Positions 1 to 64,000 of a stretch of 64,000 bases of DNA are shown here, piece after piece (the first letter of the stretch is position 1; each line of letters begins with the position of its first letter). The stretch is from Thiomicrospira sp. XS5 (GTDB taxonomy: Bacteria > Pseudomonadota > Gammaproteobacteria > Thiomicrospirales > Thiomicrospiraceae), in NCBI RefSeq assembly GCF_001507555.1, contig NZ_LQBO01000001.1, positions 1,426,001 to 1,490,000 of the forward strand. Reading direction: 5' to 3'. The position numbers were made by a program, and so were the translations under genes. A model generated the notes under the pieces. The model was not told where the DNA came from and did not search any database. It saw nothing but the letters and a program-made list of their open reading frames with translations.

Positions 1-559
1 GGACGCGGACACGGTCATTTTCCGTCAGCTCGGCGACGGGCACGTCCTGCTCGCCCTTGTCGGTCAGTTTGGTTGCAGTGTCCGGTAAGAGTTTCGCCAG
101 GGCTTGCAGAGCGCCTTGGGCCTGATGGATGGAGCGCATTTCAATCCAGTGGCCCAGCAGCATGATGACAATCAATGAGGCCAGTTCCCACCACAAAGGT
201 TGGGCGTCCAGCCAGTTCAGTTGTACCACCCAGGAAAACAGGAAGGCGACCAGTATCGCCAGGGAAATCAAGGTCATCATGCCCGGTAATTTGGCCTGCA
301 GTTCGTGCCAGGCCGACTGCAAAAATACCCGACCGCCGTAAGCAAAAATCAAGGTGGATAATATGGCGGGAATCCAGGTCGAACCCGGAAAATCGGGGGC
401 TTGGAAACCTAATAAGGACTGGATGTGCGGGGACCAGATGACGACGGGAACCGTCAACCAGAAGCTCCACCAGAATTTTTCGCGGAACATGTCCGGAGAG
501 TGACCGGCGTGAGCGTCGTGCTCGGAAGAATGGTGGTGGCTGTGGGTTGCGTCCTGCAT
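1..559 (-). CDS. Copper-translocating P1B-type ATPase, CopB-like (3' end outside window)
   Basis: Only the first about 186 residues are in the window; the gene runs off the left edge. The start is the ATG at 559, preceded on the minus strand by a strong AAGGAGG ribosome site. The N-terminus is histidine-rich (HSHHHSSEHDAHAGH) instead of carrying a CxxC heavy-metal domain, and is followed by hydrophobic helices and LLGHWIEMRSIHQAQGAL, which is typical of the CopB (P1B-3) branch that exports copper or silver from the cytoplasm. The actuator domain begins near the cut. The phosphorylation and CPx/CPH motifs lie outside the window, so metal specificity is inferred only from the His-rich leader and the GHW(I/L)EMR helix. 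It is transcribed away from nfeD. Confidence 0.85.
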   Translation of the reverse strand, partial: MQDATHSHHHSSEHDAHAGHSPDMFREKFWWSFWLTVPVVIWSPHIQSLLGFQAPDFPGSTWIPAILSTLIFAYGGRVFLQSAWHELQAKLPGMMTLISLAILVAFLFSWVVQLNWLDAQPLWWELASLIVIMLLGHWIEMRSIHQAQGALQALAKLLPDTATKLTDKGEQDVPVAELTENDRVRV

Positions 560-693
560 GGGGCCTCCTTTTCGACCTGATCGAATTCAAAACGGAATTC
601 AAAACAAAACATAGGGTCGAGCTTCTATGCTAAAACACTTTCTTTGCCGGGTCAAAACGTCCTCAAAAGCTGAATTCAACAAAACCTAAAAAT

Positions 694-707
694 GACCAGG
701 CCTGGTC
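694..707. repeat. Iterated palindrome copy (GACCAGGCCTGGTC)
   Basis: A perfect 14-bp palindrome in the gap between the divergent copper ATPase and nfeD genes, with A/T-rich flanks. It is one of 14 perfect CCAGGCCTGG copies in the window. The rest of the 560-842 gap shows no other gene. Confidence 0.8.
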
Positions 708-842
708 GAACGTGTTGTTTTTAAAATAAAAGTATTGAGGTTTACGGTTTCATTAGAAATTTTTACATAAGAAGCGTAAAGTAAAAGTCTCGGCACTTGT
801 GATGCACTCGACCGCTTTCGGTCATGGGGCAAAGGAGGCGCG

Positions 843-2243
843 ATGCAGCGGTTGGCAAAGTTCTATCGGTGGTTTTTACTGATGATGGCGCTGGTTCTGT
901 TGGTTCAGAGTCCTGCGCTGGCGGAGACGTCGGCAAAGTCCCAATCACCAGAAGTGATTCAACTGACGGTGAACGACGCCATCGGTCCGGCCACGGCGGA
1001 CTACATTGAACGTTCGTTGGCGAAGGCGGAGGCCCGGCGCGCCGAATTGGTGGTGTTGCGACTGGATACGCCCGGCGGTTTGAGTTCGTCGATGCGCGAC
1101 ATCATTAAGCACATTGCCGCGTCCAGCGTGCCGGTGGCGACGTTTGTCGCACCGTCCGGCGCGCGTGCGGCCAGTGCGGGCACCTATATTCTTTTCGCCA
1201 GCCCGGTGGCAGCCATGGCCCCCGGCACCAATCTCGGCGCCGCCACGCCGGTGCAAATCGGCGGCATTTCATTGCCGAAACCATCTCAAGACCCATCGGA
1301 AGAATCTTCAAAATCCAGTCAACCTCAAGACGCTGCCAAACGTAAAGCCGTCAATGATGCGGTGGCCTATATTCGCGGGTTGGCGGAACTACACGGGCGC
1401 AATGTCGACTGGGCGGAAAAAGCCGTTCGGGAGGCCGCCAGCTTGCCCGCACAGGAAGCTTTGGCGTTGAATGTTATCGACTTGATGGCCGACAACACCT
1501 GGGACTTGTTACAGCAACTTGACGGGCGTGAAGTGCAATTGAATCAGCGCCGGTTGGTGCTACGCACCGCCGGTGCGGAAGTAGTGGAGATGCCGCCGGA
1601 TTGGCGCAGTGAGTTGTTGAGTGTGCTCACCAATCCGAATGTGGCCTATATTCTCTTGCTGGTCGGGGTGTACGGCATTATTTTCGAATTTCTCAACCCG
1701 GGTGGCATTGTGCCGGGAACCATCGGCGCCATTGCCATCGTCTTGGCCTTGTATGCCTTTCAACTGCTGCCCATCAGTTATGCCGGCATGGCGCTGATTC
1801 TGCTCGGCATCGGTTTGATGGTGGCGGAAGCCTTTGAACCCAGTTTCGGCATTCTCGGCATCGGCGGGGTGGTGGCGTTTGTCATCGGTTCGATTATCTT
1901 GATGGACACCGATGCGCCGGGGTTCGGCATCGATTTGTCGGTCATCGTGACTTTTGCCGTGCTCAGTGTGTTGGTCGTGGCGGCGGTGGTGCATCTGGCG
2001 TTTAAATCCTATCGTCAGCCGGTGGTCAGCGGCTTGCAGGAATTGGTCGGTAGCGAAGCGGTGGTCTTGACGGATTTCGACGGCAAGGGGCAAGTCATCG
2101 TTCACGGCGAACATTGGCAAGCGGTGTCCGAGGTCCCTTTGAAACAGGATCAAACGGTTCGCGTGACGGGCATGAAACACCTGACATTGCAGGTCACGCC
2201 GATTGAAACGGATTCAGCCACAACAGAGGAGGCGACATCATGA
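843..2243 (+). CDS. nfeD: NfeD family membrane serine protease (ClpP-class)
   Basis: A 466-residue long-form NfeD. It has a signal peptide (about residues 1-27, ending ALA), a ClpP/SppA-like protease domain (about 38-230), four to five membrane helices (about 255-385) and a C-terminal OB-like NfeD domain. The probable catalytic serine is S111 in ARAASAGTY and the probable catalytic lysine is K168 in [12 protein letters not shown], matching the Ser-Lys dyad of the archaeal homologue PH1510. These proteases cleave stomatin-type partners, and the next gene is a slipin whose start overlaps this stop. The start follows AAAGGAGG. The physiological role in bacteria is not settled; membrane quality control is the usual suggestion. 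Confidence 0.9.
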
Positions 2244-2989
2244 CGGCTTATGCTTTATACATCGTACTGGCAGTGGTGCTGGTTTTTTTCGTCAGTGCCA
2301 TCCGTATCCTGCGCGAATATGAACGCGGGGTGATTTTTATGCTCGGGCGTTTCTGGAAAGTGAAAGGACCGGGGTTCATTTTAGTGATTCCAATCATCCA
2401 GCAAATGGAAAAGGTTGATTTACGGACGGTGGTGATGGACGTGCCGAGTCAGGACGTGATTTCGCGTGATAACGTGTCGGTGCATGTGAACGCGGTGGTG
2501 TATTTTCGGGTCATTGAACCGGATAAAGCCATTATTCAGGTCGAGCATTTCAACGATGCCATCAGCCAATTAGCGCAGACCACTTTGCGGTCGGTGCTGG
2601 GGCAGCATGAATTGGATGAAATGTTGTCGGAGCGGGATCGGTTGAACGCCGATATTCAGACGGTGCTGGATCAGCAAACCGATGCCTGGGGTGTGAAAGT
2701 CAGCAATGTGGAAATCAAGCACGTTGATTTGGATGAAAGTATGATTCGCGCCATCGCCAAACAGGCCGAAGCCGAGCGGACGCGACGCGCGAAAGTCATC
2801 CATGCGCAAGGGGAAATGCAGGCGTCGGAAAAACTGTTCGAAGCGGCGCAAATTCTTTCCAAACAGCCGCAGGCATTGCAATTACGTTATTTGCAGACCT
2901 TGACGGAAATCGCCAATGATCGTTCCAATACCATCGTGTTCCCGCTGCCGATGGAAATGGTGGATTCGCTGTTTAAACACGGTAAATAG
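2240..2989 (+). CDS. Slipin / stomatin-like SPFH protein
   Basis: 249 residues: one N-terminal membrane helix (about 4-22), then an SPFH domain starting at [14 protein letters not shown], with the family signatures GPGFILVIP and [33 protein letters not shown], followed by an alanine/glutamate-rich helical part ([15 protein letters not shown]). This is a bacterial slipin, expected to form membrane oligomers with the NfeD protease encoded just upstream. Its ATG overlaps the nfeD TGA (ATGA), so the two are translationally coupled. A perfect palindromic terminator follows 30 bp after the stop. Confidence 0.92.
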
Positions 2990-3019
2990 CCTGTCCAACA
3001 CTTAATTCAGGCAATATCA

Positions 3020-3043
3020 AAAACGCCCAGGCCTGGGCGTTTT
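3020..3043. terminator. Bidirectional terminator built on the iterated palindrome
   Basis: A perfect 24-bp palindrome whose half is AAAACGCCCAGG. It lies between the convergent slipin and proton-ATPase genes, gives a GC stem with a T-run on either strand, and touches the TGA stop of the ATPase. The same 24 bp recur at 60696-60719. Confidence 0.85.
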
Positions 3044-5658
3044 CAAGCCAAGGCCGGTTTGTTGTTGAGCAGTTTGCGAGTTCGCATTTTGATGATGTCG
3101 TTCAGGACAAACCACACCAGCGCATACACCCAGATGTAGAGCGCGTATTCCCAGCCAATCGGCGTGACGAACAGGCCGTAGACCGCAATGAAGGTGGCGA
3201 GGATTTCCGTCCCGAAGGTGGCGACCAATAACAACGGTGACGGCCATGGGCGTTTCCAAAACCAGTCTTCGGTGCGGGTGATGTAAAGGGTACTGTGCCC
3301 GGCCACAATCAGTTTCAAAAACAGCAGGGTTTGTATCATGTCTTCGCTGATGCCCATTTCCAGCAGAACGAAGAATAGCACGAAAGATGAAATTACGCCG
3401 CTGATGCCCAATACCGTGGAAACGGTTAACAGCGAGTGCATTTCCCAGCGCACCGGTTTGTTTTGCACCTTGGTGTGGTCGTAAGCGATGGCGAGAATCG
3501 GAATGTCGTTTAAGAGCGCCAACAGGATAATCATCAACGGAGTAATCGGGTAGAAATTGAATACCACGATGCTCAAGGCCATGAACAGAATGATGCGGAT
3601 GGTTTCCGCCACGCGGAAGGTGGCATAGCTTTTCATGCGCTCGAAGGTGATGCGGGCTTGTTCAATGGCATGATTGATGACCGATAACCCCGGCGAGGTG
3701 AGAATGATGTCCGCTGCGGCTCGGGCGGCATCGGTGGCGTTGGAGACGGCGAAACCACAGTCGGCTTTTTTCAAGGCCGGTGCATCATTGACGCCGTCGC
3801 CGGTCATGCCGACGATGTGGTCGGCTTTTTGCAAGGTGTCGATAATGGTGTATTTGTCTTCCGGACGCACTTCCGCAAAGATGTCCACCACTTCCAGGGT
3901 TTCAATCAATACCGATTCGTGGGTGTGGATGAATTCGCGGGTCAGCATTTCCATATCGAAATTCTGTTCCAAAGACGCCATGACGTCCTCGGCAAAAGCT
4001 TCCGCGGCCTGATGACTGACTTCCGGGTGCAACCGTTGATAGAGGGCGTTGCTGAGTGCCTTAGCGAAGCCGATGAGTTCATTGCTGCCTTTGCCGGAGA
4101 GCTCGGCGGAGCGAATGCTCCGTTGCCGTAAACCGAGACGATGGCCGATTTCGCGGGCGATGGCGACGTTGTCACCGGTAATCATTTTGACGCGCACGCC
4201 GTTGTGGGTCATATTGAGGATGACGTCGGCGGAATCTTCCCGTTCGGGGTCGATGAGTGGAATCAGACCAACCAGACGGACGCGGTCGTTTTCGGTTTGA
4301 ACCGCGACGGCCAGCGTCCGATACCCTTTGTCGGCAAAGGTGTCGATGCTGTGATGGATGGCAATGAGCTCGTTACCGTCAATGTCCGCCATTTCCAACA
4401 ACACCTGGGCGGCGCCTTTGAACACGGTCAACTGCTGAGGGCCATATTCGACCTGTGCCGACGTATATTTGTTCACTGGGTCGAAGGGTGTGAAATCGTG
4501 TTGGGTCCATTGCTGCCAATCGGATTCGGGAAAGCGTTCATCCAGATAATGGAATAACGGCAGTTCGATTGGATCGCGGTTTTCCTGGCGGGAGGCGAGA
4601 ACGGCGTAAGTAAATAATTGTTCTTCATCATAGCCGTCAAACACCAGTGGCGCGGCGACCTGCATTTCGTTTTTGGTCAGGGTGCCGGTTTTGTCGGAAC
4701 AGAAAATATCCACGCCGGCCAGTTCCTCAATGGCGGTCAGGCGCGAAACGATGGCTTGTTTGCGCGCCAGGTTCACCGCGCCGACGGCCATGGTAACCGA
4801 CAATACAGCGGGCAAGGCCACCGGTACGGCGGCTACGGTCAGCACCAACGTGAAACGGGCGATTTCCAGCATGTCTTCGTGACGGAACAGGCCGACCACC
4901 AGAATAATCGCAACCAGCACCAAGGTCATTAAAATCAGGAAGTTTCCGATTTTGATGACCATTTTCTGGAAATGGCTGCGTTCTTCCAAAGACGCTTTCG
5001 CCACCAGCGACACCACGGCATTGAACCGCGTATGCCGTCCGGTGTTGACCACCACGGCCACCATCTCACCTTGCTTGACCACGGTGTTGCTGTAAGCGAC
5101 CTCGCCCTGACGTTTGGTGACCGGTAAGGATTCGCCGGTCAAGGACGATTCGTCGATGGAGAGGAAGTCGCCGCTGAGCAGTTGCACGTCGGCTGGAATT
5201 ACATCGCCGATGCGTATGCGGATGATGTCGCCGGGAACGAGTTCCTTGGCGGGTAACGCGCGATATTGCCCGTCCCGCAAAGCGCGCACTTCCAATGAAA
5301 CCTGTTGTTTGAGGGCTTTTAAGGCGCTCAGGGCGCGGTGTTCTTGAAAGAAATCCAACACCACGTTAATCAGCAACATGATGAGGATGACGATGAAGTC
5401 TTCCCATTTTTGGACGATGGCCGACAAGAGAGCGGCGATTTCAATCATCCAGGGAATCGGGCCCCAGAAACGTCGAAAAATACGATGCCAAAGCGGTTCT
5501 TCTTTTTCGATGATTTCATTGGGCCCGAAGGTTTCCAAGCGGGCCTGAGCTTCATGTTGGCTCAGGCCTTGTTCCGGCGAGACCTCGAAATAGGAAAGGG
5601 TGTCTGCGGCCTGTTGGCTATGGTAGTCGTCGGTGTTTTTGAGTTCGATTCTGTTCAT
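3043..5658 (-). CDS. P3A-type plasma-membrane proton-efflux ATPase
   Basis: 871 residues, the usual size for bacterial relatives of fungal/plant H+-ATPases. It shows an N-terminal cation-ATPase domain (LSYFEVSPEQGLSQHEAQ), the actuator motif SLTGES, the phosphorylation motif CSDKTGTLT with Asp at about residue 322, the hinge motif TGDGVNDAPALKKAD, and about ten membrane helices. It is predicted to pump protons out of the cytoplasm at the expense of ATP; pH homeostasis is a plausible role in an acid-producing sulfur oxidiser, which is inference. The ribosome site is weak. The GGDEF-EAL gene lies upstream on the same strand with a 121-bp gap containing a small hairpin. Confidence 0.88.
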   Translation of the reverse strand: MNRIELKNTDDYHSQQAADTLSYFEVSPEQGLSQHEAQARLETFGPNEIIEKEEPLWHRIFRRFWGPIPWMIEIAALLSAIVQKWEDFIVILIMLLINVVLDFFQEHRALSALKALKQQVSLEVRALRDGQYRALPAKELVPGDIIRIRIGDVIPADVQLLSGDFLSIDESSLTGESLPVTKRQGEVAYSNTVVKQGEMVAVVVNTGRHTRFNAVVSLVAKASLEERSHFQKMVIKIGNFLILMTLVLVAIILVVGLFRHEDMLEIARFTLVLTVAAVPVALPAVLSVTMAVGAVNLARKQAIVSRLTAIEELAGVDIFCSDKTGTLTKNEMQVAAPLVFDGYDEEQLFTYAVLASRQENRDPIELPLFHYLDERFPESDWQQWTQHDFTPFDPVNKYTSAQVEYGPQQLTVFKGAAQVLLEMADIDGNELIAIHHSIDTFADKGYRTLAVAVQTENDRVRLVGLIPLIDPEREDSADVILNMTHNGVRVKMITGDNVAIAREIGHRLGLRQRSIRSAELSGKGSNELIGFAKALSNALYQRLHPEVSHQAAEAFAEDVMASLEQNFDMEMLTREFIHTHESVLIETLEVVDIFAEVRPEDKYTIIDTLQKADHIVGMTGDGVNDAPALKKADCGFAVSNATDAARAAADIILTSPGLSVINHAIEQARITFERMKSYATFRVAETIRIILFMALSIVVFNFYPITPLMIILLALLNDIPILAIAYDHTKVQNKPVRWEMHSLLTVSTVLGISGVISSFVLFFVLLEMGISEDMIQTLLFLKLIVAGHSTLYITRTEDWFWKRPWPSPLLLVATFGTEILATFIAVYGLFVTPIGWEYALYIWVYALVWFVLNDIIKMRTRKLLNNKPALA

Positions 5659-5751
5659 TTGGCCGAATCCTGGTGGCAGGGAAGGAAGTTTGGCGTTGTG
5701 TTCTCAATAAGACAAACATAATCAAACTGGGCCGGACAGTCAAAAATTTCT

Positions 5752-5765
5752 GACGAAATATCGTC
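5752..5765 (-). terminator. Weak hairpin downstream of the GGDEF-EAL gene
   Basis: GACGA-AATA-TCGTC forms a five-pair hairpin in the gap after the GGDEF-EAL stop. On the minus strand a T5 run follows about five bases later. It is a possible weak terminator separating this gene from the proton ATPase. Confidence 0.35.
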
Positions 5766-5779
5766 GAATCCAATGATAT

Positions 5780-7555
5780 TTAGCGGTTTTTAAAACAGGC
5801 GCCAGCGGTTTCGACATAGGTCATAAAATCCGAGTAGGCGAGGGGTTTGCCGAAATAATAGCCTTGGAAAAGATGGCAGCCCATTTCTTCCAGAGCGGTT
5901 TTCTGGTCTTCGGTTTCAACCCCTTCGGCAATGATTTCCAAGTCCAGTGCTTCGCTCATGGTGATGATGGTTTGTGTGAGGGTTTGATTGCTTTTATCTT
6001 CCAGCAAATTGCGAACGAATGACTGGTCGATTTTCAACTGGTCCAACGGCAAGGCGCGGATATTGGAAAGCGAGGAGTAGCCGGTTCCGAAATCGTCCAT
6101 GGAAAATTCCAGGCCGTGCTGCTTCAACTGGCAGAGTTTATCGGCGCATTCGTCCAGGTTCAGCATGACCGCGCTTTCGGTGATTTCCAGCTTCAGTTGA
6201 GCGGGTTCGATGCCACATTCATTCAAACTGTTGAGTGTTTTGGCCACAAAGTCGCGGTGGCGGAGTTGTTGTTCACTCACATTAATCGACACAGTGGCTT
6301 TGGCAAGGGCGGGGTGTGTTTTCCAGCCGGTCAATAATCGACAGGCTTCTGCCTGTACCCAGTCGCCGATGTCGACAATCAAACCGCTTTTTTCGGCCAG
6401 TGGAATGAAATCGCCTGGGGAAATCATACCTTTTTGTGGATGGTTCCAGCGAATCAAGGCTTCGGCACCGATCAAGCAACCGCCGGAATTGACTTGCGGT
6501 TGCAGATAAAGCTCGAACTGATTTTCTTTCAAGGCATGACGGAGGTCTTTTTCCAACTCCAGCTTTTGCACCAACGCTTTTTGAATGGACGGGTCAAAGG
6601 TGTAAATGCCGTTACGGCCGGACCGTTTGGCGTGGTGAAGGGCGCTGTCGGCTTTTTTGAGCAGCTCCTGAGCCGAATGGCGATGGTCGAACAGTGCGAT
6701 GCCGATACAACAGGCACTGAAGTATTCCAAGCCATTCAAGGTGAAAGGTTCGCTGAGTTTGCTTTGAATCCATTCGGCTTGTTGGATGGCATCGTTCAAG
6801 GCCAGTTTTGACGACAGGTTTTCCAGGATGACGACGAATTCATCGCTGCCCCAGCGGCCGACGGTGGCGTCCTCAAAATCCAGGCAAGCATGAATGCGGC
6901 GCGCCACCTCCACCAGCAATAAGTCGCCCATGCCATGACCGCAGGTGTCGTTTAAGCTTTTGAAATCGTCCAAGTCGATGAACAGGACGGCGCCGCTGGC
7001 ATTGGCTTCATTTGGGTTTTTTAAAGCTTTTTGAAGGGTGTTTTCCAGTAGTTTTCGGTTGGGGAGCAGCGTCAGGGTGTCGTAGTAAGCGAGGCGTTTA
7101 ATCGTGGCTTCGTCTGCTTTGTTTTGTGAGATATCCGTCAAGGTGCCGACGTAATAACGTTGTTTGCGGAAAGGGTGGCGAAAAGAGGCGATACTGAGGC
7201 GCTCGGCGTATTCTTCGCCATTTTTTCGTCTGTTCCAGACCTCGCCTTGCCAGTGGCCGTTTCGCTGCAGTTCGTACCACAGTTGCCGATAGAAGCTTTC
7301 GTCCTGTCGGCCGGAGTTGAAGACCGCCGGGGTTTGGCCGATGACATCTTTCGGTGGGTAACCAGTGATGTCGCAAAACGCACGGTTGACGGTGAGGATT
7401 CGCGCACGTTGGTCGGTGATGATAATGGGTTTGGGCAGGTGTTCGAAGGCGAGCGCCAGAAAATGCAGTTGTTTGTGGCGGTATAACACAAACCCTAAGA
7501 TGAGCAAGGTGAAGATGCTGAGAGAAATGGCCAGGGGCATGTCGTTTAATTCCAT
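5780..7555 (-). CDS. PAS-GGDEF-EAL cyclic-di-GMP protein
   Basis: 591 residues: one N-terminal membrane helix (about 7-25), a PAS domain (about 38-150), a GGDEF domain whose signature is degenerate (GSDEF, residues 236-240) and an EAL domain. The EAL motif is intact (EALIRW, E365), as are ITES, DDFGTGYSSL, KIDQSFV and IAEGVET. The protein most likely hydrolyses c-di-GMP, and the GGDEF domain may be inactive or a GTP sensor. This is inferred from motifs. The same window carries two c-di-GMP riboswitches and a GGDEF cyclase. The start is the ATG at 7555. Confidence 0.9.
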   Translation of the reverse strand: MELNDMPLAISLSIFTLLILGFVLYRHKQLHFLALAFEHLPKPIIITDQRARILTVNRAFCDITGYPPKDVIGQTPAVFNSGRQDESFYRQLWYELQRNGHWQGEVWNRRKNGEEYAERLSIASFRHPFRKQRYYVGTLTDISQNKADEATIKRLAYYDTLTLLPNRKLLENTLQKALKNPNEANASGAVLFIDLDDFKSLNDTCGHGMGDLLLVEVARRIHACLDFEDATVGRWGSDEFVVILENLSSKLALNDAIQQAEWIQSKLSEPFTLNGLEYFSACCIGIALFDHRHSAQELLKKADSALHHAKRSGRNGIYTFDPSIQKALVQKLELEKDLRHALKENQFELYLQPQVNSGGCLIGAEALIRWNHPQKGMISPGDFIPLAEKSGLIVDIGDWVQAEACRLLTGWKTHPALAKATVSINVSEQQLRHRDFVAKTLNSLNECGIEPAQLKLEITESAVMLNLDECADKLCQLKQHGLEFSMDDFGTGYSSLSNIRALPLDQLKIDQSFVRNLLEDKSNQTLTQTIITMSEALDLEIIAEGVETEDQKTALEEMGCHLFQGYYFGKPLAYSDFMTYVETAGACFKNR

Positions 7556-7850
7556 TTAGTCGCCTTGGGTTGCGTTATAAAACGCTGGATTATTTATTTA
7601 AAAAAACTACCACGGTTCTACCACTTATTTTCAGACTGCTGATGATTCGTATTTTAAAAGCCAGGAAAAAACGATAATCGTTTACTTATTATTTTTGTCT
7701 TAGCCCGCTTTGAGCATGGTTTTTGCATCATTGACTCCAACGGCGGGGTGAAATTCCCTTTCGCCGGAATTAAAGTTGCTTTGCTCTATTATGGGAGCAA
7801 TTATGTCGCCATGTTTTGCAAAAATCAAGGTCCAGTGTGGAGCAATACAT

Positions 7851-8066
7851 ATGAATAAGATTGGGCCAAGAGTCAAAACCGTTCGGGAAGATTTCGGTTT
7901 TACCCAGGAGCAATTGGTTGCCAAGTGCAATTTGATTGGTTGGAACATTAGCCGAAGTACGCTCGCAAAAATAGAAGCAAGAGTTCGACGTGTCACGGAT
8001 TTTGAAGTGAGTTTTCTGGCCAAAGCCTTGAAGGTGCCGGAGCAGAAGTTTTTTGAAATTGACTAG
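7851..8066 (+). CDS. Small XRE-family helix-turn-helix regulator
   Basis: 71 residues from ATG 7851, chosen because a GGAG ribosome site lies about 9 bp upstream and because the HTH domain begins at once (MNKIGPRVKTVRE). The sequence reads as a lambda-repressor-type HTH: FTQEQLVAKCN is helix 2, and WNISRSTLAKIEARVRRVTDFEV covers the recognition helix and what follows. The residues after it (LAKALKVPEQKFFEID) are typical of small stand-alone XRE regulators. The open frame continues upstream of this start but that part is not HTH-like. Its target is unknown and no toxin or phage gene is next to it. It is followed by a hairpin terminator. Confidence 0.8.
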   Translation: MNKIGPRVKTVREDFGFTQEQLVAKCNLIGWNISRSTLAKIEARVRRVTDFEVSFLAKALKVPEQKFFEID

Positions 8067-8101
8067 AACGAAACGGTTTAAGTTGAACCATTGAAGGCTT
8101 G

Positions 8102-8124
8102 AAACGCCCTGGCCTGGGCGTTTT
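8102..8124 (+). terminator. Terminator of the XRE gene
   Basis: Stem AAACGCCC / GGGCGTTT with loop TGGCCT and a TTTT tail, 36 bp after the XRE stop. The stem resembles the 3020 and 60696 terminators, but the centre is CCTGGCCTGG, not CCAGGCCTGG. Confidence 0.75.
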
Positions 8125-8230
8125 AGGGAAGGGTAGGCCTTTAAAGTCGGCTGGTTCAATCATCGGGTTTGAATGCCCGAAATCATTTGATGGGCGTATT
8201 CAGGTCGAAGCTCGAAAATGTTTTCTCAGG

Positions 8231-8282
8231 GGCGTTTCAGAGAGATTTCGGTTTTACTTGTGTTGAGAGAAACGCCTTTTTT
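8231..8282 (+). terminator. Hairpin with T-run in the hrpA leader (terminator or attenuator)
   Basis: GGCGTTTC (8231-8238) pairs with GAAACGCC (8269-8276), and six T follow. The loop is 30 nt, unusually long for a simple terminator, and the structure ends about 80 bp before hrpA. It could be a second terminator or part of an attenuator. The rest of 8125-8359 holds nothing else recognisable. Confidence 0.5.
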
Positions 8283-8359
8283 CATGACGCGTCTTTTGCC
8301 GAAAGGGCCCAACTAGCGTAAAATTCCTTTCTTAATTTTTCATACGATTCAAATCCCCA

Positions 8360-11300
8360 ATGGCCGATTCCATCCAATTCAACGATAAACCGTCGATTAT
8401 CAAGGCGCTTGAGCAAACCTTGTCGAAAGACCGGTTTGCCTTGAAGCGGCAATTGGATCGCTTCAAACTCGATTCGGACGCGGCTGTCGAGGCGTTGCAG
8501 GATGATTCGGCCTGGCAAAAATTTCAGGCCCGTTTGACGGCGTCGGTGCAGGCGGTGGCCGCCAACCGGCAAGCGGTGCCGCAAATCACCTATGACACCT
8601 TGCCGGTGGCGGAACGCCGTGAGGAGATTCGGAATCTCATTCAAAACCACCAGGTGGTGGTGATTGCCGGGGAAACCGGGTCGGGGAAAACCACCCAGAT
8701 TCCGAAAATCTGTCTCGAAGCGGGGCGTGGTATTTTCGGCCGAATCGGCTGTACTCAGCCAAGACGTTTGGCGGCGCGCAGCGTGGCGGAGCGGATTGCC
8801 GAAGAACTCGGCTCCAAACTGGGTGAGCTGGTCGGGTACCAGGTGCGGTTTCACGACCAGGTCCATCAACAAAGTTTGTTGAAGGTGATGACCGACGGGA
8901 TTCTACTGGCGGAAGTCCAGAAGGACCCATTTTTGAATCAGTACGACACCATCATCATCGACGAAGCGCATGAGCGCTCCATCAACATCGATTTCTTGCT
9001 CGGCATTTTGAAAAAACTGCTGCCGAAGCGCCCGGATTTGAAACTCATCATCACGTCCGCCACCATCGACACCGAACGCTTTGCGCAATTTTTTGAGGGT
9101 GCGCCGATTATCGAGGTCAGCGGGCGAACCTATCCGGTGGAAGTCCGCTACAACCCTTTGGTGAAAATCGAAGACGACGACGGTAACGAGTTCGAACAGG
9201 ACATTCCCACCGCCATCGGTTATGCGTTGGACGAACTGGCGGAAATCGACCCGTTCGGCGATGTGCTGGTGTTTCAGGTCGGTGAACGCGATATTAAGGA
9301 AACCGCGGAATACTTGCGCAAACAGCATTTGAAAAACACCGAAATCGTGCCCTTGTACGCGCGTTTGAGCATGGCGGAGCAAAACAAGGTGTTCCAGCTG
9401 TCGCAAAAACGGCGGGTGATTTTATCGACCAATGTGGCGGAAACGTCTTTGACGGTGCCGGGCATCAAGTTCGTGATTGACCCAGGCCTGGTCAGAATCA
9501 GCCGTTATTCGGTGCGCTCCAAGGTGCTGCGTTTGCCGATTGAGAAAATCTCCCAGGCCTCGGCCAATCAACGGGCGGGGCGTTGCGGCCGTGTCAGCTC
9601 TGGGGTGTGCATCCGTTTGTACGACGAAGACGATTTCAACAGTCGTCCGGCGTTTACACCGCCGGAAATTCACCGCACTTCACTCGCGACGGTGATTTTG
9701 CAGATGACGCAAATGAAACTTGGGGCGGTGAAACATTTTCCGTTTATCGAACCGCCGGAAGATAAAGCGGTGAATGACGGTTATCGTCAATTGCACGAAA
9801 TCGGCGCGTTGGACGAAAACCGCCGCTTGACCGACAGTGGTCGTCAGCTGGCCAAACTGCCGCTGGACCCGCGGATGGCGAAGATGGTGCTGGAAGGGCA
9901 GAAGAACGGTGTCTTGGCCGAAGTGCTGGTGATTGCCTCGGCCATCAGCATTCAAGACCCGCGCGATATGAACGAAGCCAATCGTCAGGCAGCCAACCAG
10001 GCGCATAAGCCGTTTGACGACCCGCGTTCCGACTTTCTGTTCTTTCTCAATCTGTGGCGTTTTTACGAAGACAAACGCCGTCATTTGAGCCAAAACAAAC
10101 TGCGGAAACTTTGCAAAACCAATTTCCTGTCCTATCTGCGAATGAAAGAATGGCACGACTTGTTTTTCCAGTTGGAAATGAGCTTGAAGCGCATTGGCGT
10201 GAAAGTCGGTGATCTGCACCTGTATGAAGAAGTGAAGCAGGGCAAGACGGTCACCGAACGTTTGTCGGACATGCATTCGATGGCGGTGCACCGTTCTTTG
10301 ATGGCCGGGTTGTTGGGCAATATCGCCATGCGCGACGACGAAAATACCTATTTGGGCGCGCGTAGCACCAAATTGTTTATCCACCCGAGTTCGGTGTTGT
10401 TCAAGCGTAAACCGAAATGGATGCTGTCCGGCGAGCTGGTGGAAACCTCGAAGCTCTATGCCCGTAACAATGCCGTCATTGATATCAACTGGGTGGAAGC
10501 GCTGGCGCCGCACTTGGTCAAACGCAGTTACACCGATCCGCACTGGCAGAAAAAGGCCGGGCAAGTCGGGGCGTTTGAATCGGTGACGTTATACGGGTTG
10601 TCGATTGTGAATCGGCGACGCTGCAATTACGGGCCGATTAATCCCAAAGAAGCTCATAAGATTTTCCTGCGACACGCGCTGGTGGAAGGGGAAATGCACA
10701 GTCGGGTGGCGTTTCTGGCGCATAACCGCCGTTTGATTGATGAGATTCACGACATTGAATCCAAACTGCGGCGCCCCGATTTTCTGGTGGAAGAGGATGT
10801 GCTGTATGAGTTCTATCAGGCGCGGATTCCCGAACACATTTACAGCCAACCGGCGTTCGAAAAATGGGTCAAGAAAACCGAACAGCAGGCCCCGGAAACG
10901 ATTGACGCTTTGAAACTGACGCGTGATTTTCTGCTCAAACAGTCGGTGGACGCCGGGTTGGCGGTGGAATACCCCGACCAGGTTCAGATCAAGAATCAAC
11001 TGGAACTCGATGTCGATTACCATTTTGAACCGGGCAAACAGCAAGATGGCCTGGTGGTGAAAGTGCCGTTATCGGCATTGAACCTGGTGCAAAAGTCCGA
11101 TTTCGATTGGCTGACGCCGGGTTTGTTGAAAGAAAAAACCGCTTTCTACATCAAGGCCTTGCCGAAACAACTTCGAAAACAGTTTATTCCGGCGCCGCAG
11201 ACCGCAGAAGTGGTGTTGCAGGAAATGTTACCGACGAAAAAGCTGGACGGGCATACGGCGGATTACGTTACCCAGTTGGTGTGGGCGCTGAATCGTCGTG

Positions 11301-12361
11301 GTCAGCAGAAGGTGTCGAGCGCGGATTTTGAAAACGCCGGTCTGCCGGAGGCCTTGCCGGAACACTTGCAACCCTATTTCGTCTTGCAGGACGATAAGGG
11401 CAAAACCATTGCCGAGAAGGCCGATCTGGAAGCCCTGAAAACCGAGTATCAACATTTGGTGGACGACCGCATTCAGAAACATCAGGCCAAAACCGCGACC
11501 GACAGCCAAAGGGTGGAGGAATGGAACTTCGGCGATTTGGCGCCTTCTCAAACCATTCGTACCAAAGGGGTGGAAATGGTCGCGTATCCCGCTTTGCGCT
11601 GCCGACCGGAGGCGGAAGGCGACATCATCGAACTGGATTTGGTCGGGGATGAGGAAACCGCATTGGCCGAACATGGCGAAGCGGTGCGGGCCTTGTTGGC
11701 GTTGAATCTGCCGGATAAGGTCAAGTATTTGCAGAAGAAGTTGCCGATGCAAAAAGCCTGTTTATGCTATGCGCCTTACGGTACGTGCGAAGCCTTGACG
11801 CAACAAGTCATCGACCGGGCCTTGCGTCAATTGGTGCCGGAACCGGAAACCATCCGCACCCAGGCGGCTTACGAGCAGACGCTGGAAACGGTGCGCTCGA
11901 AATGGATTGAAACCGCGCAAGGGATTGCCAAGCAGGTTAACGATATTCTCACCGGGCATCAGAAAATTGCCAAGCAGGTCAAAGGCAAGGTGAACCCGCG
12001 CTGGCTGGCGTCCGTGGCGGACATCCGTGCCCAACTGGATGCCTTGATTGATAAAGATTTCGTGCGAACCACGCCGGAAACCTGGTTCCGTCAAATGCCG
12101 CGGTATTTGCAAGGGCTGGAAAAACGCTTGGAAAAAATCGACATCGACCCGACCAAAGACCAAAAGGCCATCCGCGAAATGCAACCGGTGTTGGAAGCCT
12201 ATGAACGTCTGGCGCAGGATGCAGCCTACCGGAATCACCCAGGCCTGGTGGAAATGCGTTGGCTGCTGGAAGAGTTGCGCTTATCCTTGTTTGCCCAACC
12301 GATGAAAACCGTCAAGCCGGTATCGGTGCAACGTCTGCTTAAGCAGTTGAAAAAAATATAA
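8360..12361 (+). CDS. hrpA: ATP-dependent RNA helicase HrpA (DEAH box)
   Basis: 1333 residues, close to the about 1300 of Escherichia coli HrpA. It carries Walker A GETGSGKTTQ (K110), DEAH (201-204), SAT (ITSATID), the motif V/VI elements STNVAETSLTVPGIKFVIDPG and QRAGRCGRV, then helicase-associated and OB domains and the long C-terminal region specific to HrpA. HrpA is a DEAH helicase acting on mRNA and on stalled or collided ribosomes. No clear Shine-Dalgarno sequence precedes the ATG. Two copies of the CCAGGCCTGG palindrome lie inside the coding sequence (9482 and 12239). Confidence 0.95.
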   Translation: MADSIQFNDKPSIIKALEQTLSKDRFALKRQLDRFKLDSDAAVEALQDDSAWQKFQARLTASVQAVAANRQAVPQITYDTLPVAERREEIRNLIQNHQVVVIAGETGSGKTTQIPKICLEAGRGIFGRIGCTQPRRLAARSVAERIAEELGSKLGELVGYQVRFHDQVHQQSLLKVMTDGILLAEVQKDPFLNQYDTIIIDEAHERSINIDFLLGILKKLLPKRPDLKLIITSATIDTERFAQFFEGAPIIEVSGRTYPVEVRYNPLVKIEDDDGNEFEQDIPTAIGYALDELAEIDPFGDVLVFQVGERDIKETAEYLRKQHLKNTEIVPLYARLSMAEQNKVFQLSQKRRVILSTNVAETSLTVPGIKFVIDPGLVRISRYSVRSKVLRLPIEKISQASANQRAGRCGRVSSGVCIRLYDEDDFNSRPAFTPPEIHRTSLATVILQMTQMKLGAVKHFPFIEPPEDKAVNDGYRQLHEIGALDENRRLTDSGRQLAKLPLDPRMAKMVLEGQKNGVLAEVLVIASAISIQDPRDMNEANRQAANQAHKPFDDPRSDFLFFLNLWRFYEDKRRHLSQNKLRKLCKTNFLSYLRMKEWHDLFFQLEMSLKRIGVKVGDLHLYEEVKQGKTVTERLSDMHSMAVHRSLMAGLLGNIAMRDDENTYLGARSTKLFIHPSSVLFKRKPKWMLSGELVETSKLYARNNAVIDINWVEALAPHLVKRSYTDPHWQKKAGQVGAFESVTLYGLSIVNRRRCNYGPINPKEAHKIFLRHALVEGEMHSRVAFLAHNRRLIDEIHDIESKLRRPDFLVEEDVLYEFYQARIPEHIYSQPAFEKWVKKTEQQAPETIDALKLTRDFLLKQSVDAGLAVEYPDQVQIKNQLELDVDYHFEPGKQQDGLVVKVPLSALNLVQKSDFDWLTPGLLKEKTAFYIKALPKQLRKQFIPAPQTAEVVLQEMLPTKKLDGHTADYVTQLVWALNRRGQQKVSSADFENAGLPEALPEHLQPYFVLQDDKGKTIAEKADLEALKTEYQHLVDDRIQKHQAKTATDSQRVEEWNFGDLAPSQTIRTKGVEMVAYPALRCRPEAEGDIIELDLVGDEETALAEHGEAVRALLALNLPDKVKYLQKKLPMQKACLCYAPYGTCEALTQQVIDRALRQLVPEPETIRTQAAYEQTLETVRSKWIETAQGIAKQVNDILTGHQKIAKQVKGKVNPRWLASVADIRAQLDALIDKDFVRTTPETWFRQMPRYLQGLEKRLEKIDIDPTKDQKAIREMQPVLEAYERLAQDAAYRNHPGLVEMRWLLEELRLSLFAQPMKTVKPVSVQRLLKQLKKI

Positions 12362-12622
12362 AAAAGGTCATGTTTTTTGCCTGCTTGATCGCCTGCCGGC
12401 AAGAGAGTTGAAAGCCTCTCGAGTCTGTTAGCTGAGTAAGGCACGATCCGGCGGGGCGGTTTCATTCAAATCAAATTTTTAAGACTTCCGTCTTTTTCCG
12501 TGCCTAAAATGCATGAGAGTGGAGTAAAATAGAAAGGGTGACAAAGGTGTCACGTTACGGTTTGCGCTTTGAAAAGCGTGAAGAGCTATGGCGTTCAATC
12601 GATTAGGTTTACTGTTTCCATC

Positions 12623-13732
12623 ATGTCCCTTCTTTCCCCATTAATGCGTGTTTTCGACATTGGTGCCCAGGACGATATGGGGTATCAAGAATTGCGCATG
12701 CTCCGCTTTGTTAATGTGACCGCGACGGCGATTATGGTGCCGGCCATTGTCGGGCCGTTGTTTTACCTGTATGTCTTGTTATGGCGACAGGAGTTGCATG
12801 CGCCGTTATGGCAAGGGGTGGTGCCGTTTTTCCAATTTGTGATGGCGTTTGGGGTGTTTTACTTGAATGCTCAGCATCGCTATTGGAGCGCCAAGATGCT
12901 GATTGTGTTTTCCAGTTTGTTGACCATCACTTTAATGGGGGTTTTGTTTCAGCAGGCGGGCGGGGATTCGTTGTTCTTCCTAGTCGCCCCAATTGCGATT
13001 TTTCTGTTTTTGGGGCTGAACCGTTTTTCGATGATTCTGAATATCATCGTGTTCTGTATTTACCTGGGAGTGAACTATTTCCACAATCACTTCCCGCCGA
13101 TAACGCCGATGCCGGTGGAGTTGCTTCAGGTAAATTACACCATCAATCAGGTGATTATTTACCTGATGATCGGCATGTTGACCTATTTTCTCATTAGCTT
13201 GAATCAGGGGATGGAGCAGCGAATGCGCACCCTGATGGAAACCGATTCGTTAACGGGACTCTTCAATCGCCGTAAATACGACGCCTTCTCGCAAAAAGCC
13301 TACAGCCAAGCTTATGATGATCAGACGCCGGTATCGGTGATTCTGTTCGATATTGATTATTTTAAGGCCTATAACGATACTTATGGCCACTTGGCCGGCG
13401 ACGATTGTCTGGTGGAAGTGGCGGATGTTTTAAAGCTTTGCGTACATCGTCGCACCGATATCGTTTCCCGTGTCGGCGGAGAGGAGTTTGTGGTGGTGTT
13501 GACCAATACCGAATTGAAAAATGCGATTGATCTGGCGCAGGCGGTTCTAGAGCAGGTGGCCGCGAAGCGATTACCGCATGAAAAATCGAAAGTGCAGCCG
13601 TATGTGACGGTCAGCGCAGGCGTGGCCTGTCGTATTCCGTCCCAGGAAGACGATTTTTTTGATTTGTTTAATGCCGCCGACCAAAAGTTGTATGAAGCCA
13701 AGGCAAATGGCCGAAATCAAGTCATGGCTTAG
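12623..13732 (+). CDS. Membrane-bound diguanylate cyclase (GGDEF)
   Basis: 369 residues from ATG 12623. In-frame TTG 12569 or GTG 12578 would add up to 18 residues, and no start has a clear ribosome site. About six membrane helices (residues about 30-205) are followed by a GGDEF domain: DSLTGLFNRRKYD, FDIDYFKAYNDTYGHLAGD and an intact GGEEF signature (residues 285-289). It should make c-di-GMP from two GTP, sensing something through its membrane part. The domain ends with NAADQKLYEAKANGRNQV, so it is complete. The 261-bp gap before it holds a small hairpin with a T-run at 12481-12497 and no gene. Confidence 0.9.
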   Translation: MSLLSPLMRVFDIGAQDDMGYQELRMLRFVNVTATAIMVPAIVGPLFYLYVLLWRQELHAPLWQGVVPFFQFVMAFGVFYLNAQHRYWSAKMLIVFSSLLTITLMGVLFQQAGGDSLFFLVAPIAIFLFLGLNRFSMILNIIVFCIYLGVNYFHNHFPPITPMPVELLQVNYTINQVIIYLMIGMLTYFLISLNQGMEQRMRTLMETDSLTGLFNRRKYDAFSQKAYSQAYDDQTPVSVILFDIDYFKAYNDTYGHLAGDDCLVEVADVLKLCVHRRTDIVSRVGGEEFVVVLTNTELKNAIDLAQAVLEQVAAKRLPHEKSKVQPYVTVSAGVACRIPSQEDDFFDLFNAADQKLYEAKANGRNQVMA

Positions 13733-13789
13733 CAAACGCATGAATCGATCGCTGGAGAAAGCCTGAATCCATCTTGAAGATGACCATAA

Positions 13790-13812
13790 AAAAACCCCAG
13801 GCCTGGTGGATT
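13790..13812 (+). terminator. Terminator-like iterated palindrome copy
   Basis: A run of A, then CCCCAGGCCTGG, then GGATTTT, after the diguanylate cyclase stop. The core CCAGGCCTGG is at 13797-13806. The flanking A and T runs would support termination on either strand. Confidence 0.55.
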
Positions 13813-13939
13813 TTCATTAAGATAAACACAGAACGCTTTTTTCTCTCGAGAGAGCGGTTTTGAATGATTTTCGGCGGCGAGTATAGTGCAACGATGTTGA
13901 CTCGTCATTTCTGTTTCGTAGTGATTAAGGAATCGACTT

Positions 13940-14509
13940 ATGTTTAACTCTTCCTCTCTAGGCGCCGTGTCTCTGGCTTGTTTGCTTGCCTTGGGCTTGA
14001 CCGCTTGCAGTGACGATGCCAAACAACTCGAAGAAGCCACCTCCACCGATCAACCGGTGATCGGCAGTGAAACCGGCTCGGATATCAAACCGCCTGCGGC
14101 CAATCAGCCATCGACCATGGACGTCAAAGACAAGCAATTGATGGATGCGCAGCCGGATAAGGAACCGTTATCCGAAGAAGCGGCGGCTGCCAAGCAGGAA
14201 GCTGAACAGGCTTCGGTACCGGCCGATGAAGCGACCACCGTGATTGAAACCACGGTGGAAGATGTGGCTCAAAAAGGGCCGGCGGGGCCAGAATTGTATG
14301 CGACTTGCGCTGGATGCCATGGCGGTTCCGGTGAAGGCGGTGTCGGTCCACAATTGGCCGGACAGTCGAAAGAAGCTTTGGTCGCCAGTCTGATGGATTA
14401 TAAAGCCGGTAAACAAAAAGGTGCCATGAGCGCCATGATGATTCCGAATGCACAACAGCTTTCGGATGACGAGATTGTCACTGTATCGGAATACATTACG
14501 ACGTTTTAA
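13940..14509 (+). CDS. Lipoprotein c-type cytochrome (class I, mono-haem)
   Basis: 189 residues. A lipobox LTAC follows the signal sequence (Cys about 23), so it should be anchored by lipid. An acidic linker rich in Glu, Ala and Pro (about 25-110) leads to a cytochrome c domain with one haem motif CAGCH (C123, C126, H127) in LYATCAGCHGGSGEGGVGPQLAGQ. A likely Met ligand lies in GAMSAMMIP. It ends with the usual class I helix (LSDDEIVTVSEYI). It is a periplasmic electron carrier; its partner is not shown by the neighbours. AAGGA precedes the start. Confidence 0.85.
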   Translation: MFNSSSLGAVSLACLLALGLTACSDDAKQLEEATSTDQPVIGSETGSDIKPPAANQPSTMDVKDKQLMDAQPDKEPLSEEAAAAKQEAEQASVPADEATTVIETTVEDVAQKGPAGPELYATCAGCHGGSGEGGVGPQLAGQSKEALVASLMDYKAGKQKGAMSAMMIPNAQQLSDDEIVTVSEYITTF

Positions 14510-14546
14510 AATGTTTTAAGACGATTCCAGTCAACTCTTTTCAGCC

Positions 14547-14584
14547 TGTGTTCAGGCCTCTTTACCTGAACACACGGCGCTTTT
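14547..14584 (+). terminator. Strong hairpin after the cytochrome c gene
   Basis: TGTGTTCAGG (14547-14556) pairs with CCTGAACACA (14565-14574), and a short TTTT occurs at 14581. It is the probable terminator of the cytochrome gene. Confidence 0.6.
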
Positions 14585-14737
14585 ATGGCAGACACTGTCA
14601 GCCTTTCTTCAATATTCCCCCAGCCGGTTTTTTGGTATACTCGCGCCCAGTAAAGTCGTTTTGCAAAAGGCGTTTCGATGTCTTTTCGGACGGATTTACC
14701 TATTTGAAACTTTGGCATAAAACCAAAAGGAGAATTT

Positions 14738-14974
14738 ATGCGTTTGAATCAATCTAAACTGACTTCTTTTGCAATGATCTTGGCCATGGCGTTCGGTTCA
14801 ATGACTTTGGTGGGGTGCAGTGACGACCCTCAAGAAGACATGAAAGAAAGCTTGCAAGATGCAAAAGAGTCGGCCGGTGATGCTGTGTCCAGTTTAAAGG
14901 ACGCAGCCGGTGACGCGGCGGATGCCGCCGAGGATAAAGTTGACGAAGCGAAGGAATCCATGCAAACCAATTAA
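14738..14974 (+). CDS. Small lipoprotein with amphipathic alanine/acid repeats
   Basis: 78 residues. The signal peptide ends in the lipobox LVGC (Cys about 27), then the mature part is a single predicted amphipathic helix of Asp, Ala, Lys and Glu (DAKESAGDAVSSLKDAAGD, AADAAEDKVDEAKESM) with an approximate 11-residue rhythm. Such short lipoproteins resemble YtxH-like or entericidin-like envelope proteins, but I cannot assign a family. AAGGAG lies 5-6 bp before the ATG. The gene stands alone between two terminators. Confidence 0.75.
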   Translation: MRLNQSKLTSFAMILAMAFGSMTLVGCSDDPQEDMKESLQDAKESAGDAVSSLKDAAGDAADAAEDKVDEAKESMQTN

Positions 14975-15045
14975 GGTTCCAGTCTTCAACGATTGATTGA
15001 CGCTAGAAGGAAACGCCGATGACGATGTCGGCGAATAATAATAAG

Positions 15046-15070
15046 AAAGCCCGGCCTTGCCGGGCTTTTT
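15046..15070. terminator. Bidirectional terminator between lipoprotein and PLP-enzyme genes
   Basis: AAAGCCCGGC and GCCGGGCTTT pair around a 3-nt loop, with T-runs on both strands, between convergent genes. Confidence 0.85.
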
Positions 15071-16007
15071 ACGTTTTCGGGTTTCCTTGCAGGCCGCCGG
15101 AGTGGTATAGCACCACTTTCGAGCCACTTGGGAGTCGGCCGGATTGCAGTTCTTGCAGAAAACCGTACACCAGTTTGTTGGTGTACACCGAATCCAATGG
15201 AATGTGAAACTGGCTTTCAAACCAGTGTCGCGCCACCTCGATGTCGGGGGCGGTTTGACCGTATCCCGGGCCGCAATAGTCGGTCAGTAAGTGCCAGTTA
15301 GGCGAACCGGCGGCATTATGAGAGACTCCGCTGAAGGCTTCGATGCTTGGAATCAGGTAGTCGGCTTGTTTTAAACTGGCGATGCCTAAAACAAGGCGTT
15401 GAGGCTTCGGTGTGGCAAATTTCACCAGGCCTGCCAGGGTGCCACCGGTGCCGACGGCGGTGAAAAGGTGGCTCCAATTCGGACATTGGGATTCAATCGT
15501 CTGGCTGAGGGTTTGAAAACCCTGTACGGCGGCTTGGTTGGTGCCGCCTTCGGGCAAAATATAAGCCGCCGGGTGCTTGGTTGATAGTGTGTCCAGAAAA
15601 TCCGATTGGGTTTTTAGCCGGTAATCCGCGCGGGACAAAAAGTGCAGTTGCATGCCGTTTTGTTGTGCAGTGTGGAGGGTTTGGTTCCAACGCTCCGGTC
15701 GGTCGGCTAATTCATCGCCGCGGATGTAACCGATGGTTTGGAACCCGAAGGCCTGACCGGCCGCCGCCGTGGCGGCGATGTGATTGGAATAGGCACCGCC
15801 AAAGGTCAATAAAGTCGATTTTCCGGCTGCTTTGGCGGCTTCCAGGTTAAGTTTCAGTTTATGCCACTTGTTGCCTTGGATGGCTGGGTGGTTGAGATCG
15901 TCGCGTTTCATCCACACGTCGATGCCGTGGTCGGCAAAAAGCGGATGTTCTAAAGCCATCATGGGACTGTCGTTTGTACGGTTGTTGGGCATTAAGGTGT
16001 GAGGCAT
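15069..16007 (-). CDS. PLP-dependent ACC-deaminase / D-cysteine desulfhydrase family enzyme
   Basis: 312 residues from ATG 16007; the frame extends upstream but that part is not family-like. The fold-type II signatures are seen: VWMKRDDLNHPAIQGNKWHKLKLNL, where the lysine of NKWHK would bind PLP, FGGAYSNHIAATAAAG, AVGTGGTLAGL for phosphate binding, and LPEGGTNQAAVQG. Members deaminate 1-aminocyclopropane-1-carboxylate or release sulfide from D-cysteine. The sequence alone does not decide which, and desulfhydrase-like activity is the commoner case in gammaproteobacteria. The C-terminus (YHSGGLQGNP) is complete. It is divergent from amtB with 191 bp between them. Confidence 0.82.
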   Translation of the reverse strand: MPHTLMPNNRTNDSPMMALEHPLFADHGIDVWMKRDDLNHPAIQGNKWHKLKLNLEAAKAAGKSTLLTFGGAYSNHIAATAAAGQAFGFQTIGYIRGDELADRPERWNQTLHTAQQNGMQLHFLSRADYRLKTQSDFLDTLSTKHPAAYILPEGGTNQAAVQGFQTLSQTIESQCPNWSHLFTAVGTGGTLAGLVKFATPKPQRLVLGIASLKQADYLIPSIEAFSGVSHNAAGSPNWHLLTDYCGPGYGQTAPDIEVARHWFESQFHIPLDSVYTNKLVYGFLQELQSGRLPSGSKVVLYHSGGLQGNPKT

Positions 16008-16198
16008 GTGACTATGATACCGCACTGTGGTTTGCGAAAGGGCCGAAGAATAGCGGTCATAAAGCCAGAGGTGATGAGGCCATAAAGGGTTTCTTTTTCC
16101 TGTCACAGAAGTTTTGGTAAAATACGCCCAAAATTTATAACGATTTTTACATATAAGAAAATACATATAAGAAAAACATATCAACAGGGACGAAAGAA

Positions 16199-17416
16199 AT
16201 GGAACAATTGACCACAAGTTTGGATGTGCTGTTCATTTTGCTGGGGGCGATTCTGGTGCTGTTCATGCACGCCGGGTTTGCCTTTTTGGAAGTGGGAACG
16301 GTTCAACATAAAAATCAGGTAAACGCGCTGGTGAAAATCATGACCGATTTGGGCGTATCGACCGTGGCGTATTTTTTCATCGGCTACGGAGTCGCTTACG
16401 GCGTGTTTCTGGGCTTTAACCTGGATGGTCAATTGACCCAGGCGATGACCGACAAATCCGGTTACGAGCTGGTGAAATTCTTCTTTCTCATGACCTTTGC
16501 GGCGGCGATTCCGGCCATTGTCTCCGGCGGGATTGCCGAGCGCGCCCGTTTCTATCCGGTCCTGTTGGCGACCTTTTTGACGGTGGCGTTCATTTATCCG
16601 TTGTTTGAAGGCATGGCGTGGAACGGTAACTTCGGCTTCCAGGCCTGGTTGGAATCGTCCTATGGCGCGCCTTTCCATGATTTTGCCGGTTCCATTGTCG
16701 TTCATGCGGTGGGCGGCTGGATTGCCTTGGCGGCGATTTTGATTCTCGGTGCCCGTCATAACCGATACAACGCCCAAGGCAAAATGCAACACGTTTATCC
16801 GCCGTCCAGTATTCCGTTTTTGGCGTTGGGCGCCTGGATTCTGTCGGTCGGCTGGTTCGGCTTTAATGTGATGTCGGCGCAAGCCGTCGAAGGCATTCAG
16901 GGCTTGGTGGCGATGAACTCTCTGATGGCGATGGTCGGCGGTATTTTGGCGGCGACGGTTATGGGCGATAAAGACCCGGGCTTTATTCATAACGGGCCTT
17001 TGGCCGGTTTGGTTGCCATCTGCGCCGGTTCTGACGTGGTCAGCCCGTTGGGCGCGTTGGTCATCGGTTTGGTGGCCGGGGCTTTGTTTGTAAAGGCCTT
17101 TACCTGGACACAAAAAAACCTGAAAGTGGACGATGTGTTGGGTGTTTGGCCGTTGCACGGTTTGTGCGGTGTCTGGGGTGCGATTGCGGTGGGTATTTTC
17201 GGCAGCACCGCCTTGGGCGGTCTGGGCGGCGTGGCCATGATGTCGCAAATTCTCGGCGCGTTGGCCGGTGTGGGCGTGGCGCTGATTGGCGGCTTCATTG
17301 TGTACTGGCTGGTCAATAAGTTGATGGCGTTGCGCATGAGCGATGAAGACCAATATCAAGGTGCGGATTTGTCGATTCATAAAATCCACGCCAACCCACC
17401 ACGAGAAGAGTTTTAA
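16199..17416 (+). CDS. amtB: Ammonium transporter (Amt family)
   Basis: 405 residues with 11 predicted membrane helices and no cleaved signal. Amt signatures include AFLEVGTVQHKNQVNALVKIMTDLG, FEGMAWNG, FAGSIVVHAVGGWIALAAILILGAR, the WFGFNVMSAQ region and the GVWPLHGLCGVWGAIAVGIFG block, which carry the twin pore histidines (HAVGG and HGLCG). It moves ammonium or ammonia across the inner membrane. No glnK is next to it, which is unusual for bacterial amtB. GGGA precedes the start. It carries one CCAGGCCTGG copy at 16639. Confidence 0.93.
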   Translation: MEQLTTSLDVLFILLGAILVLFMHAGFAFLEVGTVQHKNQVNALVKIMTDLGVSTVAYFFIGYGVAYGVFLGFNLDGQLTQAMTDKSGYELVKFFFLMTFAAAIPAIVSGGIAERARFYPVLLATFLTVAFIYPLFEGMAWNGNFGFQAWLESSYGAPFHDFAGSIVVHAVGGWIALAAILILGARHNRYNAQGKMQHVYPPSSIPFLALGAWILSVGWFGFNVMSAQAVEGIQGLVAMNSLMAMVGGILAATVMGDKDPGFIHNGPLAGLVAICAGSDVVSPLGALVIGLVAGALFVKAFTWTQKNLKVDDVLGVWPLHGLCGVWGAIAVGIFGSTALGGLGGVAMMSQILGALAGVGVALIGGFIVYWLVNKLMALRMSDEDQYQGADLSIHKIHANPPREEF

Positions 17417-17425
17417 CGAAGCCAT

Positions 17426-17474
17426 AAAGCCGTCTTGAAACGCGTGGCGTTGCAGAAAGACGGCGGCTTTTTCG
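17426..17474 (+). terminator. Terminator after amtB
   Basis: AAAGCCGTCTT pairs with AAAGACGGC plus GGCTTTTT across a roughly 20-nt loop, 10 bp after the amtB stop. Confidence 0.7.
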
Positions 17475-17528
17475 AAAAACTCGGGCGTATCTTCTATAAT
17501 GGCCTTTATAGAAAGAACCTCGGCCTTT

Positions 17529-17563
17529 CAAGCGGGCGTTTCGTGTGAAACACCCGCTTGTTT
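17529..17563 (+). terminator. Strong hairpin in the leader of the Lon-like gene
   Basis: CAAGCGGG-C-GTTTC pairs with GAAAC-A-CCCGCTTG (ending at 17560) around a GTGT loop, with a TTT tail, 57 bp before the protease gene. A second hairpin, TTCTATAA / TTATAGAA (17492-17513), lies just upstream. It could be a terminator or a leader structure. Confidence 0.5.
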
Positions 17564-17619
17564 AATCAACCCACGGAAAGCCGTTTCATGCGGTGGAACC
17601 CATAATATAACTCACATCT

Positions 17620-20007
17620 ATGCGTAAATTATCTGCACCTGAGCTGTACCGTTTTACTCAAATCAATTCCGAAGAATTTCACGTCAGCGAATCCGATACC
17701 AAGGAATTCATGCAGCGTTTTCACCCGCGTGCTTATCAGTCGCTGAACTTCGGGTTGCATTTGAAGCGCAATCAGAACCATATCTTTATTATGGGCGAGC
17801 CGGGCGTCGGACGCATCGGCATGACCAAATCGATGTTGCGCGAAGCAGCCAAGCGCAAAGACATTCCACAGGATGTGGTCTTGGTATCGGATTTCAGCGA
17901 AGCCAATAAAACCCAATACCTGTATTTTCAAGCCGGGCACGGTCACGGTTTTAAGCAGGCGGTGGAAGAGCTGATTACTCAGCTGAAAACCCAGTTGCCG
18001 GTGGTGTTTGACGGCCATGCTTATCAGTTGAAAAACCAGCAGTTGGAAAATGATCTGGCGCAGAAGCAGGAAAGTGCGTTGGAGCCGGCTTTGGATTTGG
18101 CGGAATCCTTGAACATCGAAGTGCAACAGAATGAAAATAATTTCGTTCTGTTCGCGGTGGTGGAAGGCGAACGCTTGCGGATGGCGGACTTGAAAAAACT
18201 CGACGAACCGCTGCAACGTTATTTCATGGACGGTTTGGATCAGGTCGAAGAGGCCTTGAATAAAGGGTTGACCCATTTTCCATTTTTGCAGCACGAATTC
18301 ATGGACGCCGGTAAGAAGTTGAACACACAGGTCGCCAATGAACATTTGGAACCCTTGATTGATTCCTTGAAGATGGAATTTGGGGAAAATCGCAAAATAA
18401 AAGACTACCTGGATGATTTGAAAGACGCGATAGTGTCGAAACTGCATTTGTTCTGGGATCAATCCGCGGAGCAGGTGACCAGTGCGGCGCAGACCTCGAT
18501 GGAGGAGTTGCTGGCGGAACAGTCGGGCATGTCGGTGTTTGAAGTGAATTTATTGATCGACCACACCGGTTTGAAACACGCGCCGGTCATTTATGAACAA
18601 AACGCCACCATGCCGAAATTGTTCGGTTACACCATTAATTCTGCCAGTGCCAATGCCATTGATACTTTAACGCTGGCGATGAACCATCAGGCTGGGTTAT
18701 TGCAAAAGGCCAATGGCGGTTTTTTGATGTTGAGCGTACAGTCGGTGCTGAAAGACCCGGAAATCTGGTCGCACTTGAAAGCCGCTTTGATGAGCAAGCG
18801 ATTGACGTTTGAAATTCCGTCTTCCAGCAGTGTGGTGCCGTACCACTTACCGGATTACCCTCTGGATGTGACCTTGGTGTTGATTGGTCAGGCGCAGCAT
18901 TTCTATGCACTGCAGGAAATCGACGCCCAATTTAATCGCCTGTTCAAAGTGCAGGTGGAGTTTGAAGTGGAATTGGAGCGTACGCCTGACCATGAGTTGG
19001 TGCTGGCGAAACAACTGGCGTCGGAGGTTGAAGATTGGGAGGATTTGCCGGTGCGTCCGTCGGCGCTGGAGCGTTTGATTGAATACGCCTCACGCCTGGT
19101 GGAATCGCAAGGGCGGCTCTATACCAATAAAGCCATTCTGCGGGATGTTCTGGCCGAAGCCAATGCGTTTGCCCGTGCCCATGATAAGGGCGAGGTGACT
19201 CGAGAAACGATCGAAGACACTATCCTGCAACGGGATTTTCATACGGGGTTGATGGAAGATTATTATCATCGCGCGATTATCGAAGAACAGGTGTTGATTA
19301 AGGTGTCCGGTCATCATATCGGCATGGTCAACGGTTTGACCGTGTTGACCGTGGGGCGTCAGTCCTTTGGGCAGCCGGTGCGCATCACCGCTCAGGCTTC
19401 CGCTGGCGATGAAGGCGTGGTGGATATTGAGCGCGAAATCGAAATGGCCGGGCCAATTCACTCCAAAGGGATGTTGATCCTGTCCGGTTATGTGCGTGGC
19501 CGTTATATGAAGTTAAAACCGCTTGGTTTCAGCGCCTCCATTGTCATGGAGCAGACCTATGACGGCGTGGAAGGCGACAGTGCTTCCTCGGCGGAATTGC
19601 TGGCCTTGATTTCGTCTTTGTCACAGGTGCCGTTGCGTCAGGACATTGCGGTGACCGGCTCGGTTAACCAGTTTGGCGAAATTCAACCGATTGGCGGGGT
19701 GAATGAGAAGGTCGAAGGCTTTTTCAAAGTTTGTAAGGCCCGCGGCCTGACGCGCCAGCAAGGGGTGATTATCCCAGAAGCCAACACCAAACATTTGATG
19801 CTGAATGGGGAAGTCCGCCAAGCGGTCGAAAACGGTGATTTCCATGTGTATGCCATGAGCCATATTGATGACGCTTTAGGTTTGTTGGCCGACATGCCAG
19901 TCGGTGAGGAACGTGAAGACGGCACCTTCCCGGAAGGCAGTATCAATGCCCGAGTGGTCAAGTCATTGGAAAAAATGAATGAAAAGGACTCCGATCACCA
20001 TCATTGA
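17620..20007 (+). CDS. Lon-type ATP-dependent protease, LonB/YcbZ-like
   Basis: 795 residues. An AAA+ region comes first, with an insertion of helical sequence (about 110-310), then a C-terminal Lon protease domain. The catalytic serine lies in GDSAS (652-656, in the block QTYDGVEGDSASSAE) and the catalytic lysine is K697 in GGVNEK. This arrangement, without the Lon N-terminal LAN domain, is that of YcbZ/LonB-like proteins. The Walker A motif reads GEPGVGRIGM (59-68): the conserved P-loop lysine is replaced by Arg65. The sensor/lid part near KADLDEAN-type sequences looks normal. It may bind or hydrolyse ATP poorly, or use it differently. Substrates are unknown. Confidence 0.85.
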   Translation: MRKLSAPELYRFTQINSEEFHVSESDTKEFMQRFHPRAYQSLNFGLHLKRNQNHIFIMGEPGVGRIGMTKSMLREAAKRKDIPQDVVLVSDFSEANKTQYLYFQAGHGHGFKQAVEELITQLKTQLPVVFDGHAYQLKNQQLENDLAQKQESALEPALDLAESLNIEVQQNENNFVLFAVVEGERLRMADLKKLDEPLQRYFMDGLDQVEEALNKGLTHFPFLQHEFMDAGKKLNTQVANEHLEPLIDSLKMEFGENRKIKDYLDDLKDAIVSKLHLFWDQSAEQVTSAAQTSMEELLAEQSGMSVFEVNLLIDHTGLKHAPVIYEQNATMPKLFGYTINSASANAIDTLTLAMNHQAGLLQKANGGFLMLSVQSVLKDPEIWSHLKAALMSKRLTFEIPSSSSVVPYHLPDYPLDVTLVLIGQAQHFYALQEIDAQFNRLFKVQVEFEVELERTPDHELVLAKQLASEVEDWEDLPVRPSALERLIEYASRLVESQGRLYTNKAILRDVLAEANAFARAHDKGEVTRETIEDTILQRDFHTGLMEDYYHRAIIEEQVLIKVSGHHIGMVNGLTVLTVGRQSFGQPVRITAQASAGDEGVVDIEREIEMAGPIHSKGMLILSGYVRGRYMKLKPLGFSASIVMEQTYDGVEGDSASSAELLALISSLSQVPLRQDIAVTGSVNQFGEIQPIGGVNEKVEGFFKVCKARGLTRQQGVIIPEANTKHLMLNGEVRQAVENGDFHVYAMSHIDDALGLLADMPVGEEREDGTFPEGSINARVVKSLEKMNEKDSDHHH

Positions 20008-20033
20008 ATTCGGGCTGAGTGAGGAGGGACGAC

Positions 20034-20573
20034 TCAGTTTTCGGCCTGTTCTTTGGCGCGGCGTTGCTGCATGCGGCGTTCCCAGGAACGGCGCACATGA
20101 ATTTTCCAAAATAGATGTAATCCAAAGTAGCTGGTGAGGGCGAGGGTGGCGCCAACGGTGATGCTGCCGAGGTAAAGTGGTAGCCAGAGTTCGTCCAGCG
20201 TGGTGACAATCCAATCCCAGCTCATTTCAAAATGGAGTGAAGCTTCGGCTTCGGTGCCGAGTATCCAGGTACCGACCAGGTAATTGAAATAGAAAATGGG
20301 TGGCATGGTGAGCGGGTTACTGATCCAGACCAGCGCGACGCTCAAGGGCAAGTTGGCGCGAATTAGGATGGCGGTCACCGCGGAGGTCACCATTTGCGAT
20401 GGAATGGGGATCGCCATCCAGAAAAGTCCATTGGCAAAGGCCTTGGCGGTGTTGTGGCGGTGAATGTGCCATAGATTTGGGTTTCCGAGCCATTTCGCCA
20501 GAAACCCGAGTCCCTTCATGCTTTTGATTTTGTCAGGATTCGGCGCGTATTTTTTAAATATCTTCTTCGGCAT
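20034..20573 (-). CDS. DUF2062 membrane protein
   Basis: 179 residues of the DUF2062 family: basic N-terminus (MPKKIFKKYAPNPDKIK), the segment NLWHIHRHNTAKAFANGLFWMAIPIPSQM, the second conserved block LPLSVALVWISNPLTMPPIFYFNYLVGTWIL, and a C-terminal helix with a basic tail. It has three or four membrane helices. The family has no defined function. Its ATG is directly abutted by the ATG of comEC on the other strand, with no base between them. Confidence 0.85.
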   Translation of the reverse strand: MPKKIFKKYAPNPDKIKSMKGLGFLAKWLGNPNLWHIHRHNTAKAFANGLFWMAIPIPSQMVTSAVTAILIRANLPLSVALVWISNPLTMPPIFYFNYLVGTWILGTEAEASLHFEMSWDWIVTTLDELWLPLYLGSITVGATLALTSYFGLHLFWKIHVRRSWERRMQQRRAKEQAEN

Positions 20574-23054
20574 ATGTTTCGTTACTTCGTACTGGGTTTT
20601 ATCTGCTGTGTCTATGCCTTTTATCAGCTTGGGACCTTTCCGAGTGGCTGGTCGCTTGTCTGGCTATGTGCGGGATTGGTGTTTGGTTGGGCGCTCTTTC
20701 GATTCGCACGGTTGAAACAACCGGTCAATCACGTCCTTATAGCGGTTATCAGCCCTATTATTATAGGCCTTCTTTTTGGCTATATCTGGGTATTTTTACA
20801 TTCTTTTTTGACAGATAGGTTACCAAGTGCGATTTATTTTAAGCCGGTTACCGTCGTTGGAAAAGTGGTTGACTTGCCGCAGGTGAATGCGCTGACCGAA
20901 AAGGGGCAAGTTTCCCGTGTGAAGTTTCTGTTTGAACTGCAACGCCTGACGGAGGAAAGCTCTAAATTTGACCAGGTCTGGTCGTTTTGGCAACCGACGG
21001 TTCAGTTGAGTTGGTATGACGCCGAAGCCGTGCCGAAAAGCGGTGAGGTCTGGCGTTTTCAAATTAAGTTAAAACCACGCCATGCCAGCCTGAATCCGGG
21101 GGCTTTCGATTACGAAACCTATCTATTCCAAAAAGGCGTGCAAGGCTATGGTTATGTGCTGGATAAAGGCGTCGCGCCGGTCCGACTGTCCGAGGCCGGT
21201 GTTTTCGGGTTGCGCAATGAGCTGGCGGATCATCTGCAGCGGCTGTTCGCCGAGTCCCCGTTTCAAGGGGTGTTTCAGGCGCTGATAGACGGCGATAAAA
21301 GCGATATCGGGGCTGAAGATTGGCGCATAATGCAACGCACCGGCACGATCCATTTGATGGCGATTTCCGGTTTGCATATCGCCATTATCGCCGGTTTGGG
21401 ATTTTCCTTGTTCGGTTGGATCTGGCGTTGGGGAATTCGTTGGACGAATTGGGCGTGGTGGTGGCACACGCCGAAAATCGTTTTTGCCAGTTGGGGTGGT
21501 ATTTTGACGGCCACACTCTATATGGCGATGGCCGGTTTTTCGATTCCGACGCAGCGCGCCTGGATGATGGTGGTGACAGTGCTGTTGTTCGTGTTGATTC
21601 GCCGAAAATTCCAGCCTTGGTCGGCGTTGGCACTCGCGGCGTTTTTGATTGTGCTGTGGCATCCGCCGTCGGTGTTGAGTCAGGGGTTCTGGTTATCCTT
21701 CACCGCAGTGGCGATTATTTTTGCCGTGTTGCGTTGGCCGACGGTGCAACGGGCGCCAGGCTGGCAAAAGCTGCTGTGGATTCAACTGGGGCTGACCGTC
21801 GGGTTGGCGCCGGCATTGGGCGGGTATTATCACCAGATCGCTTTGGGCAGCTTTCTAGCCAATTTGCTGGCGGTGCCGTTTGTGAGTTTATTGGGGCTGC
21901 CATTGTTGTTTTTGACCGTGTTGGTCAGCTTTGTATCCGATACCGCAGCGCATGGGCTGATGTGGTTGAACGACCAGTTTTGGAGCGGATTATGGTGGGG
22001 GCTGAAATTCATCTCCAATCGGTTGGGATTTTGGGTGGTCGGTCAGCTTCAGGTCTGGCAAATCGTGTTGTTATACGCGGTATTGTTCTGGACGGTCGGC
22101 GTGCGAATTTCCGACGAACAGCGGCACAAATGGTTGGGTGGTGTGCTTTTGGTGGGACTGACGGTGGTTTTTTTGTGGCATCCGTTCAAACCGGTGTTGG
22201 CACCGGGCGAATTTCGAGTGACGGTGTTGGACGTCGGGCAAGGGCAGGCGCTGGTGTTTGAAACGGAAACCGCCACTGTGGTGTATGATACCGGCGCGCG
22301 TTGGAGTGACAAAATGGACGGCGCGAAACTGGCGCTGTTACCCTATTTGAAATCGCAAAACCGTTCGACGGTGGAGCTGTTGATTGTCAGCCATTCCGAT
22401 TCGGACCATGCCGGCGGCGTGGCATCGTTATTGCAAGATGTGGCCGTAAAAGAAGCGGTGTCCGGCCAAGCGAAGGTGTTGAATGAAACACTGGAACAGG
22501 CGGTGTTTCAACCTTGCCGAAACGGCCAGGCCTGGTCATTTTCCGGTGTGCGGTTTGACATTCTGGCGCCGGCCGATTCTTTGCCGCAGCCGACAAACGA
22601 TAACGATGCGTCCTGCGTGCTCCGGGTCAGCAATGGTGCGGGAACCGTCTTGGTGCCGGGGGATTTGACCAAGCGTATGGAAAAACCGCTGGTGGCGGCC
22701 TATGAGGATGAGTTGCAGGCGGATTTGCTGGTGGCCGGGCATCACGGCAGCCGTACGTCGACGTCCCAGGCCTGGTTAAACGCGGTGTCACCGCAGGAAG
22801 TGGTGTTTTCCAGTGGTTTTGCCAATCGGTTTCATTTTCCAACCGAAACGGTGTTGAAGCGATTAGAGGCGCAGGGGATTCCCTGGCGAAATACTGCCTG
22901 TCGCGGCGCGATTCAGTATAAAATAACCCTCGATTCCGAACGGATTCACCCGTCGTCTTTGCGCTTTGTGAACAGCGCACGGCAAGCACGTCCGCGTTGG
23001 TATGCCAACGAATGCGAGGCATTTGCCGAAACGCGTGATAAAGCCGGGCAGTAA
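20574..23054 (+). CDS. comEC: DNA internalisation protein ComEC/Rec2
   Basis: 826 residues. It has N-terminal membrane helices and a periplasmic OB-like part (DUF4131, about 75-190), the Competence domain with many helices (about 230-510, MAISGLHIAIIAGLGFSLFGW), and a C-terminal metallo-beta-lactamase domain (TVLDVGQGQALVFET, SHSDSDHAGG, AGHHGSRTS). ComEC forms the inner-membrane channel that takes up single-stranded DNA during transformation. Two perfect CCAGGCCTGG copies (22526, 22766) and one variant CCAGGTCTGG (20972) lie in the gene. The usual neighbour msbA is absent; lpxK follows after an inserted mobile element. No clear ribosome site is visible at ATG 20574. Confidence 0.93.
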   Translation: MFRYFVLGFICCVYAFYQLGTFPSGWSLVWLCAGLVFGWALFRFARLKQPVNHVLIAVISPIIIGLLFGYIWVFLHSFLTDRLPSAIYFKPVTVVGKVVDLPQVNALTEKGQVSRVKFLFELQRLTEESSKFDQVWSFWQPTVQLSWYDAEAVPKSGEVWRFQIKLKPRHASLNPGAFDYETYLFQKGVQGYGYVLDKGVAPVRLSEAGVFGLRNELADHLQRLFAESPFQGVFQALIDGDKSDIGAEDWRIMQRTGTIHLMAISGLHIAIIAGLGFSLFGWIWRWGIRWTNWAWWWHTPKIVFASWGGILTATLYMAMAGFSIPTQRAWMMVVTVLLFVLIRRKFQPWSALALAAFLIVLWHPPSVLSQGFWLSFTAVAIIFAVLRWPTVQRAPGWQKLLWIQLGLTVGLAPALGGYYHQIALGSFLANLLAVPFVSLLGLPLLFLTVLVSFVSDTAAHGLMWLNDQFWSGLWWGLKFISNRLGFWVVGQLQVWQIVLLYAVLFWTVGVRISDEQRHKWLGGVLLVGLTVVFLWHPFKPVLAPGEFRVTVLDVGQGQALVFETETATVVYDTGARWSDKMDGAKLALLPYLKSQNRSTVELLIVSHSDSDHAGGVASLLQDVAVKEAVSGQAKVLNETLEQAVFQPCRNGQAWSFSGVRFDILAPADSLPQPTNDNDASCVLRVSNGAGTVLVPGDLTKRMEKPLVAAYEDELQADLLVAGHHGSRTSTSQAWLNAVSPQEVVFSSGFANRFHFPTETVLKRLEAQGIPWRNTACRGAIQYKITLDSERIHPSSLRFVNSARQARPRWYANECEAFAETRDKAGQ

Positions 23055-23093
23055 TCGTAAAACGGTTTGGATAATCGATCAATGAAAACAATA

Positions 23094-23356
23094 GGGCACC
23101 TCGATTAACCTCGAATAAAATTCTGCGGGACTTAAAGGTCACTTATTCTAGGCGCGACTCGCCGGTCTTAGTCATTCTATGGCCAAGAGTCGTAACAACG
23201 AAGAAGTGGCCTTTAAGCCCCGCCCGAAGGGGCTTAGCCAAGTTCGCCAGTTCTGCGTTGTGAACGTTTGCAAGGTCTAGACATTCCTTCACGTTCACGC
23301 CTTGATCTGACAAACTTGGCGTTGCCAGAATTCATTGGGGGTTAATCGAGGTGCCC
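23094..23356. mobile_element. 263-bp MITE-like structured element, copy 1
   Basis: Bounded by inverted repeats GGGCACCTCGATTAACC and GGTTAATCGAGGTGCCC (17 bp, perfect here) and flanked by AATA on both sides, a possible 4-bp target duplication. It has no coding capacity. Inside are nested inverted repeats: CGACTC/GAGTCG, TAAGCCCC (23214-23221)/GGGGCTTA (23229-23236), GCCAAGTT (23237-23244)/AACTTGGC (23313-23320) and GTGAACGT (23260-23267)/ACGTTCAC (23291-23298). A second copy, about 97% identical and of the same length, is at 35462-35724. It fills most of the 336-bp gap between comEC and lpxK. The parent transposon is not in the window; the TIR style suggests an IS5-like source, which is inference. 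Confidence 0.85.
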
Positions 23357-23390
23357 AATAGTCAACGGATAGAAGAGAGAAAGGGTAAGA

Positions 23391-24398
23391 ATGAGCTGGC
23401 CGGATTTCTGGATGAAACCTCCGACACGATCTTGGAAAACGGCACTGTTGTGGCCGTTAAGCCAGTTGACGTGTGGCGTGGCCGCTTACCGTTTGTCGCG
23501 TTTCGTGCGGAAACCGCCGATTCGCCGCAGCCGGGCACAGGTGATCGTGGTCGGCAATATCGTGGTCGGGGGCACCGGTAAAACGCCGTTTATCCAATGG
23601 CTGGGACGTGAGCTGAAAGCCCACGGTATTCGTTACGGCATCGTTAGCCGGGGGTATGGCGGGCAATCGCGCCATTGGCCGCAGTGGGTCACCGAGCATT
23701 CCGATCCGGCGATGGTGGGCGACGAGCCGGTCTTGCTGGCGCATTCGTTGCAATGCCCGATTGCGGTGTCGCCAAACCGTCCTGAAGCCATTGCCTTGTT
23801 GGAATCGAAACACGAGTTGGATGTCATCATCAGTGACGACGGCTTGCAGCATTTTGCCATGGCGCGTGACATTGAAATCGTGTTGATGGACGCGCAACGT
23901 CTGCTCGGCAATGGTTTGTGTTTGCCCGCGGGGCCGTTACGGGAGCCGAAAAAACGATTGGGCTTGGTGGATTATGTGGTCTGGAACGGCGGCGATGCGG
24001 CCGAACTTCAGGCCGATACCAGTACGGTGATGGAATTGGTGCCGCATCAATTTCGCTTGGTGGCGAAGCCGGAAATGACCTTGCCGTTGCAGGCGTTTAA
24101 AGGTGACCGGGTGAATGCTGTGGCCGGTATCGGGTCGCCGGAGCGTTTTTTCAATACACTGGCGAACTTGGGTATTCAGGCGGACACGCAGGGCTTTGAT
24201 GACCACCACGCTTTTCAGCCGGACGATTTTGCATCCTTCGAAAGTTCAAAACCCTTGCTTATGACTGAGAAAGATGCGGTAAAATGTCGGGCATTCGCAC
24301 AGGCGAACTGGTGGTATCTCGAATTGCGCCCCAAATGCCCGGATGACTTTACGCATCGCCTGTTTCAACGGCTGGGGCATTATGATTTCACGATTTGA
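23391..24398 (+). CDS. lpxK: Tetraacyldisaccharide 4'-kinase LpxK
   Basis: 335 residues. After an N-terminal hydrophobic segment comes the P-loop VGNIVVGGTGKTPF, then SRGYGG, DEPVLLA, the family motif IISDDGLQHFAMARDIEIVLMDA and GNGLCLPAGPLREP, and near the C-terminus LLMTEKDAVKC. It phosphorylates the lipid A disaccharide precursor at the inner membrane. AAAGGGT lies 6 bp before ATG 23391. The mobile element ends only 34 bp upstream, so transcription must come from within the element or read through from comEC. A small Trm112-like gene and kdsB follow in the same direction. Confidence 0.95.
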   Translation: MSWPDFWMKPPTRSWKTALLWPLSQLTCGVAAYRLSRFVRKPPIRRSRAQVIVVGNIVVGGTGKTPFIQWLGRELKAHGIRYGIVSRGYGGQSRHWPQWVTEHSDPAMVGDEPVLLAHSLQCPIAVSPNRPEAIALLESKHELDVIISDDGLQHFAMARDIEIVLMDAQRLLGNGLCLPAGPLREPKKRLGLVDYVVWNGGDAAELQADTSTVMELVPHQFRLVAKPEMTLPLQAFKGDRVNAVAGIGSPERFFNTLANLGIQADTQGFDDHHAFQPDDFASFESSKPLLMTEKDAVKCRAFAQANWWYLELRPKCPDDFTHRLFQRLGHYDFTI

Positions 24399-24452
24399 AA
24401 CCTGCCGCCATTCAAGCCGACCGTTCATGCTTAAAAGAGGCTAAGAGATTTT

Positions 24453-24653
24453 ATGGATCCGAAATTACTCGACATACTGGTTTGCCCGGTGACCAAAACC
24501 CATTTGCAGTTCGATAAGGACAAGCAGGAGTTGATTTCGACCGCTGCCAATCTGGCGTACCCGGTTCGTGACGGCATTCCGATTATGCTGGAAGAAGAAG
24601 CCCGCGAATTGACGCCGGAAGAAAAAGAACACTACATCAAACTGAAACGTTAA
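24453..24653 (+). CDS. Trm112 family protein (YcaR-like)
   Basis: 66 residues: [23 protein letters not shown], then [23 protein letters not shown]. This is the Trm112/UPF0434 pattern found between lpxK and kdsB in many gammaproteobacteria. Only one cysteine of the usual zinc set is present (CPVTK), so zinc binding is doubtful. The role in bacteria is not established; eukaryotic relatives activate methyltransferases. Confidence 0.9.
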
Positions 24654-24696
24654 TCCAAAGCCAACCGCTTTTTTATTGAGAGACTCGCCGCAACCT

Positions 24697-25470
24697 ATGT
24701 CGTTTACTGTCATTATTCCCGCCCGTTTTGAATCCTCCCGTTTGCCCGGAAAACCTTTGATGGAAATCAACGGTCGTCCAATGATTGCCTGGACCTGGAT
24801 GCAGGCCAAGAAATCCGGTGCCGAACGCGTGGTGATCGCCACCGAGTGCGAAGACGTCAAAGCGGCGTGTGAAGCCTTTGGTGCGGAAGTGTGCTTGACG
24901 TCCGATCAGCACCAATCCGGTACCGAACGTATTGCCGAAGTGGTGACGCAGTGGGGGTTGTCGGAAAATGAGATTATCGTCAATGTTCAGGGCGACGAGC
25001 CGATGTTGCCACCGGCGTTGATTCATCAAGTAGCGGCCGGGCTGGAAAGCCATCCGCATACTTTGATGGCAACGCTCTGTGAGCCGATTGAAGACGTGGA
25101 AACCGTGTTTGATCCGCATGCGGTGAAGGTGATTCGCGATTGCCAGAATTTTGCGTTGAATTTCACGCGCGCGCCCATGCCGTGGTCGCGTGACACCTTC
25201 GGGGCCGAGTCCAAGACCTTGCCCGCCAATTGGGCCTATAAGCGCCACATCGGTCTGTATGCGTACCGTGCCGGATTTGTGAAGCGGTATGTGGAATGGC
25301 CGGAATGCGACTTGGAACAGGTGGAAAAACTGGAGCAGCTTCGGGTGCTGTGGCACGGTGAGCGTATTCTGGTATTGGATGCGGAGTGTGATGCCGGTGT
25401 CGGCGTGGATACCGAAGCGGACCTGGTACGCGTGCGTGCCAAAATGGCGTCAGCGGTTTTCGGAGCTTAA
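24697..25470 (+). CDS. kdsB: 3-deoxy-manno-octulosonate cytidylyltransferase KdsB
   Basis: 257 residues from ATG 24697 (a TTG 21 bp upstream is in frame but unlikely). Signatures: SFTVIIPARFESSRLPGKPLMEINGRPMI, TSDQHQSGTERIAEV, IVNVQGDEPMLPP, YKRHIGLYAYR and GVGVDTEADLVRVR. It activates Kdo as CMP-Kdo for lipid A inner-core assembly. It forms part of the lpxK - Trm112-like - kdsB run; kdsC of the same pathway is encoded at 42.5 kb. Confidence 0.96.
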   Translation: MSFTVIIPARFESSRLPGKPLMEINGRPMIAWTWMQAKKSGAERVVIATECEDVKAACEAFGAEVCLTSDQHQSGTERIAEVVTQWGLSENEIIVNVQGDEPMLPPALIHQVAAGLESHPHTLMATLCEPIEDVETVFDPHAVKVIRDCQNFALNFTRAPMPWSRDTFGAESKTLPANWAYKRHIGLYAYRAGFVKRYVEWPECDLEQVEKLEQLRVLWHGERILVLDAECDAGVGVDTEADLVRVRAKMASAVFGA

Positions 25471-25473
25471 GGC

Positions 25474-25692
25474 ATGGGCAAGTTGCTGAATATCCTCACC
25501 TTGTTGGGCGTGATTTACTTTGTCTACTGGATGATTAAACGCCATTTTCGGCGTCGAAAACTGGCGGCGCAGGGCATTGAGATCAAGGACGAAGGCATGC
25601 GTCCCATCACGCTGCTCAGTATTGTCATGGTCGTTATGTACGCCGCTTATATGGTGTATTTCTTTGTCGGTCAAATGTCAGCCGATTCCTAA
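25474..25692 (+). CDS. Small two-helix membrane protein of unknown function
   Basis: 72 residues starting 3 bp after the kdsB stop. Two predicted membrane helices (about 4-21 and 45-66) flank a basic loop (KRHFRRRKLAAQG). I do not recognise the family. Close spacing suggests co-expression with kdsB. It is convergent with btuF. Confidence 0.65.
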   Translation: MGKLLNILTLLGVIYFVYWMIKRHFRRRKLAAQGIEIKDEGMRPITLLSIVMVVMYAAYMVYFFVGQMSADS

Positions 25693-25701
25693 CGTCGATT
25701 C

Positions 25702-26574
25702 TTAGTTGGAACCCTTCAGCCCATAGGCAACTCGGGCCTTGTCCAATGTTTGGCACACCTCCGGTAAGGCATTGATAAAACGCGCCGTCGGGCGTTGTAA
25801 CCAATCGCTGACCATCGGGTAAACTTGATGTTTCTCAACGGCGGTCAGGCCTGGGACTTTTTGCCAGGCCTGCTGCCAGAGCGTTTGTTTTTCCGGGTAA
25901 CCGCCCAGCAGAATCACCTGCGGGTCGGCTTTCAAAATACTTTCCAAACTCACTTCGCCCGACAGACTGGCCAGGTCTCCAAACACATTGCGGCCATGAC
26001 AAAGCGCCATTCCCTGACTGATAAACTGATCACGATTGATCGTGATGTAGGGTTTGGCCCAAATCTGGTAGAAGACGCGAATTTCCGGCGCATTTTGATA
26101 GCGTGATTTCAGTGTGGCCAGGGTCTGTTCCAACGCCTGCGCGGCGAGGTTTGCCCGTGATTCGGTTCCGGCGCGTTGACCAATGGCGCGGATTTGGTGG
26201 GGAATATCGGCCAGGCGATGGGTGTCGGTTGTCCAGACGTTCAGGCCCAGTTGTTTCAGCTTGTCTAAATCTTTCATGCGATTGCCGGACTGCCAGGCCA
26301 AAATCAGGTCCGGCTTGAGGGCGACGATTTTTTCGATGTTCAAATGGGCGAAGTTTCCGACCGACGGCCGTGTTTTGGCGGCGTCGGGGTAGTCGGAATA
26401 GTCGATGACACCGACCAGCTTGTCACCGGCACCGGCGCTATAAACCTGCTCTGTCAAATGCGGTGCCAACGAGATAATGCGTTGTGCACCGTCAGCCGCC
26501 GAAACGGCCCCGGCCTGACCATAAATCAGAAAGCCGAACAGCAGTGGAATCCAGCTCATGTGCCGCGAAAGCAT
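25702..26574 (-). CDS. btuF: Periplasmic cobalamin-binding protein, BtuF-like
   Basis: 290 residues with a signal peptide (about 1-27, cut near AVSAADG) and a class III substrate-binding fold: RIISLAPHLTEQVYSAGAGDKLVGVIDYSDYP, LNIEKIVALKPDLILAWQSGN, FYQIWAKPYITINRDQFISQ and DPQVILLGGYPE. It should deliver cobalamin or a corrinoid to an inner-membrane importer. Its ATG overlaps the cobO stop (TGATG). btuC and btuD are not next to it. An internal ATG at 26559 would shorten the signal. Two CAGGCCTG cores lie 19 bp apart in the gene (25846, 25865). Confidence 0.85.
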   Translation of the reverse strand: MLSRHMSWIPLLFGFLIYGQAGAVSAADGAQRIISLAPHLTEQVYSAGAGDKLVGVIDYSDYPDAAKTRPSVGNFAHLNIEKIVALKPDLILAWQSGNRMKDLDKLKQLGLNVWTTDTHRLADIPHQIRAIGQRAGTESRANLAAQALEQTLATLKSRYQNAPEIRVFYQIWAKPYITINRDQFISQGMALCHGRNVFGDLASLSGEVSLESILKADPQVILLGGYPEKQTLWQQAWQKVPGLTAVEKHQVYPMVSDWLQRPTARFINALPEVCQTLDKARVAYGLKGSN

Positions 26575-27191
26575 CAGTAGTCAACGCCTTTTTGCGCTTT
26601 AATGCCAGCGGTATAGGCGTGTTTTTCATCGCGAATCTCGGAAACGGTGTCGGCGATGTCGCGCAGTTCCGCCAGTGCGGACCGCCCCGTGACCACCAGA
26701 TGTTGGTTCTCCGGGCGGGCCAGAAGCGCATCCAGTACGGTGTCTTGATCGAGGTAGTCGTAACTGAGCAGGTAGGTGAGTTCGTCCAGCACCACCAAGT
26801 CGTAACGTGGGTTTGTGAGCATGCCCATCGCGACTTCCCAGCCTTTTCGGGAGGTTTGGATGTCCTGTTCACGGTTTTGGGTGTCCCAAGTGAACCCGTC
26901 GCCCAATACGTGCCATTCGCAGTTGGGGTGGGTGCTGAAAAAAGCTTCTTCTCCGGTGTCGGTCCGGCTTTTGATGAATTGGCACACGCCGACGTTCAAG
27001 CCGTGGCCGAGCGCGCGGGCCACCATACCGAAGGCGGAGGTGGATTTGCCTTTGCCGTTACCGGTGATGACGAGCAACACGCCTTTTTCGTCCTGAGCAC
27101 GGGCAATGGAAGCATCGATTTGGGATTTTTTACGCTCCATGCGAGTTTTGTGGTATTGGTTCCGCTTGTCGGTTGTGGCTGAGTGGGTCAT
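26574..27191 (-). CDS. cobO: Cob(I)alamin adenosyltransferase CobO/BtuR
   Basis: 205 residues: the P-loop variant ITGNGKGKSTSAFG near the start, then VCQFIKSRTDTGEEAFF, the acidic YDLVVLDELTYLLSYDYLD and HLVVTGRSALAELRDIAD. This is the CobO/CobA/BtuR family, which moves the adenosyl group of ATP to the corrinoid cobalt. Its ATG overlaps the cobQ stop (ATGA) and its stop overlaps the btuF start, so all three should be translated in a coupled way. Confidence 0.94.
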   Translation of the reverse strand: MTHSATTDKRNQYHKTRMERKKSQIDASIARAQDEKGVLLVITGNGKGKSTSAFGMVARALGHGLNVGVCQFIKSRTDTGEEAFFSTHPNCEWHVLGDGFTWDTQNREQDIQTSRKGWEVAMGMLTNPRYDLVVLDELTYLLSYDYLDQDTVLDALLARPENQHLVVTGRSALAELRDIADTVSEIRDEKHAYTAGIKAQKGVDY

Positions 27192-28687
27192 GCTTTCTGT
27201 CCTAAGATACTGTCGATTTTTTCAATGTCCAAATGCTGTTCCAGCGTGTCGGCCAGGCGGTTCAGTTGGGTTTCCCGGTGCTGGTCCAGATGAAACGTTG
27301 CGGCGTCGCGTAACCCTGCCCATTCTAACAGGCTTTTTTGGCCTTCGGGATGGTCGAATAAGCCGTGGCAATAGGTGGCGAGGATTTGGTTGTCTTTGGA
27401 AAGGGCGCCGTCTCTTAGGCCATATTCCCAGTTGAGGGCCGGTGCGTAACCGCTGAAATCGGTCTCGCCCTGATGGATTTCATAACCGGAAATCGGGGCT
27501 TTGGGTCCGAAGTTCAAATGCCCCGAGTGGCGTTTCAACTGTTTGCGCGGTTTCAAGATGGTTTCGTACTGGAAGCAGCCGAAACCATTCATTTCCGTTT
27601 GGGTGGATTCCAGTTGGCCCGGGTCGTGAATTTTATAGCCCAGCATTTGCAATCCGCCGCAGAGGCCGATGACTTTACCGCCATAGCGCAGGTGGCGTTT
27701 CAGAGCGTTTTCCCAGCCTTGTTGTTTGAGCCAGGCCAGGTCAAACGCCACGTTTTTGCTGCCGGGCAGAATCATCAGGTCGGCAGGGGGAATGGTTTCA
27801 TTGTGCTTGATCCATTGAAAGTCGATGTCCGGGTGCCATTGCAGTGGGTCCATGTCGGTATGATTGGCGATGTGCGGCAACAGCGGGCAGATGACGTTGA
27901 ACCTGTGGTTGGTCGAATCTTGAATCTCACCAGGCCTGGTGGTTTTTGTATCGGTGACATCGGCCACAGCAATGGCGTCTTCGGCATCGAGTTTTAAGTC
28001 GTGCAGATAGGGCAGGACGCCGAGCACCGGTTTTCGGGTGCGTTTTTCGAGCCAGTCGAGCCCGTCCTGTAACAGGGCGATGTCACCGCGGAAGCGGTTG
28101 ATGACAAAACCTTGGATACGTTTCCTTTCAGAAGGTGTCAGACACGCCAGCGTTCCGACGATGTGGGCGAACACGCCGCCTTTGTCGATGTCGGCGATGA
28201 GAATGACGGGGCAATCGACCTGTTCCGCAAAGCCCATATTGGCAATATCGCCTTGCCGAAGGTTGACTTCGGCCGGGCTGCCGGCCCCTTCGACAAACAG
28301 GGTCTCGTATTGGTCGGACAACTTTTGAAAGGAATCCCAAACCGCGTTGGCGGCCCGGGGTTTGTAGCGATGATAGTCTTGCGCGTTGAGCTGGCCGATG
28401 GCTTGCCCTTGCAGGATGACTTGAGCACCGGTATCGCTGTTGGGTTTCAGCAATATCGGGTTCATGTGTACCGATAAGGGGGCACCGGCCGCTTGGGCTT
28501 GCAATGCCTGGGCACGGCCGATTTCGCCGCCGTCTTCGGTGACGGCGCTGTTCAGGGCCATATTCTGCGGTTTGAACGGAGCGATTTGATGGCCGCGCCG
28601 GGCATAGAGGCGGCACAATCCGGCAACCAGCGTGCTTTTGCCGGCATCGGAGGTGCAACCTTGAACCATCAAACAGCGCGCAGACAT
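27188..28687 (-). CDS. cobQ: Cobyric acid synthase CobQ/CbiP
   Basis: 499 residues. The N-terminal dethiobiotin-synthetase-like domain starts MVQGCTSDAGKSTLVAGLCR and continues with FKPQNMALNSAVT. The C-terminal glutamine amidotransferase domain has GKVIGLCGGLQMLG, with the nucleophile Cys, and a histidine in TYCHGLFDHPE. It amidates the corrin side chains b, d, e and g using glutamine. It starts 3 bp after the btuB stop. No other corrin-ring genes are in the window. Carries a CCAGGCCTGG copy at 27930. Confidence 0.95.
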   Translation of the reverse strand: MSARCLMVQGCTSDAGKSTLVAGLCRLYARRGHQIAPFKPQNMALNSAVTEDGGEIGRAQALQAQAAGAPLSVHMNPILLKPNSDTGAQVILQGQAIGQLNAQDYHRYKPRAANAVWDSFQKLSDQYETLFVEGAGSPAEVNLRQGDIANMGFAEQVDCPVILIADIDKGGVFAHIVGTLACLTPSERKRIQGFVINRFRGDIALLQDGLDWLEKRTRKPVLGVLPYLHDLKLDAEDAIAVADVTDTKTTRPGEIQDSTNHRFNVICPLLPHIANHTDMDPLQWHPDIDFQWIKHNETIPPADLMILPGSKNVAFDLAWLKQQGWENALKRHLRYGGKVIGLCGGLQMLGYKIHDPGQLESTQTEMNGFGCFQYETILKPRKQLKRHSGHLNFGPKAPISGYEIHQGETDFSGYAPALNWEYGLRDGALSKDNQILATYCHGLFDHPEGQKSLLEWAGLRDAATFHLDQHRETQLNRLADTLEQHLDIEKIDSILGQKA

Positions 28688-28690
28688 CGG

Positions 28691-30538
28691 CTAGAAAGTG
28701 CCTCGCAAACCGAACGACACTTGTGTGCCGCCATTGCCATAGACATAGGCGGGCGTGGTGCCGTCACTTTCGTAACTGGCCACGGCGCTGGTGTAGTCGT
28801 CGTCGAACAGGTTCAAGACTTTTCCGTACAGGGTGAAGTGGTTGTTCAGAGCGTAATCGGCGGTGAGGTCGGTGACGAAGTATTCGCCGATTTGAGCGCC
28901 TTGTTTATCCACTTTGTCGTACATGCTACCGATGTAACGTGTTTCCCACCCCAGATGTAAACCGGCCAAACTGTAGTTGTCGATTTGCAATGACGCTTGT
29001 TGTTCCGGACGGTGACTGAGCCATTGGTCGTCGTCGTTTTTGGCGCTCTGGTAGGTGTAACCGAGCTTTAAATCGGTGTGAATGGCGGTAATATCAGTTT
29101 GGTAGGACGCTTCCACGCCGCTGAATTTCGATTTACCGGACAGGTTTTCGTAGTAATCGTTTGGCCAGGTGCCGCCGTAGTTGATGAGATTTTTGGTTTC
29201 GGTTTGGTAATAGGTCACTTCCAATCCGTAAGCGCCCAAGGTGATGTCGTAGGCTTCGGTTTCTTCCGGTTGCAGGTCGTGAGTGGCGCCGTAGGTCACT
29301 TGATAGAGTGTGGGGGCGTTATAGGCCGTTCCAACGTTGGCGCTGGCATAGATGTCCGGTGTAAAGTAGTTTTTAATGCCGACCTTTCCAGTGACTTTGT
29401 TGTCGAATTTGCTGAATTCGTCATAACGCAGGGCTTCGGTAATGATCAGACGGTTGCCGTTGAATTGGTTGGTGTTGTTCAGCGCCACGCCGGTATTGTA
29501 ATAGCGACTGGTGTCGCCCGAGGAACTGTTGGTGCCTTCGAATTCCTTGGAGGTCAGGCTGGCGGCCAGTCGTTGATTGGTGGCGTATTCGTAATGGCCT
29601 TTGGCACCGTATTCGGTGAGCTGACCGTCATTATATTGATCGATTTCGTTTTCCAGCCAGTAGACGGACGCGTTGAGGTCATTTTGCTCGTATTGATAGC
29701 TCAATTTTTTGATGGTGTTGCTGTAGTCGCTTTCATAAAAGGTGCCGGCCGCATCGGGGTTGATGCTGCTGTCGTATTGACTGGAAGAGCTGGTGTTTTT
29801 CAAAAAGGCTTCCAAGCGATGACCGGTCATCGGTTTGAGGCCGATTTTCATCGAGACGTCGGTTTGCTGGAAGGCATCGTCTTCCAAACCGTCGTTGGAA
29901 TGGTGATACGGACGAACCGCCGAGAAACCATCGGTGGAAAGATCTGACAACGTGAAGAGGAAGTCGGCTTTATCGCTGGAAGCCCCCAAGACCGTATTCA
30001 AACGTTGGGTGTTGTAAGTGCCGCCTTCCAGACTGAATTGCGCTACGTTTTGCGCTTTTCGGGTGACGATGTTGATGACGCCGGCCGAGGCATTGGCACC
30101 CCACACACCGGATTGCGGACCTTTGATGATTTCAATGCGTTCCACATCGCCCAACAGCAAGGAGGAAATAATCGCGCCGCCGGTGCCCATCGGGTTGGTC
30201 ATTTCAATGCCGTCCACCATAATCAAGGTGGCGTTATTACTTTGACCACGCATGAAGATGGAGGTGGCTGTGCCATAGCCGCCATTGCTTTTGACGGTAA
30301 CGCCCGGCACGGTTTTCAGCGCTTGGGCCAGGGTTTTATATTGTTTTTCTTCGATTTCCTGTCGGGTAATGACATCGTAATCGGCGGTGACCGAATGAGC
30401 GCTTTGGTCAGTGTTGTTGGCGGATACGATGATTTTATCGAGCGATTGAGTGTTGGCCGCCTGTAGTTGGCCGGCGCATAGCACGGAAGCCAGGCCAATC
30501 GAAATTGGACTGAGTTTGCATGTTACTTTAGGGGTCAT
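28691..30538 (-). CDS. btuB: TonB-dependent outer-membrane receptor, BtuB-like
   Basis: 615 residues from ATG 30538, chosen because AAGGAA lies just upstream and a signal peptide follows (ending LQA). The TonB box is DKIIVSAN. The plug domain has ITRQEIEEKQYKTLAQALKTVPGV, FMRGQSNNATLIMVDGIEM and VERIEIIKGPQSGVWGANASAGVINIVTRK. The barrel ends in VSFGLRGTF with the terminal Phe. The riboswitch upstream and the cobQ-cobO-btuF genes behind it make cobalamin or a corrinoid the likely substrate. A long leader (about 350 nt between aptamer and ATG) contains the hairpin GAAATCTC/GAGATTTC at 30729-30750. Confidence 0.9.
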   Translation of the reverse strand: MTPKVTCKLSPISIGLASVLCAGQLQAANTQSLDKIIVSANNTDQSAHSVTADYDVITRQEIEEKQYKTLAQALKTVPGVTVKSNGGYGTATSIFMRGQSNNATLIMVDGIEMTNPMGTGGAIISSLLLGDVERIEIIKGPQSGVWGANASAGVINIVTRKAQNVAQFSLEGGTYNTQRLNTVLGASSDKADFLFTLSDLSTDGFSAVRPYHHSNDGLEDDAFQQTDVSMKIGLKPMTGHRLEAFLKNTSSSSQYDSSINPDAAGTFYESDYSNTIKKLSYQYEQNDLNASVYWLENEIDQYNDGQLTEYGAKGHYEYATNQRLAASLTSKEFEGTNSSSGDTSRYYNTGVALNNTNQFNGNRLIITEALRYDEFSKFDNKVTGKVGIKNYFTPDIYASANVGTAYNAPTLYQVTYGATHDLQPEETEAYDITLGAYGLEVTYYQTETKNLINYGGTWPNDYYENLSGKSKFSGVEASYQTDITAIHTDLKLGYTYQSAKNDDDQWLSHRPEQQASLQIDNYSLAGLHLGWETRYIGSMYDKVDKQGAQIGEYFVTDLTADYALNNHFTLYGKVLNLFDDDYTSAVASYESDGTTPAYVYGNGGTQVSFGLRGTF

Positions 30539-30885
30539 GGAAAGTTCCTTCGTTTGGATCAGAACCCGAATATTCCACAAATTTACACTGACCTTGCTGG
30601 TTCCTTGATTCCACAAGCAATATTTCTTCAGTCGGTCGTAATCATTGATACGACACTTCGTCAGAAATTTTCTTGTGAAGCCAATGTCCTGCGCAATCTC
30701 AGCACAAATTCATGAAACATTCGGGTTTGAAATCTCTTTAAGGAGATTTCTAATAACGAAGGCAAAACGGTTTACGGCGGCCGCATCAGACGGATTGCCG
30801 TAAAAACAGATAAAGGGTCGTTGCTAAAGGAGCATTGCGAACGAAGCCTTGAAGTACCTGCCGTATTGCCCACCGCAATCGGTTT

Positions 30886-31072
30886 GGTGACATCTTTGTC
30901 GTTTACTGTCAGGCCGGTATCCGGGCTGAAGAGCAATTCGCAGACGCCTTCTCAAAGCAATGCTTCAATGGCATGGGGTCTGGTTTTCTCTATCACCGTT
31001 GCGGGGGCAGCACTGGATTGGAAGATCACTTAAACGTGAGCTTCGCACCAGTTTCCCGTTTAACGCGTCACC
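30886..31072 (-). ncRNA. Cobalamin riboswitch upstream of btuB
   Basis: On the minus strand I see the AdoCbl-riboswitch landmarks in order: GGGAAACTGGTG (about 31043-31056), CTGCCCCCGCAACGGTGA, GAGAAGGCG, and CCGGATACCGGCC followed by TGAC (ending about 30908). GGTGAC (31067-31072) could pair with GTCACC (30886-30891) to close the domain. It lies 350 nt before btuB, reading toward it, and should lower expression of btuB-cobQ-cobO-btuF when B12 is plentiful. The remaining 30539-30885 stretch is the leader, and 31073-31172 shows nothing. Confidence 0.88.
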
Positions 31073-31172
31073 ATCCATGCGAATGGGCGCGCACCTGAAG
31101 GGCAAATATTAAAAGGTTTGATGCGGTTTATCAATTAAATTTAATTCAAGCCAGTATGAATGAAATTCAATA

Positions 31173-31700
31173 TTAGATGAACAGGCTTTGTTCTTGCGGG
31201 GTTTGTGCAAAATAGGTGGCGGCGCCGGCAAATTCCAAACCGTCGATTAAGTCTTCCGGCTGATAGCCGAGCAGTTCCATGCTCATCTGGCAGACGGTGA
31301 ATTTAACGCCAAGTTCCTGGCAGAGGGTGCGCATTTCATCGAAAGGCAATTGGCCGTGTTTCTGCAGGGTGCGGTGAAACATCCAGGTGGCGGCGCTTGT
31401 CATGCCGGGCAGCGACCAGATGATGTCCGGTAGAAAGCGCCAGTCAACGGTTTGCAGCCAGTTGGGCCCGATGGGGCTTTTCAATGGCATGCCGGGGTTG
31501 CCGACCGGAGACACTTTGAGGCGGGCGGTGTCTTTCAACAGGCAGTTGATGCCGTAGAAGGTGAAGAAGATTTCCACGTCTTTGCCCATGGCCACCGCGC
31601 TGCTGGCAAGAATCATCGGCGGGTAAGACCAATCCAAAGAACCTTTGGATTGAATGATGCTAAAGCTCGCCGTGTCTGGCATCGTGTTTGTGTCGGTCAT
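31173..31700 (-). CDS. DsrE/DsrF-like sulfur-relay family protein
   Basis: 175 residues resembling the DsrE2 type: SIIQSKGSLDWSYPPMILASSAVAMGKDVEIFFTFYGINCLLKD, then ELGVKFTVCQMSMELLGYQPEDLIDGLEFAGAATYF. Cysteines in the GINCLL and FTVCQMSM positions match those used for sulfur transfer in the DsrE-like group. It has a central hydrophobic part. In sulfur oxidisers such proteins are encoded with sulfur-carrier genes; here the neighbours are not of that kind. AAGGA precedes the ATG. Confidence 0.82.
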   Translation of the reverse strand: MTDTNTMPDTASFSIIQSKGSLDWSYPPMILASSAVAMGKDVEIFFTFYGINCLLKDTARLKVSPVGNPGMPLKSPIGPNWLQTVDWRFLPDIIWSLPGMTSAATWMFHRTLQKHGQLPFDEMRTLCQELGVKFTVCQMSMELLGYQPEDLIDGLEFAGAATYFAQTPQEQSLFI

Positions 31701-31727
31701 GGGAACATCCTTGTGCGTTGTCTTAAA

Positions 31728-31749
31728 AATGGCCAGGTCTGGCCGTTTT
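31728..31749. repeat. Iterated palindrome variant (CCAGGTCTGG) between two genes
   Basis: AAAAATGG-CCAGGTCTGG-CCGTTTTA lies in the 60-bp gap between the DsrE-like gene and the small membrane protein gene. The arms pair with one internal wobble and have A and T runs at the ends, so it could act as a terminator. Confidence 0.55.
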
Positions 31750-31760
31750 AGGAACTTCTG

Positions 31761-32033
31761 TTAGGAATCGCTCGGTTTCTGCTCGTCGGACGGGGCCAGC
31801 ATTTTTTGCGTCAAACGATAAGACAACCACAAGGCGGGCAGAACGATGACGAGCGTGAACAGCGCCGACATCAGGCTTTCCTGCGGTGTGGAGTCTTGAA
31901 GGTGGGTGACGATGCCGACGACGAGGGCAATGAGTATCGCATTGCGCAAGGCGCGTCTCAAAGGCGGTTGGCGCGACGGTTCGAAACGGCTTTTGGCCGG
32001 TGCGGTTTCCTGTGGTTTGGCATCGTTTGACAT
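31761..32033 (-). CDS. Small two-helix membrane protein of unknown function
   Basis: 90 residues from ATG 32033, preceded by GGGAG (a TTG 12 bp upstream is in frame). A polar proline/lysine-rich N-terminus (PSRQPPLRRALR) is followed by two hydrophobic helices (about 32-48 and 55-76). The pattern resembles DUF2798-type two-helix proteins but I am not sure. It lies between the DsrE-like and DUF1841 genes on the same strand. Confidence 0.65.
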   Translation of the reverse strand: MSNDAKPQETAPAKSRFEPSRQPPLRRALRNAILIALVVGIVTHLQDSTPQESLMSALFTLVIVLPALWLSYRLTQKMLAPSDEQKPSDS

Positions 32034-32045
32034 AAGCACTCCCAA

Positions 32046-32477
32046 TTAGGATTTCAGTAAATTTTGCAAACAGCTTAAATAAGCGTCTTCATCCGGCATG
32101 CCCTGGTTTTGTTGGGCCTGCCAAAGCGCTTCGCCCAAGCAGTCCATCATGGCGTGTTCGGTGTCGTGAACATTGCCCAGTTGTTCACCGAGTTGCTGGT
32201 AAACGGCTTGAATACCGGCCGGGCGATCCAAGGCCACCTGTTCCTGCAACGCCAAATGCATGCCCATGTGAAGAAATGGGTTGGTTTCGCCCATTTCCGG
32301 CAGATAATCGCTGCCCAGGTGTTTTTCGTTGTTGAGCATGGCATGGTATTCCGGGTGCATTTCAATCACCCGGGCCACACGGGTTTCCATGGCGTCCAAG
32401 GGGTCGTTTTGCGTGGCTTTACGCCAGGTATCGGCGTAAAACTGGCGCATTTTGTCGCGTTCAGTGGTATAAAACAT
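32046..32477 (-). CDS. DUF1841 family protein
   Basis: 143 residues: MRQFYADTWRKATQNDPLDAMETRVARVIEMHPEYHAML, NPFLHMGMHLALQEQVALDRPAGI and VHDTEHAMMDCLGEALWQAQ. This matches the DUF1841 pattern with conserved histidines (HPEYH, HMGMHL, HDTEH). No function is known. It is cytosolic and has no signal. It probably heads the run DUF1841 - small membrane protein - DsrE-like. Confidence 0.85.
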   Translation of the reverse strand: MFYTTERDKMRQFYADTWRKATQNDPLDAMETRVARVIEMHPEYHAMLNNEKHLGSDYLPEMGETNPFLHMGMHLALQEQVALDRPAGIQAVYQQLGEQLGNVHDTEHAMMDCLGEALWQAQQNQGMPDEDAYLSCLQNLLKS

Positions 32478-32716
32478 GGTCGAAAAAAGTTTGATTTCAA
32501 TGAGGCATAGTGTACCGAAAACGACTTTTGTTCGGAACGGTTTTTGAGTTTTTTAGAAGGCTGTACGGAAAGTCGCCAGGCCTGAACGGCGGTGTGGGCG
32601 CGGCTTCATACTCTTTGCACATTTATGTAACAATCGAAACCTATACTGATGATTCGAAATAATCGCGTAAAATACAACGATAACCCAATTCTTAAAATCA
32701 TTCGGAGAGAGAATAG

Positions 32717-33274
32717 ATGAGCATGAAAAATTCGGCGGACGCCTATGGTTTAGTGACTCGAGCCAACCATTGGATCAGTGGACTGTTATTTATTGGCTTG
32801 ATTGCTTTGGGGATTTACATGGCCGGACTGCCGAAATCACCGGGGAAATTTGAACTGTATGACATTCATAAAGCCCTCGGGGTGATTCTGCTTGGACTGG
32901 TGGTGATCCGTCTGATTTGGTTGAAGGTCTCGCCAAACCCAGCGGTAATTGCCTCGAAACGCTCCGAAGAAGTGTTGGCACACATTGTCCGTGGTTTTCT
33001 GTACCTTGGTTTGATTTTGATGCCGTTGTCCGGTTGGGTCATGTCCAACGCCGGCGGGCATGAGGTAGAGGTCTTTGGCTGGTTCACCATGCCGCAAATC
33101 GTACCGGAAAACGAAACCATCGGCGGAATCGCCAAAGCGGTGCACGCCATCGCCGGGCAATTCATTTTGCCAGCAGCGATTTTGTTGCACATTGCCGGCG
33201 CCCTGAAACATCACTTTGTGTACAAGGATGCTACCTTGACGCGTATGTTGGGGCGTAAAGCGCCGCAAAAATAA
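32717..33274 (+). CDS. Cytochrome b561 family protein
   Basis: 185 residues, four membrane helices. The haem-binding histidines are seen in TRANHWISGLLF, YDIHKALGVILL, AVHAIAGQFILPAAILLHIAGALKHHF. This is the YodB/CybB-type bacterial b561, an inner-membrane di-haem protein that exchanges electrons with quinol, or with superoxide in one studied case. GGAGAGAG precedes the ATG. It is followed after 21 bp by a two-component pair. Confidence 0.92.
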   Translation: MSMKNSADAYGLVTRANHWISGLLFIGLIALGIYMAGLPKSPGKFELYDIHKALGVILLGLVVIRLIWLKVSPNPAVIASKRSEEVLAHIVRGFLYLGLILMPLSGWVMSNAGGHEVEVFGWFTMPQIVPENETIGGIAKAVHAIAGQFILPAAILLHIAGALKHHFVYKDATLTRMLGRKAPQK

Positions 33275-33295
33275 GCGCGGTCGAGCGTGTTGCTG

Positions 33296-34726
33296 ATGAA
33301 GATTTCCTTAAGATTTAAATTGATTCTGGTGTTGCTGAGCTTCGGGTTTCTGATGCTCGGCGCCATGGTGTGGAGCAACCAGTATTTGTTGCATGACACC
33401 ATGGTCAAATACGTCGATAAACGTGACCAGTTGCGTTTGGAACGTTTGAAAAACAACATCGAAGTCTATATGGACGAAAAGGGCATCTTCGACACCAAAG
33501 ACATTGATTTGGGCGTCTGGCAACGCTTGCTGACGGCCTCGCACCGGGTGGATTTGACGCACACTTATATTCCGATGGACATTCTGTTGGAGCGTGAATA
33601 CCCGACCTTGCTGAAAATTCATCCCGATGAATTCGAAAGCCGCGTCAGCTTGATGAGTAAGGACGGCAAGTTGATTGTCGGGCCGCCGCCGACGGAAAAC
33701 GGGATGGTGGAGTGTATCCGGGTGGACCGCGAGGAAGCGGGGCACCTGGGATACAATCATCGTAAAGAATTGACCGACAAGTCGGATATTGAGTTTGCGC
33801 AAAACCAGTCCTTTATTTTTACCTGGGGCGCCATTCTGGTCACCCTTTTGGCTTTGTTATTCCTGTTGCCGTTCGCCAGCCATTTCCTGATACCGATTCG
33901 GAAAATCACACGCGGGATGCGTCGTCTGTCGCAAGGGCATTTCTCGACGCGGTTGAAACAGAACCGTTCCGACGAGTTGGGGCAACTCCAGCAGGACTTC
34001 AACCATTTGGCGGCGACCTTGGAGCAAAGCAAGCAAAGTCGTAATCAGTGGATTGCGGATATTTCCCATGAATTGCGGACGCCGTTGACGGTATTGCAAG
34101 GCAGTTTGGAAGCCATTAAAGACGGTATTCGTCCGGCGACGGAGCGCAATATCCAGCAAATCTATGAAGAGGTGATGTTGTTGAACCGCTTGGTGGATGA
34201 CCTTTATCAGGTGACTTTGAATGATGTCGGTGGTTTGCACTACAAAATGAACCGGGTGTCCTTCAAGGAAATCCTGTCGCGTTCGCTGGAAACCGTGGAA
34301 GGTGCCATTCAGGAGAAGGGCTTGAAACTGTCCTTGACCTTGCCGGCGGATAAGTGTGAAATCAACGGGGATGAGTCCCGCTTGCAGCAGATGATTACCA
34401 ATTTGTTGTTGAACAGCATTGCGTATACCGATGCAGTACAAGCCGATAAAGATCAACAGCCGGGGCAAATCGATGTGGCGCTGATTTGCGACGCCAAACA
34501 TGTACAGTTGGAGATCACCGATTCGGCTCCGACGGTTGAACCGGACGATTTGACGCATCTGTTTGAACGCCTGTTCCGAACCGAAGGGTCACGCAGCCGT
34601 CGACACGGTGGGGCGGGACTTGGTTTGGCGATTGTTCAGCAAATTGTTCAAGCGCATCAGGGCGAAGTATCAGCCACTCAATCCGAGCTGGGCGGCATCA
34701 AGGTAACGGTACGTTTACCGCTTTAA
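33296..34726 (+). CDS. Sensor histidine kinase, BaeS-like
   Basis: 476 residues from ATG 33296. Two membrane helices (about 7-27 and 175-200) flank a periplasmic sensor region, then comes a HAMP domain (PIRKITRGMRRLSQGHFSTRL), a HisKA domain with H258 in DISHELRTPLTVLQGSLEAIKDG, and a HATPase domain (N-box LLLNSIAYTD, HGGAGLGLAIVQQIVQ). The HisKA block and the paired regulator resemble E. coli BaeSR, which responds to envelope stress. The signal here is unknown. It ends 13 bp before the regulator gene. Confidence 0.9.
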   Translation: MKISLRFKLILVLLSFGFLMLGAMVWSNQYLLHDTMVKYVDKRDQLRLERLKNNIEVYMDEKGIFDTKDIDLGVWQRLLTASHRVDLTHTYIPMDILLEREYPTLLKIHPDEFESRVSLMSKDGKLIVGPPPTENGMVECIRVDREEAGHLGYNHRKELTDKSDIEFAQNQSFIFTWGAILVTLLALLFLLPFASHFLIPIRKITRGMRRLSQGHFSTRLKQNRSDELGQLQQDFNHLAATLEQSKQSRNQWIADISHELRTPLTVLQGSLEAIKDGIRPATERNIQQIYEEVMLLNRLVDDLYQVTLNDVGGLHYKMNRVSFKEILSRSLETVEGAIQEKGLKLSLTLPADKCEINGDESRLQQMITNLLLNSIAYTDAVQADKDQQPGQIDVALICDAKHVQLEITDSAPTVEPDDLTHLFERLFRTEGSRSRRHGGAGLGLAIVQQIVQAHQGEVSATQSELGGIKVTVRLPL

Positions 34727-34739
34727 AGAAGGAAACAAC

Positions 34740-35420
34740 ATGACAGCACAAACGGTTCTCGTGGTGGAAGATGAAATCAAAATCGCCAATATCGTGCAGG
34801 AATACCTTGAAGACAGCGGCTTCAAGGTGCATGTGATTGATAACGGTTTGGAGGTCGTCGACTGGGTCAAGCAGCATTCGGTGGATTTGGTGTTGTTGGA
34901 TGTGATGTTGCCGGGTAAGGACGGCTTGCAAATCTGTAAAGAAGTGCGCGCCTTCAGCCAGGTGCCGATTATTATGTTGACCGCTAAAGTGGAAGAAATC
35001 GATCGGATTCTCGGCTTGGAACTCGGTGCAGACGATTATGTGTGTAAACCTTTCAGCCCTCGGGAACTGCTGGCGCGGGTTAAGGCCCTGCTTCGGCGCA
35101 GTACGAACCATAATGAGCACTTGAATGACGACGTCTGGCAAATGGACGAAGAGCGTTACCAAGTGCGTTATCAAGGTAAGACCGTGGGGTTGTCATTGGT
35201 GGAGTTTGCGATTTTGAAGCTGTTGAGCGAGTCGCCCGGTCGTATTTATTCCCGTACCCAATTGATCGGCAGTATCTATCCGGATAATCGCGTGGTGTCG
35301 GATCGAACCGTTGACAGTCACATCAAGAAGCTGCGCCATAAACTGGCCGAAGAGTTGACCGATAAGGAGTTGATTCACTCGGTGTATGGCGTGGGTTATA
35401 AGTTCGAAATGCTGGCGTGA
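34740..35420 (+). CDS. OmpR-family response regulator, BaeR-like
   Basis: 226 residues: a receiver domain with acidic pocket EDE, phospho-acceptor D54 in LLDVMLPG, and conserved Thr and Lys (MLTAKVEE, CKPFSPRELLARVK), followed by a winged-helix DNA-binding domain (LSLVEFAILKLLSESPGRIYSRTQLI, RTVDSHIKKLRHKL, SVYGVGYKFE). The receiver is very like BaeR. It acts with the kinase encoded immediately upstream. The second MITE-like copy begins 41 bp after the stop. Confidence 0.92.
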   Translation: MTAQTVLVVEDEIKIANIVQEYLEDSGFKVHVIDNGLEVVDWVKQHSVDLVLLDVMLPGKDGLQICKEVRAFSQVPIIMLTAKVEEIDRILGLELGADDYVCKPFSPRELLARVKALLRRSTNHNEHLNDDVWQMDEERYQVRYQGKTVGLSLVEFAILKLLSESPGRIYSRTQLIGSIYPDNRVVSDRTVDSHIKKLRHKLAEELTDKELIHSVYGVGYKFEMLA

Positions 35421-35461
35421 TTTTCGGTCTGAAAAACGTTTAAGTATTGTTGCGAAAATAA

Positions 35462-35724
35462 GGGCATCTCGATTAACCCCGAATAAAATTCTGCGGGACT
35501 TAAAGGCTACTTATTCTAGGCGCGACTCGCCGGCCTTAGTCATTCTATGGCCAAGAGTCGTAACAACGAAGAAGAGGTCTTTAAGCCCCGCCCGAAGGGG
35601 CTTAGCCAAGTTCGCCAGTTCTGCGTTGTGAACGTTTGCAAGGTCTAGACATTCCTTCACGTTCACGCCTTGATCTGACAAACTTGGCGTTGCCAGAATT
35701 CATTGGGGGTTAATCGAGGTGCCC
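35462..35724. mobile_element. 263-bp MITE-like structured element, copy 2
   Basis: Same length and orientation as the copy at 23094-23356, with about eight substitutions, all in the left half. The left end reads GGGCATCTCGATTAACC (one change) and the right end is unchanged. The flanks are TAA on both sides, giving a possible 3-bp duplication, which does not match the 4 bp at copy 1. It has the same nested inverted repeats and no coding capacity. It sits between the BaeR-like gene and the promoter of a c-di-GMP riboswitch. Confidence 0.85.
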
Positions 35725-35753
35725 TAAAAGAGTAAATTTTTTTTAAAAAAACG

Positions 35754-35782
35754 TTGTGTTTTTATTTTCGATGTCTTAATAT
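35754..35782 (+). promoter_or_regulatory. Sigma-70-type promoter of the first c-di-GMP riboswitch
   Basis: TTGTGT (35754-35759), a 17-bp spacer and TAATAT (35777-35782). Transcription would begin near 35790, just before the aptamer. Confidence 0.65.
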
Positions 35783-35797
35783 TTCACCATCTTAATT

Positions 35798-35878
35798 TGA
35801 TAAAGCTAAATTCGTCGCGAGGCGAAGACAGAAAGCCACGGATCTCTCGGAGATGGCCGGGTTGCCTTATTCAGACCG
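35798..35878 (+). ncRNA. GEMM-I cyclic-di-GMP riboswitch 1
   Basis: The aptamer shows a P1b hairpin TTCGTC-GCGA-GGCGAA with a GNRA tetraloop, the core GACAGAAAGCCACGG, the second hairpin ATCT/AGAT and the receptor side GGCCGGGTTGCC. GATAAAGC and GCCTTATT can close the outer stem. These are the hallmarks of class I (GEMM) c-di-GMP riboswitches. No convincing coding gene follows before the terminator at 36162, so it may control a tiny ORF or an RNA. Confidence 0.88.
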
Positions 35879-36161
35879 TAAAGGTCATTGCTTTTAGATA
35901 AGCGTTTAAGTCTTCCTGTTTTTATTTCTTTTGTTTTCCGTCGTCATTTCTGACGCTTCATTCTATTAAGTGAATCGACCGGGTTCAATTCGTTTTTTGG
36001 TTTAGCCATTTTTCGTTGCGAATTGGAATATTGGGATTTCCCTTCGATGGATCGTTTACTTGGAATGTGTATCAAATTTTTACCTTGTTCAGAGTGCAAC
36101 TGAATTTCCCCTTTCCCATTTCTGACGTGGGAATACCACACTGGGGGAAATTATTTTGAGG

Positions 36162-36189
36162 GCTTTTTTAAGCCCTCTTTTTTTGCCTG
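36162..36189 (+). terminator. Terminator of the first riboswitch transcript
   Basis: GAGGGCTT and AAGCCCTC pair around a T4 loop, followed by a T7 run. It ends a transcript of about 390 nt that starts at the riboswitch promoter and isolates it from prfC. Confidence 0.85.
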
Positions 36190-36306
36190 TCGAAAATGCT
36201 TTTCATCACGTCGAACACGCATTTGAATATTGAATACCTTTAGGAATCAAGACGCTAATCGGGTATAATCCGTCGCAAATTCGACCCGCTGAAATGCAAA
36301 AAATTA

Positions 36307-36316
36307 CCAGGCCTGG
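36307..36316. repeat. Iterated palindrome copy upstream of prfC
   Basis: CCAGGCCTGG with an A/T-rich left flank (AAAAAATTA) and right flank CCGATTTGG, about 85 bp before the prfC start. Confidence 0.8.
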
Positions 36317-36399
36317 CCGATTTGGCCACCGAATGGGTTTGCATTGACCGCGTTTGAGATTCCAAAGACTCAAGAATAACCAATTGGCAAGAAGAAACT

Positions 36400-37974
36400 A
36401 TGTCCCTGCAGCTTGAAACCAACAAACGACGCACTTTTGCGATCATCTCCCACCCGGATGCGGGTAAAACCACGGTCACGGAAAAACTGTTGCTTTACGG
36501 GGGCGCCATTCAGATGGCCGGTGCCGTTAAAAGCCGGAAAACCGACCGTGCCGCAACCTCCGACTGGATGAAGATGGAGCAGGAAAGAGGGATTTCCGTT
36601 GCGTCCTCGGTGATGCAGTTCCCGTACCGCGATGTCATGATCAACCTATTGGATACGCCGGGGCACGAAGACTTCTCGGAAGATACCTATCGTACCCTGA
36701 CCGCTGTGGATTCCGCCTTGATGGTGATCGACGTCGCGAAAGGGGTCGAAGACCGCACCATCAAATTGATGGAGGTGTGTCGTTTACGGGATACGCCGAT
36801 TTTGACTTTCATCAACAAATTGGACCGCGAAGGTAAGGAACCGATTGAGTTACTTGATGAGGTCGAAGACGTACTGAAAATTGAGTGCGCGCCGATGACC
36901 TGGCCGATCGGGATGGGCAAACGTTTTAAAGGAATTTACCATCTGCATAACGATTCGGTGCGTTTGTTCGAGTCCGCCGACGGTTTGAATGCCTCTGAAG
37001 GCGAATTGATTGTGGGGCTGGACAATCCGGAACTGGATGCCAAGCTCGGTGGTCAAGCGGAAGAATTGCGCGAGGAAATCGAGTTGGTGCGAGGTGCCAG
37101 TCATGAGTTCGATTTGCAGCGTTTCCTGAAAGGGGAGTTGACCCCGGTTTTCTTTGGTTCCGCAGTGAATAACTTCGGGCTTCAAGAGTTGTTGGACGGG
37201 TTTGCCGATTACGCGCCGGCACCGGTTGGGCGCGCCACCGACGAGCGTTATGTCGAATCCGACGAACCACAATTGACCGGGTTCGTTTTTAAAATCCAAG
37301 CCAATATGGACCCGAAACACCGTGACCGCGTGGCGTTTATGCGCATTGTGTCCGGGCGCTATGAAAAAGGCATGACGTTAAAGCATGTCCGTATCGGCAA
37401 GGATGTCAAAATTGCCAAGGCGATTACCTTTCTGGCCAATAAGCGAGATCAGGCCGAAGTGGCTTATCCGGGCGATATCATCGGCTTGCACAACCACGGC
37501 ACCATTAAAATCGGCGATACCTTCACTCAGGGCGAAGCGTTGAAGTTCACCGGGATTCCAAACTTTGCGCCGGAGCTGTTCCGTCGCGCCCAGTTAAAAG
37601 ACCCGATGAAAATGAAAGCCTTGCAAAAAGGATTAACGCAGCTTTCCGAAGAAGGGGCGACTCAGTTGTTCCGCCCAATTGCCAATAACGACCTGATTCT
37701 TGGGGCGGTCGGGGTGCTGCAGTTTGAGGTGGTGGCTCAGCGCTTAAAAGATGAATACAATGTCGCCTGTCTGTTTGAGGCGGTGAATGTCAGCACGGCC
37801 CGCTGGGTGCTGGGTGATAAAGCGGAAATCGATAAGTTTCTCGATAAAGTCAAAGAGAACGTCGCGTACGATGCGGCTGACCAGTTGGTCTACATTGCGC
37901 CGACTCGTGTGAACTTGACGTTAATGGAAGAGCGTTGGCCGAATTTGCAGTTCGTTGCGACGCGTGAACATTGA
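36400..37974 (+). CDS. prfC: Peptide chain release factor 3
   Basis: 524 residues, matching RF3. It has a GTPase domain with [30 protein letters not shown] (P-loop), [13 protein letters not shown] (switch I), [15 protein letters not shown] (switch II) and FINKLDREG (NKxD), then domain II and the RF3-specific C-terminus. It recycles RF1 and RF2 from the ribosome after termination. AAGAAG lies before the ATG. It is flanked on both sides by c-di-GMP riboswitches, though terminators or distance separate it from both. Confidence 0.97.
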
Positions 37975-38081
37975 TTGTATCCAATCTGCCGCAATGCCTG
38001 TCTTGAAAGGCATTGCGCATTTTCATCTGTTTTAACCTTTCTTTCCCCTCACGATAAAAGACTGACTTTTCAATAAAATGA

Positions 38082-38091
38082 CCAGGCCTGG
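38082..38091. repeat. Iterated palindrome copy downstream of prfC
   Basis: AAAATGA-CCAGGCCTGG-TTATG, about 110 bp after the prfC stop. It may also be a weak terminator. The rest of 37975-38140 holds a small GGCATTGCG-type inverted repeat close to the prfC stop and no gene. Confidence 0.8.
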
Positions 38092-38143
38092 TTATGTTTA
38101 TTCGAAATCCAATTCGTAAGCAATTGATTCATTAGAAAAAAAT

Positions 38144-38171
38144 TTGACTCTTAATAAGAATATGGTATGGT
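38144..38171 (+). promoter_or_regulatory. Sigma-70-type promoter of the second c-di-GMP riboswitch
   Basis: TTGACT (38144-38149), a 16-bp spacer and TATGGT (38166-38171), about 50 bp before the aptamer. Confidence 0.5.
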
Positions 38172-38224
38172 TTATGTAGTTAATTTTACGAAATTGTGTC
38201 AGTTTACGTCTGAATTAACCCAAT

Positions 38225-38312
38225 AAAAGATGGCCAAACCTGTTGTGAGGCAGGGACGGAAAGCCACGGATCTCGTCGTTGAGGACAAGACCGCCGGGTT
38301 GCGAAGAAAGTT
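38225..38312 (+). ncRNA. GEMM-I cyclic-di-GMP riboswitch 2
   Basis: P1b is CCTGTT-GTGA-GGCAGG with a GNRA loop, followed by GGACGGAAAGCCACGG, a second hairpin (ATCTCGTC region) and CCGCCGGGTTGCG. The 16 bases GAAAGCCACGGATCTC are shared with the first riboswitch. It reads toward a 48-residue membrane protein gene starting 89 bp further on. The open frame that starts at 38230 runs through the aptamer and is not the real start. Confidence 0.88.
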
Positions 38313-38400
38313 TAGAATAGCAACGATAAGCTCATACTTTCGGCCCGAAAAGACAAACTTACTTATTGGATGGAACCGGTCAGAGAAGGATGTTGAGAGC

Positions 38401-38547
38401 ATGATGAAGCTTAAAAGAAGAGAGTATATTTTCCGAAATCCGAAGAAATCGTATTTTAAGACGATTACGTTTGTCGTCTTGTTGATGATATTGGTGTCTT
38501 CGTATTTGTATTCCGTCGATTCTTCGATGATGGTGGATATGCTTTAA
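38401..38547 (+). CDS. 48-residue single-helix membrane protein under c-di-GMP riboswitch control
   Basis: Starts at ATG 38401 with GAGAG 3 bp upstream. A basic N-terminus (MMKLKRREYIFRNPKKSYFK) precedes one hydrophobic helix (about 21-37: TITFVVLLMILVSSYLY) and a short tail (SVDSSMMVDML), so N-in topology is likely. I do not recognise it. It is the only gene between riboswitch 2 and the convergent mgtE, and its TAA overlaps the mgtE stop by two bases. A role in surface attachment or motility would fit c-di-GMP control, but that is a guess. Confidence 0.65.
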   Translation: MMKLKRREYIFRNPKKSYFKTITFVVLLMILVSSYLYSVDSSMMVDML

Positions 38548-39905
38548 GCGGCGAGGACAATCGTCGCCAGCCCGAGAAAGACAAAGAACCCTAATGAATC
38601 TGTGACCGTGGTTAACATCAAACCTGTTGCCAATGCCGGGTCGATTTTCAGTTTATTCAAAATCAATGGAATCACCGCGCCGGCCAAGGCGGCGGCCGTC
38701 AAGTTAATCAGCATCGCCGCTCCGAAAATGGCCCCCAAAAAGCCGTTCTGAAACCATAGCCAAGCGCCAATCCCGGTGAGTACACACCAGAGCAGACCAT
38801 TTAACAGCCCCACCAGTGTTTCTTTCGCGATCAATTTTTGACTGTTTTTCACCCCGAGTTTTCCGGTGGCCAAAGCGCGTATCACAATGGTGGCGGTTTG
38901 AGTGCCGGCCACACCGCCCATACTGGCGACCATCGGCATTAGAACCGCCAACGCCACAATCTCCGAAATACTGGCCTCAAACAGGCTGATCACCGTGGCC
39001 GCCAAGCTGGCCGCGACCAAATTAATGCCCAGCCAAAAAGAGCGCCGTTTCGCCGAGCGAAGCGGGGGCGCGAATAAATCTTCTTCATCGTCCAAACCGG
39101 CACTGGCCATTTGAGTGCGTTCGGCTTCTTCCCGGATAATGTCGACCACGTCATCAATGGTGATCCGGCCAAGTATATGGTTGCGTTCATCCACCACCGC
39201 GATGGAGATCAAATCGTTTTTCTCGAAGATGTTGGCCACTTCTTTGTCGGGGGTCAGAGCCTTGATGGCGAAGCGGTTCGAATCAACCAATTCGCTGACC
39301 AGGGTTTCGGCATCGTGCGTGAGCAGGTCGTTCAGTTTCAGCGTGCCTTGGTATTTTCCGTCGCGGTCACGGACGATCAAATCGACCATGTCTTTGGGTA
39401 AGGAACCGATTTTACGTAACAGGCGAATGACGACTTCCAGTGTTACGTCGGAACGCACGGCGATGAAGTCGGTGCTCATCAGGCCACCGGCGGTGTTCTC
39501 CGGGTAGGACAGGGCGGTTTGAACGGCCACACGCTCTTGTTCGGGGAGCTTTTCGAGTAAGCTGGCTTTGTCGGTTTCGGGCAGGGTTTGGATGATGTCG
39601 GCAATATCGTCCGTTTCCAGTTCTTCGGTCAGTTCGACGATTTCATGTTCGCTGAGTAACCCTAATAAGTTGGCGCGGACTTCGTCGTTCGTGTGACCAA
39701 GAACTTCCCCTTGAATGTCGGACGGTAATTGCTCCCATAGGCTGTAACGCTCCTTAGGCGGCGTGGCTTCGAGAATTTCGGCAATTTCTTCCGGAACCAG
39801 GCCCTGCAACAATTCTTGAATGTATTGACTGTTTTGTTCGCTGACGGCTTGGTGAAGGTGCTCGGTGAGTTGAAGTTTGTCTATGCTGTGATGTATTTGC
39901 GACAT
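38544..39905 (-). CDS. mgtE: Magnesium transporter MgtE
   Basis: 453 residues. A MgtE N-terminal superhelical domain (SIDKLQLTEHLHQAV to about 130), two CBS domains (SYPENTAGGLMSTDFIAVRSDVTLEVVIRLLR; AVVDERNHILGRITIDDVVDIIREEAE), a plug helix, then five membrane helices with the pore motif MPMVASMGGVAGTQTATIVIRALA. It is a Mg2+ channel gated by cytosolic Mg2+. No Mg-sensing leader (M-box) is visible upstream. Its stop overlaps the stop of the convergent small protein gene, and I see no terminator between them. Confidence 0.96.
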   Translation of the reverse strand: MSQIHHSIDKLQLTEHLHQAVSEQNSQYIQELLQGLVPEEIAEILEATPPKERYSLWEQLPSDIQGEVLGHTNDEVRANLLGLLSEHEIVELTEELETDDIADIIQTLPETDKASLLEKLPEQERVAVQTALSYPENTAGGLMSTDFIAVRSDVTLEVVIRLLRKIGSLPKDMVDLIVRDRDGKYQGTLKLNDLLTHDAETLVSELVDSNRFAIKALTPDKEVANIFEKNDLISIAVVDERNHILGRITIDDVVDIIREEAERTQMASAGLDDEEDLFAPPLRSAKRRSFWLGINLVAASLAATVISLFEASISEIVALAVLMPMVASMGGVAGTQTATIVIRALATGKLGVKNSQKLIAKETLVGLLNGLLWCVLTGIGAWLWFQNGFLGAIFGAAMLINLTAAALAGAVIPLILNKLKIDPALATGLMLTTVTDSLGFFVFLGLATIVLAA

Positions 39906-40050
39906 AAAATCTTCTCGAAGCAGTGGGATAGGCCTATTTTAGCTGGATTCAGTCTTATTGAAAGGTTAATTTTCGGATTGTCACTATTTTAACGAGGATT
40001 CCGGAATTTTAGATGACAAGGGGATGACAATCGGCGCGAAACAAGCAATA

Positions 40051-40075
40051 AAAAAGGGCCTGAGCGGCCCTTTGA
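40051..40075 (-). terminator. Terminator of hpf
   Basis: On the minus strand AAAGGGCC pairs with GGCCCTTT around GCTCA, followed by a T6 run, 20 bp after the hpf stop. Confidence 0.85.
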
Positions 40076-40094
40076 AGCGAAAAAAGTATGTCGC

Positions 40095-40427
40095 TTAGGC
40101 TTCTTCAGCAGACATGTTTTTGACGCCACCAGATTTTTGATGGTGACTGCCAATTTTTTCTTTGTGTTTGATGATTTGACGATCCAGCTTATCGACCAAT
40201 GCATCAATGGATGCATACATATCATCACAAGTGTGTTCTGCAAAGAGATCTTTACCAGAGGCATGAACCGTTGCTTCGGCTTTTTGCTGTTGCTTTTCTA
40301 CCGTTAAAATAACATGCGAATTGGTAACATGGTCAAAATGACGAGTCAATTTTTGCATTTTTTCAGAAACGTAATCACGAAGAGAATCGGTGATTTCGAT
40401 GTGGTGACCAGTAATGTTGATTTGCAT
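40095..40427 (-). CDS. hpf: Ribosome hibernation-promoting factor, short HPF
   Basis: 110 residues: MQINITGHHIEITDSLRDYVSEKMQKLTRHFDHV, VILTVEKQQQKAEATVHASGKDLFAEHTCDDMYASIDALVDKLDRQIIKHKEK. This is the short HPF/YhbH type without the C-terminal dimerisation domain, which drives 100S ribosome dimers in stationary phase. AAGGAG precedes the ATG. It follows lptB as in E. coli, but the rpoN gene usually between them is missing. Confidence 0.94.
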   Translation of the reverse strand: MQINITGHHIEITDSLRDYVSEKMQKLTRHFDHVTNSHVILTVEKQQQKAEATVHASGKDLFAEHTCDDMYASIDALVDKLDRQIIKHKEKIGSHHQKSGGVKNMSAEEA

Positions 40428-40576
40428 GATATCGCTCCTTAGTCGTTGTTTTTTCTGCGATGTTTGGTTGAGGTTCTATTGTGTGTCACAAACCCGTTTT
40501 TTTCGAGTTCAGTATAGCATAGAGTCAAGAATCGGTTAGGGCCTTTTAATGAAAAGTTCCCCTGATAATCGAGAGG

Positions 40577-41299
40577 TTATTTGAAGTTTTCGCCCAGGTA
40601 AACGCGTTTCACCTCTGGGTTGGAGAGGATGTCGTGCGGTGCGCCTTGTGCGAGAATGGTGCCGGCGTGCAGGATGTATGCTTTGTCACAGACACCGAGG
40701 GTTTCGCGGACATTATGGTCGGTAATCAGGACGCCAATGCCTTTCATTTTGAGGTGCAAAATGATGGCTTGAATGTCTTTGACGGAAATCGGGTCGACAC
40801 CGGCAAAAGGTTCGTCCAGTAGGATGAAATTCGGTTCCATAGCCAAAGCACGGGCGATCTCTACCCGGCGGCGTTCCCCGCCGGACAAGGCTTGGCCGGG
40901 TTGGGTGGTGATGTGGCCGATTTGTAGATCGTCAATGAGGGATTCGTATTTCTGTTGTTTTTCATCGTGGCCCAGTTCCGAGCGCATTTCCAAAATGGCG
41001 AGAATGTTTTGTTCAACAGTGAGTTTTCGGAAAACGGATGCTTCTTGCGGCAGGTAACCAATGCCGAGCTTGGCCCGTTCGTCAATGGACAGTTGACTGA
41101 TTTCACGATCGCCGAGGTAGATGTCTCCCGCATCGTTTTTCACCAGGCCTGTCATCATGTAAAAGGTGGTGGTTTTGCCGGCACCGTTTGGGCCGAGAAG
41201 CCCAACCACTTGGCCGCTTTCAACATCCAGGTCCACCGAAGAAACGACTTTGCGGCGTTTATAACTTTTCGCTAGATTGCGTGCGTAGAAATGGGCCAT
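40577..41299 (-). CDS. lptB: LPS export ABC transporter ATPase LptB
   Basis: 240 residues: Walker [16 protein letters not shown]-loop, signature [19 protein letters not shown], Walker [15 protein letters not shown]-loop [11 protein letters not shown]. It has the LptB-specific start [29 protein letters not shown]. It powers LPS extraction from the inner membrane together with LptF and LptG, which are not in this window. Its ATG overlaps the lptA stop (TAATG). Confidence 0.97.
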
Positions 41300-41841
41300 T
41301 AGGGGGCATCCTTCTGGGCGTCTTCTTCCGGTTGGAAAATGACTTTGACGCGTTGTTTTTCTTCGCGGTTGCCGTAAGCCGATAAGGTTTTTTGGGTTAA
41401 ATCATAATAGATTTTCGGCCCGGAGATGCTGTTTTTGTCTTCTTGGTTGACATAGGCGTCGCCTTCTAAGAGGACGGTTTTCTTTTCGGTGTCATAGGTG
41501 ATTTTATCGGCGTGGCCATTCACCCACTTCTGTTCTTCCGGCATGAAGCGTTTAAAGGTAGCCGGTTGGCCAACGACAATGGCTTTGGCCAGTTTGCGTT
41601 CCGGGTGATGCAGCGTGACTTTATCGCCTTTGATGACCGTGGTGCCTTGGGTGATAATGACATGGCCCGTATAAACGCTTTCGCCTTTTTGCTCTTGAGA
41701 GACCAGCTTGTCTGCAGTCACTTCCACCGGTTTGGAGGCGTCGTCATTCGCCGCCGGCGTGTCCGCTCCAATAGCGCTGGTTGCTGTGAGCGAGAGTAGG
41801 GCGGTCAAGAGATAGGAAAACAATGTCGGCGTTTTTTGCAT
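41299..41841 (-). CDS. lptA: LPS transport periplasmic bridge protein LptA
   Basis: 180 residues with a signal peptide (about 1-26, ending SAIGA) and an OstA/LptA beta-jellyroll: [41 protein letters not shown], then [40 protein letters not shown]. It polymerises to bridge LptC at the inner membrane to LptD outside. It lies between lptC and lptB in the usual order. Confidence 0.94.
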
Positions 41842-41859
41842 AATTTCGTGTTATCCGGT

Positions 41860-42465
41860 TCAATCCGATTTTTCGGGACCGTTTTTTGGCGACGGCTCCG
41901 GTTGGTAATGGGTTTTAACGTGAGATAGAAAACGATAATCTCCTGTCTCGGTGTTGGCTTCGAATCCGATGCCGCTGATGGTCGCGTTTGGCTGAATAAT
42001 TTTTGTGTACACCGGGCTGGTTAATAGGCCGGTGAGGGTATTATATGTAATTTGTTCGGTTTTCAGAATTCTATTTTCCCCCTGGTCGGTTTTGGCAAAT
42101 GAATGGATCACAACGGTTTGTTTCAGGGTGATGTTATCGTCGTTGCGGGTGGCGCCGAAACGGCTTTGTAGCACGTATTGTTGCTCGGCATCATCCTTGA
42201 TGATGTAGGGGGCTTTGAAGGTGCTGGTCTTGTTCTGGTTTTGATAAAACACTTCTTCGGCGTAAACGCGGGTTTGCGAGTCGGAAGGCTTCAGTTTGGA
42301 GACTTGCCAGCTGGTGGTGTCAAAGGTTTGCCAACTGTGATTCAGTTGTATCGGATCGACTTCTGGCCCTAATGTATGATCCGTTTGTGAGGTTTGTTTA
42401 AAGGCGATAACCAGTGTGGCGATGGCGGCGAGAAAAATCAGGACAGAGGGGAGTTTTTTCAGCAT
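41860..42465 (-). CDS. lptC: LPS export protein LptC
   Basis: 201 residues: one N-terminal membrane anchor (about 5-23), then the LptC jellyroll (QTRVYAEEVFYQNQNKTSTFKAPYIIKDDAEQQYVLQSRFGATRNDDNITLKQTVVIH, ILKTEQITYNTLTGLLTSP). It hands LPS from LptB2FG to LptA. The assignment rests on the fold pattern and on position upstream of lptA. Confidence 0.92.
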   Translation of the reverse strand: MLKKLPSVLIFLAAIATLVIAFKQTSQTDHTLGPEVDPIQLNHSWQTFDTTSWQVSKLKPSDSQTRVYAEEVFYQNQNKTSTFKAPYIIKDDAEQQYVLQSRFGATRNDDNITLKQTVVIHSFAKTDQGENRILKTEQITYNTLTGLLTSPVYTKIIQPNATISGIGFEANTETGDYRFLSHVKTHYQPEPSPKNGPEKSD

Positions 42466-42538
42466 GTCGGATTCAGTTCACCGTAATCAGTCATTCGGGC
42501 GAGGGCCTTGACCATCGCTTGAGGTGTCTTGAATTCTA

Positions 42539-43084
42539 TCAGAGTTTTTCGCGTAAATAAAAGTCCATGTGCGCTTGCCACAGGTCTTGGGATTTTAAAA
42601 TCAATTCGCAGACATCGCGGACACAGCCTTGTCCACCGTTAAATGGCGAGACGTAATCGACGCGAGGGGTGACTTCTTTGTCGGCATCCGCTGGACAGAC
42701 GGACAAGCCGACACGAGTGAGAATGGGCAGGTCGAGAATGTCGTCACCCACATAAGCGATTTCGGAAAAATCCAGACCAAGCTCGTCAACCAGTTTTAAG
42801 AAGGTTGGCAGTTTATCCGGCACGCCTTGGTAAAGGTGTTTTACCTTGAGGTCCTGCATGCGTTTGGTGGTCAATGGGGATTTGCGGCCAGTGATGATGC
42901 CGATGTCGATACCGCTTTTTTGTAGCATGACCATGCCGTGGCCATCCCGGGTGAAGAAGGCCTTGTATTCCAGACCGTCATCACCGTAAATGAGTTTATT
43001 ATCGGACAGAACACCGTCCACATCCAAAATCAGTAACTTGATGGCTTCGGCTTTTTGCATCAACTCAGGGGCAAACGACATCAT
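42539..43084 (-). CDS. kdsC: Kdo-8-phosphate phosphatase KdsC
   Basis: 181 residues of the HAD superfamily: IKLLILDVDGVLSDNKLIYGDDGLEYKAFFTRDGHGM (motif I DVDGV), GIITGRKSPLTTKRM, YVGDDILDLPILTRVGLSVCPADA (motif IV GDDILD). It dephosphorylates Kdo-8-P before CMP activation by KdsB. Two consecutive ATG codons are at the start. kdsD (arabinose-5-phosphate isomerase), normally just upstream, is absent here. Confidence 0.95.
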   Translation of the reverse strand: MMSFAPELMQKAEAIKLLILDVDGVLSDNKLIYGDDGLEYKAFFTRDGHGMVMLQKSGIDIGIITGRKSPLTTKRMQDLKVKHLYQGVPDKLPTFLKLVDELGLDFSEIAYVGDDILDLPILTRVGLSVCPADADKEVTPRVDYVSPFNGGQGCVRDVCELILKSQDLWQAHMDFYLREKL

Positions 43085-43109
43085 AATTTTCCTTAATCTT
43101 CCTTGAAAC

Positions 43110-44099
43110 TTAACCGTTAATCGTTCGAACGTACAGGAACACCATATAGGCGATAAAACTTGCTAACAGTATAAACCCTTCGACTTTCGTGATAACGGCT
43201 TTTCCTTTTCGCGGCAGCGCCACCAGTAGCATGGCGAGGGTAAGGGCGAGCATGATCGGGTAATCCAGCAAGAGCGTGGTGTTCTCGATGACGGACGGCG
43301 CGAGTAAGGCCGGCATCGACATGACGGCCAGCAGGTTGAAGAGGTTCGAGCCAAGAATGTTACCGATCATCAAATCGGCTTCACCTTTGCGTGCCGCGGT
43401 AATGGCCGCCGCCAACTCGGGTAGGCTGGTGCCGATGGCTACGATGGTTAGGCCGATAACCATTTCCGGAACCTTGAAGAACATCGCCACTTCCACGGCG
43501 CCCCAGACCATCATTTTGGCGCTAATCATCAAAACGACCAGGCCTGCTAAGAGATAAAACCAGGATTTACCGCTGCTGAGTTTGGGCATGTCTTCCAGTT
43601 CTTCGATGGTTTCTTGAGCTAATGGATCCGAAGGGGAGACATTTTTATTGGCGCGAATCATCCAGGTCATGACAATCAGCAATAGGGTTAAGAGGATGAA
43701 ACCGTCAGTGATGTCTAGGTCTTTATCCAGCATGAGCAGAATGCCAATGAGGGAAATGGCCAGCAACATCGGGAATTCGCGTTTTAATAGAGACGATTTG
43801 ATGACAATCGGCGACACCATCGCGGTAACCCCTAAAACCAAACCGATATTGGCGATATTGGAGCCGACCACATTACCGATTGCTAAGCTGGGGCTGTTGT
43901 CTACGGAAGCAAGAATGGCGACGAGAATTTCGGGCGCGGAGGTACCAAACCCCAGTACGACAACACCGATAATCAACGGCGATATGTTCATGTGTACCGC
44001 CGTACTAGCAGCGCCATCAATAAAAATATCCGAGCTCCAAACGAGGAGGACCAGTCCAATTAGAAGGACAATTGATGGTAAAATAAGGCTGCTTATCAT
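43110..44099 (-). CDS. Calcium/sodium antiporter, YrbG-like
   Basis: 329 residues from ATG 44099; the frame extends to a TTG at 44135 but neither start has a clear ribosome site. Two homologous Na/Ca-exchanger repeats are seen: the first with GFGTSAPEILVAILAS, IGNVVGSNIANIGLVLG, the second with AIGTSLPELAAAITAARKGEADLMIGNILGSNLFNLL. It has ten or so membrane helices. The expected reaction is exchange of Ca2+ for Na+ or H+ at the inner membrane. It heads the kdsC-lpt run as in E. coli. Confidence 0.9.
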   Translation of the reverse strand: MISSLILPSIVLLIGLVLLVWSSDIFIDGAASTAVHMNISPLIIGVVVLGFGTSAPEILVAILASVDNSPSLAIGNVVGSNIANIGLVLGVTAMVSPIVIKSSLLKREFPMLLAISLIGILLMLDKDLDITDGFILLTLLLIVMTWMIRANKNVSPSDPLAQETIEELEDMPKLSSGKSWFYLLAGLVVLMISAKMMVWGAVEVAMFFKVPEMVIGLTIVAIGTSLPELAAAITAARKGEADLMIGNILGSNLFNLLAVMSMPALLAPSVIENTTLLLDYPIMLALTLAMLLVALPRKGKAVITKVEGFILLASFIAYMVFLYVRTING

Positions 44100-44208
44100 G
44101 GGGTGTCTTTTTTTATTTTCGTTTTTGTCAAACAATGTAAAGTCGACATTATATGTTTTTTTATAATCAAAATAAATAAAGTTTATGGAGCGTGCAGTGG
44201 AGAACCTG

Positions 44209-44814
44209 ATGGTCGGAGCTTTCGGTTGGAATCAAGCCGGTTGGCTGGAAAGCTTTTATCCGGAGGATATGCCTGAAGATTGGCGATTGGATTATTATAG
44301 CCAGTTTTTTAAAGCGGTGCTAGTGCCGGAAACAGAATGGCAAAGTTGGACGAATGACGACATAGATGAAATCGTCGAGGCGCTGGAAGACGAAACGTTT
44401 TATTTTGTGTTTGATGTCGTCGAGGTGTTGAACGATGAAGCTCAGGCCCGTTTAATGTTGTTAAACACGCGTTTAGGCACCCAGGCTTATGGACTTTTGT
44501 GCCATGGAACTGCTTCGGTACCCGCCTCGTTGAATGAAGCGTATTGCGTGACGTATGTTACGGAGGGCGAGGCCTTGCCTGAGCGGTCCTTGGGTTGGTC
44601 TTGGCCGTACGGTGGCGTGACGTTATGGGGCGAGCCTTTGGGATATGTGTCATCCTTGAGTGACGACGGTAAACAGCAGGCGGAGATGTTGAAGTGTTTT
44701 ATGCAGTCTTTGCCGGAAGACCGGGAAGGGGCTCTGTTTTTGGTTGGAGAGTCGGAACAAGCAATGGCGTCGTTGAAAAACCTGAAAGTGGTGGGCGAAC
44801 TTTTGGGTTATTAA
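44209..44814 (+). CDS. Uncharacterised protein with weak DUF72-like N-terminus
   Basis: 201 residues from ATG 44209, chosen because GGAG lies 8 bp upstream; ATG 44185 gives 8 more residues with no ribosome site. The N-terminus (MVGAFGWNQAGWLESFYPEDMPEDWRLDYYSQFFKAVLVPETEW) has the order of landmarks of DUF72/YecE proteins: aromatic W, FYP, then LDYYSxxF. The rest, including LNTRLGTQAYGLL and LGWSWPYGGVTLWGEPLGYVS, is unlike what I know of that family and the protein is short. It is strongly acidic, with no signal. Function unknown. Confidence 0.7.
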   Translation: MVGAFGWNQAGWLESFYPEDMPEDWRLDYYSQFFKAVLVPETEWQSWTNDDIDEIVEALEDETFYFVFDVVEVLNDEAQARLMLLNTRLGTQAYGLLCHGTASVPASLNEAYCVTYVTEGEALPERSLGWSWPYGGVTLWGEPLGYVSSLSDDGKQQAEMLKCFMQSLPEDREGALFLVGESEQAMASLKNLKVVGELLGY

Positions 44815-44928
44815 TTTGGGTTATTAAATAACCTCTGTGCTTGAAAAGCACGTTATTGTCTTTGGGTTTAAACGAAAGTTTGTTAATATCTGCTTTCTCA
44901 TTTTTATTTGCGAGTACAGAGTCGGTCT

Positions 44929-45723
44929 ATGGCCACGGAAACCCTGATTGAAATTCAGAACGTTACGTTTTCCCGAGGGGAACGAAAGATTTTTGAAAAT
45001 TTTTCGTTGAGCATCCCCGTCGGAAAGGTGACGGCGATTATGGGGCCCAGTGGCACCGGTAAAACCACCTTGTTGAAGTTGATTGCCGGTCAGCTCAAAC
45101 CCGAAAAGGGAACGATTTTGGTGAACGGTCAAAATGTGCATAAATTACGGCGCAGCAAATTGTATGAATTGCGTCGTACCATGGGCATGCTGTTCCAAAG
45201 CGGTGCTTTGTTGACCGACTTGAATGTGTTCGACAACGTGGCGTTTCCGATTCGCGAACACACTAAATTGCCGGAAGAAATCATCCGGCCCTTGGTGTTG
45301 ATGAAGTTGCAGGCGGTCGGTTTACGCGGTGCTCAAGATCTTATGGCCGCGGAATTGTCCGGCGGTATGTCGCGTCGTGTGGCTCTGGCTCGCGCCATTG
45401 CACTGGATCCGGATATGATTTTTTACGATGAGCCTTTTGTTGGTCAAGATCCGATTACGATGGGGGTTTTGATTGAACTGATTCACAAATTGAACGACAG
45501 TTTGGGTGTGACCAGTGTGGCGGTGTCGCACGATGTGAATGAGGTCTTGTCGATTGCGGATTTCGCATGCGTGATTTCCGAAGGACGCGTTGTGGCGGAA
45601 GGTACTCCGGAAGCTTTGCTAGCGTCGGGATCGGAGTACGTGCAGCAGTTTTTGCAAGGCTTGCCGGACGGCCCGGTGCCGTTTGATTATCCGGCCAAAC
45701 CCTTTTTGCAGGATTTGATATGA
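44929..45723 (+). CDS. mlaF: Phospholipid transport ATPase MlaF
   Basis: 264 residues from ATG 44929 (the frame opens at 44908). Walker A GPSGTGKTTLLKL, signature LSGGMSRRVALARAIALDP, Walker B MIFYDEPFVGQDP, H-loop SHDVNEV; the segment LRRTMGMLFQSGALLTDLNVFDNVAFPIREHT is typical of MlaF. It drives the MlaFEDB complex that moves phospholipids between the outer and inner membranes. First gene of mlaFEDCB; its stop overlaps the mlaE start. Confidence 0.95.
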   Translation: MATETLIEIQNVTFSRGERKIFENFSLSIPVGKVTAIMGPSGTGKTTLLKLIAGQLKPEKGTILVNGQNVHKLRRSKLYELRRTMGMLFQSGALLTDLNVFDNVAFPIREHTKLPEEIIRPLVLMKLQAVGLRGAQDLMAAELSGGMSRRVALARAIALDPDMIFYDEPFVGQDPITMGVLIELIHKLNDSLGVTSVAVSHDVNEVLSIADFACVISEGRVVAEGTPEALLASGSEYVQQFLQGLPDGPVPFDYPAKPFLQDLI

Positions 45724-46505
45724 ACGCGGTCTTTGATTTTCTCGCGGCCACGGGGCAGAGCTTCATTCGCATCTTCGGCGCGTTCGGGCGTGGCTTTTTC
45801 TTTTTGTTATCGCTGTTGCCGGCGATTCCATCCGCATTTGTCCGCTTGGATTTACTGGTCAAACAAATGTATTTCTCCGGTGTGCTTTCATTGCCGATTA
45901 TTCTGACCGCCGGTTTGTTCGTGGGGATGGTGCTGAGTCTGCAAGGCTACAACGTCCTGGTCGATTTCAATTCGGAAGAGGCGGTCGGTACCATGACGGC
46001 CTTGTCATTATTGCGTGAACTGGGGCCGGTAGTCGCGGCCTTGCTATTCGCCGGGCGGGCCGGTTCCGCCTTGACGGCGGAAATTGGCTTGATGCGCTCC
46101 ACCGAGCAATTGTCGGCCTTGGAAATGATGGCGGTGGATCCATTGAAATATGTATTCGCACCACGCTTTACTGCGGCGTTATTGGTTTTGCCGATGTTGT
46201 CTTTGATGTTCATCGCCATGGGGATTTTGGGCGGTTATATGGTCGGGGTCGGTTGGCTTGGCGTGGACGAAGGTGCGTTTTGGACGCAAATGAATCAGCA
46301 GGTCGATTGGCGTGAGGACGTTGTTAACGGCATTATTAAATCGATTGCTTTTGCGGTTTTGGTAGCGGTGGTGGCCTTGTTCCAAGGGTATGATGCCTTG
46401 CCGACCTCGGAAGGCGTGAGCCGAGCCACCACGCGCACGGTGGTGCATTCCTCGCTGGGCGTGCTGGGACTGGATTTTATCTTGACCGCCATGATGTTCA
46501 ATTGA
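45720..46505 (+). CDS. mlaE: Phospholipid transport permease MlaE
   Basis: 261 residues with five or six membrane helices and the MlaE/YrbE signature: LPIILTAGLFVGMVLSLQGYNVLVDF, LLRELGPVVAALLFAGRAGSALTAEIGLMRSTEQLSALEMM, DPLKYVFAPRF. It is the inner-membrane permease of the Mla system. Its ATG overlaps the mlaF TGA (ATGA). Confidence 0.96.
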   Translation: MNAVFDFLAATGQSFIRIFGAFGRGFFFLLSLLPAIPSAFVRLDLLVKQMYFSGVLSLPIILTAGLFVGMVLSLQGYNVLVDFNSEEAVGTMTALSLLRELGPVVAALLFAGRAGSALTAEIGLMRSTEQLSALEMMAVDPLKYVFAPRFTAALLVLPMLSLMFIAMGILGGYMVGVGWLGVDEGAFWTQMNQQVDWREDVVNGIIKSIAFAVLVAVVALFQGYDALPTSEGVSRATTRTVVHSSLGVLGLDFILTAMMFN

Positions 46506-46536
46506 GCGGCTTAACAAACATGAGAGTTTAAGGTAC

Positions 46537-47019
46537 ATGATTATGTCACGATGGAAAATGATCGAAATTTGGGTGGGCGCATTCGTATTATTTGCGTTGG
46601 TCTCATTGGCGGTAATCGCTTTGAAAGTCAGTAATTTCGAAGGCTTTCAGGATCGTCCGACCTATCAGGTCAATGCGTTGTTCAGCAATATCGGTGGTTT
46701 GAAGGTCCGGTCTCCGGTGAAAATCAGTGGCGTGGTCGTCGGGCGTGTTGGAAACATTTCGGTGGACCGCAATACCTATCAGGCACGTGTGGTGATGGAT
46801 ATTTATAAGGATTACAACCAATTGCCGTTGGACACCTCGGCCTCGATTTTGACATCCGGTTTGTTGGGCGACCAATACATTGGCTTGGAGCCTGGAGCGG
46901 ATGAAGAGTATTTGAGAGACGGTGACCAAATTGATTTGGTGCAACCGGCTTTGGTGTTGGAAGAATTAATCGGTCAATTCCTGACCAAATTCGCGGACAG
47001 TGATTCGGAGGCGAAGTGA
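46537..47019 (+). CDS. mlaD: MCE-domain lipid-binding protein MlaD
   Basis: 160 residues: one N-terminal membrane helix (about 7-28), then an MCE domain (YQVNALFSNIGGLKVRSPVKISGVVVGRVGNISVD, ASILTSGLLGDQYIGLEPG). MlaD forms the hexameric periplasmic ring of the transporter. The ATG at 46537 or the one at 46543 may be used; AAGG fits the second better. It overlaps mlaC by one base. Confidence 0.95.
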   Translation: MIMSRWKMIEIWVGAFVLFALVSLAVIALKVSNFEGFQDRPTYQVNALFSNIGGLKVRSPVKISGVVVGRVGNISVDRNTYQARVVMDIYKDYNQLPLDTSASILTSGLLGDQYIGLEPGADEEYLRDGDQIDLVQPALVLEELIGQFLTKFADSDSEAK

Positions 47020-47663
47020 TGCGTTTGTTAAAACAGTTAATGATGTCGGTGATGTTGCTGACGTTGGCATTGGAATCGACGGCTTATGCCGTGGATATTA
47101 ACCAAAAAGATCCGGAAGTAATGGTGAAGGAACTGTCGGAAACGGTGGTGTCCGAGGTCGATAAACAACGTGCCGATCTGGAGGCAGATCCGCAGAAGGT
47201 CAAAGTCTTTGCTAACGAGTATGTGTTGCCGTATGTGGACACACCCAAAATGGCACGTTATGTCATGGGGCAATACTGGAAGCAGGCTTCTGCCAGCCAG
47301 CAGAAAGCCTTTACCGAAGCCTTTACCAATACCTTGTTGCGTTCCTATGCCAAGAGCATCTTGAAGTTACGTGTGACGAAAATCGTGGTATCCAAAATGG
47401 TGGAAACTCGCCCTGGACGCGCTTCGGTATCGACCGAAGTGACTCAGGCGGACGGTAATGTTTCTACAGTAGTTTATCGGGCTTATTTGAATAAGAATGA
47501 TCAAAAATGGTTCCTGTACGATGTGTCCATCGAAGGGATCAGTATGTTGTTGAATTACCGTAAGTCTTTCGCATCCGAGTTTCAGAAAAAAGGTATTGAC
47601 GAAGTCATCGCCGGTTTGAACGCGAAAAACAATGCGAATCAAGATGTCTTGGACGAGGGCTGA
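47019..47663 (+). CDS. mlaC: Periplasmic phospholipid-binding protein MlaC
   Basis: 214 residues with a signal peptide (about 1-24, ending AYA) and the Tol-Tic-Ttg2/MlaC domain: VLPYVDTPKMARYVMGQYWKQASASQQKAFTEAFTNTLLRSYAKSI, VVYRAYLNKNDQKWFLYDVSIEGISMLLNYRKSFASEFQKKG. It ferries phospholipid between MlaA and MlaD. GGAGG lies before the ATG, which overlaps the mlaD TGA. Confidence 0.95.
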   Translation: MRLLKQLMMSVMLLTLALESTAYAVDINQKDPEVMVKELSETVVSEVDKQRADLEADPQKVKVFANEYVLPYVDTPKMARYVMGQYWKQASASQQKAFTEAFTNTLLRSYAKSILKLRVTKIVVSKMVETRPGRASVSTEVTQADGNVSTVVYRAYLNKNDQKWFLYDVSIEGISMLLNYRKSFASEFQKKGIDEVIAGLNAKNNANQDVLDEG

Positions 47664-47666
47664 GGC

Positions 47667-47969
47667 TTGTTAGTGGTCAATTTATCCGAGGACACGGCGG
47701 CTGTTCTGGAGGGCGAGGTACTTCGCTTGTCGGGCCAGATTGATGCCGGAGTGGTGACCCGTGTTTATGGCCAAGGGTTGAAAAATCTATCCGCGCCGGT
47801 CACGGAGGTGGATTGTCATTCTTTGAAAGGGGCGGACTCCACTTGTCTTGCCTTATTGCTGCATTTGCAATCGCGGTTGTCCAAACCGCTTAAAGTGGTG
47901 GGCCTGCCGGATGAGCTTCGGGTGCTGGTCGACCTGTATGGATTACAAGACCTGCTTGAATTGGCCTGA
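47667..47969 (+). CDS. mlaB: STAS-domain protein MlaB
   Basis: 100 residues starting at TTG 47667, 3 bp after mlaC, with GAGG upstream (GTG 47673 is also possible). It has the STAS pattern: GEVLRLSGQIDAGVVTRVYGQG, VDCHSLKGADSTCLALLLHLQSRLSKPLKVVGLPDELRVLVDLYGLQDLL. The residues DST at the helix N-cap match STAS proteins. It binds MlaF and stabilises the ABC complex. The assignment relies on position and pattern. Confidence 0.85.
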   Translation: MLVVNLSEDTAAVLEGEVLRLSGQIDAGVVTRVYGQGLKNLSAPVTEVDCHSLKGADSTCLALLLHLQSRLSKPLKVVGLPDELRVLVDLYGLQDLLELA

Positions 47970-48040
47970 ACTCGCTGTTCAAGAAAGTTTCTTTCGTGTA
48001 ATTCAATCAATTATTAAGTATTTAATGTAAAAGGATTTTT

Positions 48041-48967
48041 ATGTCAGCTGCCGCTGTTTCATTTCAAGCCGTTCAAAAGGATTATGGCTCACTGCAAGCG
48101 TTGAAAGGCGTTTCGTTTGATGTCAGGCCTGGTTGTTTTTTCGGTTTGTTGGGCCCGAATGGTGCCGGAAAATCGACGTTGATTAACAGTATGGCCGGCT
48201 TGGTCAAGCCTTCCGCCGGTCGAATTCTGGTGAATGGTTATGATGTGGAGAAAGAATACCGCCAAGCCCGCCGTTTTCTGGGCGTGGTACCGCAAGAGCT
48301 GATTTCCGATCCGTTTTTCACGATTCGCGAATTGCTGGACATTCAAAGCGGCTATTTCGGGTTGAAAAGCCGTGAGCAACGTCTTTGGGTTGACGAATTG
48401 CTGGATCGTCTGGCTTTGTCGGACAAGGCGAATGCCATCACCAATGAATTGTCGGGTGGTATGAAACGTCGCGTGTTGATTGCAATGGCGTTGGTACACC
48501 AACCACAGGTGTTGGTGTTGGATGAACCGACCGCGGGTGTAGATGTCGATTTGCGCCGAACGTTGTGGGACTTTACCAAGGAATTGCATCAAAAAGGTCA
48601 CACCATTATTTTGACCACACACTACTTGGAAGAAGCGGAAGCTTTGTGTGAGGAAGTGGCGATTGTTAAAGGCGGTGAGCTGAAAGCGTTGGAGACGACG
48701 GGTAAATTATTGTCGCGCCATAACTACCGCTATCTGCGCGTGGTGTTGGAGTCGCCTCAAAAAGTTGACGAGCAGCAATTGTCGGCGTTCTTGAAAGAAC
48801 GCTTTATTGAACAAGACGCGAATGGATTGATGTTCAAACTGGAAAAAGAAAAGCCTTTGAATCAGATGTTGAGTGCCTTGTCGGAAAGTCATTTGGCAGT
48901 GAAAGATTTGACCAGCCGCGACGCGACGCTGGAAGAGGTCTTTTTGGATTTGACGGGAGAGAAATAA
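48041..48967 (+). CDS. ABC-2 type exporter ATPase, YadG-like
   Basis: 308 residues, the same length as E. coli YadG. Walker A GPNGAGKSTLINSM, signature NELSGGMKRRVLIAMALVHQP, Walker B VLVLDEPTAGVDVDLRR, H-loop LTTHYLEEAEAL, and a C-terminal part rich in charged residues. It pairs with the permease that follows. The substrate is unknown; these pairs are often found between mlaB and ibaG outside the enterobacteria. A CAGGCCTGG with T-rich tail lies at 48124. Confidence 0.9.
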   Translation: MSAAAVSFQAVQKDYGSLQALKGVSFDVRPGCFFGLLGPNGAGKSTLINSMAGLVKPSAGRILVNGYDVEKEYRQARRFLGVVPQELISDPFFTIRELLDIQSGYFGLKSREQRLWVDELLDRLALSDKANAITNELSGGMKRRVLIAMALVHQPQVLVLDEPTAGVDVDLRRTLWDFTKELHQKGHTIILTTHYLEEAEALCEEVAIVKGGELKALETTGKLLSRHNYRYLRVVLESPQKVDEQQLSAFLKERFIEQDANGLMFKLEKEKPLNQMLSALSESHLAVKDLTSRDATLEEVFLDLTGEK

Positions 48968-49735
48968 GTGGAAATGAATTGGACAGGTTGTTGGGCGCTT
49001 TTTGTAAAGGAAGTCCGGCGTTTTTATTCGGTGGCGGTGCAAACCATTTTCGCGCCGGTGGTGTCGTCGTTGTTGTATCTGCTGATTTTCGGTCAGGTGA
49101 TTGTCACTCAAATCGAGGTGTTTTCCGGGTTGAGTTACAGTCAATTCCTGATTCCCGGTCTGGTGATGATGACGATTCTGCAGAATGCGTTTTCCAACAC
49201 CTCATCAAGCTTGATTCAGTCGAAAATGCACGGCAACTTGACGTTTGTGATGCTCAGTCCGATTTCGCCGTTCGAGTTTTATCTGGCGTTTGTCGGGGCT
49301 TCGATTGTGCGTGGTTTGGCCGTGGGCATCGGTGTGTTGGTGGTGGGCATTGTCGGGTTTGACATCGCCTGGCAGTCGCCGGGCTGGATTTTGCTGTTTG
49401 CGGTATTGAGTGCCGCTATTATGGGCGGGGTCGGTATGACAGCCGGGATTTTGTCGGACAAGTACGACCACTTGGCGGCGTTTCAAAACTTCATTATCAT
49501 CCCTTTGACCTTCTTGAGTGGGGTGTTTTATTCGATTCATGCCTTGCCGGATTTCTGGCAGGCGTTTTCGCACATCAATCCGTTCTTTTATATGGTGGAT
49601 GGATTTCGTTACGGTTTCTTTGAGCAATCCGACGTATCGGTTTACTTGAGTTTGGCGATTACGGTGTTGTTCTTTGTGCTGATTACGACGATTAATCTGA
49701 TTTTATTGTACAAAGGCGTTAAAATACGCAATTAA
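48968..49735 (+). CDS. ABC-2 type permease, YadH-like
   Basis: 255 residues with six predicted helices: FVKEVRRFYSVAVQTIFAPVVSSLLYLLIFGQ, FLIPGLVMMTILQNAFSNTSSSLIQSKMHGNLTFVMLSPISPFEFYLAF, FIIIPLTFLSGVFYSIHALPDFWQAFSHINPFFYMVDGFRYGF. This is the ABC-2 permease pattern of YadH. GTG start at 48968 fits the GGAGAG site; ATG 48974 is the alternative. It probably forms a dimer with the YadG-like ATPase encoded directly upstream. Confidence 0.92.
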   Translation: MEMNWTGCWALFVKEVRRFYSVAVQTIFAPVVSSLLYLLIFGQVIVTQIEVFSGLSYSQFLIPGLVMMTILQNAFSNTSSSLIQSKMHGNLTFVMLSPISPFEFYLAFVGASIVRGLAVGIGVLVVGIVGFDIAWQSPGWILLFAVLSAAIMGGVGMTAGILSDKYDHLAAFQNFIIIPLTFLSGVFYSIHALPDFWQAFSHINPFFYMVDGFRYGFFEQSDVSVYLSLAITVLFFVLITTINLILLYKGVKIRN

Positions 49736-49815
49736 TTTTGAGAGGTCTGTCGCTCGGTTGAGTCCGAGTGTAAAAGGGCCGTGAATTCAAGCTGTTGTAG
49801 AAAGAAGAATTTGTT

Positions 49816-50037
49816 ATGTCTCCAGAAAAAATCCGTGAAAAAATCCAAGCGGTACTCGATGATGCGCAGGTCACTATGAGTGGCGAAGATTGTAACTTTG
49901 CGGTTGAAGTGTCCAGTGCCGCGTTTGAAGGTCAATCGCCTTTGCAGCGTCATCGCATGGTAAACGACATTTTCAAGGATGAATTCGCTACGGGTGAATT
50001 GCACGCGCTGTCGATTAAGACCAAATTGCCAGAGTGA
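49816..50037 (+). CDS. ibaG: BolA family protein IbaG
   Basis: 73 residues: MSPEKIREKIQAVLDDAQVTMSGEDCNFAVEVSSAAFEGQSPLQRHRMVNDIFKDEFATGELHALSIKTKLPE. The class II KH-like fold, the Cys of EDCNF and the conserved His of QRHRMV match IbaG/BolA2, which binds Fe-S with monothiol glutaredoxins and is linked to acid stress. It lies 7 bp before murA, as in E. coli. Confidence 0.95.
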   Translation: MSPEKIREKIQAVLDDAQVTMSGEDCNFAVEVSSAAFEGQSPLQRHRMVNDIFKDEFATGELHALSIKTKLPE

Positions 50038-50041
50038 GTGA

Positions 50042-51301
<1,260 letters not shown>

Positions 51302-51343
51302 TAAACGAATGAAGAGGACGTTGCCACGGCAACAGACGAAATA

Positions 51344-51973
51344 ATGGCTGATCAATTAACGATAGCGCTCTCGAAAGGGCGAATTTACAAAGATACCTTG
51401 CCTTTGCTGGAAGCGGCGAACATTTTGCCGTCCGAAGATCCCAGCAAAAGCCGTAAACTGATTATTCCGACCAACCACGACAATGTGCGCTTGCTGATTG
51501 TCCGTGCCACCGATGCGCCGACTTATGTCGCTCATGGCGCGGCGGATATCGGTGTGGCCGGTAAGGATGTGTTGATGGAAGCGCCGACCGACAATTTGAA
51601 TGAATTGCTGGACCTGCAGATTGCCAAGTGCAAGTTGATGGTGGCGGGGCCGAAAGAAGCTAAACCGCATGGGCATCGTTTGAAGATCGCCACCAAGTAC
51701 ATTCAATCGGCCAAAGCCTATTACGCGGAAAAAGGCCAGCAGGTGGACTTGATTAAATTGTACGGTTCCATGGAAATTGCGCCGTTAATCGACTTGGCGG
51801 ATAAGATTGTCGATTTGGTCGATACCGGTAATACACTGAAAGCAAATGGCCTGGTGCCGGAAGAGCACATTGCCGATATCAGCTCGCGCTTGATTGTGAA
51901 CGAGCATGCTTATAAAACCAAATTCAATCAAATTAACGATATTGTTGAGAAATTTAAATCGGCGATTGAATAA
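51344..51973 (+). CDS. hisG: ATP phosphoribosyltransferase, short form HisG
   Basis: 209 residues: [122 protein letters not shown]. It lacks the C-terminal regulatory domain, so it is the short type that needs the HisZ regulatory subunit; hisZ is not in the window. First step of histidine synthesis. Confidence 0.96.
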
Positions 51974-52018
51974 TCGCCTGACGGTTTGAAGCCGATGGAT
52001 GAACGGCTTCCTGAAAAG

Positions 52019-53332
52019 ATGGAAATGAAAATGTTGAAAGTTCGAAAACTATTTGCAAACGATGAAGGGTTTAAAGCCGAATTGGAAGCTTTGTTGGCTT
52101 GGGAAACGGTTTCCAATGATTCGGTGAATCAGATTGTTAAGGACGTTTTGCGCAATGTCCGTGAAAAGGGTGATGCGGCGCTGCTGGAATACACGGAAAA
52201 GTTTGACCGTTTGGCCTTATCGGCCGGCGCGGATTTGGAAATTCCGAAAGCGGAGTTGAAAGCGGCACTGGAGCGCATTCCTGCCGATCAGCGTGACGGT
52301 TTGGAATTGTCTGCCAAACGCGTGCGTGACTACCATGAGAAACAAGTGGGTAAATCCTGGTCTTATACCGAAGACGACGGCACCTTGCTGGGGCAGCAAG
52401 TCACGGCATTGGATAAGGTTGGCCTCTATGTGCCGGGCGGCAAGGCCGCGTACCCGTCTTCTGTAATCATGAATGCCATCCCGGCGAAAGTGGCCGGTGT
52501 GCCGGAGCTGATTATGGTGGTGCCGACGCCGGATGGAGACGTCAATGACATGGTGCTGGCGGCTGCGGAAATCTGCGGCGTGGATCGCGTATTCAAATTG
52601 GGCGGCGCCCAAGCGGTGGCGGCCTTGGCGTATGGCACCGAAACCGTTCCGCAAGTGGATAAAATTGTCGGGCCGGGGAATATTTTCGTGGCGACGGCCA
52701 AGCGTGAAGTGTTCGGTACCGTCGGCATTGACATGATTGCCGGGCCATCGGAAATTTTGGTGTACTGCGACGGTCAAACCAACCCGGATTGGATTGCGAT
52801 GGACTTGTTCTCACAAGCGGAGCATGATGAAGACGCACAATCAATTTTGGTGACGCAGGATGCGGAATTTGCCGAGAAGGTCTATGACAGCATGAACCGT
52901 CTAGTGAAAACCTTACCGCGTGAAGAAATCATTACCAAAGCCATTACCGACCGTGGTGCCATCATTGTGGTGGACGACGAAGATCAAGCCGTGGAGATGA
53001 TCAATTACATCGCACCGGAGCATTTGGAGTTGTCGATTGAAGACCCGCAGGCTTTGTTGCCGAAAATTCGCCACGCCGGTGCGATTTTCATGGGCCGTTA
53101 CACGGCCGAGGCGTTAGGCGATTACTGTGCCGGGCCGAACCATGTGCTGCCGACGTCGCGTACCGCGCGTTTCTCGTCGCCATTGGGCGTTTACGACTTC
53201 CAGAAGCGTTCCAGCTTGATTATGTGTTCCGCGGAAGGTGCCAATGTGTTGGGTCAAGTGGCCGGCGTCCTAGCCGATGGCGAAGGGTTGCAAGCGCACG
53301 CCGCTTCGGCACGTTATCGTGTGAAAGACTGA
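52019..53332 (+). CDS. hisD: Histidinol dehydrogenase HisD
   Basis: About 437 residues; ATG 52019, 52025 or 52031 are all possible starts, while the frame opens at a TTG at 51986. Signatures: [108 protein letters not shown] (zinc and catalytic residues), [11 protein letters not shown] and [24 protein letters not shown]. It oxidises L-histidinol to histidine. A palindromic terminator follows. Confidence 0.96.
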
Positions 53333-53350
53333 TTCGTGTTCGATTCATAA

Positions 53351-53378
53351 AAAATGACCAGGCCTGGTCATTTTTTTT
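53351..53378. terminator. Terminator after hisD built on the iterated palindrome
   Basis: AAAAATGA-CCAGGCCTGG-TCATTTTT, a perfect palindrome with a T8 run on the plus strand, 20 bp after the hisD stop. Core at 53358-53367. Confidence 0.85.
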
Positions 53379-53419
53379 GTCCGCAATATACGCAACCGCT
53401 GGGTTGCAGGGGAGAAGCA

Positions 53420-54163
53420 ATGCACATTCACGAACTGACCGAATATTTGGATACCTATCTGCAAGTCGCAGATTTTAAAGATTATGCGCCGAACGGATTG
53501 CAAGTGTCCGGTAAAACCGACATCGCTAAAATCGTCACCGGTGTGACCGCTTGTCAGGCGCTGATTGACGCCGCGATTGAGCAAAAGGCGGATGCGATTT
53601 TGGTGCATCACGGCTATTTCTGGAAAAATGAACCGGTGACCCTAACGGGCATGAAACAAAAGCGTATCCGCAGTTTGCTGATGAATGACATCAATCTATT
53701 GGGCTATCACCTGCCATTGGATGCGCACCCGGTTGTCGGGAATAATGCTATGCTCGGCCAACTGTGGGAACTGGAGGACATCACGCCGGATGCAAAAAGC
53801 TTGGTTCGACTGGGGCGTTTGGCCTCTCCGAAGCCGATCAGCGAGTTTATCCAGACGGTGGAAACCACTCTGGATCGCACGCCGTTACATTTACCGGGCG
53901 GTCCGGAAACGGTTGAAACGGTGGCTTGGTGCAGCGGCGGGGCGCAAGGCTATATCCAGCAAGCCATTGACTGGCATGCGGATGTGTTTATCAGTGGCGA
54001 AGTATCGGAACAAACCACACATCAAGCGCTTGAAAGTGGGGTGCATTACTTAGCGGCCGGGCATCATGCTACCGAGCGTGTCGGGGTGAAAGCGCTGGGT
54101 GAAAAGTTAGCGCAAGAATTTGATTTGGAAGTGATTTTTGTGGATATTCCTAACCCGGTTTGA
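53420..54163 (+). CDS. Nif3-like dinuclear metal-centre protein (YbgI family)
   Basis: 247 residues from ATG 53420, preceded by GGGGAG; the frame opens upstream in the terminator, which is not coding. Signatures: MHIHELTEYLDTYLQVADFKDYAPNGLQVSG, ADAILVHHGYFWKNEP, LLMNDINLLGYHLPLDAHPVVGNNAML, VAWCSGGAQGYIQ, DVFISGEVSEQTTHQALESGVHYLAAGHHATERVGVKALGEKL. The histidines match the two-metal site. The family has no agreed function (related to GTP cyclohydrolase I type 2). It sits between his and pet genes as in several gammaproteobacteria. Confidence 0.93.
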   Translation: MHIHELTEYLDTYLQVADFKDYAPNGLQVSGKTDIAKIVTGVTACQALIDAAIEQKADAILVHHGYFWKNEPVTLTGMKQKRIRSLLMNDINLLGYHLPLDAHPVVGNNAMLGQLWELEDITPDAKSLVRLGRLASPKPISEFIQTVETTLDRTPLHLPGGPETVETVAWCSGGAQGYIQQAIDWHADVFISGEVSEQTTHQALESGVHYLAAGHHATERVGVKALGEKLAQEFDLEVIFVDIPNPV

Positions 54164-54167
54164 CTAA

Positions 54168-54190
54168 AAACCGACTTGAATGGTCGGTTT
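54168..54190 (+). terminator. Terminator after the Nif3-like gene
   Basis: AAACCGAC and GTCGGTTT pair around a 7-nt loop, 5 bp after the stop. The remaining gap to petA is A/T-rich and contains TGGTAAAAT (54283-54291), a possible extended -10 element. Confidence 0.65.
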
Positions 54191-54414
54191 ATGAACAATT
54201 TTTTTTATGCCTATGATTAGTTTTATTTATAAAAATATTTTTAATGGTCATAAATAGATATTGATGTAAGGATTAATTTTGCTTTGGTAAAATAGCCAGC
54301 CGCTTTGATTATTTTTAAGGTTTATTCGGGCTTGCCACGGGCTTTGCCGCGAGAAAATTTAAAAATACGATCAACGTATAACGATTAAGAAAATGGACAA
54401 AAGAGGAAGTCTCT

Positions 54415-55026
54415 ATGTCGTCAAAAGAGCAGACTGAGAACAAAAACCTGACGCGTCGTAAAGTATTAACGGCCGCGACGGGTGTTTTAGGGGCGGCAGG
54501 CGCTACCTTTGTAGCGGTTCCTTTCGTGAGCTCCTGGCAGCCGAGCGAAAAAGCCAAGGCCGCCGGGGCTCCTGTGGATGCAGATTTGAGTTTGTTGTCA
54601 CCTGGGCAAATGTTGACGGTTTCCTGGCGTGGTAAACCGGTTTGGGTCGTCAGACGGACGACGGAAATGTTGAGCATTCTGCCGACATTGGACAATGAGT
54701 TGCGTGATCCGAATTCTGATAACTCGGTGCAACCGGAATATTGTAAAAACGAAGTCCGAGCCTTGAATGAGGAGTACTTGGTCGTCGTCGGTGTCTGTAC
54801 CCACTTGGGGTGTGCGCCGATGTATCGCCCGGCGGTCGATTCACCGGATATGGCGAAAGGCTGGAAAGGCGGTTTCTTCTGTCCGTGTCACGGTTCCAGC
54901 TTTGATTTGGCCGGTCGTGTTTTCCAAGGTGTTCCGGCACCGACTAACCTGGAAATTCCACCTTATCGTTATGTTTCCGATTCGGTCATTAGAGTGGGTG
55001 AAAACCCTGAAGAAGGAGTGGTTTGA
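54415..55026 (+). CDS. petA: Ubiquinol-cytochrome c reductase Rieske iron-sulfur subunit
   Basis: 203 residues. A Tat-like N-terminus (TRRKVLTAATGVLGAAGATFVAVPF) gives the single membrane anchor. The 2Fe-2S ligands are in VCTHLGCAPMY and FFCPCHGSSFDLAGRVFQG (Cys-His and Cys-His with the extra disulfide Cys). It takes the first electron from quinol in the bc1 complex. GAGG lies before the ATG. First gene of petABC. Confidence 0.97.
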   Translation: MSSKEQTENKNLTRRKVLTAATGVLGAAGATFVAVPFVSSWQPSEKAKAAGAPVDADLSLLSPGQMLTVSWRGKPVWVVRRTTEMLSILPTLDNELRDPNSDNSVQPEYCKNEVRALNEEYLVVVGVCTHLGCAPMYRPAVDSPDMAKGWKGGFFCPCHGSSFDLAGRVFQGVPAPTNLEIPPYRYVSDSVIRVGENPEEGVV

Positions 55027-56258
55027 TGCAGACAGAACATAAGAAACCTCAAAACTCTCTATTGGCCTGGTTGGATGCGCGTTATCCGCTTGTCAGCACA
55101 TGGAACGAGCATGTGGCCGAGTATTACGCGCCTAAGAATTTCAACTTCTGGTATTTCTTCGGTTCACTGGCGCTGTTGGTGCTGGTCAACCAATTCGTCA
55201 CCGGTATCTGGCTGACGATGAGCTTTAAGCCGAGTGCGGCGGAAGCGTTCAATTCCGTTGAATACATTATGCGCGATGTCGAGTGGGGCTGGCTGATTCG
55301 CTACATGCACTCCACCGGAGCGTCGGCGTTCTTCATTGTGATTTACTTCCATATGATGCGGGGGCTGCTCTACGGCTCCTACAAGAACCCGCGTGAGCTG
55401 GTGTGGATACTGGGGATGCTTATCTTCCTGGTGTTGATGGCGGAAGCCTTTATGGGTTACTTATTGCCTTGGGGACAAATGTCTTACTGGGGCGCACAGG
55501 TCATCATTTCCCTATTTGGAGCCATACCCGTTGTGGGACCGGATTTAGCGGTATGGGTGCGGGGTGACTTCGTCATTTCCGATGCCACTTTGAACCGCTT
55601 CTTCGCATTGCACGTCATTGCCTTGCCGTTAGTGTTGGTGATTCTGGTGTTTATGCACATCGTGGCGCTGCATAAAGTCGGATCCAACAACCCGGACGGC
55701 GTGGAAATCAAAAAGTATAAAAACGAAAAAGGTTTGCCGATCGACGGCATTCCGTTCCATCCTTACTATACGGTTAAGGATTTGTTCGGAGCGTCCGTCT
55801 TCATGTTGCTGTTCGCAATCGTGGTGTTTTATTTCCCGGAAGGTGGCGGCTACTTCATCGAACCACCGAACTTTGAACCGGCGAACCCGTTGAAGACACC
55901 GGAGCACATTGCCCCTGTCTGGTATTTCACGCCATACTATGCGGTTTTGCGAGCGGTGCCGGATAAACTGCTGGGCGTTATCGCCATGGGCGCGGCGATT
56001 GCAGTGCTCTTCGCCATGCCGTGGCTGGACCGTTGTAAAGTGAAGTCCATCCGTTATCGCGGGGCGTCTTTTAAAGTATTGCTGACCATGTTTGTTGTGA
56101 GCTTCTTAGTACTTGGCTGGCTCGGAACGCAGCCGGCGACACCGGAACTGACGAAATTGGCGCGCGTTTTCACCGCGACCTATTTCCTGTTCTTCATTAT
56201 CTTGCCATTCACATCGGTGAGTGAGAAAACCAAGCCAATTCCGGAGAGGGTCAGTTAA
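55026..56258 (+). CDS. petB: Ubiquinol-cytochrome c reductase cytochrome b
   Basis: 410 residues from ATG 55026, overlapping the petA TGA. Haem-binding histidines occur in RYMHSTGASAFFIVIYFHMMRG and in RFFALHVIALPLVLVILVFMHIVALHKVG; the Qo-site PEWY-like motif reads PVWYFTPYYAVLRAVPDK, i.e. PVWY. A complete fused cytochrome b (N-terminal b6-like plus subunit-IV-like parts) with eight helices. AAGGAGTGG precedes the start. Confidence 0.97.
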   Translation: MQTEHKKPQNSLLAWLDARYPLVSTWNEHVAEYYAPKNFNFWYFFGSLALLVLVNQFVTGIWLTMSFKPSAAEAFNSVEYIMRDVEWGWLIRYMHSTGASAFFIVIYFHMMRGLLYGSYKNPRELVWILGMLIFLVLMAEAFMGYLLPWGQMSYWGAQVIISLFGAIPVVGPDLAVWVRGDFVISDATLNRFFALHVIALPLVLVILVFMHIVALHKVGSNNPDGVEIKKYKNEKGLPIDGIPFHPYYTVKDLFGASVFMLLFAIVVFYFPEGGGYFIEPPNFEPANPLKTPEHIAPVWYFTPYYAVLRAVPDKLLGVIAMGAAIAVLFAMPWLDRCKVKSIRYRGASFKVLLTMFVVSFLVLGWLGTQPATPELTKLARVFTATYFLFFIILPFTSVSEKTKPIPERVS

Positions 56259-56259
56259 C

Positions 56260-56919
56260 ATGAGAAAAATCAGTTCAATTTTCATTTTATGCATGCTTTT
56301 CCCGCTGGCCGGTTTGGCCGCTGGCGGTCCGGCATTGGATTTGGAAAAGGCCGATAACAGCCTGGAAGACAAGGACTCGCTGAAACGCGGTGCGGTTTTG
56401 TTCTCAAACTATTGCATGGCGTGCCACTCGGTGAAATACCTGCGTTATAACCGTATCGCCCGCGATTTCGGTTGGACCGATGAAGAAGTGGTCGAAGCGA
56501 TGACTTACGGTCAGAACCGAGCGGTGGACAACGTCACTACGCGTATGTTGCCGGGCGTTGATGAAGAAGTACTTGGTACCAAAGTCCCGGACTTGTCGCT
56601 GATGGCGCGTTTGAAAGGCTCCGATTACATCTACAGCTTCATGCGAGGTTATGAGCTGGATGAAAAGACTGGGGAATGGGATAACCGCCTGTTGCACGGC
56701 ACGGTCATGCCGCATGTCTTGGAAGGCATGCAGCGTCACATGTCGGCCGAAGAGTTCAAGCAGGCCACGCGCGATATCACCAACTTCTTGGAGTACGCGG
56801 GGGAACCGGCTAAACTGCAGCGTCACGATTTGGGTTGGAAGGTCATTCTCTTCCTATTGGTCCTGATTCTGTTGACCTATTTATTGAAAAAAGAATACTG
56901 GCGAGACATCAAGCATTGA
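56260..56919 (+). CDS. petC: Ubiquinol-cytochrome c reductase cytochrome c1
   Basis: 219 residues from ATG 56260 with GGAGAGGG upstream. Signal peptide (about 1-20), haem motif CMACHSVKYLRYNRIARDFG, probable Met ligand in LHGTVMPHVLEGMQ, and one C-terminal membrane anchor (about 195-212, VILFLLVLILLTYLL). It passes electrons to a soluble cytochrome c. Last gene of petABC, followed by a strong terminator. Confidence 0.96.
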   Translation: MRKISSIFILCMLFPLAGLAAGGPALDLEKADNSLEDKDSLKRGAVLFSNYCMACHSVKYLRYNRIARDFGWTDEEVVEAMTYGQNRAVDNVTTRMLPGVDEEVLGTKVPDLSLMARLKGSDYIYSFMRGYELDEKTGEWDNRLLHGTVMPHVLEGMQRHMSAEEFKQATRDITNFLEYAGEPAKLQRHDLGWKVILFLLVLILLTYLLKKEYWRDIKH

Positions 56920-56931
56920 TCGCTGTTTTCG

Positions 56932-56956
56932 AAAGCCCGCTTTGCGGGCTTTTTTG
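56932..56956 (+). terminator. Terminator of petABC
   Basis: AAAGCCCGC and GCGGGCTTT pair around TTT, with a T6 run, 13 bp after petC. Confidence 0.88.
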
Positions 56957-56973
56957 TTTAGGTGATGTCTGAA

Positions 56974-58347
56974 ATGGCTAAAAAAGTGAAACTGGCGTAT
57001 GTCTGCACCGAGTGTGGTGCCGATTACGCGCAATGGCAAGGACAATGTACGGCCTGCGGTGAATGGAACTCTTTGAAAGAGTTTAAGGTCTCCGCCTCCA
57101 AAACCAAAGCCTCGGGGCGGGCGCAAACCGTCGGTTATGCCGGTGCATCCGAGCAAACCGTGATGTCGGTCAATGAAGTCGAACTGTCGGAAGTCCCGCG
57201 CATCGATTCCAGCCTGTCCGAGCTGGACCGAGTGCTGGGTGGCGGTATTGTACCGGGATCGGTGGTGTTGATTGGTGGTGACCCGGGCGTCGGCAAGTCG
57301 TCCTTACTCCTACAGGTGTGCTGTCAATTGAGCCAGAGTCAAAAAGTGCTTTATGTCACCGGTGAAGAATCCTTGCAGCAGGTGGCTATGCGTGCCAAAC
57401 GCATGAATCTGCCGGAAGACAAACTGCGTTTGCTGACGGAAACCGATGTGGAAGCCATCACCATGGCGGCGCAAACCGAACAGCCTAGAGTGATGGTGGT
57501 CGATTCGATTCAGACCATGCAGTTGGGCGATGTCAGCAGTGCGGCGGGTGGCGTGTCACAAGTGCGCGAATCGGCCGCGTACCTGACGCGTTTCGCCAAA
57601 CAGAATCAGATTATGGTCTTCTTGGTCGGTCACGTGACCAAATCCGGTGAAGTCGCCGGCCCGCGGGTCTTGGAGCACATCGTCGATACGGTGCTGTTTT
57701 TGGAAGGGCAGTCCGATAGCCGCTTTCGAACGTTACGTGCTATCAAAAACCGTTTTGGCGCCGTCAATGAATTGGGCGTGTTCGCCATGACCGATAAGGG
57801 CATGAAGCAAATCAAAAATCCGTCGGCGATTTTCTTGTCTCGCGCGGAAGAACCGTCGCCCGGTTCGGCAGTGATGGTGCTTTGGGAAGGTTCTCGGCCG
57901 TTGTTGGTGGAAATTCAAGCCTTGGTGGACGAATCTCCCTACGGCGCGCCGAAACGGGTAACGGTCGGCTTGGAGTACAACCGTCTCTCGATGTTGCTGG
58001 CCGTGTTACACCGTCATGCCGGGGTGCAGGCTGGGGATCAGGATGTTTACGTCAATGTGGTGGGCGGCGTGAAGGTCAGTGAGACCAGCGCTGACCTGGC
58101 CGTATTGTGTGCGATTGTCTCCAGCTTAAAAAACAAAGTATTGCCTCAGGATTTAATCGTGTTTGGTGAGGTGGGTCTGTCCGGCGAAATTCGGCCGGTT
58201 TCCAGCGGGCAGGAACGCATTCTCGAAGCCGCCAAGCACGGTTTTAAAAAAGCCATTGTGCCGAATGCCAATATTCCGAAAGGCGGCGTGCCCGGTATGG
58301 AAGTCATCGGCGTCTCGACGCTTCAGCAGGCGTTGGCGCAAATTTAG
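56974..58347 (+). CDS. radA: DNA repair and recombination helicase RadA/Sms
   Basis: 457 residues from ATG 56974 (ATG 56965 is also in frame). A four-cysteine zinc finger (YVCTECGADYAQWQGQCTACGEW), a RecA-like core with Walker A GGDPGVGKSSLLLQ, the RadA motif KNRFGAVNELGVF, and a C-terminal Lon-protease-like domain (FGEVGLSGEIRPVSSGQERILEAAKHGFKKAIVP) without the catalytic pair. RadA extends recombination intermediates and is needed for natural transformation in several bacteria, which is of interest given comEC at 20.6 kb. Confidence 0.97.
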   Translation: MAKKVKLAYVCTECGADYAQWQGQCTACGEWNSLKEFKVSASKTKASGRAQTVGYAGASEQTVMSVNEVELSEVPRIDSSLSELDRVLGGGIVPGSVVLIGGDPGVGKSSLLLQVCCQLSQSQKVLYVTGEESLQQVAMRAKRMNLPEDKLRLLTETDVEAITMAAQTEQPRVMVVDSIQTMQLGDVSSAAGGVSQVRESAAYLTRFAKQNQIMVFLVGHVTKSGEVAGPRVLEHIVDTVLFLEGQSDSRFRTLRAIKNRFGAVNELGVFAMTDKGMKQIKNPSAIFLSRAEEPSPGSAVMVLWEGSRPLLVEIQALVDESPYGAPKRVTVGLEYNRLSMLLAVLHRHAGVQAGDQDVYVNVVGGVKVSETSADLAVLCAIVSSLKNKVLPQDLIVFGEVGLSGEIRPVSSGQERILEAAKHGFKKAIVPNANIPKGGVPGMEVIGVSTLQQALAQI

Positions 58348-58440
58348 GCCACGTCTACGGAGTTTTACCCCGTTCTATTGCAGGGGATTTCATGTAGAAT
58401 AGCCCTATATCTTCCCAATCACGGCAGGTGATATCAGGCT

Positions 58441-60696
58441 ATGACACATCAATCCACCGGGCTGGACGCCATTCACCTTGGAGACGTTGAACTCGCTTCG
58501 GCCGTGGTGCAGTCTCGCGGCGAAGCGGAATGGTGGATTGAGTCGCAAAATGACGCCGCCAAGGCCATTTGGGGCGATTACGACATCTCGCAGGACATCT
58601 CCTTGCGCTTATCGCTGTTGGAAGCCGACAAAAAACGCATTCCCAGCAGTTTTCTGCATAAAATTCCCGGTAATATCCAGTCGTTACGTTTCATTGTGAC
58701 ACCGTACCAAGGCCGTTTGTTGGTACAGTTTTTTCCCGATTTTTCCGAACACCATTCCGAAGACGACGGTATTTTCGATTTCTATGAAACTGTTCTGGAA
58801 GCTTCCCATAATGGTGTGTTTGATTTTAACTTGACCGACGAAACGGTCAAATACAGTCGTAATGTCCATGAAATCTGCGGCGTCACCGTATCCGATTTGG
58901 GGCGTACCAAATCCGATTTCTTTAAACGCATCCACCCGGATGATATCGAGGCGGTGGACGAAGCGCTGGAAATGCATCTGGAAACCGCTTGGCCGTTTGA
59001 AGTGGAGTTTCGTTTCAAAACAGCGATGGGCATTTACATCTGGTTGCAAAGTTGTGGTAAGGCAATCAAAGATACCGAAGATGATGAAGCAGTGCGTTTT
59101 GTCGGCAATCTGGTCAATATTTCCGAACGAAAATTTGTCGAAGACATGGTGAAGCAACGTGAACAACTGGTTGAACAAATCATCGACAGCTTGCCGATTA
59201 GCATTTACGTAAAAGATGACAAAGGCTGTTTCCGCTTTTTCAGCGAGCAAACCGAAAAAGATACCGGCATCGATCGTGCCATGGCCATCGGTAAAACCGA
59301 TTATGAAATTTTCCCGATTGAGCAGGCCAGACAATCGGCCTTGCAAGATCAGCAGGTGGTCGAATCCGGACGCTTGATGGTCACCGAAGAACCGGTGCAA
59401 TTGCCGAACGGTGAATGCCGTTGGTTAATGCAGGGGAAAGGTCCGATTACCATTTACGAAGACGATTCGGTCAAAAACTGGCTACTCGGTTTCTCGCTCG
59501 ACATCACCGAGCGTAAATTGGCGGAAGATTTACAGCGTGATGCGAAAATCGCCGCGGAAGAAGCGGTACAAACCAAGTCCGAGTTTTTATCGGTGATGAG
59601 CCATGAAATCCGCACACCGTTGAACTCGGTGATCGGGACGGCGCAACTGTTGCAGGACATGGTGCTGGAGGACGAACAAAAGCATTACGTTGATATGATT
59701 CGCCACTCCGGTGAGCATCTGTTGCAGTTGATTAACGATATTCTTGATTTCAACAAGCTGGAAGCCAATAAGGTGGAGCTGGAATCGGCGGCGTTCGACT
59801 TGTCGACGTTGGTCGGCAGCATTCTGGATATGAATCGTCTGTTGGCGGATAAAAAGGGCCTCAAGCTTTCGGAACACTATTCGGATGGCTTGTCGGCGTT
59901 TTACCTCGGTGATGCGGCACGCGTACGGCAGATCCTTTTGAATCTGGTCGGTAATGCGTTGAAATTCACCTCGGAAGGGGAAATATCGATTCGGGTTCGG
60001 CCGACTGAGAGCAAACGCGTGCGCTTTGAGGTGACGGATTCCGGCATTGGCATTCGCCCTGAGCAAATCGATAAATTGTTTTCTGCGTTCACGCAAGCCG
60101 ATGCGTCCACCACACGCCAATTCGGTGGGACAGGGTTGGGCTTGTCCATCTGTAAAAAGCTGGTGGACATGATGGGCGGTGACATCGGCATTGACAGTGA
60201 ATATGGCCAAGGCAGCACCTTCTGGTTCGAATTGCCGCTGGTACCGGCCAAAGCGCCGGAAAAACCGGTGGAGGTGTCACCGGAAATGGAAACGGCACCG
60301 TTGAATATTCTGGTGGCGGAAGACAATTTGCCGAATCAGTTATTGGTGAAAGCCATTTTGTCGAAACTTGGGCATCAGGTGTTGGTGGTCGGTAACGGGC
60401 TGGAAGCGGTTCAGTCCGTGGAAACGGCCGAGTCACCCTTTGATGTGGTACTGATGGATATGCAGATGCCGGAAATGGACGGGCTGACAGCCACTCAGCA
60501 TATTCGGGAATTACCGTCCAGCCGGGCGAGTGTGCCGATCATCGCCTTGACCGCCAATGCGCTCAGCGGAGATCGTGAAAAAGTTTTGGATGCTGGTATG
60601 AACGATTATCTGACTAAGCCGATTGATGTATCGCAGTTGAAGCGGTTATTGAATGTTTGGGGTACGGCCAATCAGCGATTGCCGGGGTTTGAGTAA
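58441..60696 (+). CDS. PAS-domain hybrid histidine kinase / response regulator
   Basis: 751 residues with no membrane helix, so cytosolic. A poorly conserved N-terminus (1-110), two PAS-PAC units (about 115-235 and 245-365, each ending in ISERK or ITERK), HisKA with H388 in SHEIRTPLNSVIGTAQLL, HATPase (DSGIGIRPEQIDKLFSAFTQAD, GGTGLGLSICKKLVDMMGGDIG) and a C-terminal receiver with Asp673 in VVLMDMQMPEMDGL. Phosphate should pass to the receiver; no Hpt domain or partner regulator is nearby. It is followed at once by the 60696 palindromic terminator, which starts inside the TAA region. Confidence 0.93.
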   Translation: MTHQSTGLDAIHLGDVELASAVVQSRGEAEWWIESQNDAAKAIWGDYDISQDISLRLSLLEADKKRIPSSFLHKIPGNIQSLRFIVTPYQGRLLVQFFPDFSEHHSEDDGIFDFYETVLEASHNGVFDFNLTDETVKYSRNVHEICGVTVSDLGRTKSDFFKRIHPDDIEAVDEALEMHLETAWPFEVEFRFKTAMGIYIWLQSCGKAIKDTEDDEAVRFVGNLVNISERKFVEDMVKQREQLVEQIIDSLPISIYVKDDKGCFRFFSEQTEKDTGIDRAMAIGKTDYEIFPIEQARQSALQDQQVVESGRLMVTEEPVQLPNGECRWLMQGKGPITIYEDDSVKNWLLGFSLDITERKLAEDLQRDAKIAAEEAVQTKSEFLSVMSHEIRTPLNSVIGTAQLLQDMVLEDEQKHYVDMIRHSGEHLLQLINDILDFNKLEANKVELESAAFDLSTLVGSILDMNRLLADKKGLKLSEHYSDGLSAFYLGDAARVRQILLNLVGNALKFTSEGEISIRVRPTESKRVRFEVTDSGIGIRPEQIDKLFSAFTQADASTTRQFGGTGLGLSICKKLVDMMGGDIGIDSEYGQGSTFWFELPLVPAKAPEKPVEVSPEMETAPLNILVAEDNLPNQLLVKAILSKLGHQVLVVGNGLEAVQSVETAESPFDVVLMDMQMPEMDGLTATQHIRELPSSRASVPIIALTANALSGDREKVLDAGMNDYLTKPIDVSQLKRLLNVWGTANQRLPGFE

Positions 60697-60719
60697 AAAC
60701 GCCCAGGCCTGGGCGTTTT
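60696..60719. terminator. Bidirectional terminator identical to the one at 3020
   Basis: The same perfect 24-bp palindrome (half AAAACGCCCAGG) between the convergent hybrid kinase and inositol-phosphatase genes. Confidence 0.85.
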
Positions 60720-60725
60720 CAGTAT

Positions 60726-61544
60726 TTAGTTGGCGTGTTGATAATCCTGCAAGATTTGAAACCAGTCGTCGAATAGCGCCGGTGTGGTCGCGGCCACAGC
60801 GGAACGCTTGACCACTTCCGACACCAAAACGGTTTCGCCCGTCAAGGTAGCGCTTTTGCCGCCGGCTTCATTCAAAATCAGCCAGCCGGCGGCGTAATCC
60901 CAGATGTTTTGGGCGCCGTGGCAATAAAGTTGACCGCGTCCTGCGGCGACCCAACACCAGTCTAATGCCACGGAACCGATACTGCGCTGCGACGCATAAG
61001 GCGGTTTCAATACCAGCTCGGTTGACAACGGCGCCTGCAATCGTTTGAAATCGACGAGTCCGATGCACTTCTTCAATTCCGTTTTGGCGGTTTGCGCGAT
61101 AAGCGCGCGGTCGTTCAATTCCGCGCCTTGGCCTTTGCGTGCCGCAAACAGCTCGTCACGGTCCGGGTCGTACACCATGCCCAGTTTGACATCGCCCTGG
61201 ATGATCAAGGCCAGCGAGACGCTGTAAACCGGAATGTCGCTGGCGAAGTTGCTGGTGCCATCGACCGGGTCGAGAATCCAGCAACCGTTATCGGAGGCGA
61301 GGGCGTCTTTTTGCTCTTGAGCCGAAGATTCCTCGCCCAAAAAGGTGAATTGCGGCCAGTGTTCGTTCAGGAAGGCTTCGGTGGCTTTTTGCATTTCGGT
61401 ATCGGCTTCGGTCAATACCGAGCCGTCGGCTTTGGTGGACGCATCCACATGACGGAAACGCGGCAGTACTTCCTGCTGTGCAAGCTGCTTGATGCCGTTT
61501 TTCAGTGTTTGCCAGGCCTGGTCGTTTTCGAAAATAAAAGACAT
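60726..61544 (-). CDS. Inositol-monophosphatase family protein
   Basis: 272 residues. The metal-binding motifs of the IMPase superfamily are present: FLGEESSAQEQ, WILDPVDGTSNFASDIPVYSVSLAL, and near the C-terminus NIWDYAAGWLILNEAGG. The family includes SuhB, CysQ and other phosphatases. The sequence diverges from SuhB and this genome region gives no pathway hint, so substrate is left open. A CCAGGCCTGG copy with T-tail is at 61512. It begins 12 bp after the CorC-type gene. Confidence 0.88.
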   Translation of the reverse strand: MSFIFENDQAWQTLKNGIKQLAQQEVLPRFRHVDASTKADGSVLTEADTEMQKATEAFLNEHWPQFTFLGEESSAQEQKDALASDNGCWILDPVDGTSNFASDIPVYSVSLALIIQGDVKLGMVYDPDRDELFAARKGQGAELNDRALIAQTAKTELKKCIGLVDFKRLQAPLSTELVLKPPYASQRSIGSVALDWCWVAAGRGQLYCHGAQNIWDYAAGWLILNEAGGKSATLTGETVLVSEVVKRSAVAATTPALFDDWFQILQDYQHAN

Positions 61545-61556
61545 AACTTTCCTTGG

Positions 61557-62843
61557 TTATTTGAAGCGCAGTGTCGGGTCGACCTGCGTCAGTTTGACTT
61601 TTTCGATGGCGTGTTTGGAGGTTTCGGTCACTTCCAGAATGTAGTTGTCGACCTTCAAGCAGGTGCCGACTTCCGGCAAAGTCTCCAATTCTTCCTGAAT
61701 CAGACCGTTCAGCGTTTTCGGGCCATCGGTCGGCAAGTCGAACTGGTAAGTTTTATTCAGGTCGCGAATGAATTCCGACGCATCGAAGGTGATGGAACCG
61801 TCCTGGTGCATCGCCACTTTAGTGAAGGCTTTTTCGCGGGTGTCGGTGCTGAATTTCCCGACGATTTCTTCCAGCAAATCTTCCAGCGTCAGCAGGCCTT
61901 GCAGGTTGCCGTATTCGTCCACAATCAGCGCCATGTGGCGCTTGTGCTTGTTGAAGCTGGACAACTGGATGTTCAAGGTCGTAGTTTCCGGAATGAAATA
62001 GCCCGGACGCGTCGCCTTGATGATGTCCTTCAGTGACAGGTCAGGTTTGGTCAATAACGGCAGCGCTTTACGCAGGTTGATGACGCCCAGTAAATCCTCG
62101 TCCATGTTTTCGCGGTACACCGGAATGCGTGTGAACGGCGATTTGAGGATGGTTTTAACGATTTCTTCCATTGGTTGGCTGACGTCAATGGCGTAAATAT
62201 CCTGTTTCGGAATCATTACGTCTTCCACGGTGATGCTTTCCAATTGCATGATGCCGTTGAGCATGGTGCGGTATTGTTTCGGCAAGCGCCCGGTGGCTTC
62301 GTTGATCAGGGTTTGCAGTTCTTCACGGCTCAACGCATGATCGTCGTCTTCTCGATCGGACACTTTTACGCCGAACAGACGCAGGAAGTTGTTGGCGAAA
62401 AAATTCACCATCCAGACCAGCGGCGACAGCACTTTCAATAACGGCTCTAGAAAATAGGCCGCGGGATAGGCGATTTTTTCAGGGTAAAGTGCGGCCAAGG
62501 TTTTCGGGGCCACTTCGGAAAAGACCAGAATGACCAGCGTCAATAGTCCGGCGGCCAAAGCAATACCGGCTTCGCCGATCAATCGCATGGCGATGATGGT
62601 GGCGACGGACGACGCGAAAATGTTCACGAAGTTGTTGCCGAGCAAAATAACGCCCAGCAAGCGATCCGGCGATTCCAGCAAACGCTGAACCTTGATGGCG
62701 CCTTTGTGGCCTTCTTTGACTTTGTGTTTCAGGCGGTATTTGTTCAGCGCCATCATTCCGGTTTCGGAACTTGAAAAAAGCGCGGACAGGATGATGAGTA
62801 AGATTAGGATCCCGAAGAGGACCGAAATGGGAATACTGTTCAA
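61557..62843 (-). CDS. HlyC/CorC family transporter (DUF21 - CBS - CorC)
   Basis: 428 residues: a DUF21/CNNM membrane domain with four helices (SALFSSSETGMMALNKYRLKH, LGNNFVNIFASSVATIIAMRL, LVILVFSEVAPKTLAALYPEKIAYP), a tandem CBS pair (ITVEDVMIPKQDIYAIDVSQPMEEIVKTILKSPFTRIPVYREN; HMALIVDEYGNLQGLLTLEDLLEEIVG) and a C-terminal CorC_HlyC domain. These proteins are CNNM-type and linked to Mg2+ or Co2+ efflux. It resembles YfjD-type proteins. Confidence 0.93.
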   Translation of the reverse strand: MNSIPISVLFGILILLIILSALFSSSETGMMALNKYRLKHKVKEGHKGAIKVQRLLESPDRLLGVILLGNNFVNIFASSVATIIAMRLIGEAGIALAAGLLTLVILVFSEVAPKTLAALYPEKIAYPAAYFLEPLLKVLSPLVWMVNFFANNFLRLFGVKVSDREDDDHALSREELQTLINEATGRLPKQYRTMLNGIMQLESITVEDVMIPKQDIYAIDVSQPMEEIVKTILKSPFTRIPVYRENMDEDLLGVINLRKALPLLTKPDLSLKDIIKATRPGYFIPETTTLNIQLSSFNKHKRHMALIVDEYGNLQGLLTLEDLLEEIVGKFSTDTREKAFTKVAMHQDGSITFDASEFIRDLNKTYQFDLPTDGPKTLNGLIQEELETLPEVGTCLKVDNYILEVTETSKHAIEKVKLTQVDPTLRFK

Positions 62844-62977
62844 GATGATTCTTTTGGGTAGTTAATCGAAAGGAAATTATAGCGATTCTGAAAGGGATTC
62901 GCCATGACATTTTTGCGACAGGGATGCGTGATGTTTTTGCGGCTTGAAAGCCGGGTTTATCCAGGCTGAAAAGCGCC

Positions 62978-63787
62978 TCAGCCTTTGGCGTGCATCATGA
63001 AGTTCAGAACGATTTCGGTGCCGATGTAACTCAGAATCAGCAGGAAATACGCCCAGATGGTGTAATAAGCGGCTTTTTGACCGCGCCAACCAAACTGAAA
63101 GTGGCCGAAAATCAACAGGCCGTAGGTCAGCCAAGCCAGGATGGCGAAGAAGGTTTTATGCACCAGGTGTTGTGCGAAGATGTCTTCCATAAAGAAGACG
63201 CCGCTCAGAAGTGCAAAGCTCAAGAAGATGAACCCGATAATGACCAGCTGAATCAGAGTTTTTTCCATGATTTGCAGCGGCGGCAGGTTCTTGAAAACAA
63301 TGCTTAATTGGCGTTTTTGGAAGCGTCTTTCCTGGATGGCGTACAGGGTGGCTTGCGCCGCCGCCAACCCCATAATGCTGTAAGCGGTAATGGAAATCAG
63401 GATGTGGCTGCCCAGCGCCAAAGGCAAGGGTTGGAAGCTGGAATTGATAAAGGGCAATAAGGTGGTTAACGCCGCTAACGGAAAGATAAAGATACCGAGG
63501 TTTTCAGTGGCTTTATTGATGTTGGTAATCAGCAAAATGACCACGGCAATCCATGAAATGAGCGACAGCCCGGTACCGAAGCGGAACATAATCATGCCGT
63601 CACTGAACAAGTGACCGGAAAATGAAATTAAATGGACAGCGGCGGCGAGGGCGGCAATCAGCAATAATTTATGGCGGTTGAAATTTGCCGCTTCGCTCTC
63701 GTCACTTTTAAAGCGTTGCCACAGGATGTGGGTGGCATACAGATAGAGCAAACTGGAAAAAAGTGCGATGAAAACGCTGATGGTCAT
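62978..63787 (-). CDS. CcsA/YpjD-like inner-membrane protein
   Basis: 269 residues with eight hydrophobic helices. The cytochrome-c-assembly (CcsA/ResC) motif region is recognisable: SHILISITAYSIMGLAAAQATLYAIQERRFQ and EDIFAQHLVHKTFFAILAWLTYGLLIFGHFQFGWRGQKAAYYTIWAYFLLILSYIGTEIV, with conserved histidines in SHIL, LVHKT and FGHFQF. It is the YpjD type usually found beside a CorC-like gene and ffh. Whether it takes part in cytochrome c assembly is not known. Confidence 0.9.
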   Translation of the reverse strand: MTISVFIALFSSLLYLYATHILWQRFKSDESEAANFNRHKLLLIAALAAAVHLISFSGHLFSDGMIMFRFGTGLSLISWIAVVILLITNINKATENLGIFIFPLAALTTLLPFINSSFQPLPLALGSHILISITAYSIMGLAAAQATLYAIQERRFQKRQLSIVFKNLPPLQIMEKTLIQLVIIGFIFLSFALLSGVFFMEDIFAQHLVHKTFFAILAWLTYGLLIFGHFQFGWRGQKAAYYTIWAYFLLILSYIGTEIVLNFMMHAKG

Positions 63788-64000
63788 TCTGATCCTTCCG
63801 GTTTTGAGTGATAGCCGGGTCGCCGCTTCGGCTGAAAAAATCCAATGAAAATCCCGTGCTATCTTAGATATTTGGTGACTAAAGCCGTATAATATCGAAA
63901 ATCAGAATTAAATGAAACGAAATTCAGCATAATTCCTTAAAGCCCGCCGCTTTCAACCTTTTCAGGCGGGTGAAATGGAATTCAGTTGCCACGAATTCGT
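63788..64000. other. Non-coding window end
   Basis: No gene is recognised. TATAAT occurs at 63888-63893 on the plus strand with a weak upstream TTAGAT (18-bp spacer), and an imperfect CCCGCC/GGCGGG pair lies at about 63943-63968. In relatives the next gene rightward is often ffh on the plus strand; that is only a guess here. Confidence 0.4.

Follow-up and report, generated by a model that had tools for sequence, protein, structure and literature searches.

The window analyzed here, a 64-kb stretch of the Thiomicrospira sp. XS5 genome, contains 14 perfect copies of CCAGGCCTGG, compared with 0.04 expected and with none of 100 shuffles getting to 14. The 8-base core CAGGCCTG occurs 21 times (0.59 expected), 14 times inside CCAGGCCTGG and 7 times alone, and the variant CCAGGTCTGG is found twice (0.07 expected; one shuffle gets to 2). 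All these sites had been reported in a preliminary description of the window: every perfect copy lies where it had been placed, and the isolated cores and both variants (20972, 31733) are present. In the following, the strand of a site is given as + or - when an A/T tract flanks it on the left or on the right, respectively, and as a dot otherwise.

The first copy, 696..705 (+), is intergenic with the tract on the left, and the next, 3027..3036 (.), lies between two gene ends, has tracts on both sides and is terminator-like on inspection. ORF 8360-12361 holds two copies, 9482..9491 (+), with the tract on the left, and 12239..12248 (.), with tracts on both sides; that at 13797..13806 (.) is intergenic and also flanked on both sides. 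They are followed by a CAGGCCTG core, 15426..15433 (+), in ORF 15069-16217, with the tract on the left, and by the copy at 16639..16648 (.) in ORF 16199-17416, which has no tract at the usual place. A comEC-like competence gene (20574..23054, + strand), matching the Pfam domains Competence (PF03772), DUF4131 and Lactamase_B, holds one CCAGGTCTGG variant, 20972..20981 (.), and two CCAGGCCTGG copies, 22526..22535 (.), with tracts on both sides, and 22766..22775 (.), without a tract at the usual place. In ORF 25702-26574 the two CAGGCCTG cores 25846..25853 (-) and 25865..25872 (+) share one A/T run, which is the right tract of the former and the left tract of the latter; the copy at 27930..27939 (-) has its tract on the right and is contained in ORF 27188-28687.

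Further along are the second variant, 31733..31742 (.), the CAGGCCTG core 32577..32584 (.), called intergenic and devoid of a tract at the usual place, the copy at 36307..36316 (.), called intergenic and with tracts on both sides, and the intergenic copy 38082..38091 (+), with the tract on the left. Three CAGGCCTG cores lie in ORFs: 41144..41151 (+; ORF 40577-41299) and 43539..43546 (+; ORF 43110-44135), with left tracts, and 48124..48131 (-; ORF 48041-48967), with a right one. The copy at 53358..53367 (.), 3' of a hisD-like gene, has tracts on both sides and forms a 12-pair stem with a T tail; it is overlapped by a mechanically called ORF starting at 53354, a start that we judge to be set too early, which would leave the site intergenic. 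The copy at 60703..60712 (.) is located between two gene ends, with tracts on both sides and a stem of at least 10 pairs, and is terminator-like on both strands, and the last one, 61512..61521 (-), is in ORF 60726-61544 with the tract on the right. The earlier statement that half of the perfect copies are intergenic holds, as 7 of 14, only if the 53358 site is taken as intergenic.

Layout of the repeated unit and terminator-like stems

The repeated unit is asymmetric: about 4 bases of A/T tract are followed by three spacer bases (about Y-S-R) and by the core CCAGGCCTGg. Of the 21 window sites, 18 have three A/T at the usual distance on one side or both, and 7 have them on both, in agreement with the T-run previously noticed on one side of over half of the copies; derivation of the flanking consensus, which had been suggested as a check, recovered both tract and spacer beside the core. 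A tract is present on at least one side of 117 of 131 coding copies (24% at random coding places) and on both sides of 35 of 131 (1.6%); the tract positions of coding copies carry 0.4-0.9 bit of information, the null maximum being about 0.2, and 16 of 209 sites of XS5 itself lack a tract at the usual place. The single clear tract sits 3 bases from the 10-base core, and a second one is weak at best; since the flanks beyond the tract hold little information, no longer element is copied. The core end distal to the tract is relaxed (CCAGGCCTGC, 26 copies, and CCAGGCCTGA, 21 copies; about 2 expected each), and the remaining one-letter changes occur at most 5 times each (1-3 expected), with the exception of CCAGACCTGG (10 copies, 1.3 expected). 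Of the 82 one-sided coding sites, 30 have the motif on the strand of the gene (P 0.02). The palindrome initially described as the repeat unit is thus real as a core, but the unit is longer and has an orientation.

Of 156 copies in a 564-kb sample of the genome, 73 lie between genes and 83 within coding DNA, though called genes, obtained with a home-made ORF and codon-usage heuristic and not with a gene finder, fill about 85% of the sample; there is an intergenic excess on this larger scale too. Tracts on both sides are present in 59 of 78 intergenic cores. Because the core is palindromic, a single copy with tracts on both sides makes a complete terminator stem, which fits this excess; folding of four window copies predicted stems of at least 10 pairs in two (z -3.6 and -2.0). 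A simple terminator scan of 53000-64000 listed neither of the two copies there; it requires T downstream of the stem, and in these copies the T run is itself paired within the stem. At orthologous positions, whose comparison had also been proposed, CAGGCCTG is found near the 53358 place, after hisD, in 12 of the 19 rows compared, and a silent copy in murA is common to 7 of 18 rows.

The intergenic share, the two-tract copies, the predicted stems and the conserved place after hisD would all suit a motif that is merely a repeated transcription terminator or a REP-like intergenic element. However, the coding copies, which carry a one-sided tract, contradict this as a full explanation, and the silent murA copy, the uninformative flanks past the tract and the copies missed by the scan argue against it as well; we consider it highly improbable. 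Termination is more aptly regarded as an additional role of the motif.

Distribution in the genome and among relatives

The XS5 genome (G000; 2,632,826 bases) contains 677 copies of CCAGGCCTGG and none of a reversed-pattern control, with a mean spacing of about 3.9 kb between perfect copies; this genome-wide count is thus far from the near-expected values that the preliminary description had held against its own reading. The spread is rather even, with 2 of 99 gaps between copies being shorter than 500 bp (12% expected), there is no ori-ter trend over 28 blocks sampled across the chromosome, and the copies show no replication-strand preference (48 of 95). Contig C2 (103,628 bases), considered as a possible plasmid, has 26 copies versus 28.7 expected and therefore looks like host DNA. 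The five chromosomal gaps poor in the motif (L174-L178) are of ordinary GC.

The motif is scarce in recently acquired DNA. Twenty-two integrase stretches, hand-picked without the strong Xer-like matches and with several of the weaker matches also omitted, contain 67 copies versus 85.5 expected overall (P 0.02; the expectation uses rounded sizes for G009, G010 and G011); their low-GC halves, defined after the maps had been seen, hold 13 copies versus 42.8 expected, and the other halves hold 54. A 30.5-kb prophage stretch of G008, in which portal and integrase genes occur, has no copies (4.5 expected). Ten stretches around C5-methyltransferase genes, taken as a proxy for foreign DNA, show no depletion (9 copies versus about 7.8 expected).

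Among the 62 genomes of the family set (Hydrogenovibrio, Thiomicrospira, Thiomicrorhabdus and kin; an order-level search gave the same 62), 27 have at least 100 copies of CCAGGCCTGG; outside the family, at most 46 copies were found in any of 365 sampled class members. Some relatives carry an altered core in its place, namely CCAGGYTGGG, ACAGGCCGGGT or ACCGGCCGGT: CCAGGYTGGG is present in 331, 371 and 403 copies in G007, G008 and G012 and does not exceed 17 in any of the remaining 59 genomes, and the palindromic ACCGGCCGGT reaches 1025 copies in G026 and no more than 15 elsewhere among the 62; in a 101-kb sample of G022, AACAGGCCGGGT was counted 24 times (0.03 expected). The core is palindromic in most motif-rich relatives; the dialects of G007, G008, G012 and G022 are non-palindromic and keep both tract and spacer in the position seen in XS5, and in the G026 form the tract is only weak. 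Dialects differ within one genus. At a locus about 8.2-8.3 kb away from murA, the form present in T. cannonii and the DE12 genome is ACCCGGCCTGTTGAG, and CAGGCCTG is found there in 7 of 15 rows compared. The motif forms group on a MurA tree; this tree covers a single protein, takes its motif counts from individual loci and does not include G007, G008 and G026. Six forms have been recognized so far, and CAGGYYKG is common to five. An 80-kb sample of G028 yielded AATGGGGACTTA five times. No motif stood out in samples, which could miss rarer ones, of G042 (75 kb), G051 (100 kb), G030 and G050 (80 kb each) and G024 (101 kb), or in the smaller ones of G004 (40 kb), G018 (13 kb) and G013 (14 kb, with much N); the same was true of G029 (80 kb), for which the list comprised long words in only 2 of 4 stretches and rarer motifs could likewise be missed.

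The even, genome-wide spread could also come from a protein of chromosome architecture, segregation or recombination whose sites (nucleoid, Chi-like or KOPS-like) have species-specific versions, and a core with an A/T tract is plausible as a protein site. However, the leading-strand preference of polar signals is absent, and this neutrality rejects a polar replication or recombination signal as a full explanation. Many segregation sites show an ori-ter trend, which is missing here; the scarcity in low-GC DNA beside integrases, the variation of dialects inside one genus and the samples of relatives in which no motif was seen also speak against such a site, which we regard as unlikely.

Competence genes and the proposed uptake function

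ComEC is encoded in 26 of the 27 motif-rich genomes, missing only in G035 (82% complete), and in 56 of the 62 family genomes, including genomes without a visible motif. The ComP_DUS model (PF16732) passes the cut-off in none of the 62 genomes and GspH (PF12019) passes in 3, each with no more than 3 palindrome copies; thus, the receptor was not found with these models, and a prepilin pattern scan of the sampled part of the genome gave no match. A literature search joining natural transformation and Hydrogenovibrio retrieved no paper on the subject.

Of the 27 motif-rich genomes, 18 lack any C5-methyltransferase match (PF00145), and G000 is one of these. Outside the motif, GGCC (5658 versus 7272) and CCAGG (993 versus 1250) are under-represented and AGGCCT is somewhat over-represented (256 versus 202). 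These data, the AGGCCT excess apart, speak against a HIP1-like origin, in which an orphan methyltransferase of the GGCC, AGGCCT or CCWGG type, together with mismatch repair, would make or keep the palindrome. In favour of such an origin, the core contains GGCC, AGGCCT and two CCWGG sites, and palindromes other than HIP1 are described for some cyanobacteria in the available part of PMC4390886, comparable to ACCGGCCGGT in G026. However, the one-sided tract gives the word an orientation, and a methylation-linked palindrome is disfavoured because of the non-palindromic versions and of the missing C5-methyltransferase match in G000; as a full explanation it was rejected. The HIP1-like and Dcm/StuI-methylation alternatives mentioned in the preliminary description are accordingly weakened, and we hold this origin to be very unlikely.

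The hundreds of copies dispersed both within genes and between them, the terminator use, the lineage-bound dialects with a shared layout, the scarcity near integrases and the lack of strand or ori-ter bias are best accommodated by the uptake-sequence proposal, which is supported. On these comparative grounds, the motif is quite probably a DNA uptake sequence of Thiomicrospira sp. XS5 and its family, marking DNA as 'self', with dialects, and serving also as a terminator stem. Points against this reading are the absence of a receptor match, the occurrence of ComEC in genomes with no visible motif, a copy number below those of H. influenzae and N. meningitidis, the weak tract of the G026 form, the tractless sites of XS5, the undepleted C5-methyltransferase neighbourhoods and the strand bias of the one-sided coding sites. 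The core would be bound, and the A/T tract sensed, by a receptor that belongs to the competence machinery and is probably a minor type IV pilin; tagged DNA would cross the outer membrane and then enter through ComEC, and recombination of imported DNA may enrich the tag across the genome. A palindromic copy with both tracts would double as a full terminator stem, and receptor and tag may have drifted in relatives into dialects, some palindromic and some not. It also appears rather likely that the free-living sulfur oxidisers among the gammaproteobacteria (Hydrogenovibrio, Thiomicrospira, Thiomicrorhabdus and kin) have a third, separately evolved family of uptake sequences, in which receptor and tag would have changed together several times.

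Descriptions of DNA uptake sequences have until now been limited to two other bacterial families. If marine and hydrothermal sulfur oxidisers add a third, with several dialects in one family and some motif-free-looking species, uptake specificity would not be tied to mucosal bacteria, the "core plus A/T tract" plan would have arisen twice in gammaproteobacteria and, through its palindromic core, a single tag would also be an entire terminator. Such a case would provide an independent replicate for the question of why uptake specificity evolves, by direct selection on binding or by exclusion of foreign DNA; it would also predict a receptor, traceable by matching pilin variants to dialects, and offer a tag for transforming the sulfur-oxidising autotrophs of the family.

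Comparison with known systems

HIP1 of cyanobacteria, modelled with a methyltransferase and mismatch repair, resembles the XS5 motif in being palindromic, genome-wide and replaced by other palindromes in some relatives, as far as the available part of Elhai 2015 (PMC4390886) goes. Unlike HIP1, the XS5 motif has a one-sided tract and also non-palindromic dialects, and the XS5 genome lacks a C5-methyltransferase match.

The genomes of H. influenzae and N. meningitidis are about 1.8 Mb and 2.2 Mb in size. They contain 1,465 USS and 1,892 DUS, respectively, according to passages of PMC7811141, and the 677 copies of the XS5 motif are fewer than either. The Pasteurellaceae USS, as presented in parts of PMC1626085, PMC12616744 and PMC7811141, likewise combines a short core with A/T segments on one side, and has many dispersed copies, terminator use and lineage-bound types. 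However, its core AAGTGCGGT is unrelated to CCAGGCCTGg; XS5 has one clear tract, the second being weak at best, the core is palindromic in most motif-rich relatives of XS5, and the motif belongs to another family, has fewer copies and has an uptake role that is only predicted.

With the Neisseriaceae DUS the motif shares dialects a few letters apart that follow phylogeny, and terminator use (PMC3630211, in part); DUS patterns also serve to find foreign elements, as stated in a portion of PMC7371117. The sequence is unrelated, in line with the initial exclusion of both the Neisseria and the Pasteurellaceae motifs; the DUS is described without flanking motifs in the available part of PMC1626085, whereas the XS5 motif has an A/T tract, and the ComP_DUS model finds no receptor in the 62 family genomes. 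Terminator use as in Neisseria, which had been proposed, agrees with the stems predicted in two of the four folded copies but differs in construction: in Neisseriaceae two inverted copies form the stem, in XS5 a single palindromic copy does.

Copy number and layout of the repeated unit

The preliminary description had listed 14 sites of the palindrome CCAGGCCTGG and 21 of its core CAGGCCTG in the window, and all of these positions were borne out, against chance expectations of 0.04 and 0.59, respectively. In the whole genome (G000; 2,632,826 bases in 23 contigs, with the window at contig C1 1,426,001-1,490,000), 677 copies of CCAGGCCTGG were counted, versus 0 for the pattern read backwards. 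The palindrome is real, and the repeated unit extends beyond it. The closest relatives of the window's MurA belong to Hydrogenovibrio sp. SC-1 and to a Piscirickettsiaceae genome, so the host is probably a Hydrogenovibrio-like sulfur oxidiser.

The layout was derived from 564 kb of G000 (the window and further stretches, about 85% of the DNA lying in called genes), which contain 156 perfect copies, 83 within called genes and 73 intergenic. The consensus of 131 oriented coding CAGGCCTG sites consists of A/T at positions -8 to -5, Y at -4, R at -2 and C at -1, followed by the core, the last G of which is relaxed. Without orientation, at least one flank has three A/T at the set distance in 117 of the 131 coding sites, compared with 24% for coding positions taken at random; for both flanks, the figures are 35 sites and 1.6%. 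Intergenic sites have the tract on both sides in 59 cases out of 78, versus 5.5% at random, and would thus form A-stem-GGCC-stem-T hairpins; a fainter second A/T signal, from -15 to -13, is clear in these sites but marginal relative to the null in the coding ones. Among 209 sites of G000, 99 are flanked by one tract and 94 by two, and 16 lack it. The end of the core distal to the tract tolerates change, as indicated by the one-letter neighbours CCAGGCCTGC (26 copies) and CCAGGCCTGA (21 copies), each expected about twice; the remaining one-letter changes are close to expectation, with the exception of CCAGACCTGG (10 versus 1.3 expected).

Folding of four window copies gave stems of at least 10 pairs around GGCC in two of them (z -3.6 and -2.0), the others being unremarkable (z -0.4 and -1.6); both strong-stem copies were missed by a simple terminator scan of window positions 53000-64000.

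Distribution and dialects in the family

Among 62 genomes of the family, 27 carry at least 100 copies, five carry 15-44 and 30 carry 0-8, while the maximum is 46 among the 365 non-family genomes of a class sample of 370. K-mer searches in samples and whole-genome counts revealed that relatives of the motif replace it in some of the genomes lacking it: CCAGGCTGGG in genome G007 and CCAGGTTGGG in G008 and G012. CCAGGYTGGG totals 331, 371 and 403 copies in these three, respectively, and at most 17 in each of the other 59 genomes. AACAGGCCGGGT occurs in G022 (24 copies in a 101 kb sample), and ACCGGCCGGT reaches 1025 copies in G026, with no more than 15 in any of the other 61 genomes; G047 uses CAGGCCTG with TTCA, and G023 a similar, relaxed form. 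When sites were aligned on the core, a tract close to AAAA was found at unchanged distance in G007, G008, G012 and G022 (14, 21, 15 and 31 sites, respectively), despite their non-palindromic core; the tract is weaker in G023 and G047, and weakest in G026. In G028, AATGGGGACTTA was found five times in 80 kb, with at least one copy in each of the four stretches (L149-L152), and may be another repeat or dialect. The k-mer list of G008 was crowded by a tandem array (stretch L025, 8854-14230; around 17 units, period about 318 bases) that may encode a long repeat protein.

A methylation palindrome, proposed among other explanations in the preliminary description, is disfavoured by the one-sided tract and by the several non-palindromic dialects. 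Of the 27 motif-rich genomes, 18, including G000, gave no hit to PF00145 (C5-methyltransferase). With the motif copies set aside, GGCC and CCAGG are rarer than expected and AGGCCT is slightly commoner (256 versus 202).

Corresponding places were compared around murA. Shortly past a hisD-like gene, CAGGCCTG is present in 12 of 19 rows and CCAGACCTGG in Hydrogenovibrio SC-1, with no known form in six. At 8.2-8.3 kb from murA, where the end of a radA-like gene is visible directly before the site in some rows only, CAGGCCTG occurs in seven of 15 rows, ACCCGGCCTGTTGAG in T. cannonii and the DE12 genome, and no form in six, the window included; within murA, a silent GCAGGCCTGGT is common to seven of 18 rows. 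In the MurA tree (32 rows, motif counts coming from single loci of 11-21 kb), loci with the same form tend to cluster, the groups being a CAGGCCGGG pair, the Hydrogenovibrio palindrome loci, among which the CCAGGTTGGG genome JE_KL2 falls, and several motif-poor groups.

Placement on the chromosome and beside integrases

GC skew places the origin of G000 at about 0.45 Mb and the terminus at about 1.7 Mb. No leading-strand preference was found for one-sided sites (48 of 95), nor an origin-to-terminus trend in copy density (rho 0.12, P 0.55; 28 blocks of 20 kb). In the same blocks, copies are spread a little more evenly than random (variance 3.3, mean 5.5, lower-tail P 0.05); only 2 of the first 99 gaps are below 500 bp, versus 12% expected, and overall gap variation is marginally low (P 0.056). 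Of the 82 coding sites with a one-sided tract, 30 have the motif on the same strand as the gene (P 0.02).

Integrase genes were mapped in 11 genomes of the genus, and 22 stretches around some of them, from seven motif-rich genomes, contain 67 copies versus 85.5 expected (P 0.02). Splitting the stretches by GC left 13 copies in the low-GC halves (P 1e-7) and 54 in the high-GC ones, with 42.8 expected in each; the halving was chosen after the maps had been seen, its criterion being GC and not the motif. The lowest-GC quarter of G000 blocks, two integrase stretches left out, still has 2.3 copies per 10 kb, versus 2.7-3.5 in the other quarters, so GC alone is insufficient for the scarcity beside integrases. 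In G008, a largely low-GC stretch of 30.5 kb that carries genes for a portal and an integrase has 0 home-dialect copies versus 4.5 expected. Around C5-methyltransferase genes no depletion was found (9 copies versus 7.8 expected, ten stretches), which counts against scarcity in foreign DNA. Stretches L015 (G000, C1 800001-820000) and L201 (G014, C1 505877-525876) are integrase-adjacent, low-GC and motif-free; since their flanking motif positions nearly coincide, these islands probably occupy corresponding places.

Uptake machinery and comparison with known systems

In the window, a comEC-like gene (20574-23054) carries the motif three times, twice perfect and once as a variant. ComEC was found in 56 of the 62 genomes, motif-free ones included; of the 27 motif-rich genomes, all except G035 (82% complete) have it. 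None of the 62 genomes gave a match above cut-off to the Pfam model for the Neisseria receptor, and GspH exceeded its cut-off only in G040, G042 and G051 (stretches L190, L191 and L192), with at most three palindrome copies each; the minor pilin of the motif-rich relatives may have diverged or been replaced. The window also contains, at the Rfam gathering score, a cobalamin riboswitch (30895-31113, minus strand) and two c-di-GMP-I riboswitches, one of GGC type (35796-35870 and 38223-38306, both plus strand).

Among the open-licence papers listed, none presents the motif as an uptake sequence, and no match was obtained for uptake sequences in Thiomicrospira; a term search of the Hydrogenovibrio SP-41/XCL-2 paper gave neither competence, natural transformation nor uptake sequence (PMC6501319). 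According to Helsem 2025, such specificity is known only in the families Neisseriaceae and Pasteurellaceae (PMC12616744), and their uptake sequences are described within terminators in passages of TerminatorNet 2026 and Kingsford 2007 (PMC13020248, PMC1852404). The motif's layout, its dialects, its placement and its scarcity beside integrases fit a putative DNA uptake sequence, and the family would be the third to have one.
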